Below, piece after piece: positions 1 through 64,000 of a stretch of 64,000 nt of DNA. Origin of the DNA: Spirosoma foliorum (GTDB taxonomy: Bacteria; Bacteroidota; Bacteroidia; Cytophagales; Spirosomataceae); contig NZ_CP059732.1 of the NCBI RefSeq assembly GCF_014117325.1, forward strand, positions 7,257,001 through 7,321,000, in the 5' to 3' direction. A program made the position numbers and the translations under genes. Each line of letters opens with the position of its first letter. The first letter of the stretch is position 1. Under the pieces are notes generated by a model that did not search any database, was not told the origin of the DNA, and saw nothing but the letters and a program-made list of their open reading frames with translations.

Positions 1-1
1 T

Positions 2-640
2 ATCTCCATTGCAAAGTATGAATCTAAAATCAAGCAGTACGAAGCGTTCCTGGTTGAAAAAGATACACTGATTGCTAACCTACAGCGCGAAAACGTAACG
101 CTGGCATCGAATGTGAAAACATTGGATGAAGAAAACACTGGCTTGAAAGTGAAAGGACAGCAGTTCCGGGATTCGGTAACTACCGTTGTAGCGGAAGTGC
201 AATCGCAGAATCAGGATCTAACCACTAAAGTTACCCGTGCAGCAGCGCTGAAAGCGCAGAACGTAAAAGTATTTGCGGTTAATGCTAAAGGAAAAGTAAA
301 AGAAGATGATTCGTACAAAGCGAAACGGTTAGACAAGATCAAACTGGTTTACACGTTGCAGGATAATCCGCTGACCAAAGAAGAACCGAAAGATGTATTT
401 GTGCGCGTACTCGACCCATCGGGGGCAGTTGTGTCGGACATGGCTAACGGTTCAGGTACGTTTACGGTAGATGGAAATGAAACCATTTATACTACCAAAC
501 AAACGGTGAACTACACAAGCAACGGTCAAAATGTTGAACTGCTTTATTCGCGTGGATTGCCTTATAAACCAGGCAAATACACGGTTGAACTGTACTCGGA
601 AGGCTTCCGGATCGGTTCAGGTGAATTTGCAGTTCGATAG
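2..640 (+). CDS. Coiled-coil protein, 5' end outside window
   Basis: The reading frame is open to the left edge, so the N-terminus is missing and a GTG at 113 is not a convincing start. The visible part begins with about 70 residues of Lys/Glu/Gln-rich heptad-like sequence that looks like a coiled coil. It continues as a beta-rich C-terminal domain of about 130 residues ending in a Phe-Ala-Val-Arg strand. I do not recognise the family. A coiled coil followed by a beta-sandwich suggests a structural or envelope-associated protein, but this is only inference. It ends at a strong hairpin shared with the convergent lipoprotein gene. Confidence 0.75.
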   Translation: MSIAKYESKIKQYEAFLVEKDTLIANLQRENVTLASNVKTLDEENTGLKVKGQQFRDSVTTVVAEVQSQNQDLTTKVTRAAALKAQNVKVFAVNAKGKVKEDDSYKAKRLDKIKLVYTLQDNPLTKEEPKDVFVRVLDPSGAVVSDMANGSGTFTVDGNETIYTTKQTVNYTSNGQNVELLYSRGLPYKPGKYTVELYSEGFRIGSGEFAVR

Positions 641-653
641 GCGTTTCGAAACC

Positions 654-705
654 AAGCCCATAAAAAATGGCGGCTCCCAACGGGGTCGCCATTTTTTATG
701 GGCTT
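654..705. terminator. Bidirectional hairpin terminator
   Basis: Two perfect 19-base arms (654-672 and 687-705) flank a 14-base loop. Each arm contains a run of six A or T, so the structure is followed by a U-tract whichever strand is read. It lies between two convergent genes, as expected for a shared intrinsic terminator. Confidence 0.85.
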
Positions 706-721
706 TAAAATCAGTGAATTT

Positions 722-1159
722 CTATTTGACGCCAGAAAAGTTTAGCCGGGTTTTCGAATCAGTCTGGACGTTAATGCGCAACAGTTTCCCCTGCTTTTCC
801 ATGCCATCGTTTGTGAAGACTCGATCGGTCTGTAGTGTACCAATGCTTGAATCAGCTACCAGCAATTGAATTAAATCGGCCTGGCGGCTCAATCGCACAT
901 GCTGAATGGCCTGACTAGTTGGAGTTAAATATTTTGTATTATACACTAACGTTACACTACTATCCGATTCGGCTTTCAGTTCTGTATAAGGCATCTGCTC
1001 TGTCGGAACCGCTACGCGAGATGGGTCAAGGTAGACGTTTGTCCGATAGGTGCCCGCTACTTCTGTTGCCAGTGTTGCAGATGCGGGCTGAATATCTGTC
1101 TCGCGCTGACAAGCGGTCATGGTTCCGACAAACGCACAGAAAAGCAGTTGCTTTTTCAT
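722..1159 (-). CDS. Small lipoprotein of unknown function
   Basis: The 145-residue product starts with a lipoprotein signal: charged Met-Lys-Lys-Gln, a hydrophobic stretch and a lipobox ending Met-Thr-Ala-Cys at residue 17. The mature part is a short beta-rich domain with no motif I recognise. Its ATG overlaps the stop of the upstream transglutaminase-like gene (TAATG), so the two are probably translationally coupled and act together. Localisation is predicted in the envelope, anchored by lipid. Function is unknown. Confidence 0.8.
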   Translation of the reverse strand: MKKQLLFCAFVGTMTACQRETDIQPASATLATEVAGTYRTNVYLDPSRVAVPTEQMPYTELKAESDSSVTLVYNTKYLTPTSQAIQHVRLSRQADLIQLLVADSSIGTLQTDRVFTNDGMEKQGKLLRINVQTDSKTRLNFSGVK

Positions 1160-2028
1160 TATTGGTTACTGTTTTGGTTCATGGACTCGGCTGAGTTAGA
1201 AATCGTTGGAAACTCCTCCATCTTTTTCTCACTTTCGTCCGCGTCATTCTGCGCTGTATCGACCCATACTTTCATGTCGTTCAACTGCATTGGTCCAAAT
1301 TGGGTGGTAAAAGCTACATCGGCTGCATCGCGGCCATAGGCAACTGTAATGCGATTACCACGAGGTTGCGCCTGTGTGGCATCAAATGTAAACCAGCGAC
1401 CATCTACGTAGGCTTCAAACCACGCATGTAGATCCATCGGATCGAGTTGGTATAAATAACCAACGACCATACGGGCCGGAATATTTAATGCCCGGCAAAG
1501 GGAAATACCAAGATGGGTAAAATCACGGCAAACTCCAATCCGACTATTGGCCGTATCAACAGCTGATGTGCTGGCATTGCTAGTGCCGTATTGATAGGTG
1601 ATGTTCTCGTGAATCCACTTGCGTATGGCTTCGGCCTGGTCATAACCGGCTTCAGCATCTTTCGTGATGTCGCTGGCCAAATTGCCTAGTTGATCCGACT
1701 GGCAATAGCGACTGGGTAAGGTATAATGCAGAACATCATCCGGGAGGTCTTCAACAGGCGTATAAGGGGCACCGGGGGCCACATCAATCAAATCAGCAGT
1801 TTGAACCGTGGCCGAAAAGTGAATCGAAAACGGGCCTTCCGGAGCGACTACCCGCTGGCATAAATTGCCGTACATATCGGTAAATTCGGTCACGTTAACC
1901 GTGGGCGTAATCTGGTATTCTTCCCGAATAATCCATTGCCCCGCACCTGAACGCGGACGAAGCATTAACACTAAAGGAGTTGGCGTTTGGGCATGAAATG
2001 AAAGTTCACAGCCAGCGTTGAGTTGCAT
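1159..2028 (-). CDS. Transglutaminase-like cysteine protease family protein
   Basis: The 289-residue protein has an N-terminal beta domain of about 110 residues, then a transglutaminase-like core. The expected triad is visible: Cys167 in Gly-Val-Cys-Arg-Asp, His201 in Leu-His-Ala-Trp and Asp216 in Thr-Phe-Asp-Ala-Thr. This arrangement is typical of bacterial proteins that cleave or rearrange amide bonds, and the family includes many uncharacterised peptidases. No clear signal peptide is seen, so it is probably cytoplasmic. The C-terminal 30 residues are acidic, then Asn/Ser-rich. It is the first gene of a two-gene unit with the following lipoprotein. Confidence 0.85.
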   Translation of the reverse strand: MQLNAGCELSFHAQTPTPLVLMLRPRSGAGQWIIREEYQITPTVNVTEFTDMYGNLCQRVVAPEGPFSIHFSATVQTADLIDVAPGAPYTPVEDLPDDVLHYTLPSRYCQSDQLGNLASDITKDAEAGYDQAEAIRKWIHENITYQYGTSNASTSAVDTANSRIGVCRDFTHLGISLCRALNIPARMVVGYLYQLDPMDLHAWFEAYVDGRWFTFDATQAQPRGNRITVAYGRDAADVAFTTQFGPMQLNDMKVWVDTAQNDADESEKKMEEFPTISNSAESMNQNSNQ

Positions 2029-2167
2029 AGTATGATCTAAATGAAGAGTGTTTAGAGGGGCAAACCAGTGATAGCGCAGCTTGCCTTACCAGATAACTGA
2101 AAGTTGATACCCGATGTTGGTGTTTTGCTGACAAAAATCGCCGACATATAGCTATCTGAACTGATAA

Positions 2168-3799
2168 TTACTTCTTTACAATCACGAACTCAACTCGTCG
2201 GTTTTTCTGACGACCTTCTTCGGTATCGTTCGTCGCAATGGGTTTCGATTCTCCTAAGCCTTTGCTGGCAATACGGTCAGGCTCAATGCCTTTGCTAATA
2301 AAATACTCCCGAACAGCATCTGCACGATCCTGTGAGAGTTTGTTATTTATTTCATTCGATCCTGTGTTATCCGTATGCCCGCGCACTTCGATAGTCATTT
2401 TCGGAGCTTCATTCAGATTCGTGACCAGTCGGTCGAGTTCAGGGCTGGATTCTGGTCGTAACTCAGCTTTCCCAGTGTCGAAGAAAATATTGTTCAGCGG
2501 AATTATATTCCCTGGTTTTATTTCGACCAATTTCAATTCCTTGCCTTTAATCTCCTGAAACGCTTTGGATTGAGTTAGATCAATATTTTCGCCGACGGCA
2601 ATGAAATCTTTGGCAATAGCCCGAATCGCATATTTCTGGCCGTAGGGCAATATAATTTTGTATTCACCTGTAAGTGGGTCAGATGTGGCTTCGCCTGCTT
2701 CGGTGCCATCGGGTAGTGTCTGATAAACAATTCTGGCTTCAATAGGCTTGCCTGTTACCTGGTCTACCACTTTCCCGCTAATCAAGGCAACCGGATCTGG
2801 CCGGGTTACATCTCCTTTACCAGCCACATCATCACCACCTCCGCCTAATTTACCTGGTTGGTTGGTCGGACGATCATCGCTAAGCTTAACCCGGACAATA
2901 TCGCCCTTGCCGAGTGTATTTTTGAATGTAGTCAGGTAAGCATAATCGCCCGAAGCGGCCAGGGTATAATAAGCGTCGTAGCCATCCGTATTCACTTTTG
3001 GCCCGAGATTAACAGGTTTCGACCAGTGCTTCCAGGTTTTGTCAACCCGCTTACAAACGTAAATATCATTGCTACCTAAACCCCCTTCCCGGTTGCTTGA
3101 AAAGTAGAGCGTAGCGCCATCGGGTGCTAGAAATGGGGTTGTTTCGGTAAATTTGGTATTTACCTCTGGACCTAGTTCCATTGGCTTTGTCCAGGAGCCG
3201 TCTTTTTGCCGGAAACTAACGTAGATATCGTCTTCTTTACTATTCTTCTTCTCGCTAAAGGCCATCAGCAGAACCTTCCCATCTGCCGACATAAACCCAC
3301 AGTCGAACTGTCCCTTACTCATGTTGACATAGTTCGGAATATCCATTTTCTGCGGTGGAGACCAGCCATTGGCAGTTTTCTTGCTTAGCGAAAATCCACG
3401 GGTTTCGTAATTCCCATTGTTGTACTGCCCCTTAATTAGCATTGTTTGGCCATCGGGGGTTATGCTATAGGCGCAGTTGTATTCGTCCTTATTGAGCGGG
3501 AAACCCATACGCCGGGCAGGGCCCCATTTGCCACTGGCTGCATCGAGGTCAGAATACCAAATGTCCTGACTTCCTTTCACACCATGTGTATTATTAGGAT
3601 GGCTGATCCGGGCGTAATACAAGGTTTTGCCATCCGGCGAAATCATCGGATTAATCTCATTGTATTCCGAATTGACCTGATTGCCAAGATTTTCAACTTT
3701 AGTGCCGGTTGAATCTGGCTTGGGTTGGGCATTCGTAAACAGCGGGGTGAGTAGCAGCAAACAGGTCGTAAAGGTGCCGAGGGCATTCATGGAAGTCAC
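2168..3799 (-). CDS. OmpA-family protein with PD40 beta-propeller repeats
   Basis: The 543-residue product begins with a signal peptide (about residues 1-24). It then has several PD40/WD40-like beta-propeller repeats, recognisable as repeated Ile-Ser-Pro-Asp-Gly-Lys-Thr-Leu-Tyr type segments (about residues 45-305). A carboxypeptidase-regulatory-like beta domain follows (about 340-420), and then an OmpA C-terminal domain (about 430-543) with Gly-His-Thr-Asp-Asn and a closing Asn-Arg-Arg-Val-Glu. OmpA C-terminal domains bind peptidoglycan. The layout matches Bacteroidota envelope proteins thought to anchor the outer membrane, some linked to gliding or type IX secretion. The exact role is not evident. 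Confidence 0.9.
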   Translation of the reverse strand: MTSMNALGTFTTCLLLLTPLFTNAQPKPDSTGTKVENLGNQVNSEYNEINPMISPDGKTLYYARISHPNNTHGVKGSQDIWYSDLDAASGKWGPARRMGFPLNKDEYNCAYSITPDGQTMLIKGQYNNGNYETRGFSLSKKTANGWSPPQKMDIPNYVNMSKGQFDCGFMSADGKVLLMAFSEKKNSKEDDIYVSFRQKDGSWTKPMELGPEVNTKFTETTPFLAPDGATLYFSSNREGGLGSNDIYVCKRVDKTWKHWSKPVNLGPKVNTDGYDAYYTLAASGDYAYLTTFKNTLGKGDIVRVKLSDDRPTNQPGKLGGGGDDVAGKGDVTRPDPVALISGKVVDQVTGKPIEARIVYQTLPDGTEAGEATSDPLTGEYKIILPYGQKYAIRAIAKDFIAVGENIDLTQSKAFQEIKGKELKLVEIKPGNIIPLNNIFFDTGKAELRPESSPELDRLVTNLNEAPKMTIEVRGHTDNTGSNEINNKLSQDRADAVREYFISKGIEPDRIASKGLGESKPIATNDTEEGRQKNRRVEFVIVKK

Positions 3800-3864
3800 G
3801 CGGATAGTGAGGTGCTTTGAAGGAGAACGATAGGAAGCGTAAGTTTTGTATCTAGGCTATTCCG

Positions 3865-4281
3865 CTAAGTGCTTGAACCAATTTTGTTTAATCTAAGGCC
3901 AATGGCTGGTAGATGATCGAAATCGTTATCTGATGTATGCAATTCGGCATCATAAAAGAGAGCGGTAGCGGCTATCCAAATATCGTTCTTCCCCATATTT
4001 CGAGCGGATACACCAACAGGTAAAGGATCGTTCATTAACTCTCCCTGACTATAAGCGTCAATTGTGGCATATACGTCTGTTAAACTAAATTCTATGCCAA
4101 AAATTGGAATTTCGCCAAGAATCTTTTCTAAAGCGAGCCGCTTCTGATAACCCCATTTCCGCTTTGTTGCAAATGCTTTCAATTCCGCTACAGTTATAAT
4201 AGATATAGCTGAATAGGGAGGTAGCTCAACGTTTCTACGAATCAAATTGATTAATACGTTGGTATCTAAAAGGAATAGCAT
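3865..4281 (-). CDS. vapC: PIN-domain toxin, VapC-like
   Basis: This is a 138-residue PIN-domain protein, the usual length for VapC RNases. The acidic active-site residues are visible: Asp6 in Leu-Leu-Asp-Thr-Asn, Glu33 in Val-Ala-Glu-Leu, Asp100 in Lys-Asn-Asp-Ile-Trp-Ile-Ala and Asp118/Asp120 in Thr-Ser-Asp-Asn-Asp. VapC toxins cut tRNA or rRNA and are held inactive by a small antitoxin. The gene starts 3 bases after the stop of the 67-residue gene upstream, which fits antitoxin-first order. Target RNA is unknown. Confidence 0.88.
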   Translation of the reverse strand: MLFLLDTNVLINLIRRNVELPPYSAISIITVAELKAFATKRKWGYQKRLALEKILGEIPIFGIEFSLTDVYATIDAYSQGELMNDPLPVGVSARNMGKNDIWIAATALFYDAELHTSDNDFDHLPAIGLRLNKIGSST

Positions 4282-4284
4282 ATG

Positions 4285-4488
4285 CTATAAATCGGTTTTA
4301 AGCATTTGCTCCCACTCGGCTTCCGAAAAATCTATTTTCGGAAGCTGCTTTGCTTTGTCGCTACCAATCGATTTTAGAAATGCATCTACACCACCTGCGG
4401 CCTGTACATCAGCAGAATAATAAATCTTAGCCTGACTCACAACTGGTACAGAGTCAGGCGTATATAGTTTCGTTTCTGTTTTTTGCAT
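4285..4488 (-). CDS. Probable antitoxin partner of the PIN toxin
   Basis: The 67-residue protein lies directly upstream of the PIN-domain toxin with a 3-base gap. It has a polar N-terminus, a middle segment with Gly-Gly-Val-Asp-Ala-Phe-Leu and an acidic C-terminus with Phe-Ser-Glu-Ala-Glu-Trp. The acidic tail could be the part that wraps the toxin. I do not recognise a definite AbrB or RHH fold, so the antitoxin call rests on position and size. It starts 26 bases after the helicase stop and may be co-transcribed with it. Confidence 0.7.
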   Translation of the reverse strand: MQKTETKLYTPDSVPVVSQAKIYYSADVQAAGGVDAFLKSIGSDKAKQLPKIDFSEAEWEQMLKTDL

Positions 4489-4514
4489 GTCTAGGCGCGT
4501 TTATCTACCGTCAT

Positions 4515-6818
4515 TTATACTACAACCCGCAATTTCGCGAAGCTCAGCAACAACACTTTTTCGCCCACTTGCTCAAACTGGATAGTGGCTTTACGTTCAG
4601 TGCCGTTAACCTCTACTTTTTTTACCGTACCAAAACCAAACTTCGCATGTTCAACGCGTTGCCCAGAAGCAAGCTCTGCCGTGCTGGTGGGTGCGAAATC
4701 GGGCGAAGGAGTATGCGAAGCGGCCTGTTGAGGAGTTTGTCGTTGGGCTGTTTTCTGCGCTAAGGAGCGAACAAAGGCCATCGACCCTGTTGACGTACTT
4801 TCGCTACGATCTCGATTGGGGCGCTCGGGCCGGTCGAAGTCCAGTCGGCTTGGGGCCGATCGTTGTTTCGACACTTTCATGTATTTCTGATCGATTTCCA
4901 TCAGAAACCGACTTGGCTCGCACATTTTTAGTCGACCATAATGGTAGCGTGTTTCGGCGTAAGAAATCGTCAACCGCTTTTCGGCACGGGTAATGGCCAC
5001 ATAAAACAATCGACGTTCTTCTTCTAGGTCATTTCGGCTTTCGAGCATCATCTGGCTTGGGAAGAGATCTTCTTCTAAACCAACGATATGCACGTTTTTG
5101 AATTCCAGTCCTTTAGCGGAGTGGATAGTCATCAATGTTATTCGGTCGTTATCACCGTCATCTTCCTTCTCATCGGCAGTTGTAAGCAACGAGACCGATT
5201 GTAGAAACGTGGCAAGGCTCTTGTCTTCGTTATCGGGATTATCGACAAACTCCTTAATGGCGTTCAGCAATTCCTGGACGTTTTCGTAGCGAGCCAGCCC
5301 TTCAACCGTTTTGTCATCGTAAAGCTCTTTCAATAAGCCCGACGTTTTAGCGATATGCGAGGCTACTTCAAACGCATCTTTCTGATCGAGCAGCAGTTTG
5401 AAACTCTTGATCAATGTGGCGAAGTTCTCAATGGCAAACGAGGCCCGACCAGCAACATACTTGGTGATGTTGGCCACAATTTCCCAGATAGAATCCTCCT
5501 GTTCGGCGGCAATAACGCTAAGTTTAGCAATGGTTGTGTCGCCGATTCCGCGTTTGGGTAAATTGATAATCCGTTTGAAGGCTTCTTCGTCCTGTTGGTT
5601 AACTACAAAGCGTAGGTAGGCAATAAGATCTTTAATTTCTTTGCGCTGGTAGAAAGACAAGCCCCCAATAATGCGGTATTTAAGGCTCACTTTTCGTAGC
5701 GCTTCTTCAAATGCCCGCGACTGGGCGTTGGTACGGTATAGAATCGCGAAGTCGTTGTTCACGAGCGATTCGTTCATTTTAGTCTCAAAAATGGCCGAGG
5801 CTACCAAACGCCCTTCTTCGTTATCCGACGATGCCTTAATCACGTCGATCAGCGGGCCTTCTTCATTGGAGGTAAAGACGTGCTTTTCTAACTGATTTTT
5901 GTTGCGGGCGATAATAGAATTTGCCGCCTGTACAATCGTATTGGTCGATCGGTAATTCTCCTCCAGCTTTACGATCTTAACGTTTTCTTTGCCATAATCG
6001 CGCTGGAAATTCAGGATGTTCTCGATGTTGGCACCCCGGAACGCGTAAATACTCTGGGCATCGTCGCCCACGATACAAATGTTCTGGTGAACAGCCGCCA
6101 GTTTTCGGGTAATGAGATACTGCGATACGTTAGTATCCTGAAACTCATCGACCATTACGTACTGAAACTTGTGCTGGTATTTATTCAGAATATCTAAATG
6201 ATCGCGAAACAGCACATTCGTGTTGAACAACAGATCATCAAAATCCATCGCATTGGCCGCAAAACAGCGAAGTGCGTACTGTTTATAGATTTTGCCAATG
6301 TGCGGCATCCGCGCCGACTCGTCATCGGCCTGAATAACTGAATTGTTCAGATAATCATCTGGACCAATTAGGCGGTTCTTGGCACCTGAAATCCGGCTGA
6401 AAACGCTGTTGACACGATAGACCTTGTCGTCCAGCGCCATTTCTTTAATGATACTTCGCAAAAGCGATTTAGAGTCATCGCTATCATAAATGGAGAAATT
6501 GCTGGTATAACCAATCGCTTTGGCTTCGATGCGTAAAATCTTGGCAAACACTGAGTGGAACGTACCCATCCAGATGTTGCGTGCTTCTGTACCAACAACT
6601 TTTTCGATCCGATGGCGCATTTCACCAGCGGCCTTATTGGTAAACGTCAGCGATAAAATCCGAAAGGGATCAACTCCATTGTCAATCAGGTGAGCAATCC
6701 GGTACGTCAGAACACGGGTTTTTCCCGAGCCAGCACCAGCTATAATCATTAGCGGGCCACTGCCGTGCATGACGGCTTCCCGCTGAGGGTCATTTAATCC
6801 AGAAATATAATCAACCAT
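4515..6818 (-). CDS. pcrA: UvrD/PcrA-type DNA helicase
   Basis: The 767-residue protein is a superfamily 1A, 3'-5' DNA helicase. Motif I is Gly-Ala-Gly-Ser-Gly-Lys-Thr near residue 30, motif II is Val-Asp-Glu-Phe-Gln-Asp-Thr and motif III is Gly-Asp-Asp-Ala-Gln-Ser-Ile-Tyr. Motifs V and VI follow (Thr-Ile-His-Ser-Ala-Lys-Gly-Leu-Glu and Val-Ala-Ile-Thr-Arg-Ala). The C-terminus has a Tudor-like segment (Gly-Phe-Gly-Thr-Val) typical of PcrA/UvrD. Such enzymes act in nucleotide excision and mismatch repair and clear proteins from DNA. Length is normal for the family and no defect is seen. UvrD and PcrA cannot be told apart here. Confidence 0.93.
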   Translation of the reverse strand: MVDYISGLNDPQREAVMHGSGPLMIIAGAGSGKTRVLTYRIAHLIDNGVDPFRILSLTFTNKAAGEMRHRIEKVVGTEARNIWMGTFHSVFAKILRIEAKAIGYTSNFSIYDSDDSKSLLRSIIKEMALDDKVYRVNSVFSRISGAKNRLIGPDDYLNNSVIQADDESARMPHIGKIYKQYALRCFAANAMDFDDLLFNTNVLFRDHLDILNKYQHKFQYVMVDEFQDTNVSQYLITRKLAAVHQNICIVGDDAQSIYAFRGANIENILNFQRDYGKENVKIVKLEENYRSTNTIVQAANSIIARNKNQLEKHVFTSNEEGPLIDVIKASSDNEEGRLVASAIFETKMNESLVNNDFAILYRTNAQSRAFEEALRKVSLKYRIIGGLSFYQRKEIKDLIAYLRFVVNQQDEEAFKRIINLPKRGIGDTTIAKLSVIAAEQEDSIWEIVANITKYVAGRASFAIENFATLIKSFKLLLDQKDAFEVASHIAKTSGLLKELYDDKTVEGLARYENVQELLNAIKEFVDNPDNEDKSLATFLQSVSLLTTADEKEDDGDNDRITLMTIHSAKGLEFKNVHIVGLEEDLFPSQMMLESRNDLEEERRLFYVAITRAEKRLTISYAETRYHYGRLKMCEPSRFLMEIDQKYMKVSKQRSAPSRLDFDRPERPNRDRSESTSTGSMAFVRSLAQKTAQRQTPQQAASHTPSPDFAPTSTAELASGQRVEHAKFGFGTVKKVEVNGTERKATIQFEQVGEKVLLLSFAKLRVVV

Positions 6819-6944
6819 TCCGCTCGTTTCTCTTCCTTCTATAACAAGTAAAAGTAGGAAAAAATTTGCTAGGGGAGCGTTTCAAAAAAGGGTATCTTCA
6901 AGCAGATACTGCGTCGGATTTTGAAGTTATTGTAGCTGGCTTGT

Positions 6945-7388
6945 TTAGAGCATCTTACCTAAATCAACGCCCATCAAATCCGAAATCGAAGAAACTGTTG
7001 CGGCTCCTCCGTCGCCTTTGCAGTAACGAAGCCATTCTTTGCTATGGTAATTATATATGAAACCCTCTTCAATGCCGTAGTCATCATCTTCGATAAGGTG
7101 AATAACCTTCTTTAAGTCGCGATTGGCGGTTCTAGGCTGTGACACCTCAATAATGATACGAGTTAACTGAATCTCATTATCGAACAGCAACACATCAGGC
7201 ACCTGATGCCCCGGTCCTTCACCCAGTGGAGTTTCTGGTAATGGTTCTAAAGTAATAGCCCGTTCGCGATAGAATAAAATACCCAAGCCTACTGTCAGTT
7301 TACTAATGACACGCTGATGGTCTAGAGGTGAATTCGTTCCGTCGTCTTCCTGAACTAATAGTGGCTTGGGAAATGAGGGAGTATACAT
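6945..7388 (-). CDS. Uma2-family putative endonuclease
   Basis: This is a 147-residue protein. The order Ser-Pro-Leu-Asp-His-Gln-Arg, a long gap, Val-Pro-Asp-Val-Leu-Leu-Phe-Asp, then Ile-Ile-Ile-Glu-Val-Ser resembles the Uma2 (DUF820) branch of the PD-(D/E)xK nuclease fold, with Pro-Asp and Glu as metal ligands. The usual following Lys is replaced by Ser-Gln-Pro, and the protein is shorter than typical Uma2 members. Activity is therefore uncertain. The family is common as stand-alone genes of unknown biological role. It is transcribed away from the sigma factor gene. Confidence 0.6.
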   Translation of the reverse strand: MYTPSFPKPLLVQEDDGTNSPLDHQRVISKLTVGLGILFYRERAITLEPLPETPLGEGPGHQVPDVLLFDNEIQLTRIIIEVSQPRTANRDLKKVIHLIEDDDYGIEEGFIYNYHSKEWLRYCKGDGGAATVSSISDLMGVDLGKML

Positions 7389-7515
7389 AATATATGTATG
7401 TAAATTGTACGACTAAGATACAGAAAAACGCCATTTAGAGCGAGGAGATGCAAAAACGCGTAATTTTTCTAAATTATTGTGCAACATCTTCAACTTTCCT
7501 GCATCTTTCTCCTGA

Positions 7516-8142
7516 TTGCAATCTGACTTAAACGATAACGAGACGCTGAACCTGTTGGAATCGAACCGAAACGTCGGAGACTCGGCTTCCCGATCGCCGT
7601 ACCCTGACCGTCATGCTGAACTGGTCAAACGCTGCCAACAGGGCGAGCGACGGGCTCAATATGAGCTTTACCAGCATTACGTAAAGGCGATGTATAACGT
7701 GTGCCTGCGGATTCTGAATCACGAAGCCGAAGCCGAAGACGTTTTACAGGAGGCTTTTATGGATGCGTTTGGCCATATCAATTCGTTTCGGGGGCAGAGT
7801 ACGTTTGGGGCCTGGTTGAAGCAAATTGTTGTGAACCGAGCTATAAACCATCTCCGTAGCCGACGGTTAGAGTTGGTAGATATAGAGTCGCATCGTTTCG
7901 GCGAAGATGATGGCCCTGATCTTGCCGATACAGAACCGTACGACGAAGAGGGCGTTCAACTAGAAGTAGATCGTGTTCGGCGGGCCATGCAATTGTTGCC
8001 TGAAGGTTATCGGGTTGTTTTATCACTCTATTTGTTTGAGGGATACGATCACGAAGAAATAGGTAACGTGCTGAATATAAGTGAAACAACATCGCGAACG
8101 CAATACCTGAGAGGAAAAAAACGTTTGCTGGAATTACTCTGA
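7516..8142 (+). CDS. ECF-type RNA polymerase sigma factor
   Basis: The 208-residue product has sigma region 2 (Glu-Asp-Val-Leu-Gln-Glu-Ala-Phe followed by Phe-Arg-Gly-Gln-Ser-Thr-Phe-Gly-Ala-Trp-Leu) and sigma region 4 near the C-terminus (Leu-Pro-Glu-Gly-Tyr-Arg ... His-Glu-Glu-Ile-Gly). It would redirect RNA polymerase to its own promoters. A TGA stop at 7513 lies just before the first codon, and the first in-frame ATG falls inside region 2, so a TTG start at 7516 (or another non-ATG codon nearby) is needed. A candidate anti-sigma factor and a DUF4097-like exported protein follow in the same direction. Confidence 0.9.
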   Translation: MQSDLNDNETLNLLESNRNVGDSASRSPYPDRHAELVKRCQQGERRAQYELYQHYVKAMYNVCLRILNHEAEAEDVLQEAFMDAFGHINSFRGQSTFGAWLKQIVVNRAINHLRSRRLELVDIESHRFGEDDGPDLADTEPYDEEGVQLEVDRVRRAMQLLPEGYRVVLSLYLFEGYDHEEIGNVLNISETTSRTQYLRGKKRLLELL

Positions 8143-8216
8143 TAAAGCTGAACGATTATTGACTAGACGTTTTACTTACCAACACCGCGACAACCCTAAA
8201 GGAAGTCGACACAAAT

Positions 8217-8840
8217 ATGAAAAAGGATAAACTTGAACGCTTTGTACGAGACAACCATGAGGCCTTTGATCGAGAGCCACCGGTTGATCTATGGAAAAAA
8301 CTAGAAGCGGGTCTTGACAAATCCAGTTTGGATAAGACGCTACCTGAACAGGCTGGACCGAGCATCGCTTCGCCATTTCTGGAAGTGCATAAAAATCGTT
8401 CGCTGACGAGTGGACGACAAATTGGCTGGCCAACGCTGGATTGGCGGGTGGCAGCTTCTATTGCTGTCCTATTGCTGGCTGGTTGCTTTTTCTATATGAA
8501 CCAGCGGTATGGGGTAGCGCATCAGCCCGAGGTTGTAGCGGCTAATCCGACTTATGCCAAAGAAGTTGTGCATTATACGCAGCTAATCGACGATAAGCGT
8601 TCTGAACTGAAACAAATGACGGAAGACAATCCGGCATTGTATCAGGAGTTTGCCACTGATCTTAATCGGCTGGAGAACTCATACAAGGCGCTTAAAGCTG
8701 ATTTACCAAAGAATCCGAATCAGGAACTGTTGATTCAGGCGATGATTCAGAATCTACAACTTCAGATTAACCTGCTTAATGAACAGTTGCGCGTTATAGA
8801 CCGCATTAAACAACAAACCAATGAAACGAATCCTGTTTAG
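8217..8840 (+). CDS. Putative membrane-bound anti-sigma factor
   Basis: The 207-residue protein has a charged N-terminal cytosolic part with Phe-Asp-Arg-Glu-Pro-Pro-Val-Asp-Leu-Trp, common at the start of Bacteroidota anti-sigma-like proteins. One membrane span follows at about residues 77-94, and then a largely helical, Gln/Leu-rich outer part (about 125-205) that looks like a coiled coil. Topology and position after an ECF sigma gene suggest it binds and restrains that sigma factor. No zinc-binding anti-sigma motif is seen, so the call is by context. Its 3' end overlaps the next gene by 20 bases. Confidence 0.75.
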   Translation: MKKDKLERFVRDNHEAFDREPPVDLWKKLEAGLDKSSLDKTLPEQAGPSIASPFLEVHKNRSLTSGRQIGWPTLDWRVAASIAVLLLAGCFFYMNQRYGVAHQPEVVAANPTYAKEVVHYTQLIDDKRSELKQMTEDNPALYQEFATDLNRLENSYKALKADLPKNPNQELLIQAMIQNLQLQINLLNEQLRVIDRIKQQTNETNPV

Positions 8841-9891
8841 TATCTTATTTGTACTTGGCCCATTGCTCACCTGGGCTGAGGAGCCGATTGACGTCGGTGA
8901 GACAGAAACATCAATTGAAAAGAAAAAGACCATTATCAAGCTATTTGATGTAGATAGTAAGGATCAGCTAGTTGTCGACAATCAATTTGGTGAGGTCAAG
9001 ATTGGGTTGTGGGATAAAAATGAAATTCGGGTACAAATTACAATCGTCGCTAATTCCGATTCCGACGAGCGTGTACAGAAGTTCATAGATGCTGTTTCTA
9101 TTGAAGAAAAACGCAGTGGCGACCAGATTCTGGTTCGAACCAATTTTAGCCAGAATAGCGTGTCGAACTGGAGTTTAGGCAAATGGAAAGATGGCGGAGA
9201 ACGCAACTTTGTGAAGATTAACTATGATGTGATGATGCCCAAACGAAATGCATTAACCGTGCGGAATAAGTTTGGCAATACAAGTGTACCGGCCTTTCAG
9301 GCACCCTTAACGATCTATAGTCGATACGGAAACTTTAGCGCTGAAGACCTGACGAGTCGCCAGAACGATATTGATGTAGCGTACGGTAAGGCCGATATTC
9401 GTTCGTTGGATGAAGGAAAGCTAAGAATTGCCTACGGCAACCTCGAATTGGAAAAGGTCAACGTGTTAGAGTTGGTCAATAAATTTGGTAAAATGAATAT
9501 CGGCAACGTCGGCAAATTGAACGCAGATATTGACTACTCGGGTGCTAAAATTGGTACGTTACGCGAATCCGGGAAGATTAAACTCGGTTTTTCAGGAGGT
9601 TTCCGTATCGATCAGATGCCTAAAACGGTGGATAACGTCGATATTCAGGCTTCTTACTCTTCCGTAGCGCTACCGCTGGATCACAACAACGACTGCGACT
9701 TCGATGTGACGGTTAGTTATGGCAACTTTAATTATGATTCGGGCTCAACGATGCACTTTACGAGTCAGCCAAATGATAATGACAATCATCGGGGCCCTAA
9801 GCTTACTAAGCAATATATTGGCAAAGTAGGAAGTGGTAACGGCACTAAGGTAAAAGTGGTATCCAGATTTGGGAATGTGAATTTCAGGTAG
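8821..9891 (+). CDS. Exported DUF4097-like beta-repeat protein
   Basis: The 356-residue protein has a signal peptide (about 1-19, ending Thr-Trp-Ala). A long stack of short beta-strand repeats follows, with recurring Asn-Lys-Phe-Gly-Asn, Tyr-Gly-Asn-Phe and Tyr-Gly-Lys-Ala type turns. This is the signature of DUF4097 or putative adhesin beta-solenoids. Its start lies inside the end of the anti-sigma gene, so the sigma, anti-sigma and this gene form a coupled operon. It may be a surface sensor or a target of the sigma factor. Its last 8 bases overlap the end of the convergent cupin gene. Confidence 0.82.
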   Translation: MKRILFSILFVLGPLLTWAEEPIDVGETETSIEKKKTIIKLFDVDSKDQLVVDNQFGEVKIGLWDKNEIRVQITIVANSDSDERVQKFIDAVSIEEKRSGDQILVRTNFSQNSVSNWSLGKWKDGGERNFVKINYDVMMPKRNALTVRNKFGNTSVPAFQAPLTIYSRYGNFSAEDLTSRQNDIDVAYGKADIRSLDEGKLRIAYGNLELEKVNVLELVNKFGKMNIGNVGKLNADIDYSGAKIGTLRESGKIKLGFSGGFRIDQMPKTVDNVDIQASYSSVALPLDHNNDCDFDVTVSYGNFNYDSGSTMHFTSQPNDNDNHRGPKLTKQYIGKVGSGNGTKVKVVSRFGNVNFR

Positions 9892-10381
9892 TTAGTAGCT
9901 CAATTACAGCCTTGTGCTGAGGGAATTCCTGTAGTAAAGTTGCTCGGTCTGCCATCTCAAAGTCGGCAAAATCGAAGCCAGGAGCTACCGTACAACCCAC
10001 TAATGAAAAATCGGTGCCCACAGCTGGCTTTGAGCCAAACCAGCACCCGGCTGGAACAACGGCCTGAAATACCTCACCCTGATCCAGGCGGTTACCAAGC
10101 CGAATAACGGTCAACTCTCCATCTGGCGAAATAACGAAAATCTCCAGTGGTCCGCCCGCATACAAATGCCATACTTCGTCGGATTGAATGCGATGAAGCG
10201 CCGAGATATGATGACTCTCGAGCAAAAAGTAAATGGCTGTGCTAACTGACCGATCCCCGCTAAAGCGGTTGGGTAAAGCTTCCTTCGAAATCGCTTCGGC
10301 AGAACGATAGGTTTCTGCAAAATAGCCGCCCTCAGGATGAGGGAGCATGTTGAGCGTTCGGACGTAATCAGTAGCGGTCAT
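9884..10381 (-). CDS. DUF985-family cupin protein
   Basis: With the start at 10381 the product has 165 residues and begins Met-Thr-Ala-Thr-Asp-Tyr. The frame can be read back to 10438, but those extra 19 codons come from a palindromic repeat, so I reject them. Diagnostic segments are His-Pro-Glu-Gly-Gly-Tyr-Phe-Ala-Glu-Thr-Tyr, then Ala-Leu-His-Arg-Ile-Gln-Ser-Asp-Glu-Val-Trp-His, and Ala-Pro-Gly-Phe-Asp-Phe-Ala-Asp-Phe near the end. This matches DUF985 cupins, small beta-barrels that often bind a metal or nucleotide-sugar-like ligand. Substrate and role are unknown. Confidence 0.85.
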   Translation of the reverse strand: MTATDYVRTLNMLPHPEGGYFAETYRSAEAISKEALPNRFSGDRSVSTAIYFLLESHHISALHRIQSDEVWHLYAGGPLEIFVISPDGELTVIRLGNRLDQGEVFQAVVPAGCWFGSKPAVGTDFSLVGCTVAPGFDFADFEMADRATLLQEFPQHKAVIELLTT

Positions 10382-10390
10382 AAATAGTTT

Positions 10391-10461
10391 TGAATGAGTG
10401 AATGATAGACTGATTGAATAGGTGTGAAAAACACTCAATCAGTCTATCATTCACTCATTCA
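10391..10461. repeat. Palindromic repeat, family A copy 1
   Basis: Perfect 27-base arms at 10391-10417 and 10435-10461 are built from repeated TGA/ATGA words. It lies between tpiA and the cupin gene, both on the minus strand. Related palindromes lie at 16092-16167 and 41192-41281. Confidence 0.85.
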
Positions 10462-10471
10462 ACATTAAAAG

Positions 10472-11236
10472 TTATTGAGCTGCCTTCACGACAGTTAAGA
10501 AATCGGCCGCTTTGAGCGAAGCACCACCAATCAGACCACCATCTACGTCAGGACGAGCGAAGAGTTCGGCTGCATTTTGGGCGTTGGCGCTACCTCCGTA
10601 CAGAATTGTCGTGTCCTGAGCAACAGTATCGCCATATTGACCCGCAATGTGCTGGCGTAGTTCAAAGTGCATATCCTGCGCTTGTGCCGAAGAAGCGGTT
10701 AAACCTGTACCGATGGCCCAGATGGGTTCGTAAGCAATCACGACTTTCCCAAACGATTCGGCCGAGAGGTGAAACAGGCTTTCTGTGATTTGATCTTTTA
10801 CAAAGCCAATGTAGTCGCCGTTTTCGCGAAGATCGCGCGACTCACCGCAGCAGAAAATGGGGACAAGGCCATTTTGAAGAGCGATGTTTACTTTCTCGGC
10901 AAGTTGGGCATTTGTTTCGCCGAAATATTGCCGACGTTCGCTGTGACCCAGAATTACATACTCAATACCAATAGATTGCAGCATTGGTGCCGAAATCTCA
11001 CCCGTATAAGCACCCGACGCTTTCTCATGGCAGTTCTGGGCACCAATTGACACCTTACCGCCTGGGGTTAACTGCTGTTGTGCCGAAGCCAGATAAAGTG
11101 ATGGTGTACATAATACAACCTTCACATCACCCGTGACTTCGTCTTTAACCATATCGATTACTTCCGACAATAAGGCCTGAGCTTCATCGGCAGTTTTATT
11201 CATTTTCCAGTTGCCAGCAACAATTTTCTTCCGCAT
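10472..11236 (-). CDS. tpiA: Triosephosphate isomerase
   Basis: The 254-residue enzyme interconverts dihydroxyacetone phosphate and glyceraldehyde 3-phosphate in glycolysis and gluconeogenesis. The N-terminal Gly-Asn-Trp-Lys-Met-Asn holds the catalytic Lys, Gly-His-Ser-Glu-Arg-Arg holds the catalytic His, and Ala-Tyr-Glu-Pro-Ile-Trp-Ala-Ile-Gly-Thr-Gly holds the catalytic Glu and loop 6. Near the end, Tyr-Gly-Gly-Ser and Gly-Gly-Ala-Ser-Leu bind phosphate. Length is normal and all key residues are present. It is separated from the cupin gene downstream by a palindrome that may act as a terminator. Confidence 0.98.
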   Translation of the reverse strand: MRKKIVAGNWKMNKTADEAQALLSEVIDMVKDEVTGDVKVVLCTPSLYLASAQQQLTPGGKVSIGAQNCHEKASGAYTGEISAPMLQSIGIEYVILGHSERRQYFGETNAQLAEKVNIALQNGLVPIFCCGESRDLRENGDYIGFVKDQITESLFHLSAESFGKVVIAYEPIWAIGTGLTASSAQAQDMHFELRQHIAGQYGDTVAQDTTILYGGSANAQNAAELFARPDVDGGLIGGASLKAADFLTVVKAAQ

Positions 11237-11476
11237 AATAAATTAGTAAGGCGTTCAAAATCAGTTTTCTAAATCAAACGAACAGATCATTCGTTTCGTA
11301 ACCTGGGCGAAATTAGGAGTTTTAAACCGAACGAGTTGTTTGTGTACACGCTAAATTTTGTTTAGGCTTATATATGCTTGTTTTATCATTTTAAAAGGCC
11401 TAAAACCAATCGCTAATTAATTGTGTTATTTGAATAAAAAAATGCGTAATTTTAATTTGATAAAATAAAGCTATAC

Positions 11477-12739
11477 ATGAAAACGCTGGTACTGGCCTTC
11501 GGACTGTTTTTGTCCTGTCTGGCTGCTCGGGGAGATGATCCTCAGCGCATGCCTGATAAGGATAGATACGGCTTTTTTATTTCAGGAAATCGCACCTGGA
11601 CTCGCATCCCCTTTCAGCTACACTCGAATCTGATCATTGTTCCTGTACGGGTCAATGATTCGGATACACTACATTTTATTCTGGATACAGGGGTTAGTAA
11701 CACAATCATTACCGACCCAGCGGCATTGAAGAAAAGCTCTCTGAATTTGACCCGAAAAGTTAAAATTAGTGGGGCTGGCGAAGGCGGGAGTCTGACGGCC
11801 TCTATTGCCATCAACAATAGTCTTACTATGGGCGGACTAAAAGCATCGCATCATAATCTGGTTATTCTGGATGAAGATATGCTAAAGCTGTCGGAGTACG
11901 TCGGTACGCCCGTGCACGGTATTTTCGGCTATGAAATCTTCGCCAACTTTGTTGTAAACGTTGATTTTCAACGCCGGGAGTTGATAATTATGCGGCCCGA
12001 AAAATACACCTACCGGAAACGTAAAGGTGATCGGTATCCCATTACCATTCAGGATACGAAAGCCTATACAGATGCTTTATCGGTGTTTGATGGTCAAAAA
12101 ACCTTGCCGTTGCGGGTTGTTTTAGATACAGGTGCAGGTCATGCGTTGTTGCTTGATCGATCACGCAGTACAGCGTCGATGCCAATTCCTGAAAAAAACA
12201 TTCGGGCGCAACTGGGCCGTGGTCTTAATGGAGTAATTAATGGGAGCCTGGCTCGTATTCAGAAAATCCGGTTTGGCCGCTATGAGATGGATAACATTCT
12301 GGCTTCATTCCCCGATAGCCTGGGTTTTGGGATGAAACTGGTCAATATGCCCGAACGCCAGGGTAACGTAGGTTGTGAGCTATTGCGTCGGTTCAACGTT
12401 ACATTCAATTATCCGGATCAATATATTGTGATGAAACCTATCAAGCGTCTGATGCATGAGAGTTTCGAACACGATATGAGTGGTATGGAGCTGCGTGCCA
12501 AAGGAGATAGCTTCCGTAATTATTATGTAGATAAAGTACTGAAAGATTCTCCCGCAGCTATGGCTGGTCTGGAAGAAGGGGATGAAGTTCTATTTGTCAA
12601 CAACAGTTCGACGAAAGACTTATCAATTAGCGACATCTATAAAATATTCCAGAAGGGCGAAGGCAAGGAAGTATCCGTACTGGCCCGACGAAACGGGCAG
12701 ATTGTAATGGCTCATTTCTTTCTCAAGCGATTAATCTAA
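11477..12739 (+). CDS. Exported retropepsin-like aspartyl protease with PDZ domain
   Basis: The 420-residue protein starts with a signal peptide (about 1-19). It has two retropepsin-like halves with Asp-Thr-Gly motifs at Asp70 (Phe-Ile-Leu-Asp-Thr-Gly) and Asp217 (Val-Val-Leu-Asp-Thr-Gly), so both catalytic aspartates are in one chain, as in pepsin-like duplications. A C-terminal PDZ domain (about 330-415) contains Ser-Pro-Ala-Ala-Met-Ala-Gly-Leu-Glu-Glu-Gly-Asp. Periplasmic proteolysis or substrate sensing is likely. The stop codon lies at the edge of a palindromic repeat shared with the convergent kinase gene. Confidence 0.88.
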   Translation: MKTLVLAFGLFLSCLAARGDDPQRMPDKDRYGFFISGNRTWTRIPFQLHSNLIIVPVRVNDSDTLHFILDTGVSNTIITDPAALKKSSLNLTRKVKISGAGEGGSLTASIAINNSLTMGGLKASHHNLVILDEDMLKLSEYVGTPVHGIFGYEIFANFVVNVDFQRRELIIMRPEKYTYRKRKGDRYPITIQDTKAYTDALSVFDGQKTLPLRVVLDTGAGHALLLDRSRSTASMPIPEKNIRAQLGRGLNGVINGSLARIQKIRFGRYEMDNILASFPDSLGFGMKLVNMPERQGNVGCELLRRFNVTFNYPDQYIVMKPIKRLMHESFEHDMSGMELRAKGDSFRNYYVDKVLKDSPAAMAGLEEGDEVLFVNNSSTKDLSISDIYKIFQKGEGKEVSVLARRNGQIVMAHFFLKRLI

Positions 12740-12812
12740 TGTAGCGTGGACCTCTGGTCAGCATAGCTCTTTTAAACTTTTAGCTATGCGGACCAGAGGT
12801 CCACGCTACATT
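12738..12812. repeat. Palindromic repeat, family E copy 1, likely terminator
   Basis: Arms of 31 bases (12738-12768 and 12782-12812) match except at one position. They sit exactly between two convergent genes and include the stop codon of the protease gene. The outer core ATGTAGCG..GGAC is shared with a shorter palindrome at 17621-17653. Confidence 0.85.
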
Positions 12813-12813
12813 A

Positions 12814-13848
12814 CTACTCCATCCGTTCCAGTTTGAACCGGAACGTAGTGCCTTTATCGACCTTGCTCATTACGGTAATTTTAGTCTTGTGAGCGTTTAA
12901 GATGTGCTTCACAATGGCGAGCCCCAATCCTGTACCGCCCCGATCTTTGGAGCGACTTTTCTCGACGCGATAGAACCGCTCAAAAATCCGACTCAGGTGT
13001 TCGGGTGGGATACCCGGTCCATTATCCCGAATGGAAACGAGAATATGCTTCTTGTCTTCTTCAAGATTCACTACAACCCGGCCGTTCTCATTGCCATACT
13101 TGACCGCATTTTCTATTAAGTTGGTCATTACCTGTAAAATACGCTGAGAGTCGGCTTTCACCCACACAGGGCCCGGTTGGGTTGTTCGTATCGAGAGCGA
13201 TGTTCCTTTGGTTTGGGCAATCGTTTCTAGCTGATCAAAAATTTCCTGTGTGATTTCTGCCAGATCAACTCGGCCAAAACTCATTTTTACTTCGCCGGTT
13301 TCCAGTTGAGAAAGGGCAACCAGGTCTTTTACCAGGGCGTCGAGGCCATCGAGGCTTTTAGCTGCTTTCGACAGAAACTTATCTCGAACTTTTTCGTCGT
13401 CAACGGCCCCATCAATAAGCGTATGTATAAAACCCTGAGCGGCAAAAATGGGCGTTTTTAATTCGTGTGAGACATCGGCCAGGAACTCCCGGCGAAACTG
13501 CTCCAAGCGCTTCAATTCATCGATTTCCCGTTGTTTCCGGGCGACGTAAACAAAAATCTCATCGTTTAATTTTTTGAACGGATTCGTGTTCTTGATGATC
13601 GATTTTCGGGAGATGCTGAAGTCACGGATTTTGAGTTGGTGGATGGTTTTGTACATCTTATTGACTTCCCGGAATACGAGTAGCTCAATAGCATACAGCA
13701 CCAGAAAAAACGAAATAGCAAACGACGAAAGGCCCACCACAAACAACATGCTGCTGGTGACCCCCTCAACAAAGGTTAAAAAGGTCAGCGTCAGTGCCGA
13801 AATCAGGCAAGCCAGTAAAAGCGCAATAATGCGGGGACTTAAAGACAT
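12814..13848 (-). CDS. Sensor histidine kinase, PhoR-like
   Basis: The 344-residue kinase has two membrane spans at the N-terminus (about 7-27 and 34-56) with almost no periplasmic loop. A HisKA dimerisation domain follows with His128 in Val-Ser-His-Glu-Leu-Lys-Thr-Pro, then an HATPase domain (Asn-Leu-Ile-Glu-Asn-Ala-Val-Lys-Tyr, Asp-Asn-Gly-Pro-Gly-Ile, Gly-Thr-Gly-Leu-Gly-Leu). It should phosphorylate the response regulator encoded just upstream. There is no PAS or extracellular sensor domain, so the signal is probably sensed in the membrane or through a partner. The phosphate-sensing PhoR role is only a resemblance. Confidence 0.92.
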   Translation of the reverse strand: MSLSPRIIALLLACLISALTLTFLTFVEGVTSSMLFVVGLSSFAISFFLVLYAIELLVFREVNKMYKTIHQLKIRDFSISRKSIIKNTNPFKKLNDEIFVYVARKQREIDELKRLEQFRREFLADVSHELKTPIFAAQGFIHTLIDGAVDDEKVRDKFLSKAAKSLDGLDALVKDLVALSQLETGEVKMSFGRVDLAEITQEIFDQLETIAQTKGTSLSIRTTQPGPVWVKADSQRILQVMTNLIENAVKYGNENGRVVVNLEEDKKHILVSIRDNGPGIPPEHLSRIFERFYRVEKSRSKDRGGTGLGLAIVKHILNAHKTKITVMSKVDKGTTFRFKLERME

Positions 13849-13862
13849 TAGTTATAAAGTCA

Positions 13863-13931
13863 TAGAGTTATAAAGTTATATAGTTGTTAAGCACAGAGCA
13901 CTTTTTACAACCTTACAACTTTATAACTCTA
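13863..13931. repeat. Imperfect palindrome between regulator and kinase genes
   Basis: Left arm 13863-13889 and right arm 13905-13931 share a perfect outer 15 bases and diverge toward the loop. It fills the 87-base gap inside the two-component operon, so it could lower kinase expression relative to the regulator. That effect is inferred from position alone. Confidence 0.7.
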
Positions 13932-13935
13932 GAAC

Positions 13936-14643
13936 TCATTCTGGTTGATCGGTAAACATATAGCCTACGCCCTTAAGTGTACGGATGTGGGCGTCGCCGA
14001 TTTTTTCGCGGAGTTTGCGGATGTGGACGTCGACAGTTCGTTCGAGAACGTAGATATCGGCTCCCCAGATCTTCTGAAGTAGCTCTTCGCGGCTACAGAC
14101 TTTGTTCGGATGTTGCGCCAGAAAAAACAGTAACTCAAATTCTTTTTTCGGCAATATGATCGACTTGTCGTTCTGGCTAACCGAATAATTCTTTCGGTTA
14201 ATCAACAGGTCGGCAATGGTAATTTGCTCACCGGGGTCTGCTTTTTGAGCTTCGCGCCGGAACAGCGCGTTAATACGGCTCATGAGCGCCCGTGGCTTAA
14301 TCGGCTTGGTGAGATAATCATCGGCACCTACGTCGAAAGCGGCTACTTCGGAGTATTCTTCCGAGCGAGCTGTCAGGTAAAGAATATACGTCTGGCGGAG
14401 TTCGGCAATATCGCGAAGTTGCCGACCCGTTTCGATACCGTCCAGATGGGGCATCATGATGTCGAGCAGAACCAATTCGGGCAGATACGTCTTGGCAATT
14501 TCAATGGCTTTTCGTCCATCGGTTGCTGTACGGACTTCATAACCTTCTTTGTTAAGGTTGTATTCGAGCATTTCAACAATGTCAACGTCGTCGTCAACGA
14601 CTAAAACGCGATGCAGTGGTTGAGCGGCTTTTGCAGCACTCAT
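13936..14643 (-). CDS. OmpR/PhoB-family response regulator
   Basis: The 235-residue protein has a receiver domain with the acidic pocket Asp-Asp-Asp (17-19) and phosphoacceptor Asp61 in Leu-Leu-Asp-Ile-Met-Met-Pro, with Lys in Tyr-Leu-Thr-Lys-Pro. The C-terminal winged helix (about 140-230) has Lys-Glu-Phe-Glu-Leu-Leu and the usual Arg-Thr-Val-Asp-Val-His-Ile-Arg-Lys-Leu-Arg recognition helix. It would bind tandem DNA half-sites once phosphorylated. It is followed by its likely kinase gene, separated by a palindrome. Target genes cannot be told from this window. Confidence 0.94.
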   Translation of the reverse strand: MSAAKAAQPLHRVLVVDDDVDIVEMLEYNLNKEGYEVRTATDGRKAIEIAKTYLPELVLLDIMMPHLDGIETGRQLRDIAELRQTYILYLTARSEEYSEVAAFDVGADDYLTKPIKPRALMSRINALFRREAQKADPGEQITIADLLINRKNYSVSQNDKSIILPKKEFELLFFLAQHPNKVCSREELLQKIWGADIYVLERTVDVHIRKLREKIGDAHIRTLKGVGYMFTDQPE

Positions 14644-14938
14644 ACGAGATGGAAGTTGGTGATAATGACCTACTTTTAGTAGCTTACTTATAGCATTAAC
14701 AGCCCGAAGTTACGTGGCTTATAATCAACGTTACCAATTACAAACGCATACTTAACAAAAACTTAACAGTTACTTCATAAGTAACGACCCTAATTTTCAA
14801 CTGAAAACGAGTTCGTTAATTGATTATAAAGAAGCCTATTGTTAAAACTAAAGCCGATGACAGATGGTTGGCTACTTAGGTAACTCTGCCAAATGCTGAA
14901 AAATAGAACTAAGCTACCCTCGGTTGTTACCTGTTACT

Positions 14939-16090
14939 ATGAATAATCACGCTTCGGAGATTAAGTTGCCTCCGTATGTTAAAGTTGTTAGCGTACTCCT
15001 GTCACTCGTTATTATTGTTTATGGCCTACATGCGCTGAAAGGTATCCTTATTCCTTTGGTGTTCGCCATTTTGTTTTCCGTATTGTTGTTTCCGCTGGTA
15101 CAACGACTCGAGAACTGGAAAACGCCCCGCGTATTGGCTATTGTCCTTTGTCTGGTATTAGCATTGGCGATCTTAAGTGGTTTATTCTATGCCATTTCGA
15201 TTCAGATCAGCAGTTTTGCTGAAGTGATTCCAAAATTTATTGACCGTGGTAATGAGTACATTGACAGCATCCAGACATTTGCTGACAAACAGCTAAATAT
15301 AAATCGCCAGCGGCAGGTTACTGAAGTGAAAAAATACCTTAATCAGGCTCTGGCTGAGGGAGGTACCATTTTAACGTCGACCTTGTTGGCTACCACTAAT
15401 ATAATCACCAATCTGTTTCTCGTCTTATTATTTTCCTTCTTCTTTTTACTCTATCGTGATTTCTTCCGGTCTTTCTTTTACAAAATATTGCGAAAAGTCC
15501 GCCGGTCGAAGATTGATAGTGTTATGCAGGGAATTTATGAGGTGGTGAAAGATTATCTGGCTGGTCTGGTGCTGGTAATTCTTATTATTGGCACGCTGAT
15601 GACTGTCGGCTTGCTCATTCTGGGCGTAGATTATGCCGTTTTCTTCGGATTCTTCGGAGCCTGTCTGGTCCTGATTCCTTACTTTGGACTGTCGATGGGA
15701 TCTTTATTGCCAGCGGCCTATACGCTGGTGACGCAGGACAATCCAATCAAAGCGTTAGGCGTCATTGGTGTATTTCTATTTGTACAGACGCTGGAAGGTA
15801 ACTTTATTACGCCCTACATTATTGGCTCTAAAGTTAGTATTAACCCGCTGGCTGCCATTGTTGTCCTTATTCTTTGGGAAAATATCTGGGGCCTTCCAGG
15901 CCTGGTTTTAGCGCTGCCCCTGACGGCCATACTAAAAGTTATTTTCGATGCCGCGGAGCCACTCAAGCCATATGGATTTCTGATCGGTGAAGCAGAGAAA
16001 CCTCGCCCGCCTATAAAAAACCTGCAAGAGCTGGCCGAACAATTACCCAAACGAGCAAAGAAGATTGGGCAAGTAGAGGAGAAGAATTGA
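14939..16090 (+). CDS. AI-2E family transporter
   Basis: The product has 383 residues from the ATG at 14939; a TTG five codons earlier is possible but less likely. The protein has about eight membrane spans. Two are N-terminal (about 15-75), a soluble segment follows (about 95-150), and the rest cluster between 155 and 345, ending with Pro-Leu-Thr-Ala-Ile-Leu-Lys-Val. This matches the AI-2E (YdiK/PerM/TqsA-like) family, named for the exporter of the autoinducer AI-2. Most members have no proven substrate and some are sodium-coupled. The tail is charged and cytosolic. Confidence 0.9.
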   Translation: MNNHASEIKLPPYVKVVSVLLSLVIIVYGLHALKGILIPLVFAILFSVLLFPLVQRLENWKTPRVLAIVLCLVLALAILSGLFYAISIQISSFAEVIPKFIDRGNEYIDSIQTFADKQLNINRQRQVTEVKKYLNQALAEGGTILTSTLLATTNIITNLFLVLLFSFFFLLYRDFFRSFFYKILRKVRRSKIDSVMQGIYEVVKDYLAGLVLVILIIGTLMTVGLLILGVDYAVFFGFFGACLVLIPYFGLSMGSLLPAAYTLVTQDNPIKALGVIGVFLFVQTLEGNFITPYIIGSKVSINPLAAIVVLILWENIWGLPGLVLALPLTAILKVIFDAAEPLKPYGFLIGEAEKPRPPIKNLQELAEQLPKRAKKIGQVEEKN

Positions 16091-16091
16091 A

Positions 16092-16167
16092 TTCAATGAG
16101 TGAAAGAGCGATTGAGTGAATAAAATCCGTGTCAGCTATTCAATCATTCTATCATTCACTCATTGAA
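16092..16167. repeat. Palindromic repeat, family A copy 2
   Basis: An imperfect palindrome between convergent genes, with a right arm of 28 bases and a left arm of 24 containing a four-base gap. The right arm shares the TCTATCATTCACTCATT core with the copy at 10391-10461. Confidence 0.75.
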
Positions 16168-16169
16168 AA

Positions 16170-16799
16170 TTAAAAATTAAGCGGGTCAAGATTCTTGAAA
16201 TGGCCGTTCATCCGGATGCGGTCTTTGGTGCGTTCCATGTCTGACACGACGGGTAGTACCGTATTCAAGTGTTGAATCAGGAATAGCTGGCGTTCGGCTT
16301 CGGTGTCCAGTGTCAGCAATTCATATTCCTGTTCTACAGATAAGCCAACTTTATGGGCCACCTTGTAGGAAAGGTTTTTGACTGTCGGCGAATAATCAAT
16401 GTCGAGTTGCAGTAAGGTGTATAGCCGCTTCAACCGTTCGGCCAGTGCCGATGCGTGGGCGCTGAATCCATCACCGGGTTCGACTAACTCAACCTCCCCG
16501 CCAGCGTATAACTTACCCGCCATCGGATTCTCGAAATTCACCAACCGAAAAACACCAAGCCCTTTCGATTTAATGTCCATTCGCCCATCGGGATAGCGTT
16601 TATGGAGCGTAGTCACGTGCATTTCGGTGCCATAACCGGGAAGCTTGTTGTTGATAAAGGCGGGAATGCCAAATGTGCGTTCTTCCTCCAGACACTCATT
16701 GATGAGCTGTCGGTACCGAGGCTCGAAAATATGGAGATTCAAATCTTCGCCAGGGTAAACAATAAGGTTAAGAGGGAACAGAGAGAGCGTCTTTTCCAT
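16170..16799 (-). CDS. LON N-terminal (substrate-binding) domain protein
   Basis: The 209-residue protein begins Leu-Phe-Pro-Leu-Asn-Leu-Ile-Val-Tyr-Pro-Gly-Glu and contains Ile-Phe-Glu-Pro-Arg-Tyr-Arg-Gln-Leu. These are the hallmark opening segments of the LON peptidase substrate-binding domain. No AAA or protease domain follows, so this is the stand-alone form. Such proteins are thought to bind peptides or act with proteolytic systems, but few have been studied. It lies 21 bases downstream of the cysteine hydrolase gene and is probably co-transcribed with it. Confidence 0.88.
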   Translation of the reverse strand: MEKTLSLFPLNLIVYPGEDLNLHIFEPRYRQLINECLEEERTFGIPAFINNKLPGYGTEMHVTTLHKRYPDGRMDIKSKGLGVFRLVNFENPMAGKLYAGGEVELVEPGDGFSAHASALAERLKRLYTLLQLDIDYSPTVKNLSYKVAHKVGLSVEQEYELLTLDTEAERQLFLIQHLNTVLPVVSDMERTKDRIRMNGHFKNLDPLNF

Positions 16800-16820
16800 A
16801 ACGCAGAAAAGGTACGAGTT

Positions 16821-17606
16821 TTAGTTGAAAATAGCGTCTGACGGCATAAAACGGACATGTCGGGCCTGGGCTTCGGCGTAGATAGGATCACCTAAATAAC
16901 CTAGCCCCGTTACGTCAGACATACAATCGGTCACGACAACCAGCTTAGAAACGAGTTCCGGCGCAAAATCCAGCAGTTGTTTAAGGCTGTTGGCCACACA
17001 GTGCGACTTGGCTTCGCCCATCAGATAAACGGTATCGAAACGGGCTAAATCGGCAATCAAACTGGTGTTAAGCTGGGTTTCGGGGATGGCTGGATCAGGC
17101 ACCTGCGCCTGAAAAATACCGAAATGTTCGGATAGGGAGTATAGTCCTTTAGGCACTGCCAAATAGTCAAGTTCGCGCTGTTTTGACCATTCTTTCAAGG
17201 CCGTGAACAGGGTGTCATGCAAAGCAGCTCCGCGTGAGCCAATCAGGCAGTGTTCGGGCCAGATGAAATGGGTAAACTGTCCATCGGCTTCAAGGTCATG
17301 AACGTATTTTATGGCTTTATCGGGCGCAAAGCGTGGTATCCACTTCTCCGAATCAATATCTACTCCCGTGATTTGGGTAAACGGTGCAGGGTTTTTACCC
17401 GCTGCATCGTGCCAGAATAGAGGATGAGCAATATCTAGAATATGGTGTGTATCGAGCGTAACAACGATATTATCAATCTGATCGGTGTGTTGCCGGATAA
17501 GGGTAGCCATTCGCTCAATGTCCTGTTCTGCCCCCGGCACAAATAAGGCTCCATCAGGATGACAGAAATCGTATTGAGCATCAATAATTAAAAAAGCGTT
17601 TTTCAC
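16821..17606 (-). CDS. Isochorismatase-like cysteine hydrolase
   Basis: The 261-residue protein carries the catalytic triad pattern of the isochorismatase/nicotinamidase superfamily: Asp9 in Leu-Ile-Ile-Asp-Ala-Gln-Tyr-Asp-Phe and Cys203 in Ala-Lys-Ser-His-Cys-Val-Ala-Asn, plus a Trp-Pro-Glu-His-Cys segment near 116-120. Nicotinamidases usually have Trp-Pro-Asp-His-Cys-Val-Gln. Here Leu-Ile-Gly-Ser-Arg replaces the downstream part, so another amide or a pterin-like substrate is possible. It is expected in the cytoplasm. The substrate is not known. Confidence 0.85.
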   Translation of the reverse strand: MKNAFLIIDAQYDFCHPDGALFVPGAEQDIERMATLIRQHTDQIDNIVVTLDTHHILDIAHPLFWHDAAGKNPAPFTQITGVDIDSEKWIPRFAPDKAIKYVHDLEADGQFTHFIWPEHCLIGSRGAALHDTLFTALKEWSKQRELDYLAVPKGLYSLSEHFGIFQAQVPDPAIPETQLNTSLIADLARFDTVYLMGEAKSHCVANSLKQLLDFAPELVSKLVVVTDCMSDVTGLGYLGDPIYAEAQARHVRFMPSDAIFN

Positions 17607-17620
17607 GGTTGCTTTGGTTT

Positions 17621-17653
17621 ATGTAGCCGGACGGCCGACCGTCCGCGCTACAT
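17621..17653. repeat. Short GC-rich palindrome, family E copy 2
   Basis: ATGTAGCCGGACGG pairs with CCGTCCGCGCTACAT with one bulged base. It lies in the 112-base divergent gap between the cysteine hydrolase and prmA, upstream of both genes, so it is not a terminator for either. Confidence 0.75.
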
Positions 17654-17718
17654 GTGTGAAATAAGCGAAAAAGCGCATACACATCGAACAACTTACCCCT
17701 TTTTCGTTACTTTGATGT

Positions 17719-18549
17719 ATGAATTATACGGAACTCCAACTGCGCCTGTCGCCCGATTATACCGATATCCTCACTGCCGAGCTGGCCGAACTTGGTTTTG
17801 TGTCATTTGTTGAAACTGATGAGGGCTTGAGTGCTTACATTGTTGAGTCGGATTTTGAAGAAAAGGCCGTACAGGAATTGATTGCTAAATACGAGGGTCA
17901 GACCGCAATAGCCTATGAAGTTAGTTCGTTAGAGAAACGAAACTGGAACGCCGAGTGGGAACGCGATTATGAGCCGATAGAAGTTGCCGACCAGGTTCGG
18001 GTCCGGGCGTCCTTCCATGAGTCGGATGCCCGGTTTCGTTACGATATAGTCATTAACCCGAAGATGTCGTTTGGTACAGGCCATCATGAAACCACCGCCA
18101 TGATGCTGGAACAACAGCTTGGCCTTGATTTTGCCGGGAAGTCAGTGCTCGATGTGGGTAGTGGTACCGGCATTCTGGCGATTCTGGCTGAGAAAATGGG
18201 GGCTCAAACGGTACTTGCTTTCGATATTGAGGAATGGGCCGTTGAAAATGCCCGTGAAAATGCGGAGCTAAACGACTGCCCGAAGACTACGGTGTTTCAG
18301 GGGACGATTGCCGATGTTGACCCGACGACCCAATACGATATCGTACTCGCCAACATCAACCGGAATATATTGCTGGCTGAAATTCCCTCCTACACAAACT
18401 TATTGACCAATAACGGGTATCTTATTGTAAGTGGTTTTTACGAAAACGACGCGCCAGATATTGAGCAGAAAGCAGTGGAAGTCGGATTGAGCCTGGCCAA
18501 CCGAGCCACCACAAATCAATGGACATCTTTGTCATTTTATAAACCCTGA
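17719..18549 (+). CDS. prmA: Ribosomal protein L11 methyltransferase
   Basis: The 276-residue enzyme methylates ribosomal protein L11 using S-adenosylmethionine. An N-terminal L11-recognition domain (about 1-100) is followed by a Rossmann methyltransferase core. The core has Met-Ser-Phe-Gly-Thr-Gly-His-His-Glu-Thr-Thr, motif I Val-Leu-Asp-Val-Gly-Ser-Gly-Thr-Gly-Ile-Leu and Leu-Ala-Asn-Ile-Asn-Arg-Asn in place of the usual Ala-Asn-Ile. Length and motifs are normal. It lies 38 bases before the giant secreted protein gene and could share its transcript. Confidence 0.95.
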   Translation: MNYTELQLRLSPDYTDILTAELAELGFVSFVETDEGLSAYIVESDFEEKAVQELIAKYEGQTAIAYEVSSLEKRNWNAEWERDYEPIEVADQVRVRASFHESDARFRYDIVINPKMSFGTGHHETTAMMLEQQLGLDFAGKSVLDVGSGTGILAILAEKMGAQTVLAFDIEEWAVENARENAELNDCPKTTVFQGTIADVDPTTQYDIVLANINRNILLAEIPSYTNLLTNNGYLIVSGFYENDAPDIEQKAVEVGLSLANRATTNQWTSLSFYKP

Positions 18550-18587
18550 TCGCGTTCGGGTAATCGAACGGCAGTCAGTTGCTGGAT

Positions 18588-21500
18588 ATGAATCGTATTT
18601 ATTATAGCCTGATAGTAACCCTGACTACCCTGACCGTTTCGTTCGGTCAGGCAGTTCGGCTTTCCGATAAGCCGGATCAGTTCATGGCCGATGTGCAAAA
18701 ACTAATGGCAACCGGTGGACCAGTTGCTGTACGGGCCGGAACAAACTTACAGGCACTCTGGTCCGAAAACCGACTGTCGGCACAACAACAGGAGCGGGTG
18801 ATGGTATTGAGCCGAAAAATGAATCAGAAGCGGCTTCCAGCAGCTACGCATTTCGCCCCTTTTTATGAATCGCTTTATCTGACAACTCAGCAACAACCCG
18901 CTACGAATGTTGATGGATTGCTGACAATTGCCGAAAAGCTATTCGACGCGAATGACCCCAAAGCATTTGCCCGAAGCCTCGAAACAACCCGGCGATTCAT
19001 GGAGCGGCATGAACTCTATGCCAGCAATTACAACAAACTCTACGCGCTTGGGGGAACATTTCAGCTGCGCTATATTGAAGCCCTGCAACCGGCTAAGCCG
19101 GGAGCTGTTCAGACACCGGCAGATTCAATTGCCGCTGCTAAAGCTGCCGCCGATCGGTCGCGGTTCGATGGATGGGATACCCCCGCTACTGCCGATTCTA
19201 CTCAACCACGTCAATTGGGGGCGCAATACGTTCCGCAGCGTCGGCCAATTCCTTCGGTTTCAGGGCCAGTTATTACGTTGAAAGATGTAACGCTGGCGAT
19301 TGTAGCGAATGGCGATTCGGCAATTTTGGCGAACACGAGTGGCGATATGATGCTTAAAGATGGTATCCTGGTCGGCCAGGGTGGTAAGTTTACCTGGGCC
19401 ACCGCCGGACGGCCTGACATTTTCGTAACGCTAAGCGAGTATTCGCTCACGACCATGAACCCGCGCTTGCAGGCCGATGATGTTACCTTGACCTACGGAC
19501 CTGCCAAGCCAATAAAGGGTGTATTTGAATACGTCAGTAAGAAGAAAGGCGGACCTGTTACCTATCCACGCTTCATGTCGTGGCAGAACGACGTTAAACT
19601 GCCTGACCTTGGTCCAGATATCGACTATCGTGGTGGATTAGCTTTATCGGGCACGCAGATGGTTGGTGCATCGGCCAGCGGACAACCGGCCCAACTAACA
19701 GTTAAGTATAACGGAAAACCAGCCTTCAAAGCAACTAGCCGCCGATTCGATTTCAACATGAGCGACACGACGGCTGTCGATTCAACGCAGGCAGGACTAA
19801 CGCAATCGGGTTTTAATACCACCGAACCGGCAAAACCGGCTACTTCTACAAAAAGCGTGTCGCGCCCAACCATTTCTGCTGCATCAGCCTCATTTATTGG
19901 CTATGTAGATGCCGATTCAATTACGCATCCATCAGTAATGTTGCGGTACGACAAAAAGCAGCGCATCGCCTGGCTTGATCGTGAACAACGTACCGATTTC
20001 GCCCGCGTTCCTTATTCCGATTCGTACCATAAATTTTACATACTGCCCGAAGTTGTTCGTTGGGACTTACCTCGCCGAAAAGTTGACTTCTATCAGGTTG
20101 GAGCGAAACGAGAGGTTCCTGTGCGTTTCGAGTCGTACGATTATTTTCAGCCGCAGCGCTATGCCGATCTGACCGTTGACTATGGATTCCACCCTTTGCA
20201 AATCGTAGCGAATTTCGTCTCGACCAAAAAGCAACAGACCTTCTACGATGACGATATTACCCAGTTTGCTAAAAATGTTAACGCAACATCGTTACGAGGT
20301 TCGTTGAATCGGATGGTGCTGGAAGGCTATATCACGCGAAACCCAACTACCCAAGAGATGCGATTGAGCCGAAAAGGTGCATTGTATGTGTTGGCCTACG
20401 CAAAGAAAAGCGACTACGATAACTTCCAGGTGCAATCGGTCTTTGCCTCAAATGATAGTATCAAGAATGCCAGTATTAATCTTGACGATAAAATTCTGAC
20501 CATTCGGGGAGTTAATCGCTTTACCATATCAGATTCGCTAAAAGTATTTGGCTTCCCATCTGATAAAGTATTAAGGATTGGCAAAGGGCGCGATTTCACG
20601 CTCAACGGCCAGCTTAAGGCGGGAACGCTGCGCTACGCCGGTCGCGACTTAAAGTTTAATTACGATAAGTTCTCGATGAATCTCAATAAGATTGACTCCA
20701 TTACCTTCTCGTCGCAAAAGCTGGCGGCACAGGGGAAAGAGGGCGAAATTGGGGGTGATATCAAATACGAGAATCCAGGAACGGTTTATCTGGCTAGTGC
20801 CGATAACAAATCGGGCCAGGTGGCGGGCAAGAAGACTACTCAACGATTGGTAATGCCCGAAGGGATGACGGTGTATTTTAACCAACCTGTGCGAGGAAAC
20901 ATCACGTACAATCAGAAAGTCTATTTCAAGATTCCAGCCATCGACAACGACAGCATCGGAAAAGGCGATATTTCCTTCATGGGAACTTTCTATTCCGACG
21001 GCATTTTTCCGCCCTTCAAGGCCCAGCTAGTAACTATGCCTGATAATACCCTCGGCTTTGTTCACAAGGCTCCGCCAACGGGTTATCCGGTGTATGCTGG
21101 CAAGAAAGGTACAACACCCTCAACAGTAAAATTCACGGGTGAGGTGGTTATGGACAAGAGCGGGCTTCGTTCTGAAGGTGTGCTAAGTCATATGACGGCC
21201 AGCCTGAACACGACGGGTATTCTATTCATGACCGACTCGCTGCTCGCTTCTGGCGAAAAAGGTGAAATTAAGGAAAGTCTGGTTGGGAAGGCCGGGGGTA
21301 CGGCCGCCTATTTTCCGCAGGTTCAGGTAAACAACTTCAGCCTGAAGTGGTGGCCCAAGGCTGATAGTATGGTCATTACCACCCAGAAAAATAACTTCAA
21401 TCTCTACAACGCAACGACTAATCTGGAAGGTGGACTGGTGTTACGTTCGTCGGGATTGTTCGGGAACGGAACCCTGCGTCGGAAGGACTCGGAGACCGTT

Positions 21501-23642
21501 TCAAACGGCATTAAGTTCAATAAAGAGGGTTTTGTCGCAAGTAATGCTCAGTTTAAGATCATATCGGCAACGGAAACCCCCGGAGCCCAACTCGGTAAAC
21601 CTATTCTACTGGGAAGAGATGTCGATGTGGATTTCAATCAGGTAAAAGGAATTGTTGGCTTAGCGATCAATAATAAGAAGGAAACGATTGGCGATACGGT
21701 GCAGGCTAGTATGGAGTTCCCATTTGCTGCCTATAAAACCAGCATTAACCGGGCTCAGTGGAACGTAAATGCCAAGACTATTGCCATGAAAGGTGATGTA
21801 AAAACATCAACCTTTACTGCTACTGCCGAGGAGCAGGAAGGCCTGACATTCAAGGCGTCGGCGGCTTTGTATGATGTTGAAAAGCGAACCCTGAACATTA
21901 GTGGTGTGCCTTACATTGCCTCAGCCGATGCCCGTATTTTCCCCGACAAGGGTCTGGTGTCGATCCGACGTAATGGTGAAATGCTGGCACTGAAAAATGC
22001 CAAACTCGAATTAGACACAATCAGTCTATTTCACCGACTTAAAAACGGGAATATCCAAATTCTTTCCCGGACTCGTTTTGCGGGCGATGCCACGTACCAG
22101 TTTGCTACGGCAAAAGGCGATACGGCGAGTATCAAAATGGGTAGTTTTGAGTTGAAAGAAGCCCCTGCCGTGGCGTCTGCTTCGTTAACCGCCGATGCCA
22201 AGAAAGCCCCCAAGGGTCGCCGTTCGGCGGCTGCTAAGCCAGTAACCACCTATTTCACGGTGGCTCGGGCCGAAGTAGATGAAGACGATAATCTGCAACT
22301 GGCACCAAAAATGTTGTTTAAGGGCACCATTGCCATGCAGGCCCCTTCGCGCGATCTGGCCATGGATGGATTTATTAAGCCAGCGTTGAAAAAACGGCAG
22401 GATCTGATTGGCGGCTGGATTCCGTTCAAAGAAAAAGTTGCTGAACGACTCGAAATTAAAGTCGATAAAAACCTAAAGAATGAAGGAGCCCAGCAACTGG
22501 TAGCCGGAATTCATTTCCGGGCGGATGGCTCTGGTTTGTACCCAACCTTCCTGTCGCCCAAAGAGGATTTGAGAGATACGGATCTCTTTTCGGCCTCGGG
22601 GATCATGCGGTACGATGAAAAGGATAAAGTATATCGAATAGCGTCGAAAGGCAACGAACCGACAACCAGTCAATCGGAAGCCGCAACGCCTACAACCGAC
22701 AGTACAAAAACCGATGGTGCCAAACCTGACAGCACAGCTTTTGTTGCTGCGGTAGAAGATGAGGTTGAAAACGCGTTTACGTTCAACGATGCGCGCGGGG
22801 TTATGACTTTCAAAGGCAAACTGAATCTTCTGAATGCCGCTCCGCACGAATACCTGTTATCGGCTGGCTCTGCCCGTATTAATATTGATAGTAGCCTGTA
22901 TCGATTTAATACGCTACTAGCTTTTGCCTTCCCGGTTCCTGATCCAATTAATGGCCTTATCTCCGATAAACTCGTTAAGGCAAATCAGGAGGAGAAAAAT
23001 GACGAAGCGGCTGATGACGACCTGAATCGCCTTTCGGATAAGTTGCTGCCGTTGATTGGCTTACAGGCGGTGGAGACCTATCGTATAAAAGCCCAGAACC
23101 AACACGTACCACTCAGCCAGGCATCGCCCAAGTTGAATGCAATGCTTGTGTTGGCCAATGCGAACTTACGTTGGTCTACGAAGTATAATGCCTTTTACAG
23201 CACTGGCCGACTTGGCGTGTCGAACATGATGGCGACAGATATTAACGCTCAGATGGACGGCTTTGTCGAAATCAGGAAAACAGCGAACGGTGATGAAACG
23301 AGTATCTATCTGGAGTCGTCGCCCGAGGTATGGGTGTTTTATGATTATAAACCAGGCAATTCGCCAACGGCTTTGGGCCAATTGGCTATCATTACGTCAG
23401 AACAGGATATTAATGATCGCTTGATCGCAGGCTCTAAAAACTCCGCCAAAGCTACCCTCGAAGTAGTGCCCGCCACAGTCGATGAAAAAACGCTCTTCGT
23501 CGATCGTTACCTCGATCAGTACAAAACCAAAGCCAAACCTGCTCCAAAACCGAAACTACAGCCGGGTCAGAAGGTCGTAAAAGAAGAGAAGAAGAAAGAG
23601 GAAAAGAAAAAAGACAAAGAATCGGAGAAAGAAGGATTTTAG
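18588..23642 (+). CDS. Giant secreted protein of unknown function
   Basis: Starting at the ATG at 18588 (a TTG three codons earlier is also in frame) the product has about 1684 residues, with a signal peptide ending near Ser-Phe-Gly-Gln. The body is almost entirely predicted beta-rich, with many short Asp-Gly and Asn-Gly turns and repeated Phe-Thr-Gly/Ala-Asp-Ser-Ile type segments. An Asp/Thr/Ser-rich linker occurs around residue 1375, and the last 30 residues are an extreme Lys/Glu tail. I recognise no catalytic domain. It may be a long envelope-spanning or surface scaffold. Similar-sized unknown proteins are common in Cytophagales. Confidence 0.9.
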   Translation: MNRIYYSLIVTLTTLTVSFGQAVRLSDKPDQFMADVQKLMATGGPVAVRAGTNLQALWSENRLSAQQQERVMVLSRKMNQKRLPAATHFAPFYESLYLTTQQQPATNVDGLLTIAEKLFDANDPKAFARSLETTRRFMERHELYASNYNKLYALGGTFQLRYIEALQPAKPGAVQTPADSIAAAKAAADRSRFDGWDTPATADSTQPRQLGAQYVPQRRPIPSVSGPVITLKDVTLAIVANGDSAILANTSGDMMLKDGILVGQGGKFTWATAGRPDIFVTLSEYSLTTMNPRLQADDVTLTYGPAKPIKGVFEYVSKKKGGPVTYPRFMSWQNDVKLPDLGPDIDYRGGLALSGTQMVGASASGQPAQLTVKYNGKPAFKATSRRFDFNMSDTTAVDSTQAGLTQSGFNTTEPAKPATSTKSVSRPTISAASASFIGYVDADSITHPSVMLRYDKKQRIAWLDREQRTDFARVPYSDSYHKFYILPEVVRWDLPRRKVDFYQVGAKREVPVRFESYDYFQPQRYADLTVDYGFHPLQIVANFVSTKKQQTFYDDDITQFAKNVNATSLRGSLNRMVLEGYITRNPTTQEMRLSRKGALYVLAYAKKSDYDNFQVQSVFASNDSIKNASINLDDKILTIRGVNRFTISDSLKVFGFPSDKVLRIGKGRDFTLNGQLKAGTLRYAGRDLKFNYDKFSMNLNKIDSITFSSQKLAAQGKEGEIGGDIKYENPGTVYLASADNKSGQVAGKKTTQRLVMPEGMTVYFNQPVRGNITYNQKVYFKIPAIDNDSIGKGDISFMGTFYSDGIFPPFKAQLVTMPDNTLGFVHKAPPTGYPVYAGKKGTTPSTVKFTGEVVMDKSGLRSEGVLSHMTASLNTTGILFMTDSLLASGEKGEIKESLVGKAGGTAAYFPQVQVNNFSLKWWPKADSMVITTQKNNFNLYNATTNLEGGLVLRSSGLFGNGTLRRKDSETVSNGIKFNKEGFVASNAQFKIISATETPGAQLGKPILLGRDVDVDFNQVKGIVGLAINNKKETIGDTVQASMEFPFAAYKTSINRAQWNVNAKTIAMKGDVKTSTFTATAEEQEGLTFKASAALYDVEKRTLNISGVPYIASADARIFPDKGLVSIRRNGEMLALKNAKLELDTISLFHRLKNGNIQILSRTRFAGDATYQFATAKGDTASIKMGSFELKEAPAVASASLTADAKKAPKGRRSAAAKPVTTYFTVARAEVDEDDNLQLAPKMLFKGTIAMQAPSRDLAMDGFIKPALKKRQDLIGGWIPFKEKVAERLEIKVDKNLKNEGAQQLVAGIHFRADGSGLYPTFLSPKEDLRDTDLFSASGIMRYDEKDKVYRIASKGNEPTTSQSEAATPTTDSTKTDGAKPDSTAFVAAVEDEVENAFTFNDARGVMTFKGKLNLLNAAPHEYLLSAGSARINIDSSLYRFNTLLAFAFPVPDPINGLISDKLVKANQEEKNDEAADDDLNRLSDKLLPLIGLQAVETYRIKAQNQHVPLSQASPKLNAMLVLANANLRWSTKYNAFYSTGRLGVSNMMATDINAQMDGFVEIRKTANGDETSIYLESSPEVWVFYDYKPGNSPTALGQLAIITSEQDINDRLIAGSKNSAKATLEVVPATVDEKTLFVDRYLDQYKTKAKPAPKPKLQPGQKVVKEEKKKEEKKKDKESEKEGF

Positions 23643-23645
23643 CGT

Positions 23646-23728
23646 TTTTTGTCATTCCGACGAAGGAGGAATCCCAAGCTTGATTAATACGAAACTTGAG
23701 ATTCCTCCTGACGTCGGAATGACAAAAA
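23646..23728. repeat. Palindromic repeat, family B copy 1
   Basis: Outer arms (TTTTTGTCATTCCGACG and its complement) flank a variable centre with AAGCTTG. The inner arms differ slightly (GAAGG against GTCAGG). It lies between the giant protein gene and the CPBP gene. An ATG inside it at 23719 is in frame with the CPBP gene. Confidence 0.85.
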
Positions 23729-23730
23729 AT

Positions 23731-24666
23731 ATGAAAGTCCTCTGGCAAGACCTACGCAACCACCTTCGAATAGACTTTCGGCCTGATCTTTATTTGGCCA
23801 CTGCTGTCTGGGCTTCATTGCTTCTCGCAGCTAATTTCTATTTTGATATAGAAGACGCTTACATCGACTCGTTTCAGGGCAAACCAATCTGGCCGGTTCT
23901 CTATTTCTGTCTATACGCAACGGCCTACTATGTCAGCGTCTGGCTGTGGACGCATTTCCATCATCGACCTGATATTTGGCGAAGCCGGGATTTCTGGCTT
24001 CGTAGCGGGGTTGCGCTGATTTCCTATTCGATTTATGCTGGTTTTTACGCACACAGCGAGTGGAGCCGGAAACTGTTTGATGGACAGATTTATGTGTTTG
24101 CGTATTACTGTCTGCACAACCTGCAATCAGTCTTGACAATTGTTTTGCCCCTATTTCTTTTCTATAAGTTCGTCGATCCATACGCAAGCAGTTTCTATGG
24201 AATGGCTCCGAAACGAAAGGGCCTGGCACTCTATGCAGCTATGCTGGCACTGATGATTCCGCTGATTACGCTGGCGTCGTTTCAGCCGGATTTTCTGCAA
24301 TCGTACCCAACCTATCATGATACCAACGCGAATGAGTTTTTCGGCGTACCTGAGTGGGTAACGGCGCTGGTCTATGAACTCTGTTATGGCTGGGATTTTG
24401 TGCCGACTGAACTCCTTTTTCGGGGATTCCTCGTGATTGGTATGAGTCGAGTATTAGGGCATGGAGCCGTGTTGCCGATGGTTGTCTGGTATTGTGCTAT
24501 CCACTTTGGTCGGCCACTAGGAGAGGCTGTTTCTTCGTTATTCGGCGGGTACTTACTTGGCGTTTTGGCGCTAAGCACCCGAAGTATCTGGGGTGGATTA
24601 CTTATTCACATCGGCATCGCCTGGGGCATGGAAATTGCCGCTTTCCTACAAAAAGCGACTCATTAA
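23731..24666 (+). CDS. CPBP-type membrane protein, divergent motif
   Basis: The chosen start gives 311 residues. The frame can be read further back (to 23680), but only through a family B repeat. The protein has about eight membrane spans. The CPBP (Abi/Rce1-like) hallmark appears as Thr-Glu-Leu-Leu-Phe-Arg-Gly, where the first Glu of the usual Glu-Glu-x-x-x-Arg is Thr. A later Cys-Ala-Ile-His-Phe-Gly and Leu-Ile-His-Ile-Gly correspond to the His motifs. The family includes intramembrane glutamic proteases and non-catalytic relatives. Activity is uncertain because of the missing Glu. Confidence 0.75.
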   Translation: MKVLWQDLRNHLRIDFRPDLYLATAVWASLLLAANFYFDIEDAYIDSFQGKPIWPVLYFCLYATAYYVSVWLWTHFHHRPDIWRSRDFWLRSGVALISYSIYAGFYAHSEWSRKLFDGQIYVFAYYCLHNLQSVLTIVLPLFLFYKFVDPYASSFYGMAPKRKGLALYAAMLALMIPLITLASFQPDFLQSYPTYHDTNANEFFGVPEWVTALVYELCYGWDFVPTELLFRGFLVIGMSRVLGHGAVLPMVVWYCAIHFGRPLGEAVSSLFGGYLLGVLALSTRSIWGGLLIHIGIAWGMEIAAFLQKATH

Positions 24667-24726
24667 GTCTGTAAAAAAACTCTGCGTTCTTTGCGCTTAT
24701 CATTGCGCCCTTTGCGTTTTAAAAAG
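24667..24726. repeat. CTCTGCGTTCTTTGCG-type intergenic sequence
   Basis: This 60-base gap holds two direct copies of a TTTGCG-ending word, a sequence style often repeated between Bacteroidota genes. It is not a clear palindrome here. It supplies spurious upstream codons to the GMC oxidoreductase frame. Confidence 0.45.
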
Positions 24727-26442
24727 ATGAACAATATATCTATTCCGCCCGGTAAGAAATTCGATGCCATTGTTGTTGGCTCAGGCATTAGCGGAGGGTG
24801 GTCGGCTAAGGAACTTTGTGAAAAAGGGCTCAACGTACTGCTTCTCGAACGAGGACGGATGGTTGAGCATGTCAAAGATTACCATACGGCTACCATGAAT
24901 CCGTGGGATTTCCCGCACCATAATCAGGCCATGCCGCTTGACTTACTGAAAAAGTACCCAGTCCAAAACCGAACAGGGTTCTCGATTACCGAAGCGACGC
25001 ACCAGTACTTTGTCAATGACCTGGAAAATCCCTACGTCGAAGAAAAGCCGTTTGACTGGATTCGCGGCTATCAGGTAGGGGGGAAGTCGTTGATGTGGGG
25101 GCGCTATTCGTTTCGATTCTCTGATCTTGATTTTGAAGCGAATGCCAAAGAAGGCATTGCCACCGACTGGCCCATCAGGTATAAAGACATCGCGCCCTGG
25201 TACGACTACGTCGAGAAATTTGCCGGAATTGCCGGGAATCGCGATGGATTGCCACACCTGCCCGATGGTCAATTTCAACCTGCCATGCCTGACAACTGCA
25301 TGGAGGCCCATCTTCGAAAAACGGTAAATGAAAAATTCCCTGATCGGAAGGTGATTTCGGCACGGGCGGCTCATTTGACGGCACCGACGCAGGAGCAGAT
25401 GAATCTGGGACGGGCCAAGTGTCAATACCGAAACTTGTGTATGCGCGGCTGTCCGTATGGTGCGTATTTCAGTACGCAATCGGCCACTTTACCCGCTGCT
25501 CGCCGAACCAAACGGCTGACCGTTCGGCCGCATTCCATTGTCAATTCAATTATCTATGATGAAAAGACGGGTCGGGCGACAGGGGTTCGGGTCATTGATG
25601 AGCAAACCCACCAATGGCATGAGTTTCAGGCCAGTATTATTTTTCTGAATGCGTCGGCGCTGGGTTCTACGTATATTTTGATGAATTCCAAGTCGAAGCG
25701 CTTTCCGAATGGTATGGACGATAGTGGGCAACTGGGCCGCAATCTGATGGATCACCATTTCCATGTGGGTGCCCACGCCGATTATGACCACGATTTAGAT
25801 AAATACTACTACGGTCGGCACCCGGCAGGACTCTACATTCCGCGCTTCCGAAATCTACCGAATCAGGAGAAACAGGCTTTCAAACGAGGCTACGGCTTTG
25901 AGGTATACACAAACCGTGAGAACTGGGATCATGCCTACCATGAAGAAGGTTTTGGCGCTGATTTTAAGGAAAAAGCGACGCAATTTGGCACCTGGAAAAT
26001 TACCCTCGATGCCTTCGGCGAATGTATGCCTTACGAAGATAATCGGGTTTATCTGACCGATGAAATCAAGGATAAATGGGGCCAGCCCGTCCTGAAAATG
26101 GACGTTCATTATCGGGAAAACGAAACTCTCATGCGGAAGGATGCTCATGATCAGGCCATTCAAATGCTGGAAAAATCGGGGTTCTCGAACATAAAAGGTT
26201 TCGACAGTCAGGCGCATCCGGGTCTAAGCATTCATGAAATGGGCACGGCTCGCATGGGAACCAGCCCGAAGAACTCAGTCTTTAACAAATTCAATCAGCA
26301 CCACGTTGTCAAAAACGTATTCTGTACGGATGGGGCTGCCATGACCTCGTCGCCTTGTCAGAATCCATCGTTAACCTATATGGCGCTCTCCGCCCGAGCG
26401 GCAGACTATGCGGCAAAAGAGTTGAAACGGGGGGATTTATAA
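24727..26442 (+). CDS. GMC-family FAD oxidoreductase
   Basis: Starting at the ATG at 24727 the enzyme has 571 residues. The ADP-binding fold is near residue 15 (Val-Val-Gly-Ser-Gly-Ile-Ser-Gly), followed by Gln-Val-Gly-Gly-Lys-Ser-Leu-Met-Trp-Gly. A Cys-rich segment (Leu-Cys-Met-Arg-Gly-Cys-Pro-Tyr-Gly-Ala) lies in the middle. The C-terminal catalytic region has Ile-His-Glu-Met-Gly-Thr-Ala-Arg-Met-Gly and Cys-Gln-Asn-Pro-Ser-Leu. This resembles the large subunit of sugar or gluconate dehydrogenases that oxidise alcohol groups of sugars. The usual small partner subunit (gluconate 2-dehydrogenase subunit 3) is not adjacent. The gene converges on the PUL. Confidence 0.9.
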   Translation: MNNISIPPGKKFDAIVVGSGISGGWSAKELCEKGLNVLLLERGRMVEHVKDYHTATMNPWDFPHHNQAMPLDLLKKYPVQNRTGFSITEATHQYFVNDLENPYVEEKPFDWIRGYQVGGKSLMWGRYSFRFSDLDFEANAKEGIATDWPIRYKDIAPWYDYVEKFAGIAGNRDGLPHLPDGQFQPAMPDNCMEAHLRKTVNEKFPDRKVISARAAHLTAPTQEQMNLGRAKCQYRNLCMRGCPYGAYFSTQSATLPAARRTKRLTVRPHSIVNSIIYDEKTGRATGVRVIDEQTHQWHEFQASIIFLNASALGSTYILMNSKSKRFPNGMDDSGQLGRNLMDHHFHVGAHADYDHDLDKYYYGRHPAGLYIPRFRNLPNQEKQAFKRGYGFEVYTNRENWDHAYHEEGFGADFKEKATQFGTWKITLDAFGECMPYEDNRVYLTDEIKDKWGQPVLKMDVHYRENETLMRKDAHDQAIQMLEKSGFSNIKGFDSQAHPGLSIHEMGTARMGTSPKNSVFNKFNQHHVVKNVFCTDGAAMTSSPCQNPSLTYMALSARAADYAAKELKRGDL

Positions 26443-26459
26443 CTTATTTGATCGTGTTT

Positions 26460-26549
26460 TTTTGTCATTCTGACGAAGGAAGAATCTTCACGTTTACTTG
26501 TTTGAGAGTGGAGATACGTTAAGATTCTTCCTTCGTCAGAATGACAAAA
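26460..26549. repeat. Palindromic repeat, family B copy 2
   Basis: Perfect 29-base arms at 26460-26488 and 26521-26549 lie between the convergent GMC and FAD oxidoreductase genes. The position fits a terminator for both. Confidence 0.88.
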
Positions 26550-26587
26550 GCTCTTTGATTAACTATTTTCAAAAGTGTAAACTAGCT

Positions 26588-28867
26588 CTAGCTGTAACAC
26601 CGAACTTCCATCAGCGATGCCGGCGCTAACCCGTCTTTTTTCTTCAAATGGATTGTTAAGCTACTCGTTTCGATCGGTTGCTCGAATCGGATGGTATTGC
26701 TGCTCTGGTGATTATGCGCCTGATGATAGATACGTTCCTGCTGGTCGTTACAGACAACGTACTCTTGCACGCAGAACGGGCCGACGGTTTCTGGATGAAT
26801 CATAATGACCGTTTCCAGTGGGTGGTCAAAATCAGTGTCGAACCGTAATTCCACGCGGCTAATTTTTTGTCGGGTAGGCCAGTTTATAGTTAAGGTTGGG
26901 TTCGCGTCCCGAACATCGGCTACCCAGGCATTCGGCTGATTGGTTGGCCGTTGAACTCCATTTCGAACGTTTGCCGGGCTAAACAACCGAATACCGGGTT
27001 GAATTCTTAGGGCAATATTATGTCCAGCAGGCCGACGTTCGGGGCACCAGAACTCGAACGTGTCGACGCCAATGTCTTCTGTCGGCTCCTGTTTCCCATA
27101 ATTCGAAACCGCCGGATTGATTTTATTAAAGACCGACAAAATGCCCGTAATGCGCAACTGGCTGTATTGCAGCTGGATGTGTTCATTTTTCATGAACATG
27201 ACAAATACGTACTGAGCCTCCGAAAGCTGACTAGTAAAATCCAGATGGACCTCTTGTTTGCCTTTGCGAATCGGGATGCTCACCGTTTCCAGCGTTACAT
27301 CAGGCGTATGGTTAAACGGCTTGCTGCTGCGTCGCAATTCGACTATTAGCGTTGTATCCTGATCGGCGGTTACGAAGGCAGTTATCTGTGGGACAGGACC
27401 AACCGGTAAAGGCAACATCTGGGCGGCTGAAGAGGTCAGTGGGAGCAAAGGGCCATCGGGTGGCAACTCACTAAGTACAAATTCGCTGGACGTTGACAAT
27501 TTTGCCTGTTGGGCAAGGTCATTTTCGTCCTTAAGCTCAATACCCGGAATGTGCTGGCCCGCTTTCAGTAATTCCTGTTGTAACACATGCATGTGTATAG
27601 GCTCCGTGAGGTCTCGTGGAAGCAGGTGATTATTCGTCGCAACGGCAGCGGCCATGCCAACAGCCTGCGCAACGTGTGCACCCGTAGCCATCACCCGAGA
27701 CGAACCGAAAGCTACGTGTGAAGCACTGATGATACGTCCGGCCAGGAAAAGGTTCGATACGTTATGGCTATACAGGCACCGATACGGAATCTGATAAATA
27801 CCCTTGCTGTGCCACTGATTACAACCCGGTTTCTCCGAAAAAATACCATCGGCGGGATGCAAATCAATCGACCAACCGCCAAAAGCCACGGCATCAGGAT
27901 GCGTTCGTTGCTCAACAACGTCCTGTTGAGTCAGCATGTAATCCCCCTCAAATCGGCGACTTTCCCGCTTGCCGGGAATCTGCCCAACCCATTCGAGCGT
28001 CATGGTTTCGGATTCAGGAAACTGGCCGGAATTCTTGATGTAATTCCAGACGCCATACACGACTTTCCAGAGTTCCCACTTGATGGTTTCAGTATCATGG
28101 ACCGTGTCTAAGCGGCCCCCATACTCAATCCACCAGAGTTGACAGCCATATTCCTGGGCGTTAAAGCGTTTATAGCGCGGTATTTGGGTAATATCATCCA
28201 GCGCATAAGCTGGCGGAACAAACCGAACCGGGCGGCCAGTGTCTTTGGTGTAGAAGTAGAGGGAATGACCAAGCAGTTCACCATACTCTTCGGTGGGAGC
28301 AAATTTTTCTCCAAACTCCTCCTGCCGTTCGGCTCCCATTCGAAAGGCAGCCCCCGCCTGAAAGCCAACAATGCCATCACCCGAGGCATCGCAGAAGAGG
28401 GGCGCTACCAGATCATAGGCTGTGCTGTTTTGGCTGCAAAAGGCCTTGATACCGCTAATTGTCTCGGGGTTCGATTTCTCGACTTCATAGACTACGGTGT
28501 TTAACAGTAGCGTGATGTTCGGCTCCAGGACCACCTTTTCCAACAAGATCGTATCGAAAATCAATGGATTTCCTTCAGGATTGCGGTACAGGTTTTCGAG
28601 CAGTAATTCGTCGATCACCCCGCCTTCGCGTGCCCAGCGGTTGTTGTTGCCCATGTGTGAGGTAGCCCCTAATACCCACAGCCGAACCTCGGACGATGAG
28701 TTGCCCCCTAACACGGGTCGATCCTGTACCAGCACTACCCGGATGCCCGCCCGGGCAGCCGTAATGGCGCAGCAAACGCCCGACAGGCCTCCGCCAACAA
28801 CAATCAGGTCGGCATCATGGCGAATGGTTTTCAGCGTTCGTTTATCGGCTGCTTGTTCGCGTATCAT
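26588..28867 (-). CDS. FAD-dependent oxidoreductase with C-terminal beta-sandwich
   Basis: The 759-residue protein has a dinucleotide-binding fold near the N-terminus (Val-Val-Gly-Gly-Gly-Leu-Ser-Gly, Gly25-Gly30) and the FAD_oxidored features Gly-Lys-Arg-Glu-Ser-Arg-Arg and Ile-Pro-Tyr-Arg-Cys-Leu-Tyr-Ser. The last 120 residues look like a discoidin-type sugar-binding domain. No signal peptide is seen, so it may be cytosolic. It overlaps the GH2 gene upstream by 26 bases, which implies coupled translation. It is a paralogue of the exported oxidoreductase at 36533. The substrate is unknown; an oxidised sugar or glycan fragment is plausible. Confidence 0.85.
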   Translation of the reverse strand: MIREQAADKRTLKTIRHDADLIVVGGGLSGVCCAITAARAGIRVVLVQDRPVLGGNSSSEVRLWVLGATSHMGNNNRWAREGGVIDELLLENLYRNPEGNPLIFDTILLEKVVLEPNITLLLNTVVYEVEKSNPETISGIKAFCSQNSTAYDLVAPLFCDASGDGIVGFQAGAAFRMGAERQEEFGEKFAPTEEYGELLGHSLYFYTKDTGRPVRFVPPAYALDDITQIPRYKRFNAQEYGCQLWWIEYGGRLDTVHDTETIKWELWKVVYGVWNYIKNSGQFPESETMTLEWVGQIPGKRESRRFEGDYMLTQQDVVEQRTHPDAVAFGGWSIDLHPADGIFSEKPGCNQWHSKGIYQIPYRCLYSHNVSNLFLAGRIISASHVAFGSSRVMATGAHVAQAVGMAAAVATNNHLLPRDLTEPIHMHVLQQELLKAGQHIPGIELKDENDLAQQAKLSTSSEFVLSELPPDGPLLPLTSSAAQMLPLPVGPVPQITAFVTADQDTTLIVELRRSSKPFNHTPDVTLETVSIPIRKGKQEVHLDFTSQLSEAQYVFVMFMKNEHIQLQYSQLRITGILSVFNKINPAVSNYGKQEPTEDIGVDTFEFWCPERRPAGHNIALRIQPGIRLFSPANVRNGVQRPTNQPNAWVADVRDANPTLTINWPTRQKISRVELRFDTDFDHPLETVIMIHPETVGPFCVQEYVVCNDQQERIYHQAHNHQSSNTIRFEQPIETSSLTIHLKKKDGLAPASLMEVRCYS

Positions 28868-30905
28868 TCGTTAAATCAATCGTTTGGATGAGAATAGAAA
28901 AACCGGTCGGCTTCATAATTTCCACAGATAATGTTTTGTCGAAACCACGTACCGGAATGCTTAGATCGGCCTGTTGGCCAGGTTGAAGGTCAGGGATAGG
29001 AATGGTTCGGGTGTCAGTTTTTAGGGAGTAATTTTTAAGGGCATAAGCTGGGAAATCCTTTCGGGCTGTGATGCGCAGTTTTAAGGTATGCACGCCTTCG
29101 CTACCGGTTTCCCAACTGATTTTCTCAATGGTGACGGGAGCCATACCGGCTTGGTGAGCCAGATAGAGGGGACGTTTGGAGCGGTCCCAGCGGACCAATC
29201 CCCACGGGCGAGTGCCATCGGCATTGGTGCCATGATGGCGACTCAGATAATCGTTAAACGACCACCAGGAAGCCCCAATCACATAAGGCAATTGCCGGAC
29301 GTCGGCGAGAAACTTTTCGATATGGGTAACCTGACCAGCCTCGCCATCTTTACCATCAGCGCGCGTGCCGTATTCACTAATAAAAATTGGTTTGTCAGGA
29401 TAGAGAGAATGGATGTGTTTCAATACGTTTGTGTGATTACCATAGGTGTTGGTCGAAATGAAATCACAATATTGACTGGCCTCATCTTCAGGCTTTTTGG
29501 GTAATGTATTTAAGCGCATCGACGCGAAGGTGTACAGCCGTGTTGGGTCGAGTTCACGAGCATAGGCGATCATGTCTTTCGTCCAGCGTTGCCCGGCGGG
29601 TTGTTCGGAGAGGTATTCATTGCCTACGCTATAGGCAATGATGCAGGGGTGATTCCAGTCGCGCTCGGCCATTTCGCGAAACTGCTGCCGGAATTTCGTG
29701 CGGATCGTATCATTGTCCATCTGCCTCGGCGTCAGCTGCCAGTTTCCAGCTTCGCTGATAATCAGCATCCCGTTGCGGTCGGCCCAGTCGTAGATGGTTT
29801 CAGAAGGCGTGTAGTGGGTTAGTCGGTGAAGCTCCATGCCCGCTTCTTTCATCAGGCGCATATCTTTTTCAACCAGCCAGTCGGGTTCCAGCGAACCCAG
29901 GCCGGGATGATCGACAACACGATTACCCCCTGCTACTTTAATCGGCTGCCCATTCAGCAGTAATTGGGCATTCCGAACTTCCACTTTGCGAATGCCGAAA
30001 TGGGTTTGGACGGTGTCGGTAGCCGTACTAACCTGGACCTCGTATAAGGTAGGCTGGTCGAGGCTCCACAGTTTTACGTCGGCTGCTTTCAGAGAGGTTT
30101 CTGCCTCCAAAACGGCTGTTTGGTTCGCGGCTACATTACCGGACGTTTGTTTCCAGACAAGCGTAATGGGTTTGCCATTTTGCTCCACTCGAAACGCCAG
30201 TTTTGGTGTAATGGATTGCCCACTCGCATTACGAATCCGGGTTTTGATTTTTAACATAGCCGTGCCTTTTGCAAGGTCCGGTACCGCGTCAATTTTTACG
30301 TTCTCTGCATAAACTTCAGGCTCGACGGTTATGTAAATAGGTCTAATCAAGCCACCGTAGTTTATCCAGCCTGGAAAGGGGTCATTAGGTTCATTGTTGT
30401 CTTTACCACCGGGTACCGTGCCCACTCCCCAGGTATTATTGTTTACTGAAATAGCAATCGTGTTATCTGAACCATCGGTTTGTTTCGTCTTTACATAGCT
30501 GGTTATGTCGAACTGAAAAGGGGTGTAGCCACCTTCGTGCGTACCCACTTTCTGGTTGTTGATCCAGATGGTTGTCTCGTAATATGAAGCGTCGAGATGG
30601 AGGATTACCCGTTTGCCCGAAGTTGGTTTCCAGGGGAAAGTCCGGCGGTACCAGACTGTTCCGGTATAAAACTGATAACGGGGATCAACCGAGAAACAGT
30701 GAGGAACCGTTACTTTATCCCAGCGGCCTAGTGGTGCATCTTCCCGATACCAATTCGCCTTTTCGCCAACTGCCTGAGGGTCCATCGCAAACGACCATTG
30801 CCCATGGAGTGGAATGGCTTTCGGGTCGCGAATGGTGTACTGGGCGAAGGTGGGAAACGTCAGTCCTACCAGTAATAATAGTATGTTGAATTTTGTATGT
30901 TGCAT
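28842..30905 (-). CDS. Exported glycoside hydrolase family 2 enzyme
   Basis: The 687-residue GH2 enzyme has a signal peptide (about 1-21, ending Phe-Ala-Gln). A sugar-binding jelly-roll (about 30-200) and an immunoglobulin-like domain (about 200-310) follow, and then a TIM barrel. Acid/base Glu430 is in Ser-Val-Gly-Asn-Glu-Tyr and nucleophile Glu511 is in Ile-Ser-Glu-Tyr-Gly-Thr. The family hydrolyses beta-galactosides, beta-glucuronides and beta-mannosides. The barrel layout is closest to glucuronidase/galactosidase types, but specificity cannot be fixed by eye. It sits between the symporter gene (3-base gap) and the FAD oxidoreductase gene. Confidence 0.92.
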   Translation of the reverse strand: MQHTKFNILLLLVGLTFPTFAQYTIRDPKAIPLHGQWSFAMDPQAVGEKANWYREDAPLGRWDKVTVPHCFSVDPRYQFYTGTVWYRRTFPWKPTSGKRVILHLDASYYETTIWINNQKVGTHEGGYTPFQFDITSYVKTKQTDGSDNTIAISVNNNTWGVGTVPGGKDNNEPNDPFPGWINYGGLIRPIYITVEPEVYAENVKIDAVPDLAKGTAMLKIKTRIRNASGQSITPKLAFRVEQNGKPITLVWKQTSGNVAANQTAVLEAETSLKAADVKLWSLDQPTLYEVQVSTATDTVQTHFGIRKVEVRNAQLLLNGQPIKVAGGNRVVDHPGLGSLEPDWLVEKDMRLMKEAGMELHRLTHYTPSETIYDWADRNGMLIISEAGNWQLTPRQMDNDTIRTKFRQQFREMAERDWNHPCIIAYSVGNEYLSEQPAGQRWTKDMIAYARELDPTRLYTFASMRLNTLPKKPEDEASQYCDFISTNTYGNHTNVLKHIHSLYPDKPIFISEYGTRADGKDGEAGQVTHIEKFLADVRQLPYVIGASWWSFNDYLSRHHGTNADGTRPWGLVRWDRSKRPLYLAHQAGMAPVTIEKISWETGSEGVHTLKLRITARKDFPAYALKNYSLKTDTRTIPIPDLQPGQQADLSIPVRGFDKTLSVEIMKPTGFSILIQTIDLTNDTRTSSR

Positions 30906-30908
30906 TGA

Positions 30909-32636
30909 TTAAGGATTCGTAGTGATGAATTTCTCGCTTTGGTGTGATTCTGCCGTCAACTGAACTCGCTGGGAAGCCCTATAAGGAATTAAGGCTGCCA
31001 GCAGAACCACCCCACCGAGACAGGCCGTAATCCCTCCGCCCACGCTGGCAAATGTGCTTAACCCGCCTAGCATGAATGCAGTGAAGACTAAGGAACCAGC
31101 AATAACCTGTAACCCAAACCGATTCTGTTTTCGTATCGCCAACGCTTCTTCGGGCGACTCGGCTTGTGCATCGTCCCGTTTTTGCTGGCGGGCAATCAGA
31201 TACTGATAGTACTCACTGGCCGTTACGTCTTTCGAGCGTGCCCACAACTCGTAACCTAGCAGAATCAGTAGGGGAAGTCCCACGCCAATGATGGTTTCCG
31301 TTCCTCGGGTTAGCTTAAAATGGAATAGGAGAGGAGTCAGTATCTTAAAGAACAGATTGACGGTTAGGCCGATACCTGTTACCCAAAGCGTTGCCCGGCT
31401 GGTAAGTCGTTTGGAGAATAAAGCCCATAAGGGAGGAGCCAGCAGTGGCCCGCCCGAAATAGAGGAGATACTCAGCACCACTTCGACAATGCCACCGGCT
31501 GCGGGTACCATCAACGCAATTCCGATCATCCCTAATCCAAAGACCCAGGATGAACCCCGAGCCACGCGAATCAGCTTTTTGTCGGAAGCCGCCGGATTGA
31601 TGAGCCCTTTGTAAATATCATTCGTAAAAACAGCAGATACGACATTCAGAGCTGTATTCGCACTGGCCGACGTTGAGAAATACATACCCGTTAGCATCAG
31701 TCCCAGAAGACCCGGCGGCAGTACGAGTTTACAAATCATGAGATAGGCATTTTCGGTATCCAGTCCGGTTAGGGATGGATTGATGGCCTTATAAATCATG
31801 GGGGGCATCATCCAGATAACGGGGCTGATGAGATACAGCCCCGCAAATAGAAACGCCACTTTGCGCGCCGATTTCGGACTATCGACGCTGGTGTAGCGTT
31901 GCACAAACGTCCAGTTTCCACCGATGTAGCAGATATGATAAATGACAAAGGCTGCTATAAAACCGAAGGTATATTCGCCGTTGAGGAGATTGAAAAAATC
32001 GTCGGGTACTGCTTTGACGAATCCATCCAGCCCGCCCACTTTGTCCAGCGAAAGCGGCAACAGAATAAACACGGCTGCTGATAGTACTACGAACTGCAAT
32101 ATATCTGTAACCATGACGGCCCACAAACCCCCAACCGCCGTGTAAGCAATCATGAAAAAGCCTAACCCGATTGTGCAGGGTACGAGCGGTAAATTCAATG
32201 ACGAGCTAACCAGCTTGGCTACCGGATAAAGTACCGAGCCTTTAATGAAGAGCGAGACCAGTGTAAAAATGAAGATGTACGCCTTCTGAACGGTCGTTCC
32301 CAAACGGGCACGGATGAATTCAGCAGCCGTCAAAGCACCCGTTTGTTTCCAGCGGGGAGCCAGATAGAGTCCAGTTACCAGCGCACCGATGCACATGGTC
32401 CACTGAATGGTAATGGCCACCCAGCCGTGTTTATAGGCGATGGAGCCCCAGGCCACGAACGTGCCCGCCGAGAAGAAGCTCATAAACAACGACAAGCCGC
32501 CAATAAACCAAGGCACGGCCTCCCCACCTGCAAAGAAGGACTTTAGGTTCCGGCCCGTTCGGGCGAACAACATCCCGATTCCCAGCACAAAGGCAGAGAA
32601 AATGACGATGACGGCGGTATCAATGGTTGTATTCAT
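30909..32636 (-). CDS. Sodium:solute symporter (SSS family), PUL-encoded
   Basis: The 575-residue protein has about 14 hydrophobic spans. It starts with Phe-Phe-Ala-Gly-Gly-Glu-Ala-Val-Pro-Trp and continues Leu-Phe-Met-Ser-Phe-Phe-Ser-Ala-Gly-Thr, typical SSS features. SSS carriers use the sodium gradient to import sugars, amino acids or acids. Position directly upstream of the GH2 enzyme suggests it brings the released sugar or sugar acid into the cytoplasm. A hydrophilic loop near residue 480-500 is rich in Gln, Asp and Glu. Confidence 0.9.
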   Translation of the reverse strand: MNTTIDTAVIVIFSAFVLGIGMLFARTGRNLKSFFAGGEAVPWFIGGLSLFMSFFSAGTFVAWGSIAYKHGWVAITIQWTMCIGALVTGLYLAPRWKQTGALTAAEFIRARLGTTVQKAYIFIFTLVSLFIKGSVLYPVAKLVSSSLNLPLVPCTIGLGFFMIAYTAVGGLWAVMVTDILQFVVLSAAVFILLPLSLDKVGGLDGFVKAVPDDFFNLLNGEYTFGFIAAFVIYHICYIGGNWTFVQRYTSVDSPKSARKVAFLFAGLYLISPVIWMMPPMIYKAINPSLTGLDTENAYLMICKLVLPPGLLGLMLTGMYFSTSASANTALNVVSAVFTNDIYKGLINPAASDKKLIRVARGSSWVFGLGMIGIALMVPAAGGIVEVVLSISSISGGPLLAPPLWALFSKRLTSRATLWVTGIGLTVNLFFKILTPLLFHFKLTRGTETIIGVGLPLLILLGYELWARSKDVTASEYYQYLIARQQKRDDAQAESPEEALAIRKQNRFGLQVIAGSLVFTAFMLGGLSTFASVGGGITACLGGVVLLAALIPYRASQRVQLTAESHQSEKFITTNP

Positions 32637-32651
32637 AGTGTCTTAGTTCTG

Positions 32652-32729
32652 TTTTCGACAGGATTTACAGGATGAACAGGATTTTATTTGCAGGCGCTAA
32701 TCCTGTTCATCCTGTAATCCTGTCGAAAA
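32652..32729. repeat. Palindromic repeat, family C (ACAGGAT type)
   Basis: Left arm 32652-32683 and right arm 32699-32729 pair over about 31 bases with one extra base. The ACAGGAT/ATCCTGT words recur inside each arm. It lies in the gap between the 862-aa protein gene and the symporter gene of the PUL. Confidence 0.85.
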
Positions 32730-32730
32730 A

Positions 32731-35319
32731 TTACTGTAAATCAATCTCCAGCACACTTTGTCCAAAACCCGGTAAATCAATCGAGATGGCATCGGGAGCA
32801 ACCGTTTCGTTGGTAGGCAGCCACTTGGCGCTGGCAATGTTCTTTTTCAAGACTGACGGGTTGATTTGTATTTTGGATTTCGTTGACTGAGCCCGATTGT
32901 TTTGCAAAACGACATACAGCTTTTTCTGATCGGCAGATCGTGCCAGGATGTAGTCGATAACGGGGCTATCGGGTTGGACTAACCCTTCCTGAATCAATAA
33001 GGTGGCGGGTTGCCCGTAAATCATACCCGCCTTGAAGCCGTACGTTTGGTGTGGACCAACTTTAGGCGTTACAAATCCGCGTGGAAAGGTCACCTTTCCT
33101 ATTGATCGTAATTCTGCTTCGGCCATCAGGTAGTCGGTTAGCCAGCCAATTTGCCACCAGGCATGGTGTGGGTAAGGGCCAGCCCCTCGATTCATGGCTT
33201 GCCAGTAATAAGACGCAACGCTGGTTTTTGGATCGACGAACGCATCTCGCCCAATAGCACCCGCGCGGGCCATATCGGCAAAAATTGGCTCCTTGGTTAA
33301 GCCATACATGCGAATGAACAGACCAGCGTGGCTGCACAACTGGATAGGACCGTGCCGCGTTGCCGAACCGAAAATGCCGCCGTGTTCAAAACTCAACCCT
33401 GTCTGACTAATCTCCCAATCTTCGCGGGGAGTACCATTCACACTCTTTTGTTGATGGCTGGCAATTGGATGCGTGTAGATAGAAGAGGTATATACTTTGG
33501 CAGCTGTAATGGCAGCCGTTTTGTAACGAGCATCGTGAGTCAGATCATACAAATCCAGCAGCGCCTGCGCCGACTGGCCGGTTGCGAAATCGGGAGCATA
33601 CCGAGCGTCGCCACACACACCCAGATAGCTGCCCGTTTCGATGGCGTTTTTCAGAAACCAGTCAGCCCCTTTGCGGGCGGCAGCGAGGTACTTAGGGTCT
33701 TTCAGAATGCGGTAGGCAACGATCAGTCCGTAGAAGGTTGGACGTACATCCAGAATGTCTTTGAAGATTTCCTTTTCTGTATGGCGGTCATAGGCGACGG
33801 CCCAACTACCATCCGGTTTCTGCCAGGTTAGTAGCCGATCCGCACCGAACCGAAGCCGTTCTTTGAGTTCAGTACTGTTTGGCTCGAACAACAGCATATT
33901 ACCAATGTCGAGCATGGTGTAATAGGTGAGGCCAATGGGTTCGACCACCTCGCCCCACTCTTCGACAAATTTTTTCTTTTTCGCCAGATAATATTGTCCC
34001 TCAGGCGCACCCTTGAAAAAGCTGTTTCCGGTTTCCTGCTGGGCGAGTTTGAAATTCTCGGCGTAGGGCAACACATTCTGGGTGAGCAAGGGGTCTTTCG
34101 TCGCGTTGGCCAGCATCCACATCGCGCCATAATCGGAGTTTTTCATAGCGTCTTTGTCGGAGCCAACCACACCACCGAGATATGACTGCGCCCCGATTTT
34201 CTTGCCCTCAAATTCCTCAATGTTCCATAACGAGGTTTTCGAGTCGGTCAGGTAATGGTGCATTTTTTCGATCCGGTCAGTCAGCGATTGTTTGCTTTGC
34301 CGCAACCCTAATGTTTCTTTGAAGCGATACACATCATACACGGCGTGATTCAGCGCCTTGAACCAGTCGCCATCGGTAAGGCTGTATCGGAAGGTATAGC
34401 TAATTGGTTCGCCCGCTTTTAACGCCGACTTGGGTTCACCTAAAACAGGATAATAAAGCGTTGGCGAAAGCTGGGCTTTGCGATTCATATGCGACAGCCC
34501 AATGTTCCAGTCGATTTGTGTGATTTTGTCGTTCGCCCAGGGATCACGCGCCAAACCCGGTTCAGGAATGACAGCGATTGTAACCCCATTTTTGGTAGTA
34601 ATCATCGGGCTAAGCGTACTGGCGCATCGCTCACGATAGATGACGGGTAGTGTCGGAATGCCATGTCCGTAGGCGTAGGCCAGCGCAAAATTTGGCTGAA
34701 ACTTATTTCCCTGAAAATAGCCCGGCACGGTTGCCCAAGCTAAGTTCTGTTCAGAAATAGTCGTGAGCGTTGGGCTGGCGAGAGAGAAATAGCCCGCTTT
34801 TTTTGGCGTTATCGTCTGTTTAACAACAATATCTGATGCGAATGTTGGGTCTAGCATCCACTCAGAAACAATCGTAGCCATTTCGGTTTCCTGCCGGAAC
34901 ACTATACTGTTTTTGGTTATCTGGTCTGCTTTCTGTGGGAAAAAGTGAATGGCCTGTCCCGCTTTGTTCAGTGAAACCGGATTCGTACTTTCGGCCCACT
35001 GCACTTGCTGGTAATGGTATTTCTCGCTTGGGAAAATAGCCCCGGTAAGATCTCTAAACGTTGTATCGGGCTTGTCAGATGGTTTTTCGGCTGCATAGAG
35101 CAAGGTGTTTTCGCCAGAAGGCGTCCCGACGGTTAGCCAGCGTTCACCTTTCTTCACTTGAATTTGTTTGCCTTCAAAGCCTCGGGCTGTTTTCGCCCAG
35201 ATTAAGCGAATCCGGTCGTTAGCCAATTGGGGTGAAACAGTCTGTCCATTGACAGAGCGTAAGCTTCCAAAGGCACTTAGCGTCAGCAGATAGGCAGCAA
35301 CTACTAGTTTATTTTTCAT
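32731..35319 (-). CDS. Large secreted protein with helical-toroid-like region
   Basis: The 862-residue product has a signal peptide (about 1-25). The first 320 residues are beta-rich. The middle (about 340-720) has repeated helix pairs with Ala-Arg-Lys-Gly-Ala-Asp-Trp-Phe, Ala-Leu-Leu-Asp-Leu-Tyr and Trp-Gln-Lys-Pro-Asp-Gly-Ser-Trp, which resembles an alpha/alpha toroid of glycoside hydrolases or polysaccharide lyases. The C-terminus returns to beta strands. I cannot assign a CAZy family or name catalytic residues. Location in the PUL suggests it cuts or binds the glycan substrate. Confidence 0.82.
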   Translation of the reverse strand: MKNKLVVAAYLLTLSAFGSLRSVNGQTVSPQLANDRIRLIWAKTARGFEGKQIQVKKGERWLTVGTPSGENTLLYAAEKPSDKPDTTFRDLTGAIFPSEKYHYQQVQWAESTNPVSLNKAGQAIHFFPQKADQITKNSIVFRQETEMATIVSEWMLDPTFASDIVVKQTITPKKAGYFSLASPTLTTISEQNLAWATVPGYFQGNKFQPNFALAYAYGHGIPTLPVIYRERCASTLSPMITTKNGVTIAVIPEPGLARDPWANDKITQIDWNIGLSHMNRKAQLSPTLYYPVLGEPKSALKAGEPISYTFRYSLTDGDWFKALNHAVYDVYRFKETLGLRQSKQSLTDRIEKMHHYLTDSKTSLWNIEEFEGKKIGAQSYLGGVVGSDKDAMKNSDYGAMWMLANATKDPLLTQNVLPYAENFKLAQQETGNSFFKGAPEGQYYLAKKKKFVEEWGEVVEPIGLTYYTMLDIGNMLLFEPNSTELKERLRFGADRLLTWQKPDGSWAVAYDRHTEKEIFKDILDVRPTFYGLIVAYRILKDPKYLAAARKGADWFLKNAIETGSYLGVCGDARYAPDFATGQSAQALLDLYDLTHDARYKTAAITAAKVYTSSIYTHPIASHQQKSVNGTPREDWEISQTGLSFEHGGIFGSATRHGPIQLCSHAGLFIRMYGLTKEPIFADMARAGAIGRDAFVDPKTSVASYYWQAMNRGAGPYPHHAWWQIGWLTDYLMAEAELRSIGKVTFPRGFVTPKVGPHQTYGFKAGMIYGQPATLLIQEGLVQPDSPVIDYILARSADQKKLYVVLQNNRAQSTKSKIQINPSVLKKNIASAKWLPTNETVAPDAISIDLPGFGQSVLEIDLQ

Positions 35320-35400
35320 GTCAGGTTTTTAAGCTAATGGACAATGGATAATCGGAGCCGCCAGTTATCCATTACTCATTTTACATTATCCATTTACTGG

Positions 35401-36405
35401 CTATTGCTCTTTTTTCAATCCCTCAGTAACGAATGTCTTTGATTCACCATCCTCCCCGGTGTAAACAATGTATACATCCAGGTCTTTTCTGGCGGACAGA
35501 AAGTGCTTGGTTGCTTCCAGCCCCATCACAAAAAATGCCGTGTCATAGCCATCAGCCGTAATCGCATCCGGTGCGAAAACCGTTACGCTTAACACCGAAC
35601 TCTGTTCCATTAGACCCGTTTTGGGATTGATGATGTGGCTAAATGTCTGGCCGTTCGATTCGAAATGGTTCCGGTAGTTTCCGGCGGTTGTCATCGCCCG
35701 ATTTACCAGTTTCATCGTCGTCAGCATTTTTCCAGGTTGAAGTGGATTTTCAATCCCGATTGTCCAGTCTTGCTTTTCGCCTTTCTTCCCTTTGGTGCGA
35801 ATTTCTCCGCCAATTTCTACCATGTATCGGTCAATCCCCTTGCTTTCCAGAAACTCCGACAACACATCGACCGAGTAGCCCTGCGCAATGCCGTTGAAAT
35901 CCAGACGTATATTTTTCTTTAGCTTCCGAATGGACACAGAGTCAAATGAAATTTTCTGAAAACCAACTAATTGTAGTAACGAGTCACTGTTTACCGGCTC
36001 TACTAATCGTATTTTTTTAGGTCCAAATCCGTACGCTTCGACCAGCGGCATGACTGTTGGATCAAAAGCTCCCTTTGTTTCTCGAAATACCTCTTCCGAT
36101 TTTTTTAGAACCGGATAGAAATAAGGCCGTTCAAACCGGTGCCTCTCCGAACGATTAAACCGAGAAATCTCGGAGTCCGGCAAATAAGTCGACAGGCATT
36201 TGTCAATCGTTATCAGGACCGAATCAATTTCCTTTTTGAGATTGCGTTGCCGCTCATCCCGGTATTTTATGTGATACGTTGTCCCCTGCGCTTCTCCATC
36301 CAGATTGATCATTGGCAGGTCTGTGGCCGAGGGTAAATTGCTCGGAGACAATACCGCAAAGAGCGGATAGATTATCAATGCACTATAAACTAAGCCTTCT
36401 ATCAT
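35401..36405 (-). CDS. apbE: FAD:protein FMN transferase
   Basis: The 334-residue protein has an N-terminal hydrophobic segment (export or anchor). Its ApbE features are Gly-Ala-Phe-Asp-Pro-Thr-Val near 112-118, Asp-Phe-Asn-Gly-Ile-Ala-Gln-Gly-Tyr near 169-177, Val-Glu-Ile-Gly-Gly-Glu near 196-201, and the metal-binding Ala-Asp-Gly-Tyr-Asp-Thr-Ala near 284-290. ApbE enzymes move FMN from FAD onto a Thr or Ser in exported proteins, outside the cytoplasm. Within this PUL the likely acceptor is the 369-aa protein two genes upstream. Family B repeat copy 3 precedes it. Confidence 0.92.
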   Translation of the reverse strand: MIEGLVYSALIIYPLFAVLSPSNLPSATDLPMINLDGEAQGTTYHIKYRDERQRNLKKEIDSVLITIDKCLSTYLPDSEISRFNRSERHRFERPYFYPVLKKSEEVFRETKGAFDPTVMPLVEAYGFGPKKIRLVEPVNSDSLLQLVGFQKISFDSVSIRKLKKNIRLDFNGIAQGYSVDVLSEFLESKGIDRYMVEIGGEIRTKGKKGEKQDWTIGIENPLQPGKMLTTMKLVNRAMTTAGNYRNHFESNGQTFSHIINPKTGLMEQSSVLSVTVFAPDAITADGYDTAFFVMGLEATKHFLSARKDLDVYIVYTGEDGESKTFVTEGLKKEQ

Positions 36406-36415
36406 GTCAATTGAC

Positions 36416-36501
36416 GTTTTTCGTCATTCCGACCTTAGGAGGAATCTCAAGCTTGACTATTTGGAGACTTGAGATTCCTCCTAAGGTCGAAATGACAAAA
36501 A
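36416..36501. repeat. Palindromic repeat, family B copy 3
   Basis: Near-perfect 35-base arms carry ACCTTAGGAGGAAT and its complement. It fills most of the gap between the exported FAD oxidoreductase gene and apbE in the PUL. Confidence 0.87.
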
Positions 36502-36532
36502 CTTAGTTTATCGTGTAATCAATAGGTTATAC

Positions 36533-38338
36533 TCAAGGCTTGCTACTCGCAGTTGGTTCATCTTTGATGATCGCCATAAATTCCGGCAGGTGTTCCTGAT
36601 AGACTCCCCGTGGTGTCGTGCTGTATTTTTTCGCCATGTAAGCCGCAAAGCCAACCACTTCCCCCATCATACCGCAGGTACGCATGACGCGCGTACTGCC
36701 AAACGCAACGTGTGTGGTGCTGATGTTACGACCCGCCATAAACAGGTTGGAAATATTCTTTGAATACAGACAGCGGTATGGAATCGTGTACGGTGCCACT
36801 TTGATGTGTTTGGTTCCGGCAAAAAACTCCTGACCCTCAAAGTACTTGCTGTTCTTGGGGTCCGGAAAATGGAGATCAATAGTCCAGGTGGCCGTAACGG
36901 TTCCATCTGGATACTGTTTGCCTTCCTGAATATCCATCTGATTCAGAATATGATCGCCAAGTAATCGCCGGGATTCGCGTTTGCCGCCGATGTAGGCCAC
37001 CCAGGCGAGTTCACGTTTGGCATATTTTTCATGCTTATTCTTTTTCAGATATGACCAGTTGCCATAAATGGCCCGCAGGTTATGATCGCGGATTTTCTCG
37101 GCGTCGGTGATGGTGTTGTAATTCCCAAAACCGGTTTCCCACTGCCAGTCAGAGCGGGCTTCGTCAATGTGATATTCATCCGAAAAAGGCAGCGCCCAGG
37201 GTACTTCGGGAAATGACGAAGCGGTATCACGCTCCAGCGATGCCCATAAATTGGAGGTGCCCAGCGTAAAATCATCCGATTTGTCATTAGCCAACGATTC
37301 ACCCGTTTCGGCTTTACTCTCGCGACCAAACCGGTAGTCGGCACCAATCAGATAGCCTAGTGTTCCGTCGCCGGTACAATCGGCAAAATAGGTGCCTTCG
37401 AAGCGGGTTTCCTTGTTAGTGGCAATATCCCGGCCCACAACAGCGGTCACTTTATCCTTCTCTTTTTCGGCTTTATACACGTGAGTATTCAAAAACAGCT
37501 TAATGTTCCGTTCGGCTTTCACGATGGCAATTTTACGGGCATCGCCGTACTCGTTGCCGTTCGGGTTTCCATTGCCCGGATCGCCGTTGTCCATTTCCCG
37601 AACGATACGTCCGAGTTTAGGATAATGATTCTGGTCGGTTTCTCCGCGAAGGTGCACCCGAACCTCCGAACTATTATTCCCTCCCAACAAGGGGCGATCC
37701 TGAATCAGAGCCACTTTTAAACCCATGCGAGCGGCTGAAAGTGCGGCACAGGTGCCAGCAATACCTCCTCCTACAACGACCAGATCGAACTGACCCGCAT
37801 TGGCCGTTGCACCGGTCAGATTGAGTAATTTATTCCGAAAAGCGGTCAGTTCATCTAGCTTATTAGGCGGAGTGAATTTGGGTGCATTGGTAAACAGAAT
37901 GGCATCACAGCGGCCGTTGAAGCCAGTCAGATCGTGCAGCGCCAGAGTGGTCTGATCATTTTTAATATCGACTTCTCCGCCGTTGTACCATTTCCATTCG
38001 TCCGAACCGCTTTCGCCGAAGACAATCTTTACCGGCTGATTATCAACGACCACCTGAAATTTTCCGGGGCCTTTCGGAAAAGGTGCCCAGTCTTTAGTAC
38101 GTACCCAGAGTTGGTATTTGCCTTTTTTAGGAAAGCTCACGGTCGTTGTCGCATCTTTTACCGGACGTCCCATACCGTGAGCCATCATGTAGGAGGAACC
38201 GATAACAACAAAGGATTGCTGATCGATGACCCAGCCGCCTTTATTCTGAAACGACTCCGTCTCGACGAAAACCTGATCCTGGGCCGCCAGTGGCAGAGCG
38301 AACAGCAGGAAGAGTAGAAGTTGATAAATTGATTTCAT
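36533..38338 (-). CDS. Exported FAD-dependent oxidoreductase with N-terminal binding domain
   Basis: The 601-residue protein has a signal peptide (about 1-20, ending Leu-Ala-Ala-Gln). A beta-sandwich of about 140 residues follows that resembles the golvesin/xanthan-lyase binding domain, and then an FAD_oxidored domain starting Val-Val-Val-Gly-Gly-Gly-Ile-Ala-Gly (about 187-195). Shared with the paralogue at 26588 are Gly-Lys-Arg-Glu-Ser-Arg-Arg and Ile-Pro-Tyr-Arg-Cys-Leu-Tyr-Ser. The linker carries Leu-Thr-Gly-Ala-Thr at 174-178, weakly similar to an ApbE target. It probably oxidises a sugar outside the cytoplasm. The electron acceptor is unknown. Confidence 0.85.
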   Translation of the reverse strand: MKSIYQLLLFLLFALPLAAQDQVFVETESFQNKGGWVIDQQSFVVIGSSYMMAHGMGRPVKDATTTVSFPKKGKYQLWVRTKDWAPFPKGPGKFQVVVDNQPVKIVFGESGSDEWKWYNGGEVDIKNDQTTLALHDLTGFNGRCDAILFTNAPKFTPPNKLDELTAFRNKLLNLTGATANAGQFDLVVVGGGIAGTCAALSAARMGLKVALIQDRPLLGGNNSSEVRVHLRGETDQNHYPKLGRIVREMDNGDPGNGNPNGNEYGDARKIAIVKAERNIKLFLNTHVYKAEKEKDKVTAVVGRDIATNKETRFEGTYFADCTGDGTLGYLIGADYRFGRESKAETGESLANDKSDDFTLGTSNLWASLERDTASSFPEVPWALPFSDEYHIDEARSDWQWETGFGNYNTITDAEKIRDHNLRAIYGNWSYLKKNKHEKYAKRELAWVAYIGGKRESRRLLGDHILNQMDIQEGKQYPDGTVTATWTIDLHFPDPKNSKYFEGQEFFAGTKHIKVAPYTIPYRCLYSKNISNLFMAGRNISTTHVAFGSTRVMRTCGMMGEVVGFAAYMAKKYSTTPRGVYQEHLPEFMAIIKDEPTASSKP

Positions 38339-38443
38339 CTCATTTTTGATTTTTGGAACGCTGATTATTATGATGCTTATGATTAGTTATGATCTAATTT
38401 TATAAATCCCTTGAAATCAGATTTAATCTTAATAATCTGCGTT

Positions 38444-39553
38444 CTATCGTTTGTTTTTAAAGGCGTTCATCTTCGCCAAAACGGCAGGTTTTTTTGGGTG
38501 AAAAGACGTTAGGACTCGGTTGATCTCCGTGGCATATTCCTGATTGGACGTATCCAACTGATTTGCCATCGTTAGCAGAGCTTTTTCGGATAGTTTGGGT
38601 TGGGAGGCCAGCAAATTGATCATCAGCGTAAACTGCTCCCGGTTGGCGTTAACCATTGCCTTCGCCGTTGCTTCGGCCAGTGAAGGCTGAAAGGGGATTT
38701 GTGCCAGCTTTTTGAGAATCGCGATTTGCAAGGGATAACTCGTTGATTGGTAGGTCTCCCAAAGCCAGACTTGCCGCGCATTGCTGGCGAAAAAGGGATT
38801 GCTAATTTTTTGCAAGGCCGCTCGGGCTGTAAAAACGTTTTTCCCCCGAATGATTTGCAGCATATCGGGCGTGAACGATTCGGTTATGCTTCCTGCTTTA
38901 TCGACCACTTTGTCCATTGCCCAGTATTGATAATGGTAATTGCTACTGGTCAGGAAACGATGTAATAGGTCGTCTGTCCGATACGATTCCGTTATCTTCT
39001 GCATTTCATCGGCCACCTTTCCGTGAGCGATGTGCCAAAGCGTGTAACAGGTATACACCGCGCCGTCGATCACCTCATTTTTGACGGTTTTCAATGTAGC
39101 ACCCGCCTTAGCATCTACAGAATCCGCCAAGTTTTCGGTGCCTTTTCCGACCAAATCTTCCATGGCTACATCTTTCAACAACGAGTTCGTATTGTCCAGA
39201 ATATCCCGCAGCTTATCGTAGTCTTCCTGCTTGAATTCCCGGTGATCCATTTTGGTCAGCACTTCGCCCGGCGGTAAATCGTAGCGCGTGTAATTGCCCA
39301 AAAGATCCCAATAGAAATTGATATAGACCGGTTTACACTCACCTGTCAGGCAAACAGGCGTAAACACATTTCGGAAGAAATAAGCTGGCTGATCCCGTTC
39401 ATCGAAAGCCAGCTTGAGCGTATAAGACGTCGTATCGTTCTCGACGATAGTAAACTCCCGTATTTTCTCCGACTTTCTAACAAGACCTCCTGGTCGTTCC
39501 GAGAAGCCGGAAAGAGTAAGGAGGATTAGTAGAAAAGTCGTTGAGCGGATCAT
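38444..39553 (-). CDS. Exported protein with candidate FMN-attachment motif
   Basis: The 369-residue protein has an N-terminal hydrophobic signal (about 1-17). A domain with Val-Cys-Leu-Thr-Gly-Glu-Cys (Cys68 and Cys73) follows, and then Asp-Ala-Lys-Ala-Gly-Ala-Thr-Leu at residues 147-154. This last motif is like the Asp-x-x-Ser/Thr-Gly-Ala-Thr site where ApbE joins FMN to threonine, except that Ala replaces the Ser/Thr. It is followed by Gly-Ala-Val-Tyr-Thr-Cys-Tyr-Thr-Leu-Trp-His. The C-terminal half is helical and HEAT-like. I infer a flavin-carrying electron-transfer protein, but no named family was recognised with certainty. Confidence 0.7.
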   Translation of the reverse strand: MIRSTTFLLILLTLSGFSERPGGLVRKSEKIREFTIVENDTTSYTLKLAFDERDQPAYFFRNVFTPVCLTGECKPVYINFYWDLLGNYTRYDLPPGEVLTKMDHREFKQEDYDKLRDILDNTNSLLKDVAMEDLVGKGTENLADSVDAKAGATLKTVKNEVIDGAVYTCYTLWHIAHGKVADEMQKITESYRTDDLLHRFLTSSNYHYQYWAMDKVVDKAGSITESFTPDMLQIIRGKNVFTARAALQKISNPFFASNARQVWLWETYQSTSYPLQIAILKKLAQIPFQPSLAEATAKAMVNANREQFTLMINLLASQPKLSEKALLTMANQLDTSNQEYATEINRVLTSFHPKKPAVLAKMNAFKNKR

Positions 39554-39602
39554 TTTTGAATGAGGTCTTCCTCTGCTTTTAATCTAGTATCAAGGAGGCT
39601 CA

Positions 39603-39702
39603 TTTTTGTCATCCCGACGTTAGGAGGGATCTCAAGCTTGGCTATTACGCAACTTGACCGGGCCGCCGGAGCGGATCCTTCCTAACGTCGGGATGACAAA
39701 AA
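39603..39702. repeat. Palindromic repeat, family B copy 4
   Basis: Arms of about 29 bases differ at one position and carry CATCCCG/CGGGATG, a changed pair relative to the other copies. The centre is GC-rich. It lies between susD and the 369-aa protein gene. Confidence 0.85.
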
Positions 39703-39709
39703 AGGCCTC

Positions 39710-41185
39710 TTACTTCCAATCTGAGTTTTGCTCCAGCTTCGGATTTGCATTCAGTTCATCCTGCGGAATCGGGAAATACTTGTTCTTCGCCGTTACGTTT
39801 CGGACTGGATAAACGGTGTTGACAGCCTTCGGAATAACCGTCAGGTATTTGCCCGTACGGGTGAGGTCGTACCAGCGGTCGCCTTCGGCGAAAAACTCCC
39901 AGGCTCGTTCCTGAAGAACAGCGTCGATGAAAGCATCTTTGCTAAGACCCGTTTGTAAATCAGCTAGACCGGCCCGTTTGCGAATGGTGTTGACGTAACC
40001 ATAGGCTACCGTTGTAGCACCGTTCAAGCGAGCTTCGGCTTCGGCGGCAATCAGGTACATATCGGCCAGACGGAGAATCGGTATGTTCGGAATCAAACCA
40101 ATCGTTGAAACCGGGTCCTGGTATTTCTTGATCAATACACCGTCGGTTGTAATGGGCGTAATGCTCTTCTGGGGAATAGTTTTGCCATTTTTATCTACGT
40201 AGGTCGTGTCGAGCAACAGTCGGCGCTTGTCCTGCGGGTTGAATGAATTGTAGAACGACTGATAGGCGAACATCGAACCGAAGGTCGTTTTGCCGTATTC
40301 GGGTCCGGCGCTGGCAGGGGGGCCACACAGACCCGTCAACTGGTGCGACCGACCCGGCGAAACCGGGTCAACCTCATAGGCCCACATATTCTCGACGCGA
40401 GCTGCATCTTCCTGGTCGTATTTATACACATTGCGGACATCCGGCATCAGCGAGTATTTGCCCGATGTGATCACCGCCTGCGCTTTTTCTAGTGCTTTGG
40501 CCCAATCTTCGTTATACAAAGCCGCTTTTGCGTACAATGCATTCACCACTTCTTTCGACGGACGGCCTTTATCAACCGCCGGATACGATGGTAAACCAGC
40601 GTTAAACGCCTGATCTAAATCGGCATAAATCTGCTTGTAAACATCGGCTTTAGGGCTTTTGCCAACAATAGCATCCGTTTGTGAATAGCTGGGTGTGGTT
40701 TTGATAACGACATCGCCGAAGTTTTTGGTAAGCATCCAGAGGTAGAATGCCCGCAGGTAATAGGCTTCGCCGATGATCTGCTTTTTGCGGGTTTCGTCCA
40801 TCACTGCTGCCGGAACTTTGGCAATGATCCAGTTGGCTTTCTCGATGCCGTCGTAACCCGATGTCCAGATTTGCTGAGGGGCTTCATTAACCCGTGAATT
40901 ACTCTTTTGCGTCGTGTAGTTTACGTCGTAGGTAAAGAGCGTCAATGTATTCCGGCCTACCACACCACGCGGGTAGGTCTGATCGTCACTAAAGTCAGCG
41001 ATCAGGGTTCCGGCCGGACCGCTGTACATATCCGCGAACGGATCGTAAGCCGCAATGAGCCCTTTCTCCGCATCGGCGGCCGTTTTGTAAAAGGCTTCGG
41101 TGTAAATGGACGAATAAATGGTTTCGTCCAACTGGCAGGAAGCCAGACCAAAGGCAACTAGTATAGGAATGAGTATCTTTTTCAT
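39710..41185 (-). CDS. susD: SusD/RagB-family outer membrane glycan-binding lipoprotein
   Basis: Starting at the ATG at 41185 the product has 491 residues and opens with a lipoprotein signal ending Leu-Ala-Ser-Cys. The frame can be read back to 41266, but those 27 codons come from a palindrome, so they are not part of the gene. SusD features include Glu-Ala-Tyr-Tyr-Leu-Arg-Ala-Phe-Tyr-Leu-Trp and a C-terminal Ala-Trp-Glu-Phe-Phe-Ala-Glu-Gly-Asp-Arg-Trp-Tyr-Asp-Leu. It binds glycan at the cell surface and acts with the SusC porin encoded upstream. The ligand is unknown. Confidence 0.95.
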   Translation of the reverse strand: MKKILIPILVAFGLASCQLDETIYSSIYTEAFYKTAADAEKGLIAAYDPFADMYSGPAGTLIADFSDDQTYPRGVVGRNTLTLFTYDVNYTTQKSNSRVNEAPQQIWTSGYDGIEKANWIIAKVPAAVMDETRKKQIIGEAYYLRAFYLWMLTKNFGDVVIKTTPSYSQTDAIVGKSPKADVYKQIYADLDQAFNAGLPSYPAVDKGRPSKEVVNALYAKAALYNEDWAKALEKAQAVITSGKYSLMPDVRNVYKYDQEDAARVENMWAYEVDPVSPGRSHQLTGLCGPPASAGPEYGKTTFGSMFAYQSFYNSFNPQDKRRLLLDTTYVDKNGKTIPQKSITPITTDGVLIKKYQDPVSTIGLIPNIPILRLADMYLIAAEAEARLNGATTVAYGYVNTIRKRAGLADLQTGLSKDAFIDAVLQERAWEFFAEGDRWYDLTRTGKYLTVIPKAVNTVYPVRNVTAKNKYFPIPQDELNANPKLEQNSDWK

Positions 41186-41191
41186 GAGATC

Positions 41192-41281
41192 AGTCAATGA
41201 TTGAATTGTCGAATGATTGACTGATTGAATTGTTGGAGCACTTAACCCATTCAACAATTCAATCACTCAGTCATTCAATCG
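41192..41281. repeat. Palindromic repeat, family A copy 3
   Basis: An imperfect palindrome of about 90 bases made of TTGAATGA-type words fills the gap between susC and susD. It may set the SusC:SusD expression ratio by ending some transcripts, which is inferred only from position. Confidence 0.8.
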
Positions 41282-41282
41282 T

Positions 41283-44200
41283 TTAGAATGTTACCTGAAG
41301 ACCGCCCAGGAATGATTTAGCTTGTGGATACACCAGATTGTCGATACCAATGGCGGTATTTGAACCGGCGTAGGTATTCACTTCCGGATCGAAACCGCTG
41401 TATTTCGTGATCGTAAACAGGTTGTTGGTACTCACGTACACTCGTATTTGCTGAAGTCCTTTGATGCGGGGTAGTGTGTAGCCCAGCGTCAGGTTCTTGC
41501 ACCGCAGGTACGAACCATCTTCAACTACCTGACTCGTCACGGGCAGACGACCGGCCTGAAAACCACTCACGTATTGATTGCTCGGATTGGTGGCTGACCA
41601 TCGGTTAGCAAGTCCTGCCAACTGATTCCGTTGCCCCAATGGCATTTCAAACGACAGGCGGGCAGCATTGTAAATGTCATTACCCTGTGAACCCGACAGG
41701 AACATGCTCAGATCAAAGCCTTTGAAGGACAGGTTGGTCGAAAATCCATAAATGAATTTCGGATTTGGATTGCCGGTAATCACCTGATCGGCAGCCGAAA
41801 TAGTACCGTCGCCGTTGATGTCTTTCACTTTCAAGCCACCCAAACGACCGTCGTAGCCGGGCAGAATTGACTCACCTGTCTGGTTGATGCCGTCGTAAAC
41901 ATAGGTCTTGAAAACGCCGAGTGGCTGGCCAACTTTCAATATTGAATAAGCTGTAATGAACCGTTCCTGCGTAGTGCCGCCATCCAGATCCAGCACCTTA
42001 TTCCGGTTCATGGTCAGGTTACCAGAAACACTCCATTTCAGTGGGCCTTCCAGTATCCGGGCATTTACGGCGAACTCCAGCCCCTTGTTTTCCAGGGAGG
42101 CAAAGTTGCCGGTAATCGTGCCGTAGCCCGAACTCAATGGCAGGCCTTTCACGTACAGTAAGTCTTTCGTGCTTTTGTGGTACGCATCCACAATGATGCT
42201 GATGCGGTTATTGAGTAAACCAATGTCAAGGCCGATATCCGCCTGAGCCGATTTTTCCCAACGTAAATCGGGGTTGGCAATGCCTGATGGGTTAATGCCA
42301 ATCATGTAGGTGTGATTAATGTTGTAATCACTGCCAGGGTTAGGAGCCGAGACCGTTGCCAGCGATTGATACGGGTTAAGGCCACCGGCATTTCCGGTAA
42401 TACCGTAACTACCCCGCAGTTTCAAATCCGAAAGCCAGGAAATGTTCTTGGCAAATGGTTCCTCGATGATCCGCCAGGCGGCCGAAACGGCCGGAAACAG
42501 ACCATACTTGTGGTTGGCTCCGAATTTGCTCGACCCATCGACCCGAGCGGTCAAGTCCAGGAAGTATTTGTCTTTATATCCATAATTGATCCGGGCCAGG
42601 TACGAATCCAGACGCGTGCGGCTTCGGCTGCTGGTAACCGTACGGGTTAGGGCCAGTTGCAGAGCTTCGTTTTGAGTAGCATCGTTCGGGAAGCCTGTAG
42701 CGTTGATTTGGTTGGAGTTATTGTCTTCCGACTGGGAAGCCACAACAGCCGTCGCTTTAAACGAATGATGCTGGTTGAAGATCGTGCTATACGTCAGGAT
42801 ACTTTCGTGGAGCAACGCCAGCCCGTTGGTATTCACTTTAAACCCAGAACCTGAATTGTCATTCAAATCTGCCTTATTAACAATTGACCGGGGCGAATAC
42901 CCATCGCGCAGGCTGCTTTGCAGGTCCACGTTGAATGATGCCCGGTACGTCAACCCTTTCAGAATACTAAAGTCAGCGTATAAATTGACAAGCGTCCGCT
43001 TTATAGCGTTCCGGTTCAGGACGCTGGCAAAGTTCAGCGGATTGGTAACTTCCCGATATTGACCACCGGCCTGCTCACCAAATGGGAAAAGCGTTCCGTC
43101 GGCACGGTAAGGAACCAGTGTTGGTGGTGCGCCAATGGCCGCGCCGAGGATAGAAGCCGTTACAACGCCTGCATCGCCAATCGTTTCAGAACCTGTCGTA
43201 ACCCCCGAGTTAATCGCGTAACTGCCTAAGAGACTGGTTCCTACTTTCAGTAGTTTACTCACCCGGTGGTCAACATTCAGTCGGTAGGAGTAGCGTTTGA
43301 AGGCCGAGTTGATAATAATACCGTCTTGATTGAAATAGTTAGCCGAAAGGGCCACCTGGGTTTTTTCGTTGCCACCGTTAATCGACAACTGGTGGTTTTG
43401 GATGGGTGCCTGACGGAAAATGAGACTTTGCCAGTTCGTGCCTTCGCCCAACGATGCCGGATCGGGATAGAAATTATTTTTGAACACCTCGTTTTCCAAC
43501 TGGGCAAACTGAGCCGCGTTCAAAACAGGTAAGGTTTTATTGACTTTCTGGACGCCGTAATAGCTATCGAATGTCACACGAGTAGCACCCGTTTTACCCC
43601 GTTTGGTCGTAATCAGCACAACGCCGTTAGCCGCCCGAGAGCCGTAGATGGCTGATGCCGAGGCATCTTTCAGGATTTCCACCGACTCAATATCGTTCGG
43701 ATTGATAGTTGACAATGGACTAACATCATTGATGCCACCGCTATTGGAAATCTGGATACCATCCACAACATACAGCGGTTCAGAACTCCCGTTGATCGAG
43801 TTTGTGCCCCGAATCCGGACACTGATATTACCACCCGGTGCTCCCGTATTCTGGCTTACCTGAACCCCGGCAACCCGCGATTGTAAGCCTTGTGCCACGT
43901 TGGCTACTGGCGTTTGTACCAGGTCAGCGGCTTTCACCGAAGCAATGGAGCCGGTGGTTTCAATCTTACGCTGAGTTCCGTAACCAACCACAACCACTTC
44001 GTTCAGTGACCGGTCGTCGGCTTTTAAGCTGACGTCGATGGTGCTCCGATTGGCAATCTCCACATCCTGCGATACATAGCCAATAAAGGAGAAGGTTAAT
44101 GTAGCCGCATTGGCTGGCACGTTTAGCGTGTATTGACCATCCGCATTGGTGGTAGTTCCTTGCGAGGTTCCTTTCACAAGGACGTTAACACCGGGAAGCC

Positions 44201-44327
44201 CTCCGTTGGTTGTGGCATCGGTAATACGCCCTGTCAGGGTACGAGTTGACTGTGCCTGACTCACCAACGTGATTAGCAGTAGACAAACCAGCCCGATCAT
44301 GCTTCGTAATAGTAGAATAGATTTCAT
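41283..44327 (-). CDS. susC: SusC/RagA-family TonB-dependent outer membrane transporter
   Basis: The 1014-residue protein has a signal peptide (about 1-25). A carboxypeptidase-regulatory-like domain (about 30-105) contains Gly-Leu-Pro-Gly-Val-Asn-Val-Leu-Val-Lys-Gly. A TonB plug follows with Val-Val-Gly-Tyr-Gly-Thr-Gln and Val-Asp-Gly-Ile-Gln-Ile, and then a large beta-barrel. SusC proteins import oligosaccharides through the outer membrane using TonB energy, with SusD as a lid. This is the first gene of the PUL and is divergent from the LacI-type gene, with a shared regulatory region upstream. Confidence 0.96.
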   Translation of the reverse strand: MKSILLLRSMIGLVCLLLITLVSQAQSTRTLTGRITDATTNGGLPGVNVLVKGTSQGTTTNADGQYTLNVPANAATLTFSFIGYVSQDVEIANRSTIDVSLKADDRSLNEVVVVGYGTQRKIETTGSIASVKAADLVQTPVANVAQGLQSRVAGVQVSQNTGAPGGNISVRIRGTNSINGSSEPLYVVDGIQISNSGGINDVSPLSTINPNDIESVEILKDASASAIYGSRAANGVVLITTKRGKTGATRVTFDSYYGVQKVNKTLPVLNAAQFAQLENEVFKNNFYPDPASLGEGTNWQSLIFRQAPIQNHQLSINGGNEKTQVALSANYFNQDGIIINSAFKRYSYRLNVDHRVSKLLKVGTSLLGSYAINSGVTTGSETIGDAGVVTASILGAAIGAPPTLVPYRADGTLFPFGEQAGGQYREVTNPLNFASVLNRNAIKRTLVNLYADFSILKGLTYRASFNVDLQSSLRDGYSPRSIVNKADLNDNSGSGFKVNTNGLALLHESILTYSTIFNQHHSFKATAVVASQSEDNNSNQINATGFPNDATQNEALQLALTRTVTSSRSRTRLDSYLARINYGYKDKYFLDLTARVDGSSKFGANHKYGLFPAVSAAWRIIEEPFAKNISWLSDLKLRGSYGITGNAGGLNPYQSLATVSAPNPGSDYNINHTYMIGINPSGIANPDLRWEKSAQADIGLDIGLLNNRISIIVDAYHKSTKDLLYVKGLPLSSGYGTITGNFASLENKGLEFAVNARILEGPLKWSVSGNLTMNRNKVLDLDGGTTQERFITAYSILKVGQPLGVFKTYVYDGINQTGESILPGYDGRLGGLKVKDINGDGTISAADQVITGNPNPKFIYGFSTNLSFKGFDLSMFLSGSQGNDIYNAARLSFEMPLGQRNQLAGLANRWSATNPSNQYVSGFQAGRLPVTSQVVEDGSYLRCKNLTLGYTLPRIKGLQQIRVYVSTNNLFTITKYSGFDPEVNTYAGSNTAIGIDNLVYPQAKSFLGGLQVTF

Positions 44328-44384
44328 AAGTAAAGCAGCACTACTGCCCGATCGATTTAGGAATGGTTAAAAATTAAAAAAGTA

Positions 44385-44392
44385 CAAAATTA
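44385..44392 (-). promoter_or_regulatory. Candidate -7 promoter box for susC
   Basis: The minus strand reads TAATTTTG here, matching the Bacteroidota -7 consensus TAnnTTTG. It lies about 58 bases upstream of the susC start. No -33 TTTG box is seen at the usual distance. Confidence 0.4.
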
Positions 44393-44541
44393 TTTCAGGT
44401 GGTGATTGATAAGATCTATTTGTGTCAAAAAAGTGATCCTAGTATTACTTGTTCTGGAAATAGCATGAATAGATGACTTTTTTGAATACTTATTCGATGT
44501 TAACCCTGAGTAGTGATTCTGCAAAGAATTTATTGACTTTT

Positions 44542-44585
44542 TTTATTGGGAACATTCCCAAAATTTTGGGAATGTTCCCAATAAA
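44542..44585. promoter_or_regulatory. 44-bp perfect palindrome, double operator for LacI-type regulator
   Basis: The palindrome contains two 14-base sites, TGGGAACATTCCCA at 44547-44560 and TGGGAATGTTCCCA at 44567-44580. Each is a TGGGAA-nn-TTCCCA dyad, and they are 20 bases apart, two helical turns. It lies between susC and the divergent regulator gene, the position expected for an operator of that regulator. Binding is inferred, not shown. Confidence 0.75.
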
Positions 44586-44589
44586 TTTG
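44582..44589 (+). promoter_or_regulatory. Candidate -7 promoter box for the LacI-type gene
   Basis: TAAATTTG matches TAnnTTTG and overlaps the edge of the operator palindrome, so the regulator could repress its own gene. The start codon is 77 bases downstream. A TTTG sits 13 bases upstream, too near for a normal -33 box. Confidence 0.5.
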
Positions 44590-44666
44590 CTGAAATTGCA
44601 ACAGCTGATATAGCTAAGTGAAGTTAAGGAGAGATTAAAAATTAGAAAAATTATATTTTACTGATT

Positions 44667-45686
44667 ATGGCAACGCATCAGACAACAATCATTGACATTG
44701 CCCGTGCTTTAGGAATTTCTAAATCGACGGTGTCGCGAGCATTGACGGGACACCCGAATGTGAACGGGAAAACACGACAGCGTATCCTCGATATGGCGTC
44801 TCAGGTGGATTATCAGCGAAACCAGTTGGCCATTTCACTGCTGACCAATCGGACGGGTACGGTGGGGATTATTGTGCCGGAGTTTATCAGTTATTTCTTT
44901 CCAAAAGTGATCATTGGCGCTCAGGAAGAACTAGCCCGATTAGGCTACAATGTGGTTATCTGTCACTCGAATGAATCCTACGAAACGGAAGTGTCGAACG
45001 CGAAAGCCTTATTAGCCAGCCGTGTGGATGGACTGATTGTGTCGCATACGAAGGAAACCCGCAACTTCGACCACTTCAAGATTTTTCAGCGCAAAGGAAT
45101 CCCTGTCGTGTTTTTCAACCGGGTTTGCGAAGAAATGAACGTATCGAATGTGACGGTAGATGATTATAACGGTGCTTTCCGGGCGGTTGAGCACCTGATT
45201 CAAACGGGTCGACGACGCATTGCGCATCTGGCTGGCCCCGACACGCTTACGAACAGCCGCAATCGGCTCAATGGCTACCGCGACGCTTTAACCAAGTACG
45301 GAATCCCCGTTGATCCCGAGCTGATCATTTCCTATGATCTGAATCTGGACAAGGCAAACATCTACGTAAACCATCTGTTAAATCTGCCCAATCCACCCGA
45401 TGCGTTGTTTGCTATAAACGATCCCACCGCGCTCGAAGCGTTGAGCGTTGCCAAACGCCGGGGTATTCGTGTTCCTGATGATCTGGCGCTTATTGGGTTT
45501 AGTGATGATCCGATTTCGGCGGTTATTGAACCCGGTCTGACCACCATTTCCCAACCTGTTACTGAACTTGGCCAGCAAGCCGCTCAGGTTTTAGTTCGGC
45601 AGTTGCTGACCAAAGAAGACGAGTTTCAGCCTGAACGAATCGTGTTGCCGACTAATCTGATTATTCGTGGATCAACGGTGAAGTGA
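44667..45686 (+). CDS. LacI-family transcriptional regulator
   Basis: The 339-residue protein has an N-terminal helix-turn-helix (Thr-Ile-Ile-Asp-Ile-Ala-Arg-Ala-Leu-Gly then Ser-Lys-Ser-Thr-Val-Ser-Arg-Ala-Leu) and a periplasmic-binding-protein-like sensor domain (about 60-335) with Asp-Gly-Leu-Ile-Val-Ser and Pro-Pro-Asp-Ala-Leu-Phe-Ala. Such proteins release or change DNA binding when a sugar binds. It is read divergently from susC and almost certainly controls the PUL. The effector may be a mono- or oligosaccharide from the glycan substrate. Confidence 0.95.
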   Translation: MATHQTTIIDIARALGISKSTVSRALTGHPNVNGKTRQRILDMASQVDYQRNQLAISLLTNRTGTVGIIVPEFISYFFPKVIIGAQEELARLGYNVVICHSNESYETEVSNAKALLASRVDGLIVSHTKETRNFDHFKIFQRKGIPVVFFNRVCEEMNVSNVTVDDYNGAFRAVEHLIQTGRRRIAHLAGPDTLTNSRNRLNGYRDALTKYGIPVDPELIISYDLNLDKANIYVNHLLNLPNPPDALFAINDPTALEALSVAKRRGIRVPDDLALIGFSDDPISAVIEPGLTTISQPVTELGQQAAQVLVRQLLTKEDEFQPERIVLPTNLIIRGSTVK

Positions 45687-45797
45687 GATAGAGGGCACGG
45701 ATTCTTCCTTTTGATATAATCTTGGGATGGTATAATGCTTTCAGAAACAAGTGATTGTCAACAAGCAGTATTGGTATATAAGCTTATATCCATTAAG

Positions 45798-46142
45798 TTA
45801 ACTGCCAACAATCTTTCTTTTGTGGTTTTGGCCCCAATGAATCATAGCATCAATTACTTCCTTAAGCGTTCCTGCATAATCGGTTGACGAATACTCGACG
45901 GTAACAGGTTTTGTATTACAAACCTGCCTGCTAACCAATTGATTGAGTTCAAGTTCGTGTAATTCTTTGGATAATATCCTGGGCGAAATGCCTGACGCTC
46001 TGGCCAGTTCCCCAAATCGCTTGGTTCCCTCATTAATCAAGATGGAAAGAATTAACAATTTCCACTTCCCATTCACAACATATAGCGTGTCCTGAATAGC
46101 TGAATGCACGTTTTGGCAGGTTACGTCTGATTTATCTTTCAT
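45798..46142 (-). CDS. HxlR-family transcriptional regulator
   Basis: The 114-residue winged-helix protein carries Cys-Gln-Asn-Val near residue 10, then Val-Val-Asn-Gly-Lys-Trp-Lys-Leu-Leu-Ile-Leu and Ile-Ser-Pro-Arg-Ile-Leu-Ser-Lys-Glu-Leu, which define the HxlR family. Some members sense reactive electrophiles through an N-terminal Cys, and one is present here. It is divergent from the SDR and DoxX genes and probably controls them. A dyad that may be its operator lies in the gap. Confidence 0.92.
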   Translation of the reverse strand: MKDKSDVTCQNVHSAIQDTLYVVNGKWKLLILSILINEGTKRFGELARASGISPRILSKELHELELNQLVSRQVCNTKPVTVEYSSTDYAGTLKEVIDAMIHWGQNHKRKIVGS

Positions 46143-46156
46143 ATACTATCCTTACT

Positions 46157-46186
46157 GTAACTAGTTACCTTTTTGTAATTAGTAAC
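46157..46186. promoter_or_regulatory. Putative HxlR operator, two GTAAC-type dyads
   Basis: GTAACTAGTTAC (46157-46168) is a perfect 12-base palindrome, and GTAATTAGTAAC (46175-46186) is a near copy 18 bases downstream. They lie in the 96-base divergent gap between the HxlR gene and the SDR gene. Confidence 0.5.
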
Positions 46187-46238
46187 AAATGTACTCTGGT
46201 AAAGATCCACTTTTGCAGCCTAATTTAACTCGTTCAAA

Positions 46239-46982
46239 ATGGAAAAATTCGAAAATAAGGTGGTTGTCATCACCGGAGGCAATAGTGGTATTGGTTATGC
46301 AACCGCAAAAGAATTTAAATCGCAGGGTGCTACTGTCATTATAACAGGAAAAAGGGAAGAGGCCCTGGAGAAAGCGTCGAAAGAACTTGGCGTACAGGGC
46401 ATCCTAACGGATCAGTCAAATTTGCAGCATATTGACAAGCTGGTAACGGACATAAACGATTCGTTCGGTAAAGTAGATGTTTTATTTATCAACGCCGGTG
46501 TTGCCTTCTTTGCGCCGATTGAATTTACGTCAGAAGAACAATTTGACACGATGGTGAATGTCAATTTCAAAGGCAGCTTTTTTACGCTTCAAAAATTCCT
46601 TCCTATTCTGAATGACGGTGCTTCTGTTGTCTTTTTGGCCTCGGGTAATACTGCCTTGGCTATGGAGAGTAGTTCTGTTTATTCGGCCAGTAAGTCTGCG
46701 GTAAGCCATTTGGCAAAAATCGCAGCAAAGGAGCTATCGCCAAGAAAGATCAGGGTGAATACGGTTAATCCCGGACCGACTGAAACGGAAATGCAAAGTA
46801 AATTCGGCATGGATGAAGCGACATTAAGCGGAATGAAAGCACAGATCATTAGTCAGGTGCCCTTGCGGAAAATGGGTGTACCCGAGGATGTAGCAAAAAT
46901 GGTCGCCTACCTTTCTGATAATACGGTATCCTCGTTTATTACGGGCGGAGCGTTTTTTATTGATGGCGGTATGGCATTGTAA
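46239..46982 (+). CDS. Short-chain dehydrogenase/reductase
   Basis: The 247-residue NAD(P)-dependent enzyme has Thr-Gly-Gly-Asn-Ser-Gly-Ile-Gly near residues 12-19, Asn-Ala-Gly at about 85 and the catalytic Tyr-Ser-Ala-Ser-Lys, followed by a typical C-terminal Phe-Ile-Asp-Gly-Gly. It is the classical SDR length. It is adjacent to a DoxX-like gene and divergent from an HxlR regulator, a set often linked to quinone or aldehyde stress. A close paralogue lies at 59185, next to a Crp-like regulator gene. The substrate is unknown. Confidence 0.94.
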   Translation: MEKFENKVVVITGGNSGIGYATAKEFKSQGATVIITGKREEALEKASKELGVQGILTDQSNLQHIDKLVTDINDSFGKVDVLFINAGVAFFAPIEFTSEEQFDTMVNVNFKGSFFTLQKFLPILNDGASVVFLASGNTALAMESSSVYSASKSAVSHLAKIAAKELSPRKIRVNTVNPGPTETEMQSKFGMDEATLSGMKAQIISQVPLRKMGVPEDVAKMVAYLSDNTVSSFITGGAFFIDGGMAL

Positions 46983-47003
46983 GTAAACCAGACCAATAAA
47001 AGC

Positions 47004-47399
47004 ATGACAACAAAGACAAAAAATAGCATCAGCTGGGTATTGAGCGGACTAATCGGCTTAATGCTTAGCGCATCGGCCATTGACAAAATTATGGGCAGTG
47101 GGCATGCTTTACAGATGAGCGCCTTGTTTGGCCTATCTGCCAGAACATATTCTCTGCTGGGAATCATTGAGATCCTATCGGTTTTCCTGTTTCTGTATCC
47201 CAGAACAGGAATTCTGGGAACATTACTGCTGTCATCTTATTTAGGTGGCGCCATTGCCACCCATTTACAACATCAACAGGCTATTGCTTTCCCAGCCGCA
47301 ATAGAAGTTTTTGTTTGGATAACGGCCATTATTCGTTTTCCAGAATTAAGTAGACGACTGACGATCAACTCCGCCGAAAACAATTTAGTAACCAAATAA
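47004..47399 (+). CDS. DoxX-like membrane protein
   Basis: The 131-residue protein has four predicted membrane spans (about 10-28, 48-66, 70-90, 97-115). It matches small DoxX-like proteins of the DoxX/SURF4 group, which often accompany redox or thiol-stress genes. It follows the SDR gene by 21 bases, so the two are likely one transcript. No catalytic motif is expected and none is seen. Its role is unclear. Confidence 0.8.
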   Translation: MTTKTKNSISWVLSGLIGLMLSASAIDKIMGSGHALQMSALFGLSARTYSLLGIIEILSVFLFLYPRTGILGTLLLSSYLGGAIATHLQHQQAIAFPAAIEVFVWITAIIRFPELSRRLTINSAENNLVTK

Positions 47400-47467
47400 G
47401 GACCTCTACCATACGTAAACTCCGCAGGCTGGTGTGATCCTGCGGAGTTTATGTATGGTAAAGGTCC
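47400..47467. terminator. Long hairpin after DoxX gene
   Basis: Arms of 29 bases at 47400-47428 and 47439-47467 pair with few mismatches around a GGCTGGTGTGAT-like centre. It begins directly after the DoxX stop codon. The remainder of the gap to 47680 shows no further structure that I can identify. Confidence 0.75.
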
Positions 47468-47680
47468 TTTATGAAGCGAATAAACGTAAATTATGAAACT
47501 CACTTACCATGGTCAGAATTTGGCTAATAAACTAAGTTCAGGGACTCTTTCCTGACTTTTGCTACAGGCACTAATCATATCAATCCTAAAAATCAGCGTT
47601 CTATTACCAGACATACAGGGAGTAAGAGTTTACAGTAGGGCGCTTTTAGTTGTCGTGTCTAGCGAAACGAACTAAAATCT

Positions 47681-48850
47681 ATGACAACCCGGATTGCTTT
47701 TCTTTTGTGTTCCGTCATTAGCTTAACAGGAGTCATTGCCCAACCTAACCCCGCCCGCCCTGATTTATGTCAGGGAGCCTACTTCACCGAAGCCGAGGGC
47801 GCTCAGGCGTTAAAGACATTTGCCAGTACTTATCACGACAAAGCCAGTTGGGAAACTCGGGCAGCGTTGATTCGGAAGGGTATCCGCGAAGGAATGAAAT
47901 TACCCGAAAAAGCGAAGTTTGCTTCACTCCAACCTATCCGTCATAGCCTCAAAAAAATGAATGGCTATACGATCGAAAATGTCGCCTTTGAGAGTTTACC
48001 GGGATTTTTCGTGACCGGGAATCTGTATCGTCCCCTGAATTCAACGGGGAAAGTGCCCGGTATTCTTTGTCCACACGGCCATGGGGCTAATCAGGACAAT
48101 CGCCTGATGGAGTATACGCAACAACGATGCGCTACACTAGCCCGCATGGGCGCGGTTGTCTTTGCCTACGATATGATTGGCTACGGCGACTCGAAACAAG
48201 CTGAACACAAGATTCCAGAAGCTCTGAAACTACAAACGCTAAATGGAATGCGGGCATTGGATTTTCTGACCAGCTTGCCCGATGTTGATAAAGATCAGAT
48301 TGCGATGTCGGGCGAATCGGGTGGGGGAACGCAAACATTCCTGCTCACAGCGCTTGATAATCGTATAAAAGTCTCGGTTCCTGCCGTGATGGTGTCGGCA
48401 CATTTCTTCGGCGGCTGTACTTGCGAAAGTGGAATGCCGATTCATAAACGACCTACGCATCAGACCAGTAACGTCGACATTGCTGCGCTGGCTGCTCCCC
48501 GTCCTATGTTAATGATATCAGACGGTAAAGACTGGACCAAGAATACGCCGAATGTGGAGTTCCCATACGTCCAGAACATATATAGTTATTATGGCGCGAA
48601 AGACAAGGTCGAAAATGTGCATTTGCCAACCGAAGGCCATGACTACGGGCCAAATAAGCGCATTGCGGCCTATCGATTCCTGGCGAAATACCTGAAACTG
48701 GATTTGAATCGTGTCCTGAAAGATGGTCAAATCGACGAAACGCCGAATACGGTATTATCGGCCACCGATTTGCAAGTTTTTACTCCTGAACACCCACGTC
48801 CGGCACGCGCCGTTATGGGCAACGATGCTGTCATGGCACTCTTAAACTAA
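47681..48850 (+). CDS. Exported alpha/beta hydrolase, esterase-like
   Basis: The 389-residue protein has a signal peptide (about 1-21). It has an alpha/beta hydrolase core with Pro-His-Gly-His-Gly near 131-135, the nucleophile Ser213 in Gly-Glu-Ser-Gly-Gly-Gly, Asp near 281 (Ile-Ser-Asp-Gly-Lys-Asp) and His near 317 (Glu-Gly-His-Asp-Tyr-Gly). It resembles the acetylxylan-esterase-like and dienelactone-hydrolase-like group. Such enzymes remove acyl groups from sugars or xenobiotics. It is 43 bases ahead of the Gfo/Idh/MocA gene and may form a unit with it. The substrate is unknown. Confidence 0.87.
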   Translation: MTTRIAFLLCSVISLTGVIAQPNPARPDLCQGAYFTEAEGAQALKTFASTYHDKASWETRAALIRKGIREGMKLPEKAKFASLQPIRHSLKKMNGYTIENVAFESLPGFFVTGNLYRPLNSTGKVPGILCPHGHGANQDNRLMEYTQQRCATLARMGAVVFAYDMIGYGDSKQAEHKIPEALKLQTLNGMRALDFLTSLPDVDKDQIAMSGESGGGTQTFLLTALDNRIKVSVPAVMVSAHFFGGCTCESGMPIHKRPTHQTSNVDIAALAAPRPMLMISDGKDWTKNTPNVEFPYVQNIYSYYGAKDKVENVHLPTEGHDYGPNKRIAAYRFLAKYLKLDLNRVLKDGQIDETPNTVLSATDLQVFTPEHPRPARAVMGNDAVMALLN

Positions 48851-48893
48851 TATTTCACTTAAACCCTGGCTACTGCCTGAACTCTTAATTCGC

Positions 48894-50270
48894 ATGGAAC
48901 TATTCAATATTAACCGTCGCCGTTTTATCCAAGGCACCACGGCTTCACTCGCGCTTACGGCCTTCGGGGCCAGAGGTTTGGATCTGATGCACCCACCTAA
49001 AGCGTATCGAGTTGCCTTGATTGGGACGGGCTGGTACGGTAAAAGTGATTTACTTCGCCTGATTCAGGTAGCGCCCGTAGAGGTGGTTGCCCTGTGCGAT
49101 GTTGATAAAAATATGCTGGCAGGTGCGGCCAAACTGGTGAGTCAACGCCAGAAATCGGGTCAGACTCCCAAGCTGTACGGCGACTACAAAAAAATGCTGG
49201 CCGAAAACCAACTGGATATTGTCCTGATCGGCACGCCTGACCATTGGCACGCGCTTCAAATGATTGATTGCGTAAAAGCGGGCGCACACGTGTATGTACA
49301 GAAGCCAATCAGCGTAGACGTAATGGAAGGCGAAGCGATGGTAGCGGCTGCCCGGAAATACAACAAGGTTGTGCAGGTGGGTACGCAACGCAAAAGCACC
49401 CCTCACCTGATCAGGGCGAAGAAAGAGATTGTTGATGCAGGACTGCTGGGTAAAATATCGCACGTAGAAATGTCCTGCGACTTGCACATGCGCGCGAATG
49501 GAAATCCGCCCGTGCAGGCCGTCCCCGATTTTCTGGATTACAACATGTGGACTGGCCCTGCTCCACTGCGCCCATACGATGGCTTACCCCACGTGCGTTG
49601 GTGGCGGACTTTCAAAGAGTACGGCAATGGAATCACGGGCGATATGTGTGTTCACATGTTGGATACCGTTCGCTGGATGCTGAACCTCGGCTGGCCGAAA
49701 CGGATTACGTCGCACGGCGGTATTTATGTTCAGAAAGAAGGTAAGTCGAACATCTCCGATACGCAATCTGCTCTGTTTGAATATGATGAGCTGAACTGCG
49801 TATGGCATCACAAAACCTGGGGAACCGCCAACAATCCTGATTATCCCTGGTCGTTTACGCTCTACGGTGAAAAAGGAACCTTGTGGGGTAGTACCATGCA
49901 GTGTGACTTTATTCCAGATGGAAAGGGCGAGAAAATCCACATGGATGTCGTCTATGAAAAAGAGAAATATCCGGAAGACGTTACGGAAGACACCAATCCA
50001 AAAATTGAGCTAAATGCTGCTCCGGCTACGCGCCTGCACATGCTTAATTTCCTGGATGCTATCGAAAAAAGCAGCCGCCCTATTGCTGATATTGAGCAGG
50101 GACATATTTCAACGGCTAGTTGTATCCTTGCGAATATGTCGATGGAAACAGGCCGCCCCATGGTCTATGATCCTGTGAAGCGCGAGGTTGTTGGCGACAA
50201 AGAAGCGACCAAGATGCTTGCCAGAGAGTATCGTAGTGGCTACGTACACCCAGATCCGAAGAAGGTGTAA
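48894..50270 (+). CDS. Gfo/Idh/MocA-family oxidoreductase with Tat-like signal
   Basis: The 458-residue protein begins with Asn-Arg-Arg-Arg-Phe-Ile-Gln and a hydrophobic stretch, a twin-arginine-type signal, so it is probably exported folded with its cofactor. The Rossmann fold is Ile-Gly-Thr-Gly-Trp-Tyr-Gly near residue 42. The usual Glu-Lys-Pro motif is Gln-Lys-Pro here (Tyr-Val-Gln-Lys-Pro-Ile-Ser). The family includes NAD(P)-dependent sugar dehydrogenases and glycosidases that act by oxidation and elimination. With the nearby PUL this suggests sugar chemistry outside the cytoplasm, as an inference. Confidence 0.9.
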   Translation: MELFNINRRRFIQGTTASLALTAFGARGLDLMHPPKAYRVALIGTGWYGKSDLLRLIQVAPVEVVALCDVDKNMLAGAAKLVSQRQKSGQTPKLYGDYKKMLAENQLDIVLIGTPDHWHALQMIDCVKAGAHVYVQKPISVDVMEGEAMVAAARKYNKVVQVGTQRKSTPHLIRAKKEIVDAGLLGKISHVEMSCDLHMRANGNPPVQAVPDFLDYNMWTGPAPLRPYDGLPHVRWWRTFKEYGNGITGDMCVHMLDTVRWMLNLGWPKRITSHGGIYVQKEGKSNISDTQSALFEYDELNCVWHHKTWGTANNPDYPWSFTLYGEKGTLWGSTMQCDFIPDGKGEKIHMDVVYEKEKYPEDVTEDTNPKIELNAAPATRLHMLNFLDAIEKSSRPIADIEQGHISTASCILANMSMETGRPMVYDPVKREVVGDKEATKMLAREYRSGYVHPDPKKV

Positions 50271-50296
50271 ATCTCGGTTTAGAAGCTAATTTCATT

Positions 50297-50354
50297 AATT
50301 GGTTGAGTCTATTCAGTGAATTAACGTTAATTCACTGAATAGACTCAACCAATT
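50297..50354. terminator. 58-bp perfect palindrome between convergent genes
   Basis: Two 29-base arms meet with no loop at TTAACGTTAA. It sits between the ends of two converging genes and probably ends both transcripts. Confidence 0.85.
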
Positions 50355-50370
50355 TTAGTTTTGGGGAAGC

Positions 50371-53300
50371 TTACCCTAAACTCACCAGTTCCTTCAACTC
50401 CTTATCATTCAAATCACCCAGCCAGGTTTCGCCGGTTTTGACGCTGAGGTCGGCTAGTTCGCGTTTGGAGCGGATCATGGCGTCGATTTTTTCTTCGAGG
50501 GTTCCCTGGTTCATGAGCCGATAAACCCATACGTTCTTCGTTTGACCAATGCGGAAAGCCCGGTCGGTGGCCTGCGATTCGACGGCTGGATTCCACCACA
50601 AATCGTAGTGAATGACGTGGTTCGCCTGGGTTAGATTCAGTCCCGTACCCCCTGCTTTAAGCGACAGGATAAACGTATGATCGCTACGATTTTTCTGGAA
50701 CTGTTCGACCATCTGATCGCGGTCGGGGCGAGAAGTTCCGCCGTGTAGGAAGAGAGGCTGTTGACCGAATGCCTGCTGGATAAACTGCGATAACAACTCA
50801 CCCATTTCTTTGTATTGGGTGAAAATTAGGACTTTCTCGTGGTTGGCATAAATTGTTTCGAGCAGGCTGAGCAGCAGCGTGGCTTTACCCGAAAGAGCAG
50901 GCGATGGGCCGCCATCTTTGCTGTTGCTCTTCTTCAGATATTGCTGCGGATGGTTGCCGATTTGTTTGAGCGCCGTCATTAGTTTCAGGACCAGACCTCG
51001 GCGGGCAATGCCGTCTTTTTCTTCGATAGCGCGTAGGCTCTCCTGAACAACGCTTTGGTAAAGGGCTGCCTGTTCGGTGGTGAGGGCACAGAATTGGTTA
51101 TTCTCAATTTTATCGGGCAGGTCGCTGATAATGCTTCGGTCAGTTTTCACGCGACGTAGCAGAAAGGGGCTGGTGATGCGTCGGAATTGGTCGAGTTTCT
51201 GGTGGTCACGCTCCTGCTGAATGGGTTTGCCGAACTCCTCGTTAAACTTGCTCAGGCCGCCCAAATAACCTTTGTTCACGAAGTCCATAATGCTCCAGAA
51301 CTCCGATAAGCGGTTCTCGACGGGCGTACCGCTGAGCGCAATTCGGATGGGGGCTTTTAAGGCTTTCACCGCTTTTGTCTGTTCGGTATCGGAATTTTTG
51401 ATATTCTGGGCTTCGTCGATAACCACCACTGCCCAGGTCGTTTTCTTAATCTTGTCCTGATCGCTGCGGACAACGCCATACGTCGTCAGGAGTAAATCAT
51501 ATCCATCGCCTGTAGCCGGTAATTTACGGTTCGGGCCATGATAAACCTGTGCCTGTAAATCGGGGGCAAAGCGGGCAATTTCTTTTTGCCAATTCGTCAG
51601 CAAAGTAGTTGGCAGAACAACCAGCCCTTTCTGCTTTTTAAATCGGCCCTCCTGTTTGAATTTGAGCAGCAACGCAATGATTTGCAGTGTTTTGCCCAAG
51701 CCCATATCATCGGCTAATAAGCTCCCCATGCCAAGTGCCGTATTCTTGACGAGCCAGTCATACCCCCGATGCTGATAGGGTCGGAGCGTAGCGTTCAATG
51801 CATCGGGTAGGGGCTGGGCAGCACTTTCGGTAAACTGTTTGACCAGCTTTCGAACTTCGGCCGAAATACCCAAACGCCCTCCTCGGTATTCCTCCGATAA
51901 AGCCGCCTTGAGCAGATCAGAGCCGGTTAGCTCGGGTGGATTTTCGAGTTGTTTGTAGAGTTTGGTCAGTTCATTTGGGTCGATCAGCACATATTGATCT
52001 TTGATTTTAACCAAACCCGTTGTGCGACCCACCAGCTTCTGGAACTCATTTACGCTGACCATCTCATCGCCAAGGGCAATCTGCCAGTCGAAGGTTAGCA
52101 TATCATCTAAGCGCATGAAGGCATTGTCGGCCGTGACTTTCGCTTTCAACCGTGCCCCCACCTGTGGACGAACCCAGTGTTGAAGCGACTTCGGTAACCA
52201 GAGCGCAATGCCCAGCAACTGCATACGTGGCAACGTATCGAGTAGGACCTGTACAAATTCAGAAGGCGAGTAGGAGAGGTAAGCACCTCCACCCAACCGG
52301 GTCAACTTAGCTAAATCAGGAAAATGTCGGGAAAGCACCAGCAGATCCTGCAAAACAGCCATGCGAATGGGTGCGTGCTTTTTCTTAGATAATAAGTCCG
52401 GCAACGGAATAGGCGCCGTAGTTGCCCCTTGTGTATCAGTTGCCTCCCGATCCCGAATGAGCAGGGTCATACGAAACTCATCGCCATATTCATTCTCTTC
52501 TACGGCCAGAATGGGTACGAATCGCTTGTGAGTCAGGAAGAAATCGTTCAGCCATAGTTGCATGGCCAGGGGCATTTCTTTCCGCCCGAACCCTTCAAAC
52601 CGTAAGGTTTCAATACCAAAAAATAGGCGATCAGCATCTTCGAGAGGCCATCGTTCCCAAAGCTCGATGGTTGTTGGCTTGATGACCTTGCGCAGAAACA
52701 TCGAACAGAGCGTCAATACCAGTTGCTCATCCGCCAGGGCCAGCCATTCTTTCTGCCAGCGAACGGTTAAGAGCGTTGGCGGGATTTGCGTGGCGAGCCG
52801 ATCGGTTACCTGTTTGATCGCTTCATTCAGAGTTGCCGGAATCCAGCGCACCCGGTAGTGTTCCTCGGCCGGCCCAACACGTAACAATTGAGGTACAATT
52901 GCCCCCCGACGGAGCAACGCTGCGGTGAATTGACGAGTCAGATACAGCGCCCTCACCGAGTCGCTCATTTCGGGCCAGTCGGCTTCGGTAAGCGTATCGA
53001 GCCAGCTAATCAGGTCACTAAAGGTAAAACCACTGATCGAGCGCGGATCGCCGTGCTCACTGAACATGCTTATTTTCTTCACCGCCATCACCTCATCGAG
53101 TTGTAGTTCGATGCTGTCGCTGAAGCTGGGGTGTTCTTCTTGGTCGAATGGCTTTATATCGGATATTGGCTTACTAAATAGCTTATACGCTTTGGTCAGT
53201 GATTTGTGGAAATCACTTTTAGTAAATGTAACATCAGGTGAGAGCAAGCCTAATAATTGCTCTGACAGGGACGGAATGGCAGAAAAGTCCAGACTGGCAC

Positions 53301-53919
53301 GGGCTTTTTCATCAGGGTGCCAGTCTTCGTCATCGGGAAGCTCGTCGGTGCAGATTTCTTTAAACGAGTAAACGGTTCCCATACTCCCACCAAGCACGTT
53401 GGTCTGATCTTTCTGAATTTCTTCCAGAATATCCAACCCTTTTAGCTGGAAAACCAGGAAGGGATTTCGGTCAATTTCGTTGGCAATGACATAAATAACA
53501 GCCGCTAAATGCTTACAGGGAATGGCAAAGTCAGGACAGGAGCAGCCCATCGTCAAATCCTGAAACGATTTCGGAAACAGCTTGATACCCCGCTTGTTGG
53601 CAAACTCGGTTAATTCCTGAGGTAGCTGGCGGTTCAAAAGCTGCGCCAGAATGGCCGGATTCTCACGAATTTCGGTCAGTAGCCAGTCTTTTTCCTGATT
53701 GGTAAAGAGAGGGACTGATAATTTGATTTTATATGGTCGGGGCGCTGATCCTTTAACCGACGCACTAATCTGGTTATTGGAAATCAGTAACCCCATTACT
53801 GCACCCTGATTGGCATAGGTTTTTCCGCGTGGAATGCGGTTCGCCATGTCGATGCTTGTCAGGGCGTTTAGCCACTGCTGGCCCCACCATGTTTTGCCGT
53901 AGGTGATGCGTTCTGCCAT
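50371..53919 (-). CDS. SNF2-family ATP-dependent DNA translocase with SWIM zinc finger
   Basis: The 1182-residue protein has an N-terminal SWIM zinc finger (Cys126, Cys128, Cys135, His137 in Cys-Ser-Cys-Pro...Cys-Lys-His). A long middle region follows, and then a SNF2/RapA-like motor with Asp-Asp-Met-Gly-Leu-Gly-Lys-Thr (motif I), Asp-Glu-Ala-Gln (motif II) and Ala-Phe-Arg-Ile-Gly-Gln near the C-terminus (motif VI). SNF2 enzymes translocate on double-stranded DNA and remodel protein-DNA complexes. SWIM-SNF2 proteins are frequent in bacteria, some within defence islands. No other defence gene is adjacent here, so I treat it as stand-alone. Confidence 0.94.
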   Translation of the reverse strand: MAERITYGKTWWGQQWLNALTSIDMANRIPRGKTYANQGAVMGLLISNNQISASVKGSAPRPYKIKLSVPLFTNQEKDWLLTEIRENPAILAQLLNRQLPQELTEFANKRGIKLFPKSFQDLTMGCSCPDFAIPCKHLAAVIYVIANEIDRNPFLVFQLKGLDILEEIQKDQTNVLGGSMGTVYSFKEICTDELPDDEDWHPDEKARASLDFSAIPSLSEQLLGLLSPDVTFTKSDFHKSLTKAYKLFSKPISDIKPFDQEEHPSFSDSIELQLDEVMAVKKISMFSEHGDPRSISGFTFSDLISWLDTLTEADWPEMSDSVRALYLTRQFTAALLRRGAIVPQLLRVGPAEEHYRVRWIPATLNEAIKQVTDRLATQIPPTLLTVRWQKEWLALADEQLVLTLCSMFLRKVIKPTTIELWERWPLEDADRLFFGIETLRFEGFGRKEMPLAMQLWLNDFFLTHKRFVPILAVEENEYGDEFRMTLLIRDREATDTQGATTAPIPLPDLLSKKKHAPIRMAVLQDLLVLSRHFPDLAKLTRLGGGAYLSYSPSEFVQVLLDTLPRMQLLGIALWLPKSLQHWVRPQVGARLKAKVTADNAFMRLDDMLTFDWQIALGDEMVSVNEFQKLVGRTTGLVKIKDQYVLIDPNELTKLYKQLENPPELTGSDLLKAALSEEYRGGRLGISAEVRKLVKQFTESAAQPLPDALNATLRPYQHRGYDWLVKNTALGMGSLLADDMGLGKTLQIIALLLKFKQEGRFKKQKGLVVLPTTLLTNWQKEIARFAPDLQAQVYHGPNRKLPATGDGYDLLLTTYGVVRSDQDKIKKTTWAVVVIDEAQNIKNSDTEQTKAVKALKAPIRIALSGTPVENRLSEFWSIMDFVNKGYLGGLSKFNEEFGKPIQQERDHQKLDQFRRITSPFLLRRVKTDRSIISDLPDKIENNQFCALTTEQAALYQSVVQESLRAIEEKDGIARRGLVLKLMTALKQIGNHPQQYLKKSNSKDGGPSPALSGKATLLLSLLETIYANHEKVLIFTQYKEMGELLSQFIQQAFGQQPLFLHGGTSRPDRDQMVEQFQKNRSDHTFILSLKAGGTGLNLTQANHVIHYDLWWNPAVESQATDRAFRIGQTKNVWVYRLMNQGTLEEKIDAMIRSKRELADLSVKTGETWLGDLNDKELKELVSLG

Positions 53920-54376
53920 TAATCGTTCGAAATGGTTATTTTTTAGGAAGATAAAGGTACGAGGGTTTGCTCTAGCTTGGTCGTTCTTTCATTATTGTGG
54001 AGTGGTGAGGATGAGACAACCAGTTTCTATAACGGATGTGAATGCCTAACCACTACATCAAGAGTTAACAAGAAAGCTCGAAATTGGTTAAGTGAATGGC
54101 TATTCTGGATAAGAATGAACGCTAAGAGGCCTGAGAAAACGTGTAAATAATAGATATACAAGGCTCCGAAGAGAATAGTTTATCCAAGACCTACCAAAAC
54201 TAAAGTAGTCTGTTGACGTCATAATTGGACAACGACTTTAGGAGAAAGGATTTTAATTATAAAAGGATTAATAAACGGCGTAAAACGGTCATTCTAGCCA
54301 GGTTATCGGTTAAAAAGTCAATATTTTTTACTTACTTTTACTTACCTCCCTATTACCCATTAAACCCGTTATTAAT
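53920..54376. other. 457-base gap without recognisable gene
   Basis: The gap separates divergent genes and must hold promoters for both. It is AT-rich near 54300-54376, with a TTACTTACTTTTACTTACC run. I see no long palindrome, no RNA fold and no convincing coding frame. The first 200 bases could be decayed sequence, but nothing identifies it. Confidence 0.6.
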
Positions 54377-55636
54377 ATGGTTCTAGACGTTTCCGCTGCT
54401 AATACTCCGCTTGGTCGTGGTATCAAACATATTGGTATAGGTAAGTATGGTAGTAAGCCACTCACCCCTGATTTATTAGCTGAATGCCGGGTCGCGCTAA
54501 CCGATCCTACTTCTCATCCCTTGCAACGAGGAGCCTTTTTAGGCGCGTTGTTAGCGAAAGGAATGACGCCTGAAGAGCGGACACTAGAAGATGTAATCGG
54601 AAAAGGAGCTTTCTCGCATCCTACTTTTTTTATTAACAAACTTTGCCCCGATTTGCCAGAGGGGATGCTTCCTATTGCTACCAAACTGGTTCGTGGTGCC
54701 AACCTTCAGGTAACGGAGGCTGAACAACTGGGCGATTATCTATTCAGCGATGGGCGGTGCGAAACGTTTCGGGGGCTTGCTGCCAGTATCATGCGGGTTC
54801 GGCACGAGACCAATGAGGAGTATCAGGGGTTGATGCGGGCCGCTGAACGAACGTTTTCGCCTGGCTTCGGATCGATGAGTTGCGCCGACCGCCCCCTTGT
54901 TCAATTGGCAGAGCCCTTCGATGGTGTGGAGAATAGCTACCTGATTACGCCTTTGCTGGCTCAGTTGTTTCAGAGACGAGGCTATGGCTCTATTTCATTG
55001 GTTGGCCGTTCGGGTGGGCCTAAGTTTACGCTCAATGCGCTTGATTTATACATGAATCTGGGTTGTCAGTTTCTGCAAAGCAACCACGAACTGGATACGC
55101 CCTTGGCGTCTTACGGCTGGGTACTTGATCAAAAAGCCCTGTCACCTGCGCTTAATCGTTGGGTAGATCGTCGTCATGTTATTCTGAAACGCCCTTTTCT
55201 GGCAACACTCGAAAAAGTGTTGAATCCCTGTCACGCCCAAATTCTGGTTACGTCGGTATTTCATATTACCTACCAAATGAAAATGGCGGAACTAGCCATG
55301 CTGGCCGGTTTCGATGGTGTGATTGTCTTAAAACGTGGTTTGGAAGGGAGTTTGGCTCCGTCAACCAGTCGGTCGAGTGGCGTGTTATGTGCCGTTCGAA
55401 CCCCGAAAGGACATTTGTTTTTTCAGCATTTTGAAGGGGACTCAGGTGCTTTTGCCACGTTCCGTACCGAAACAGAAACAGTTTACGAGCAACCGCAGGC
55501 ACTGGACAATGCCCGACTCATTCGCCAGTTTATGACTGAAGGGAAAACCCCAAATGCTGATTTTGACAACCGGGTTCGATTTGCCAACGCGCTCTACGGT
55601 CGGGGTCTGGACTGGATCGAAGGCCAGTTGCGATAA
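54377..55636 (+). CDS. TrpD-like phosphoribosyltransferase-fold protein
   Basis: The 419-residue protein resembles the anthranilate phosphoribosyltransferase fold but differs from true TrpD. It has a helical N-terminal part, Val-Gly-Arg-Ser-Gly-Gly-Pro-Lys-Phe-Thr where TrpD has its glycine-rich PRPP loop, and later Arg-Gly-Leu-Glu-Gly-Ser. No other trp gene lies nearby. It may belong to the TrpD2/YbiB-like group that binds nucleic acid rather than making phosphoribosyl-anthranilate. The assignment to that group is tentative. Confidence 0.72.
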   Translation: MVLDVSAANTPLGRGIKHIGIGKYGSKPLTPDLLAECRVALTDPTSHPLQRGAFLGALLAKGMTPEERTLEDVIGKGAFSHPTFFINKLCPDLPEGMLPIATKLVRGANLQVTEAEQLGDYLFSDGRCETFRGLAASIMRVRHETNEEYQGLMRAAERTFSPGFGSMSCADRPLVQLAEPFDGVENSYLITPLLAQLFQRRGYGSISLVGRSGGPKFTLNALDLYMNLGCQFLQSNHELDTPLASYGWVLDQKALSPALNRWVDRRHVILKRPFLATLEKVLNPCHAQILVTSVFHITYQMKMAELAMLAGFDGVIVLKRGLEGSLAPSTSRSSGVLCAVRTPKGHLFFQHFEGDSGAFATFRTETETVYEQPQALDNARLIRQFMTEGKTPNADFDNRVRFANALYGRGLDWIEGQLR

Positions 55637-55651
55637 GGTATTTATGCTCGT

Positions 55652-57031
55652 TTATTTTGCCAATCCCGACCGCCAGGCTAGTACTTTGGCTTTTAAATCG
55701 TTCACCAGCTTCGCGTTTTGACTGGATACATCCGTTTGTTCGGAGGGGTCGGTGCTTAGGTTATAGAGTTCAGCACCGGAGCCGTCGGCGTTGACGAGCA
55801 GTTTCCAGTTTCCTTCTCGCATGGCCAGATTCGGACTTTTGTCGCGACCTTCCGGATAACGAAACGATTCGTTATTGCGGCCATATTCCCAGAAAAGGGG
55901 CTTTTTTCGACTAGCTGGTTTTCCTACTAGTACTGCTGCCACATTCTCGCCGTCGCCCCGGCTCCCCTTTTTACCTGCCAGACTCAGTAAGGTAGGCCGT
56001 AAGTCAATTGCACTTATGACAGACTGGTTATCAGTGCGGCCTTTTGGAGTTTTGGCCGGATAGCGAACAATGAAAGGCATACGGATGCCACCTTCGTAAA
56101 GCGAGAGCTTACTGCCCCGGAATTCACCTGACCGTTTTCCCTGAAAAGTGGGTAGCGCACCGTTGTCGCTCGTGAACATAACAAGCGTATTGTCGTCGAT
56201 GCCCAAGGCTTTCAAGCCCGCCATCAACCGACCAATCTGCACATCGAGGTCGGCTAGTACGGCATTGAATTCGCGCGGCTTTTCGGTTCCTTTGGGAAAC
56301 TCGTTGAGAGTTGTTTCATCAGGAACCCAGGGTGTATGAACATCGTCGGGCCAGAGGTTGATATAACAGGGTTTACTGGGATTACGCTTCAGGAAATCGA
56401 GCGTTTTATCAACAAAGTAGGCCGTGCGGTTCCAACGTTTCACACTATCCGATTTAGCCCAAATCCAATTGGTCGACGTAAGTAGTGGATCTGGATCGGG
56501 GCTTTCCCAGGTACTGGCATATTCATCGAAACCGTATTGGCGGATACCGGGCGCATTGTCGACATCGCGCCCACCTCCCATGTGCCATTTGCCAAAATGC
56601 GCTGTCGTATAACCTGCCGTTTTAAGTTCACGGGCTACCGATGGCGCCGAAGCGTCCAGAAAATCGGCTTGTTCGCAGGTGCGGTTGTGTTTCCGCTCAG
56701 CCAGAAACGAAGTAATGCGCCATTTGCCGGGAACATTTCCCGTCAGAAGACCCACTCGCGAAGGCGAGCATATCGGGGCCGCGCTATAATAGTTGGTGAA
56801 TTTAATGCCCTCGGCGGCCAATCGGTCGATGTTGGGCGTAGGTGGTAACTGGCTGGCTGAATTACTCGATCGATAACAACCCACATCAGCCGAACCCATA
56901 TCGTCGATCAGAATCAGAATGATATTGGGCGGACGGTTCGTTTGCTTCTGCGTCGTCGTTGGTCTTGAAGGTCCAAAGCTACTAAACAGCAGAACTAGGC
57001 CGATTATCGGAAGTACCAGTCGAATAGTCAT
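55652..57031 (-). CDS. Exported sulfatase, formylglycine type
   Basis: The 459-residue protein has a signal peptide (about 1-20) and the sulfatase signature Cys88-Ser-Pro-Ser-Arg, in which Cys becomes formylglycine. Asp43 and Asp44 in Ile-Asp-Asp-Met-Gly, and the later Thr-Ser-Asp-Asn-Gly-Ala, are metal ligands. His in Gly-Lys-Trp-His-Met-Gly lies near 150. Such enzymes release sulfate from sulfated sugars or polysaccharides. It is not in the PUL but could act on the same type of substrate. Activation needs a formylglycine-generating or anaerobic maturase enzyme, not seen in this window. Confidence 0.93.
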   Translation of the reverse strand: MTIRLVLPIIGLVLLFSSFGPSRPTTTQKQTNRPPNIILILIDDMGSADVGCYRSSNSASQLPPTPNIDRLAAEGIKFTNYYSAAPICSPSRVGLLTGNVPGKWRITSFLAERKHNRTCEQADFLDASAPSVARELKTAGYTTAHFGKWHMGGGRDVDNAPGIRQYGFDEYASTWESPDPDPLLTSTNWIWAKSDSVKRWNRTAYFVDKTLDFLKRNPSKPCYINLWPDDVHTPWVPDETTLNEFPKGTEKPREFNAVLADLDVQIGRLMAGLKALGIDDNTLVMFTSDNGALPTFQGKRSGEFRGSKLSLYEGGIRMPFIVRYPAKTPKGRTDNQSVISAIDLRPTLLSLAGKKGSRGDGENVAAVLVGKPASRKKPLFWEYGRNNESFRYPEGRDKSPNLAMREGNWKLLVNADGSGAELYNLSTDPSEQTDVSSQNAKLVNDLKAKVLAWRSGLAK

Positions 57032-57214
57032 AGAAAACTCGGGTCAATTGCCTTGTAAAGCGAAATAAGCGGTTGGATATAGTGTCCTACTAATCCAATC
57101 GCGAAACTAGTCAAGGTTGTTTATACTCGATATGGGTATTCGATAAGAATAATCGCTTAGAGAGCGCAGTCTTTGAGGTTTAACCACACCCGTTTTTTTT
57201 TGACTGTTGCGCCG

Positions 57215-57222
57215 TACCTTTG
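57215..57222 (+). promoter_or_regulatory. Candidate -7 promoter box for lhgO
   Basis: TACCTTTG matches TAnnTTTG exactly. It abuts the perfect hairpin at 57223-57295, so a transcript from here would begin inside the hairpin's left arm. No -33 box is at a normal distance. Confidence 0.5.
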
Positions 57223-57295
57223 TTCTGAAGGATTGGTTCGATAGATACGCCATATCTCCAAGATATGGCGTATCTATCGAACCAATCCTTCAGAA
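57223..57295. repeat. Perfect 35-base hairpin upstream of lhgO
   Basis: Arms at 57223-57257 and 57261-57295 are perfect complements with a 3-base loop. It ends 17 bases before the ATG. Its position ahead of a gene rather than after one argues for a leader role or an inserted repeat, not a terminator of the sulfatase gene, which runs the other way. Confidence 0.85.
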
Positions 57296-57312
57296 CTGCT
57301 TATTAACCAGAG

Positions 57313-58510
57313 ATGACAGACGTACTCATTATTGGCGGTGGTATTGTAGGATTGGCTACCGCTTTGCAACTAAAACAACAACGCCCCGCGCTAAAGGTCG
57401 TTTTGATTGAGAAAGAATCAGCCGTAGCCCGCCACCAGACCGGCCATAATAGTGGGGTTATTCACTCCGGATTGTACTACAAACCAGGCAGCCTGAAAGC
57501 GACCAACTGCATTCAGGGCTATAAAATGCTCATTGACTTTTGTGATGCGGAAAATATCCCCTATGATCTGTGTGGCAAGATTGTCGTGGCGACTAAGCAG
57601 GAAGAACTACCCCAACTAGAAACTCTTTATCAACGCGGCCAGCAAAACGGCTTGGGCGGTTTGAAAAAGCTGACAGTCGCCGAAATGCGGGAAATTGAAC
57701 CACACGTGACGGGCGTAGCAGGCATGTTCGTTCCGCAAACGGGCATCATTGATTATAAGCAGGTGTCCGACAAATACGCTGAGAAGTTTCAGGCGTTGGG
57801 TGGTGAAATTCGTCTTAATGAGCGAGTTGAGGATATAACGCCAGGTACGAGTTTGAGTATTGTTGTGACTAATAAAAGCCGATATGAAACTAAGCTGGTC
57901 GTTAACTGCGCTGGGTTGTATTCTGATAAAATGGCTCAACTCACGCAACCGGGTGGCGTTGACGTCCGCATTGTGCCATTTCGGGGCGAGTATTTCAAGA
58001 TTAAGTCACATAAGGAATACCTGGTTAAAAACCTGATTTATCCGGTTCCTGATCCAAATTTCCCGTTCCTGGGCGTTCACTTCACGCGTATGGTGCACGG
58101 GGGCGTAGAAGCCGGGCCAAATGCGGTACTGGCGTTCCAGCGGGAAGGCTATAAAAAGTCAGACATCAATCTAAAAGAGCTATTTGAGAACACTCGCGTG
58201 GCCGGGGTTCCAGAAAGTAGCTGCTAAATATTGGGAAACGGGTTTGGGCGAGATGTATCGGTCGTTCTCGAAAGCGGCCTTTACCAAAGCGTTACAGGCA
58301 TTGATTCCGGAAATTCAGGAAGCCGATTTGGAGCCCGGTGGCGCAGGCGTTCGTGCACAAGCATGCGACCGAACGGGTGGTTTGCTGGACGATTTTGCCA
58401 TCCTGGAAACCGATAAAGCAATCAATGTAGTGAATGCCCCGTCGCCAGCCGCGACCTCGTCATTGTCGATTGGGAAAACGGTTTCGGAGAAGGTGATGGC
58501 CCGTTTTTAA
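57313..58510 (+). pseudogene. lhgO: L-2-hydroxyglutarate oxidase, frameshifted
   Basis: Two overlapping frames (57313-58227 and 58184-58510) together give an LhgO-like enzyme of about 400 residues. The first starts with Gly-Gly-Gly-Ile-Val-Gly and carries His-Asn-Ser-Gly-Val-Ile-His. The second carries Gly-Leu-Gly-Glu-Met-Tyr-Arg-Ser-Phe-Ser-Lys and Gly-Gly-Ala-Gly-Val-Arg-Ala-Gln. The change of frame near 58190-58200 fits one extra base in GAGAACAC. The intact enzyme oxidises L-2-hydroxyglutarate to 2-oxoglutarate with FAD. This may be a recent mutation or a sequencing error. Confidence 0.88.
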
Positions 58511-59101
58511 ATGGACGCACTTGATCCGTTCATTCGGCACATTCAGGCACGAGTTGCGTTGACTGACGAAGAGCTGCAGGAACTGCTTGCAGCCTTTAAA
58601 CTGAAAAAGGTTAAGAAGAAACAGTTTATCATTCAACCAGATTTTGTGGCCACGCATAGGAGCTATGTGTTGCAGGGTGCCTTACGATCGTATGTCGTTG
58701 ATCAAAGTGGTGCTGAACACACAATACAGTTTGCGTTGGAGGACTGGTGGATATCGGACTATAACAGCTATTTATACCAAAAGCCAGCTACTCTGTTCGT
58801 TGTAGCGCTGGAAGACAGCACCTTAGTGCAAATAGACTACGAGAACGAGCAGCGCCTTAAAGCCGCGAATCATAAATTCGAGACATTTTTTAGAATTGGT
58901 GCCGAACGAACAGCAGCTTATCACCAACGGCGGATTATTTCAGCCCTGACCCGCACAGCCGAAGAACGGTATACTGATTTTCTGGAAGCCTATCCTACGG
59001 CAGCGCAGCGTTTGCCACAATATGCAATTGCTTCCTATTTGGGGATGACGACCGAGTTTCTTTCTAAAATCAGGCATGACAAGGTTAAGCGAAAAAGTTG
59101 A
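58511..59101 (+). CDS. Crp/Fnr-family transcriptional regulator
   Basis: The 196-residue protein has a cyclic-nucleotide-binding-like beta-roll (about 20-115) and a C-terminal winged helix with Ala-Ser-Tyr-Leu-Gly-Met-Thr-Thr-Glu-Phe-Leu-Ser-Lys-Ile-Arg. This matches the shorter Crp-like regulators common in Bacteroidota, which often lack clear cAMP ligands. Its start codon directly follows the stop of the frameshifted lhgO, so they share a transcript. The next gene is an SDR that may be a target. Confidence 0.9.
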   Translation: MDALDPFIRHIQARVALTDEELQELLAAFKLKKVKKKQFIIQPDFVATHRSYVLQGALRSYVVDQSGAEHTIQFALEDWWISDYNSYLYQKPATLFVVALEDSTLVQIDYENEQRLKAANHKFETFFRIGAERTAAYHQRRIISALTRTAEERYTDFLEAYPTAAQRLPQYAIASYLGMTTEFLSKIRHDKVKRKS

Positions 59102-59184
59102 ACTGGTTCAAGCGTTTTTCCTAAGCTAGTTCATTTTAAAGCCCTGCCGCTGCTGGCAATTTTGTGGCGTTAAAACACACACAA

Positions 59185-59937
59185 ATGTCACAGAAATTAG
59201 CAGGTAAAGTAGCCGTAATTACGGGAGGTAATAGCGGTATTGGGTTTGCAACCGCCAAATTATTCGCCAAAGAAGGCGCAAACGTTACGATCACGGGCCG
59301 AAATGAGGCCACTATTAAGAGTGCTACGGCCGAAATTGGGCAGGGAGCTATTGGCTTCGTTAGTGATGTATCCGATATCAACAGCATTGAGCCGGTCTAT
59401 AAAAAAGTTGAAAGCACATTCGGTAAAATAGATGTACTGATCGTGAATGCGGGTATCGTGATGATTTCTCCACTGGAAAATTTTACCGAGGAGATGTTTG
59501 ATACAATAAGCGATATCAATTACAAAGGCGTCTTTTTTACGGTGCAGAAAGCACTGCCCTATTTAAATGACGGCGCTTCAATCGTGGTTACTTCGTCTAC
59601 AGTGGCGAATAAAGGTATAGCGGGTGGAGCAGCCTATTTGTCGTCAAAAGCAGCGGAACGAGCGTTGGTAAGGGCTTTTGCTGCTGAACTAGTTAGCAAA
59701 AACATCCGGGTAAATGCGTTATCGCCCGGTTCGATTGATACGCCAATCTTTGAAAAGGCAGGCTGGGCAACCGAGCAGATTGACGAAATAAATACCTTTT
59801 TTGCTACCGTAACGCCTATGAAACGGGCGGGTACCGTTGAGGAAATGGCCAAAGGCTTTTTGTTTCTGGCTTCCGATGATTCGTCCTACATGACGGGTGG
59901 TGATTTAATCTTGGATGGCGGTTTCAGTAACCTGTAA
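59185..59937 (+). CDS. Short-chain dehydrogenase/reductase, second copy
   Basis: Starting at the ATG at 59185 the enzyme has 250 residues; an in-frame GTG at 59164 is less likely. It has Thr-Gly-Gly-Asn-Ser-Gly-Ile-Gly, Asn-Ala-Gly and Tyr-Leu-Ser-Ser-Lys. The N-terminal and Asn-Ala-Gly segments are very similar to the SDR at 46239. It is 83 bases after the Crp-like gene. The reaction and substrate are unknown, but both SDR copies sit next to a regulator gene. Confidence 0.93.
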   Translation: MSQKLAGKVAVITGGNSGIGFATAKLFAKEGANVTITGRNEATIKSATAEIGQGAIGFVSDVSDINSIEPVYKKVESTFGKIDVLIVNAGIVMISPLENFTEEMFDTISDINYKGVFFTVQKALPYLNDGASIVVTSSTVANKGIAGGAAYLSSKAAERALVRAFAAELVSKNIRVNALSPGSIDTPIFEKAGWATEQIDEINTFFATVTPMKRAGTVEEMAKGFLFLASDDSSYMTGGDLILDGGFSNL

Positions 59938-60040
59938 TACGGCTTCAATTATCCGTTTTTAATCCCATCTTAAGAAACAATACGAGGTGCATAGAGTTTT
60001 CTTTGTGTAATAGGCTTCGTGCCTTAAAACAGATTGACTC

Positions 60041-60541
60041 ATGAAAGCTATCAACGAAATTGATGAACTAGATACACCTTCCGATTTGAAGGAAAAAGGT
60101 CGCGAAAAAGTCGCTGAATCACTCAATCGACTGGTTGCCGACGCATTTGCGCTTTATGTCAAAACGAAGAATTTTCACTGGCATATGTCGGGTAAGCATT
60201 TCCGGGATTATCACCTGCTGCTCGATGAACACGCCGATCAGATCTTCGCCACCATTGACCCGTTAGCTGAACGCGTTCGAAAGATTGGCGGTAATACCAT
60301 CCGGTCTATCGCGCATATCGCTCAGTTACAGCGTGTGAAAGACAACGACGAGGATTTCGTATCAGCGCATGACATGCTGAAAGATCTGGAAGGCGAGAAC
60401 CGGAAAATGGCGAAGCAGATGCGGGAAGCGCACAAAATTGCTGATGATGCAAACGATGTAGCTACCGCAAGTCTGCTTGAAGTATACATCGACGAAACCG
60501 AACGGCGCACCTGGTTCCTGTTTGAAACCACGCGGGATTAG
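60041..60541 (+). CDS. dps: Dps-family ferritin-like protein
   Basis: The 166-residue protein has the Dps ferroxidase pattern: Lys-Asn-Phe-His-Trp-His-Met-Ser-Gly near residues 44-52, His-Leu-Leu-Leu-Asp-Glu-His-Ala-Asp-Gln near 60-70, and a C-terminal Glu-Thr. Dps proteins form 12-mers that store iron and protect DNA from peroxide. Length is normal for the family. It is followed by two stacked palindromes that may end its transcript. A peroxide- or starvation-type promoter is not obvious upstream. Confidence 0.95.
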   Translation: MKAINEIDELDTPSDLKEKGREKVAESLNRLVADAFALYVKTKNFHWHMSGKHFRDYHLLLDEHADQIFATIDPLAERVRKIGGNTIRSIAHIAQLQRVKDNDEDFVSAHDMLKDLEGENRKMAKQMREAHKIADDANDVATASLLEVYIDETERRTWFLFETTRD

Positions 60542-60549
60542 TTTTTTCT

Positions 60550-60635
60550 TTGTCATGCTGACGAAGGAAGCATCTTAAGGTACACTAACAAGTCAGTAAG
60601 GGAAGTTTAAGATGCTTCCTTCGTCAGCATGACAA
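60550..60635. repeat. Palindromic repeat, family B copy 5
   Basis: Perfect 29-base arms at 60550-60578 and 60607-60635 carry CATGCTG/CAGCATG where other copies have CATTCCG or CATTCTG. It lies just after dps. Confidence 0.88.
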
Positions 60636-60691
60636 TAAAAGAGCGGTCGTCTTTTCCGATGATAAATTGGGAAAGACGACCGCTCTTTTAT
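60635..60691. repeat. Second hairpin, stacked on family B copy 5
   Basis: Perfect 20-base arms (60635-60654 and 60672-60691) share their first base with the end of the previous palindrome. The hairpin ends 11 bases before the Nudix start codon. Confidence 0.85.
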
Positions 60692-60702
60692 AAGTTGCCC
60701 CT

Positions 60703-61155
60703 ATGAAAGTTCGTCCATCTGCACTTATCTGGCGGCAAAACGCCAATCAAACCGAAGTATTGCTTATGCGTTATTGCTACGGCGATCAGGATGTGTTTGC
60801 CTTGCCGGGTGGCAATCCCGACCGGGGCGAAATCCTCCCTGAAACCATCGTTCGTGAGATTCAGGAAGAGCTGGGTGTATCGGTCGAAGTTGGCGAAATG
60901 GTTCTGGCGGGCGAAATGCTACTCACCCAGCGCAACGACGATGTATTGCACGTCGTGTTTGCCGCTCGAAATCTCCAAGGTGATCCCGCGCTGAATCCGG
61001 CTGAAACCACTGCCCTCGAACTGGTCTGGAAGCCTATATCAGATTTAGCCAGCCTGAATATGTACCCGAACATCGGTGCGAAAATTCTCCCCTGGTTTAC
61101 TTCAGCGACGTACCTAGGCTATGTTGGGCGTATTGAACAGCAGTATTTTGGTTAA
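60703..61155 (+). CDS. Nudix hydrolase
   Basis: The 150-residue protein carries a full Nudix box: Gly-Asn-Pro-Asp-Arg-Gly-Glu, a seven-residue gap, then Arg-Glu-Ile-Gln-Glu-Glu-Leu-Gly-Val (about residues 38-60). Nudix enzymes cleave nucleoside diphosphates linked to another group, such as oxidised nucleotides, ADP-ribose or sugar nucleotides. The substrate is not predictable here. It is preceded by a hairpin and separated from the next gene by a very long palindrome. Confidence 0.92.
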   Translation: MKVRPSALIWRQNANQTEVLLMRYCYGDQDVFALPGGNPDRGEILPETIVREIQEELGVSVEVGEMVLAGEMLLTQRNDDVLHVVFAARNLQGDPALNPAETTALELVWKPISDLASLNMYPNIGAKILPWFTSATYLGYVGRIEQQYFG

Positions 61156-61210
61156 GGCTCAAACAGACTCTGGCTGTTTGATATATTAGTGAACGTGAAC
61201 TACGAGGTTT

Positions 61211-61363
61211 TGACCGCATAGCGGTCGGATGTTTGTAGAAAAATGGCCCTCTGAGCCAACTGGCGTGCCGTAGGTACGCAATAATTAATCATAATCGCGT
61301 ACCTATGGCACGCCAGTTGGCTCAGAGGGCCATTTTTCTACAAACATCCCGTGCCTACGGCAC
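61211..61363. repeat. Cluster of palindromes, including 53-base arms
   Basis: The main palindrome has arms at 61227-61279 and 61297-61349, 53 bases each with one mismatch, and a 17-base loop. Short hairpins flank it: GACCGC ATA GCGGTC at 61212-61226 and GTGCC-TAC-GGCAC at 61351-61363. It lies between the Nudix and DinB genes, which run in the same direction. The nested design looks like a mobile palindromic element of the CGTGCCGTAGGCACG type. Confidence 0.8.
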
Positions 61364-61428
61364 TTAATTGGGGGTCGTAATCAGCTGTAGAATTCAATAG
61401 CTGGTGTTAAGTTGAAAAAATAAGCCAT

Positions 61429-61875
61429 ATGCTTACACAAGTACTAAAATCCCTGTTCCGCCGAGACCTTGAGCGGTTAAGACTCGAAATTGAGTTGTAC
61501 AAAGACGAATCTAAACTTTGGTATATCGAGAAAGGCATCGCCAATTCTGCCGGGAATCTATGCCTGCATTTGATCGGCAACCTGAATACCTACATTGGTG
61601 CTGAACTTGGTAAAACAGGCTACGTTCGGCATCGGGAGCTTGAGTTTTCACTAAAGGATATTCCAAAGGCGGAGCTTTTAAGGATGATTGACGAAACCAT
61701 CGATGTCGTTAATAAAGCACTCGATATGGTAACTGACGAACAACTTGAGGCTGAATACCCAACCCTTGTGTTCGAAGAGCCGACAACAACGGGCTATTTC
61801 CTGGTTCATCTAACTACGCACCTGACCTATCATCGTGGCCAAATCAATTACCATCGGCGATTGTTGGATGTCTAA
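61429..61875 (+). CDS. DinB-family protein
   Basis: The 148-residue four-helix-bundle protein carries the DinB metal triad: His in Leu-His-Leu-Ile-Gly-Asn near 48, and His-Leu-Thr-Thr-His-Leu-Thr-Tyr-His-Arg-Gly-Gln near 128-140. DinB-like proteins bind zinc or nickel and often act as thiol transferases or have unknown function. The protein is a normal length for the family. It is followed 42 bases later by a GNAT gene. Confidence 0.85.
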   Translation: MLTQVLKSLFRRDLERLRLEIELYKDESKLWYIEKGIANSAGNLCLHLIGNLNTYIGAELGKTGYVRHRELEFSLKDIPKAELLRMIDETIDVVNKALDMVTDEQLEAEYPTLVFEEPTTTGYFLVHLTTHLTYHRGQINYHRRLLDV

Positions 61876-61917
61876 GTATTGCAATAGTTTGGCTGAAATT
61901 CTGACATACAGTAGCGT

Positions 61918-62454
61918 ATGGATGAACAGATTGAAACATCAAGATTAATTCTTCGGGATTACCGGCCCACGGATCTGGAGTCGATACAATCCTATGTTAG
62001 CCAGCCTGTGGTCGTTCAATACGCTCCCTGGGGCCCAAACACGCTGGAGGATACGCAGGAGTTTTTAGACGAAGTACAGGAAAGGAAAACGGAGAAGCCG
62101 CGACTAGTTTATGAATTAGCTATTGAACTAAAACAAAATGGTCGCCAGATAGGTGGCTGCGAACTGGCAATTAGCAAACAAGCTCCCGTTGAAGCCATGT
62201 TGGGATATATACTTCATCCCGATTACTGGAATCAGGGATATGCTACAGAGGTAACTCGTAAACTGATCGAACTGGCGATCCATACGTTCAACGCAACTAC
62301 TATTAAGGCTACTTGCGATGAACGCAATAAAGGCTCAATTCGGGTGCTGGAAAAGAGTGGCTTTGTGCAGGATAAGGTAATCGAAAACGATTTTTTGCAA
62401 AAAGGGGCGATGCGGACGACCTTAGTTTTTAGATACGCTCCCCCAAGGGATTAA
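61918..62454 (+). CDS. GNAT-family N-acetyltransferase
   Basis: The 178-residue protein opens with Glu-Thr-Ser-Arg-Leu-Ile-Leu-Arg-Asp-Tyr, as in RimJ-like GNAT enzymes. It has the acetyl-CoA-binding stretch Asn-Gln-Gly-Tyr-Ala-Thr-Glu near residue 100 and Val-Leu-Glu-Lys-Ser-Gly-Phe near 145. It probably acetylates the N-terminus of a protein or a small amine. The 3' end overlaps the end of the convergent symporter gene by 33 bases. Confidence 0.9.
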   Translation: MDEQIETSRLILRDYRPTDLESIQSYVSQPVVVQYAPWGPNTLEDTQEFLDEVQERKTEKPRLVYELAIELKQNGRQIGGCELAISKQAPVEAMLGYILHPDYWNQGYATEVTRKLIELAIHTFNATTIKATCDERNKGSIRVLEKSGFVQDKVIENDFLQKGAMRTTLVFRYAPPRD

Positions 62455-63804
62455 ACTCCCCACCACCATAGCTACTGCACTAGCGAGTAATCCCCAAAGC
62501 ATCGGTGAAATTTCGGTGGCTTGCCAGATGCAGATGACCCATACGCTGAGGCCAATGATCATGGCACATAGGCAGCCAATCAGATTCGCGCGTTTCCAGT
62601 AAATACCTGCCGCAAGGGGTACAAACAGCGAAACAAGGCTAAAGGCCGATGATTCACCAACGAGGTCGAAAATGTTCGTGTCGCGGGTGGTGCTTATCAG
62701 GACACAGGCAACCGAAATGACGACAACCGCCCAACGTATGGTTTTCAATAGCGCCTGATCACTGATATCGGGTCGGAAAAACTTCATGACGTTTTCGCCA
62801 AAAACGGTTGCCGGAGCCAGAATAGCCCCACTCGATACGCTTAAAATGGCCGAGGTAACAGCGCCGAAGAATAAGACCTGCAATGGCAAACTACCATGTC
62901 GCATCACCATGTTCGGGATAATAAGCTGATTGTCTTTCGGTAAATCGGGGTGAAGTAGCTTGGCGCTCAGTGCAATGAACAGCGGCAACATCGCTATGGT
63001 CAGATACATACCCGAGGCCAGATAGGAAGCCCGAACCGAAATCTGTTCTGTTTTAGCCGCCATAACCCGCTGAAATACGTCCTGTTGCGGAATAGAACCC
63101 AGGCCAATAGTAATCCAGGCGGCAATATACGCCAGCCAGTCTTTACCCGTCGAGTTGGGTAGTAATCGGAAAAAGCCTGCCGGGGTTCGCTTTTCGATGG
63201 TTTCCCAACCGCCAACTTCCTGCCAGAGCATGACACCCAGTACGGCGAGGGCGAGAATGATAATCAGGTTATGAAAAAAGTCCGTGACCGAAATAGACCA
63301 CATGCCGCCCAGTAACGTGTAAATCATGACGATGGCAGCACTGGCAATGATGCAATACTCGCGCGGAACATCGGTCACAACGCTCAGCACAATACCAATG
63401 GCCACCAGTTGAGCGGCAATCCAGCTAAAATAAGACGGTATTACAATGATCGCGGAGAGTAATTCGGCAGATCGACCGAAGCGAATACGGAAGTAGTCGG
63501 AGAAGGTGGTGATGTTGAGCCGATAGAGAGGACGCGCAAAGAAAGCACCGACTAAAAACAGACATAAGGCCGATCCAAAAGGCTCTTCGATAACGGCCAG
63601 AAAGCCACCTTCCACAAAGATGGCTGGGGCTCCCATAATCGTTTCCGACCCGAACCAGGTGGCGAAGGTTACCGACGCAGCCAAAAACAGTGGCAATCCA
63701 CGACCAGCCAATACAAAATCCTGCGATGTTGTGACACGTCGGGCCGCCCACGCCCCAACCGCGACGTTGGAAAGCAGGTAAAGGCTTATGAAAAAGAGGA
63801 GCAT
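62422..63804 (-). CDS. Sodium:solute symporter (SSS family), second copy
   Basis: Starting at the ATG at 63804 the protein has 460 residues; a GTG at 63822 inside a palindrome is rejected. It has about 12-13 spans with Phe-Val-Leu-Ala-Gly-Arg-Gly-Leu-Pro and Phe-Ala-Thr-Trp-Phe-Gly-Ser-Glu-Thr near the start, which mark SSS carriers. It imports an unknown solute with sodium. The next gene on this strand, cut by the window edge, lies upstream across a palindrome. Confidence 0.9.
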   Translation of the reverse strand: MLLFFISLYLLSNVAVGAWAARRVTTSQDFVLAGRGLPLFLAASVTFATWFGSETIMGAPAIFVEGGFLAVIEEPFGSALCLFLVGAFFARPLYRLNITTFSDYFRIRFGRSAELLSAIIVIPSYFSWIAAQLVAIGIVLSVVTDVPREYCIIASAAIVMIYTLLGGMWSISVTDFFHNLIIILALAVLGVMLWQEVGGWETIEKRTPAGFFRLLPNSTGKDWLAYIAAWITIGLGSIPQQDVFQRVMAAKTEQISVRASYLASGMYLTIAMLPLFIALSAKLLHPDLPKDNQLIIPNMVMRHGSLPLQVLFFGAVTSAILSVSSGAILAPATVFGENVMKFFRPDISDQALLKTIRWAVVVISVACVLISTTRDTNIFDLVGESSAFSLVSLFVPLAAGIYWKRANLIGCLCAMIIGLSVWVICIWQATEISPMLWGLLASAVAMVVGSLIPWGSVSKN

Positions 63805-63815
63805 AGTAAGTAGGT

Positions 63816-63880
63816 TAAACACAGAGACACGGAGTACACAAAGATTTTAATACTCTGTGTACTCCGTGTCTCTGTGTTTA
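63816..63880. repeat. Palindromic repeat, family D (ACACAGAGACACGGAG type)
   Basis: Perfect 25-base arms at 63816-63840 and 63856-63880 lie between two minus-strand genes. This word is one of the common intergenic palindromes of Bacteroidota. Confidence 0.85.
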
Positions 63881-63888
63881 TTATAAAA

Positions 63889-64000
63889 CTACAACTTCAA
63901 CGTTGCTGGCAAATATTTGGCAATCAAATCTTCGTAGTATGGCTTTAATTCGCTGACAACCGGTGGTTTTGGGCTTTTCGAGTATAGGTCATACGGATTG
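63889..64000 (-). CDS. C-terminal end of an unidentified protein
   Basis: The last 36 codons of a minus-strand gene are visible, reading Asn-Pro-Tyr-Asp-Leu-Tyr at the window edge and ending Pro-Ala-Thr-Leu-Lys-Leu before TAG at 63889-63891. The gene runs off the right edge. The segment is too short to assign. It is probably co-transcribed with the downstream symporter gene. Confidence 0.65.

Follow-up and report, generated by a model that had tools for sequence, protein, structure and literature searches.

A predicted pair of exported flavoproteins encoded in a SusC/SusD locus of Spirosoma foliorum and its possible role in periplasmic sugar oxidation

What might flavin chemistry do in a glycan locus? 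The question is raised by positions 26588..44327 of a window of 64,000 nucleotides (the whole stretch of DNA that was analysed) from Spirosoma foliorum, a locus that resembles Sus-like PULs in its SusC/SusD pair, regulator, exported glycosidase and sugar symporter, but differs from them in an added flavin redox cassette. The preliminary description of this DNA proposed that glycan or sugar is oxidised outside the cytoplasm and that the electrons pass through a covalently bound FMN. To judge from the sequences compared here, periplasmic sugar oxidation with electrons leaving via covalent FMN is the best explanation and a fairly probable one, with one of the two FAD oxidoreductases removed from the chain.

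Layout of the locus

The genes of the locus all lie on the minus strand at the coordinates first given for them, and these coordinates, together with Pfam and NCBIfam searches, bear out the original list of SusC/SusD, two FAD oxidoreductases, ApbE, an exported motif protein and GH2. The SusC/RagA TonB-dependent outer-membrane transporter (41283..44327; TIGR04056, 899 bits) is adjacent to a SusD-type lipoprotein (39710..41266; PF07980, 127 bits) whose ORF begins with GTG; judged by eye, a Met/lipobox near 41185, MKKILIPILVAFGLASCQ, is probably the true start, being likelier than the GTG. Adjacent susC and susD homologues, a GH2 and a LacI-family regulator divergent from SusC (44667..45686, plus strand; PF00356/PF13377) are the features by which a PUL is recognised, and all are present. 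The locus is composed of a PUL core (SusC, SusD, P862, SSF, GH2 and FAD1) and a redox cassette (P369, FAD2 and ApbE) placed between SusD and P862. Scans for promoters (20 matches versus 20.7 in shuffles) and terminators (16 versus 21.2) gave no excess.

Within the core, an SSF sodium:solute symporter (30909..32636; PF00474, 127 bits) would serve inner-membrane import, and an exported glycosidase of family GH2 (28842..30905; PF02836, 101 bits) is beta-glucuronidase/beta-galactosidase-like, scoring 211 bits against the beta-glucuronidase model, under that model's cut-off of 544. This GH2 had been taken for the single recognised glycosidase; it stands, but P862 (32731..35319), an exported protein of 862 aa, is a probable second carbohydrate-active enzyme, on the basis of Pfam matches to GH88/GH127 below the cut-off and of a structure model of modest confidence (pLDDT 66) with a sugar-enzyme-like fold that indicates no family. 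A LacI match accompanies P862 in 42 of the 46 loci that hold it. Searches of PDB sequences with FAD1, FAD2 and P862 returned nucleotide-binding motifs, or one match at E 0.41.

Pairing of P369 with an exported oxidoreductase

FAD2 (36533..38338) is an exported PF12831 FAD-dependent oxidoreductase with a leader-like N-terminus, in which the PF12831 match (249 bits) spans residues 185-584, with some 160 extra residues ahead of it at the N-terminal side. The match to PF00890 covers residues 185-220 alone, the N-terminal FAD motif; FAD2 is not a full-length PF00890 enzyme, so the combination of PF00890 with FMN that marks fumarate-reductase-like systems is not what is found here.

The conserved neighbourhood that the preliminary description suggested looking for is present. 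A PF12831-type oxidoreductase lies within 500 bp of P369, on the same strand, in 70 of 78 loci, a set that was counted from all ORFs (antisense-overlapped frames included), is not independent (many of its members are Dyadobacter, Larkinella or Runella) and includes one repeat (L105 repeats L016); in four further loci of the 78 an FAD oxidoreductase is found at 642-1607 bp. The set also contains the eight P369 places, in seven genomes, recovered by a context-blind search of 395 genomes, all eight of which have the pair, split in one case by apbE. Each of 12 additional P369 regions also has the pair (L172 is apparently L073 again), a comparison that omits five places (G533:C230, C144, C184, C164:3199 and G523:C531), and 25 of the 27 non-FAD1 oxidoreductase places in a census of the Spirosomataceae have P369 within 2 kb. 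The two proteins diverge in parallel (Mantel rho 0.92 over 80 pairs, 0 of 999 permutations being as high, with shared ancestry ignored). P369 occurs with no FAD match in the 20 kb of L070, and in L065 and L071 (contig edge, short contig); FAD2-like enzymes occur without P369 in 3 of 9 full-length-type places in the 395 genomes and also at G533:C6 and G534:C2, which means that FAD2 can turn to a different acceptor or do without one.

Export appears to be a common property of these partners, although leaders were judged by eye and by a crude hydropathy rule, which 50 of 62 FAD2-type frames pass. The FAD2-type partners shown have leader-like starts, and partners of about 460 aa have Tat-like leaders in 9 of 9 cases (PF12831 by Pfam in 4 of the 9, the rest being named by phmmer similarity); those of about 1,055 aa are PF12831 by Pfam in 1 of 3, with the rest likewise named by phmmer similarity.

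Among Spirosomataceae genomes, all 24 that have a non-FAD1 oxidoreductase also have P369, and none of the 8 whose only such enzyme is FAD1 does; these counts ignore shared ancestry and come from census genomes that may overlap those of the first locus set; in L160 a different P369-FAD3 pair occupies the same site. At the level of sequence there is good support for the exported pair within a SusC/SusD locus, FAD2 being the predicted redox partner of P369, and the data support P369 with an exported FAD oxidoreductase, often with apbE, as a conserved and separable module found mostly in SusC/SusD loci.

FAD1 (26588..28867; PF12831, 326 bits) is different in both respects. The window protein has no leader, nor has any of 18 orthologues in one comparison or of 13 more in a second (the crude hydropathy rule scored the window FAD1 positive, at 2.07, owing to its FAD-binding strand), and FAD1 persists in the PULs of eight family genomes that lack P369 and FAD2. 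FAD1 is probably cytoplasmic, because it has no signal peptide and is a member of the cassette-less core. A single extracytoplasmic chain containing both FAD oxidoreductases, as first proposed, was rejected on these grounds; what survives of that reading is the conserved exported pair of P369 and FAD2, often with apbE.

FAD2 may instead be a reductase that works outside the cytoplasm on an oxidised sugar (for example a keto or unsaturated one) and is fed by the respiratory chain via FMN-P369, as the flavinylated reductases of fumarate and urocanate are. Sections of Meheust et al. (eLife 2021, PMC8238504) describe systems in which FMN domains are coupled to PF00890 flavoenzymes and supply reductases with electrons, and the PDB sequence matches of FAD2, which concern the Rossmann part alone, include flavocytochrome c fumarate reductases. 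This reading is nevertheless unlikely, as FAD2 is PF12831 across its whole domain with PF00890 confined to the N-terminal FAD motif, the catabolic SusC/SusD setting suits oxidation better, and sections of the same paper also place a flavinylated protein to receive alcohol oxidase electrons.

Oxidation of a sugar, the preferred reading, also agrees with the company that the cassette keeps: GH2, P862, SSF and the LacI gene go with it in the window and in core relatives, and other P369 loci have rhamnosidases (L052, L173) or a GH97 fusion in them or close by. These genes weigh against a still less likely alternative, in which FMN-bearing P369 does work with FAD2 but SusC/SusD take up an organic compound other than a glycan (a plant glycoside, polyol or phenolic), the aglycone or an alcohol being acted upon by the oxidoreductase. 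Consistent with such a substrate are L165 and L170, which have SusC, SusD(-like), PF12831 and P369 with no glycosidase seen adjacent (most neighbours lying outside the Pfam search), and L068 and L169, where the pair has PhoD-like proteins nearby.

The P369 motif and its predicted FMN transferase

P369 (38444..39553), an exported protein of 369 aa, is predicted to be a covalent-FMN electron carrier. It belongs to an unannotated family with homologues also in Kiritimatiellae/Pontiellaceae, has no Pfam or NCBIfam match at E 0.001, and gained few additional relatives among the best 120 matches of a profile search of the protein database. The motif DAKAGAT (residues 147-153; codons at 39095..39115, minus strand, from the P369 coordinates and the motif position) fits the published D-x-x-[ST]-G-A-[ST] at 6 of 7 positions, position 4 being Ala in the window protein and in most of 120 homologues listed, and Ser/Thr in the remaining close homologues and in paralogues. 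As aligned, the Asp and final Thr are retained in 120 of 120 homologues among the matches listed, for which reason the FMN-site-like motif of the first description is borne out as more than chance and is, by sequence, an essentially invariant flavinylation-type site at the family level, with Thr153 the predicted point of FMN attachment. The same two residues are kept in 25 of 25 divergent family members.

P369 was considered, and rejected, as an ordinary PF04205 protein: the window protein is unmatched at E 0.001 and the similarity to PF04205 is local, at the motif alone. An hhalign comparison of the family with 10 PF04205 proteins (32 loci fetched, 19 of which gave a frame, 9 being dropped where the motif pattern was absent) aligned 20 columns at the motif (E 3.8e-5, probability 70.9%); aligned globally, the two gave nothing notable (probability 0.1%). 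Against the PDB, the family profile has a single match at E 1, to a solved FMN domain and located at the motif (E 0.38), and one homologue, L072, touches PF04205 (E 0.023; 15.8 bits versus a cut-off of 22). Nor did the Pfam search match P369 to DUF2271 (PF10029) or DUF3570 (PF12094). In architecture P369 has an N-terminal beta domain and C-terminal HEAT/ARM-like repeats. Its structure model has pLDDT below 50 at residues 139-152, around the motif, and Foldseek listed mostly helical repeats with no match at E 0.001; because the VIA rows run from residue 84 to residue 369, they hardly probe the N-terminal domain.

The ApbE of the locus, an FAD:protein FMN transferase (35401..36405; PF02424, 262 bits; 180 bits against NF007774, under the equivalog cut-off of 498), is predicted to flavinylate P369, which has two further attributes of an ApbE target, export (a leader by inspection and hydropathy, with 59 of 70 P369 frames passing the crude rule) and an ApbE in the genome. 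Lack of conservation of apbE with the other genes had been set beforehand as a refuting outcome, and it did not come about: the distance from P369 to the nearest ApbE is at most 3 kb in 45 of 78 loci, no more than that, with no ApbE match in 33 of the 78 stretches, and an ApbE is found somewhere in 29 of 29 P369 genomes checked versus 54 of 99 genomes of the class, a check that omits 5 of the 33 ApbE-less loci (L048, L064, L065, L069 and L071). Where a stretch holds ApbE, the nearest copy is always within 3 kb of P369. The genome that the window comes from has four ApbE genes and no PF04205 match, and two of the three other ApbE genes have the known targets DUF3570 and DUF2271 close to them, which parts of the paper cited above describe as orphan-apbE targets. 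That P369 is a non-flavinylated accessory or scaffold of FAD2, ApbE being adjacent by chance or serving another protein, would fit the missed Pfam FMN_bind cut-off and the stretches lacking ApbE, and is rendered the least probable reading by the invariant Asp/Thr in the divergent members, the constant proximity of ApbE where present, the genome lacking a PF04205 target and the presence of ApbE in every P369 genome checked.

Proposed electron route and related systems

In the preferred reading, FAD2 would oxidise a sugar or glycoside brought in through SusC/SusD, and pass the electrons to an FMN that ApbE would attach to Thr153 of P369 in the periplasm. The HEAT-like repeats of P369 may dock partner proteins, and P369 would hand the electrons on, at the membrane, to an acceptor linked to quinone or cytochrome. 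The gene for that acceptor would lie elsewhere; the locus in the window has none that can be recognised. Sugar-redox or heme-c genes found close to P369 in L070, L168 and L176 speak for such a route. GH2 and P862 would release or trim the oxidised sugar, which SSF would bring into the cytoplasm for further processing; there FAD1 may act as a core-pathway enzyme outside the electron chain. What the comparisons show is the conservation of the pair, its parallel divergence, its joint presence and absence, the invariant flavinylation Thr and the frequent adjacency of apbE; what we infer is FMN attachment, sugar oxidation by FAD2, and the direction and acceptor of the electrons.

Some FAD sugar dehydrogenases use cytochrome c; these and the 3-keto-glycoside pathways have GMC or Gfo/Idh/MocA enzymes. 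The proposed logic, in which a sugar is oxidised before or around cleavage, is like theirs, but here PF12831 and a predicted covalent-FMN carrier take the place of a GMC or Gfo/Idh enzyme and its cytochrome c or NAD. Flavinylated fumarate and urocanate reductases (PF00890 with FMN_bind) likewise combine an FAD flavoenzyme with covalent FMN (predicted here) outside the cytoplasm, whereas the present locus is catabolic, has another flavoprotein family and would carry its FMN on a separate HEAT-like protein. Flavinylation has been linked, in sections of Meheust et al. (PMC8238504), to respiration, iron assimilation and extracellular electron transfer. As far as those sections describe them, ApbE-dependent extracytosolic systems resemble the locus in having an exported protein with a conserved flavinylation site, an adjacent apbE, service to extracytosolic oxidoreductases and an electron-chain link that may be encoded elsewhere; they differ in that P369 is by Pfam neither PF04205, DUF2271 nor DUF3570, and in its PF12831 partner and SusC/SusD setting. 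The main text of that paper never mentions polysaccharide, carbohydrate, sugar, FAD_oxidored or PF12831. Among part of the open-licence papers matched, at the level of titles and the beginnings of abstracts, no PUL with flavinylation or with an FMN transferase and an oxidoreductase was found.

The chances are about even that P369 defines a new ApbE substrate family and that SusC-SusD-PF12831-P369(-ApbE) forms an 'oxidative' module for uptake in Bacteroidota, both general and exchangeable, in which nutrients are oxidised in the periplasm and electrons reach the respiratory chain via covalent FMN. If so, a glycan locus would gain energy before its substrate crosses the inner membrane, since electrons would enter the respiratory chain via covalent FMN; the P369 family would explain part of the orphan apbE genes, Sus-type loci would gain a redox branch and part of the PF12831 family a role, and the reading of glycosidase-poor PULs would change. 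P369 is in any case a named, testable candidate ApbE substrate for a genome with four ApbE genes and no PF04205 match.

Gene order and a candidate substrate family for flavinylation

The genome holding the window is a single contig of 8.85 Mb. Nine minus-strand genes of the window follow one another in the order SusC, SusD, P369 (the 369-aa protein predicted to carry covalent FMN), FAD2 (a PF12831 oxidoreductase and its predicted partner), ApbE, P862 (an 862-aa probable carbohydrate enzyme), SSF, GH2 and FAD1 (a second PF12831 oxidoreductase). From SusC to GH2 the coordinates give intergenic gaps of 16, 156, 105, 127, 81, 94 and 3 bp, the last junction (GH2/FAD1) is a 26-bp overlap, and a LacI gene is divergent from the run.

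P369 has no match in Pfam or NCBIfam at E 0.001 and, among the matches listed, is nearest to named Spirosoma proteins. Its motif, DAKAGAT (residues 147-153), can be set beside the minimal flavinylation motif D-x-x-[S/T]-G-A-[S/T] published in a review (PMC12052999). Among the best 120 of 316 homologues the Asp and final Thr are kept in all 120, with the motif reading DAKAGAT, as in the window, in 68 and DAKTGAT in 45; paralogues carry DAVSGAT, DAVSSAT or DGVTSAT. C68, C73, D147, A152 and T153 are invariant in a divergent 25-member set extending to Saprospiraceae, Catalimonadaceae, Kiritimatiellae and Pontiellaceae. A single homologue touches Pfam FMN_bind (E 0.023) at the motif, the P369 profile has one PDB match at E 1, to an FMN domain of solved structure that aligns there (E 0.38), and profile comparison with 10 PF04205 proteins, one of which has Ala at position 4 (DAIAGAT), aligns 20 columns at the motif (E 3.8e-5). 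The AlphaFold2 model (pLDDT 85) consists of an N-terminal beta domain, a motif loop of low confidence and helical repeats. Given this conservation, the motif-centred FMN-domain similarity and the model, P369 resembles an ApbE target of a new type. Membership of PF04205 is ruled out by that family's own cut-off, and PF04205 has no match in the window genome or in eight other genomes of its genus (0/8).

ApbE flavinylation and the polysaccharide utilization locus (PUL) are each already known; what appears to be new is a candidate substrate family with a PF12831 partner for the former, and a P369/PF12831 flavin pair added to the latter. Among the publications listed in the literature searches, none is on flavinylation in PULs. 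The words polysaccharide, carbohydrate, sugar and PF12831 are absent from the available part of eLife 2021 (PMC8238504), as are polysaccharide, carbohydrate, sugar and SusC from that of mSystems 2024 (PMC11334425).

Conservation of the oxidoreductase pair and of ApbE

Seventy loci were fetched with P369 as bait (63 of them with a SusC match). Another 8 places, for a total of 78, came from searching 395 genomes of the phylum; the family occurs in 8 of these genomes (9 places, the window counted). The preliminary description had proposed a search for conserved neighbourhoods of the FAD oxidoreductases with apbE and the 369-aa family. When all ORFs are considered, a same-strand PF12831-type oxidoreductase is found within 500 bp of P369 in 70/78 loci. 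The nearest ApbE is no more than 3 kb from P369 in only 45/78, and the other 33 stretches have no ApbE match. The oxidoreductase is 642-1607 bp away in L037, L066, L026 and L112 (with apbE in between in L112) and 3.2 kb away in L067; none was found in the stretches of L065 (P369 at a contig edge), L070 and L071 (a 3.9-kb contig). The pair is present at 8/8 places from the 395-genome search, one of which (L105) repeats L016. Distances within P369 and within its partner correlate (rho 0.92, with shared ancestry still included; 80 pairs from 84 P369 frames; 0/999 permutations as high), and in genomes with two pairs (L023, L045, L058) the types stay matched.

Twelve further P369 regions all have an adjoining FAD oxidoreductase, about 1,055 aa long in three regions and about 460 aa in the other nine (PF12831 Pfam-confirmed for 5 of the 12), with SusC upstream in 11 (L167 being the exception) and apbE in 2. 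L165 and L170 combine SusC and a SusD(-like) gene with P369 and a PF12831-type oxidoreductase, with no adjoining glycosidase recognised in a Pfam comparison that covered a minority of neighbours.

ApbE is present in 22/22 genomes searched whole, drawn from the 33 loci without a local copy, and in 7/7 genomes behind L105-L112; these searches cover 28 of the 33 loci. In the class 54/99 genomes have ApbE (window genome counted). ApbE is thus in excess among P369 genomes; relatedness, and perhaps genome size, inflates the difference. The window genome has 4 ApbE genes. Of the three outside the locus, one lies near DUF3570 and one near DUF2271/PepSY, both among the flavinylation targets or partners published in eLife 2021 (PMC8238504); for the third, none of the neighbours checked is an obvious target.

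Presence and absence of the cassette

With FAD1 as bait, 32 of 61 genomes of the family matched, 27 with a FAD1 orthologue (fragmented in G514 and G515) and 5 with other PF12831 enzymes only. By whole-genome search P369 occurs in 24/24 genomes with a non-FAD1 match (window genome counted) versus 0/8 with FAD1 alone, and lies within 2 kb of 25/27 non-FAD1 oxidoreductase places. The fetched stretches of the 8 FAD1-only genomes have PUL core genes and no match to P369 or ApbE. SusD directly adjoins P862 in five (L145, L146, L147, L150, L164), a GH43-like gene lies between them in L149, an antisense frame crosses the SusD place in L148, and the junction falls outside the fetched stretch L162. In L160 a different pair, P369 with another PF12831-type partner (FAD3), occupies the cassette site.

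With FAD2 as bait, 12/395 genomes matched, giving 9 full-length-type places, 6 with P369 and 3 without (two in G369, one in G172); P369 was not found anywhere in these two whole genomes at E 1e-6, and is likewise absent next to the FAD2-like enzymes of G533:C6 and G534:C2. P369 is therefore not strictly needed by FAD2. Judged from these sequences, P369 is almost always accompanied by an oxidoreductase while the converse does not hold, as would be expected of a replaceable carrier.

Location and proposed direction of electron flow

Leaders were assessed visually and with a crude hydropathy rule; the rule passed 50/62 FAD2-type and 59/70 P369 frames and wrongly scored the window FAD1 as leader-bearing. 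Leader-like starts were recognized in P369, FAD2, GH2 and P862. Tat-like RR leaders occur in 9/9 partners of about 460 aa and in several larger ones. FAD1 begins M-I-R-E-Q without a leader, its window ORF allows no earlier start, and no leader was seen in 18/18 orthologues plus 13/13 of a second set, six of whose frames extend upstream, still without a leader-like stretch.

The most economical reading is that FAD2 oxidises a sugar and passes electrons to FMN on P369. The main rival is the reverse direction, reduction at FAD2, since the best-known FMN-coupled flavoenzymes are reductases, according to eLife 2021 (PMC8238504). Hints on sugar redox and acceptors come from neighbours. Directly 3' of P369 on the same strand, L168:6284-8625 encodes a Gluconate_2-dh3-type subunit followed or accompanied by a GMC oxidoreductase, which places a sugar/alcohol dehydrogenase of known type beside the flavin pair. 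At L070:9776-13479 (Pontiellaceae), with no FAD match across its 20 kb, a P369 homologue is next to a PSCyt1/DUF2231 protein and also to a Tat-type Gfo/Idh/MocA protein. A DUF7133/HEAT/cytochrome c protein neighbouring apbE, directly after FAD-P369-ApbE (L176:4970-8080), is a possible electron acceptor.

In the window a GMC-family oxidoreductase (24691-26442, +) converges on FAD1 from the opposite strand and is a further flavin sugar-oxidase candidate, outside the operon. Downstream of the LacI gene (47681-50270, +) lie genes for an AXE1-like esterase and for a Gfo/Idh/MocA oxidoreductase whose Tat-like leader reads NRRRFIQGT; in L005 and L006 LacI is followed by ORFs of equal lengths. Also near the locus are a sulfatase (55652-57031, -) and an SNF2-type helicase (50371-53919, -), and the window further has a 1687-aa ORF (18579-23642, +) without a Pfam match at E 0.001. 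Elsewhere in the same genome (L103, 1683001-1703000) two PF12831 oxidoreductases lie side by side, one of them bearing a Tat-like leader; the region also encodes a GH2-type enzyme but no P369. The 1461-aa P862 homologue at L033:15164-19549 is apparently the one that forms a fusion with a GH97 glycosidase.
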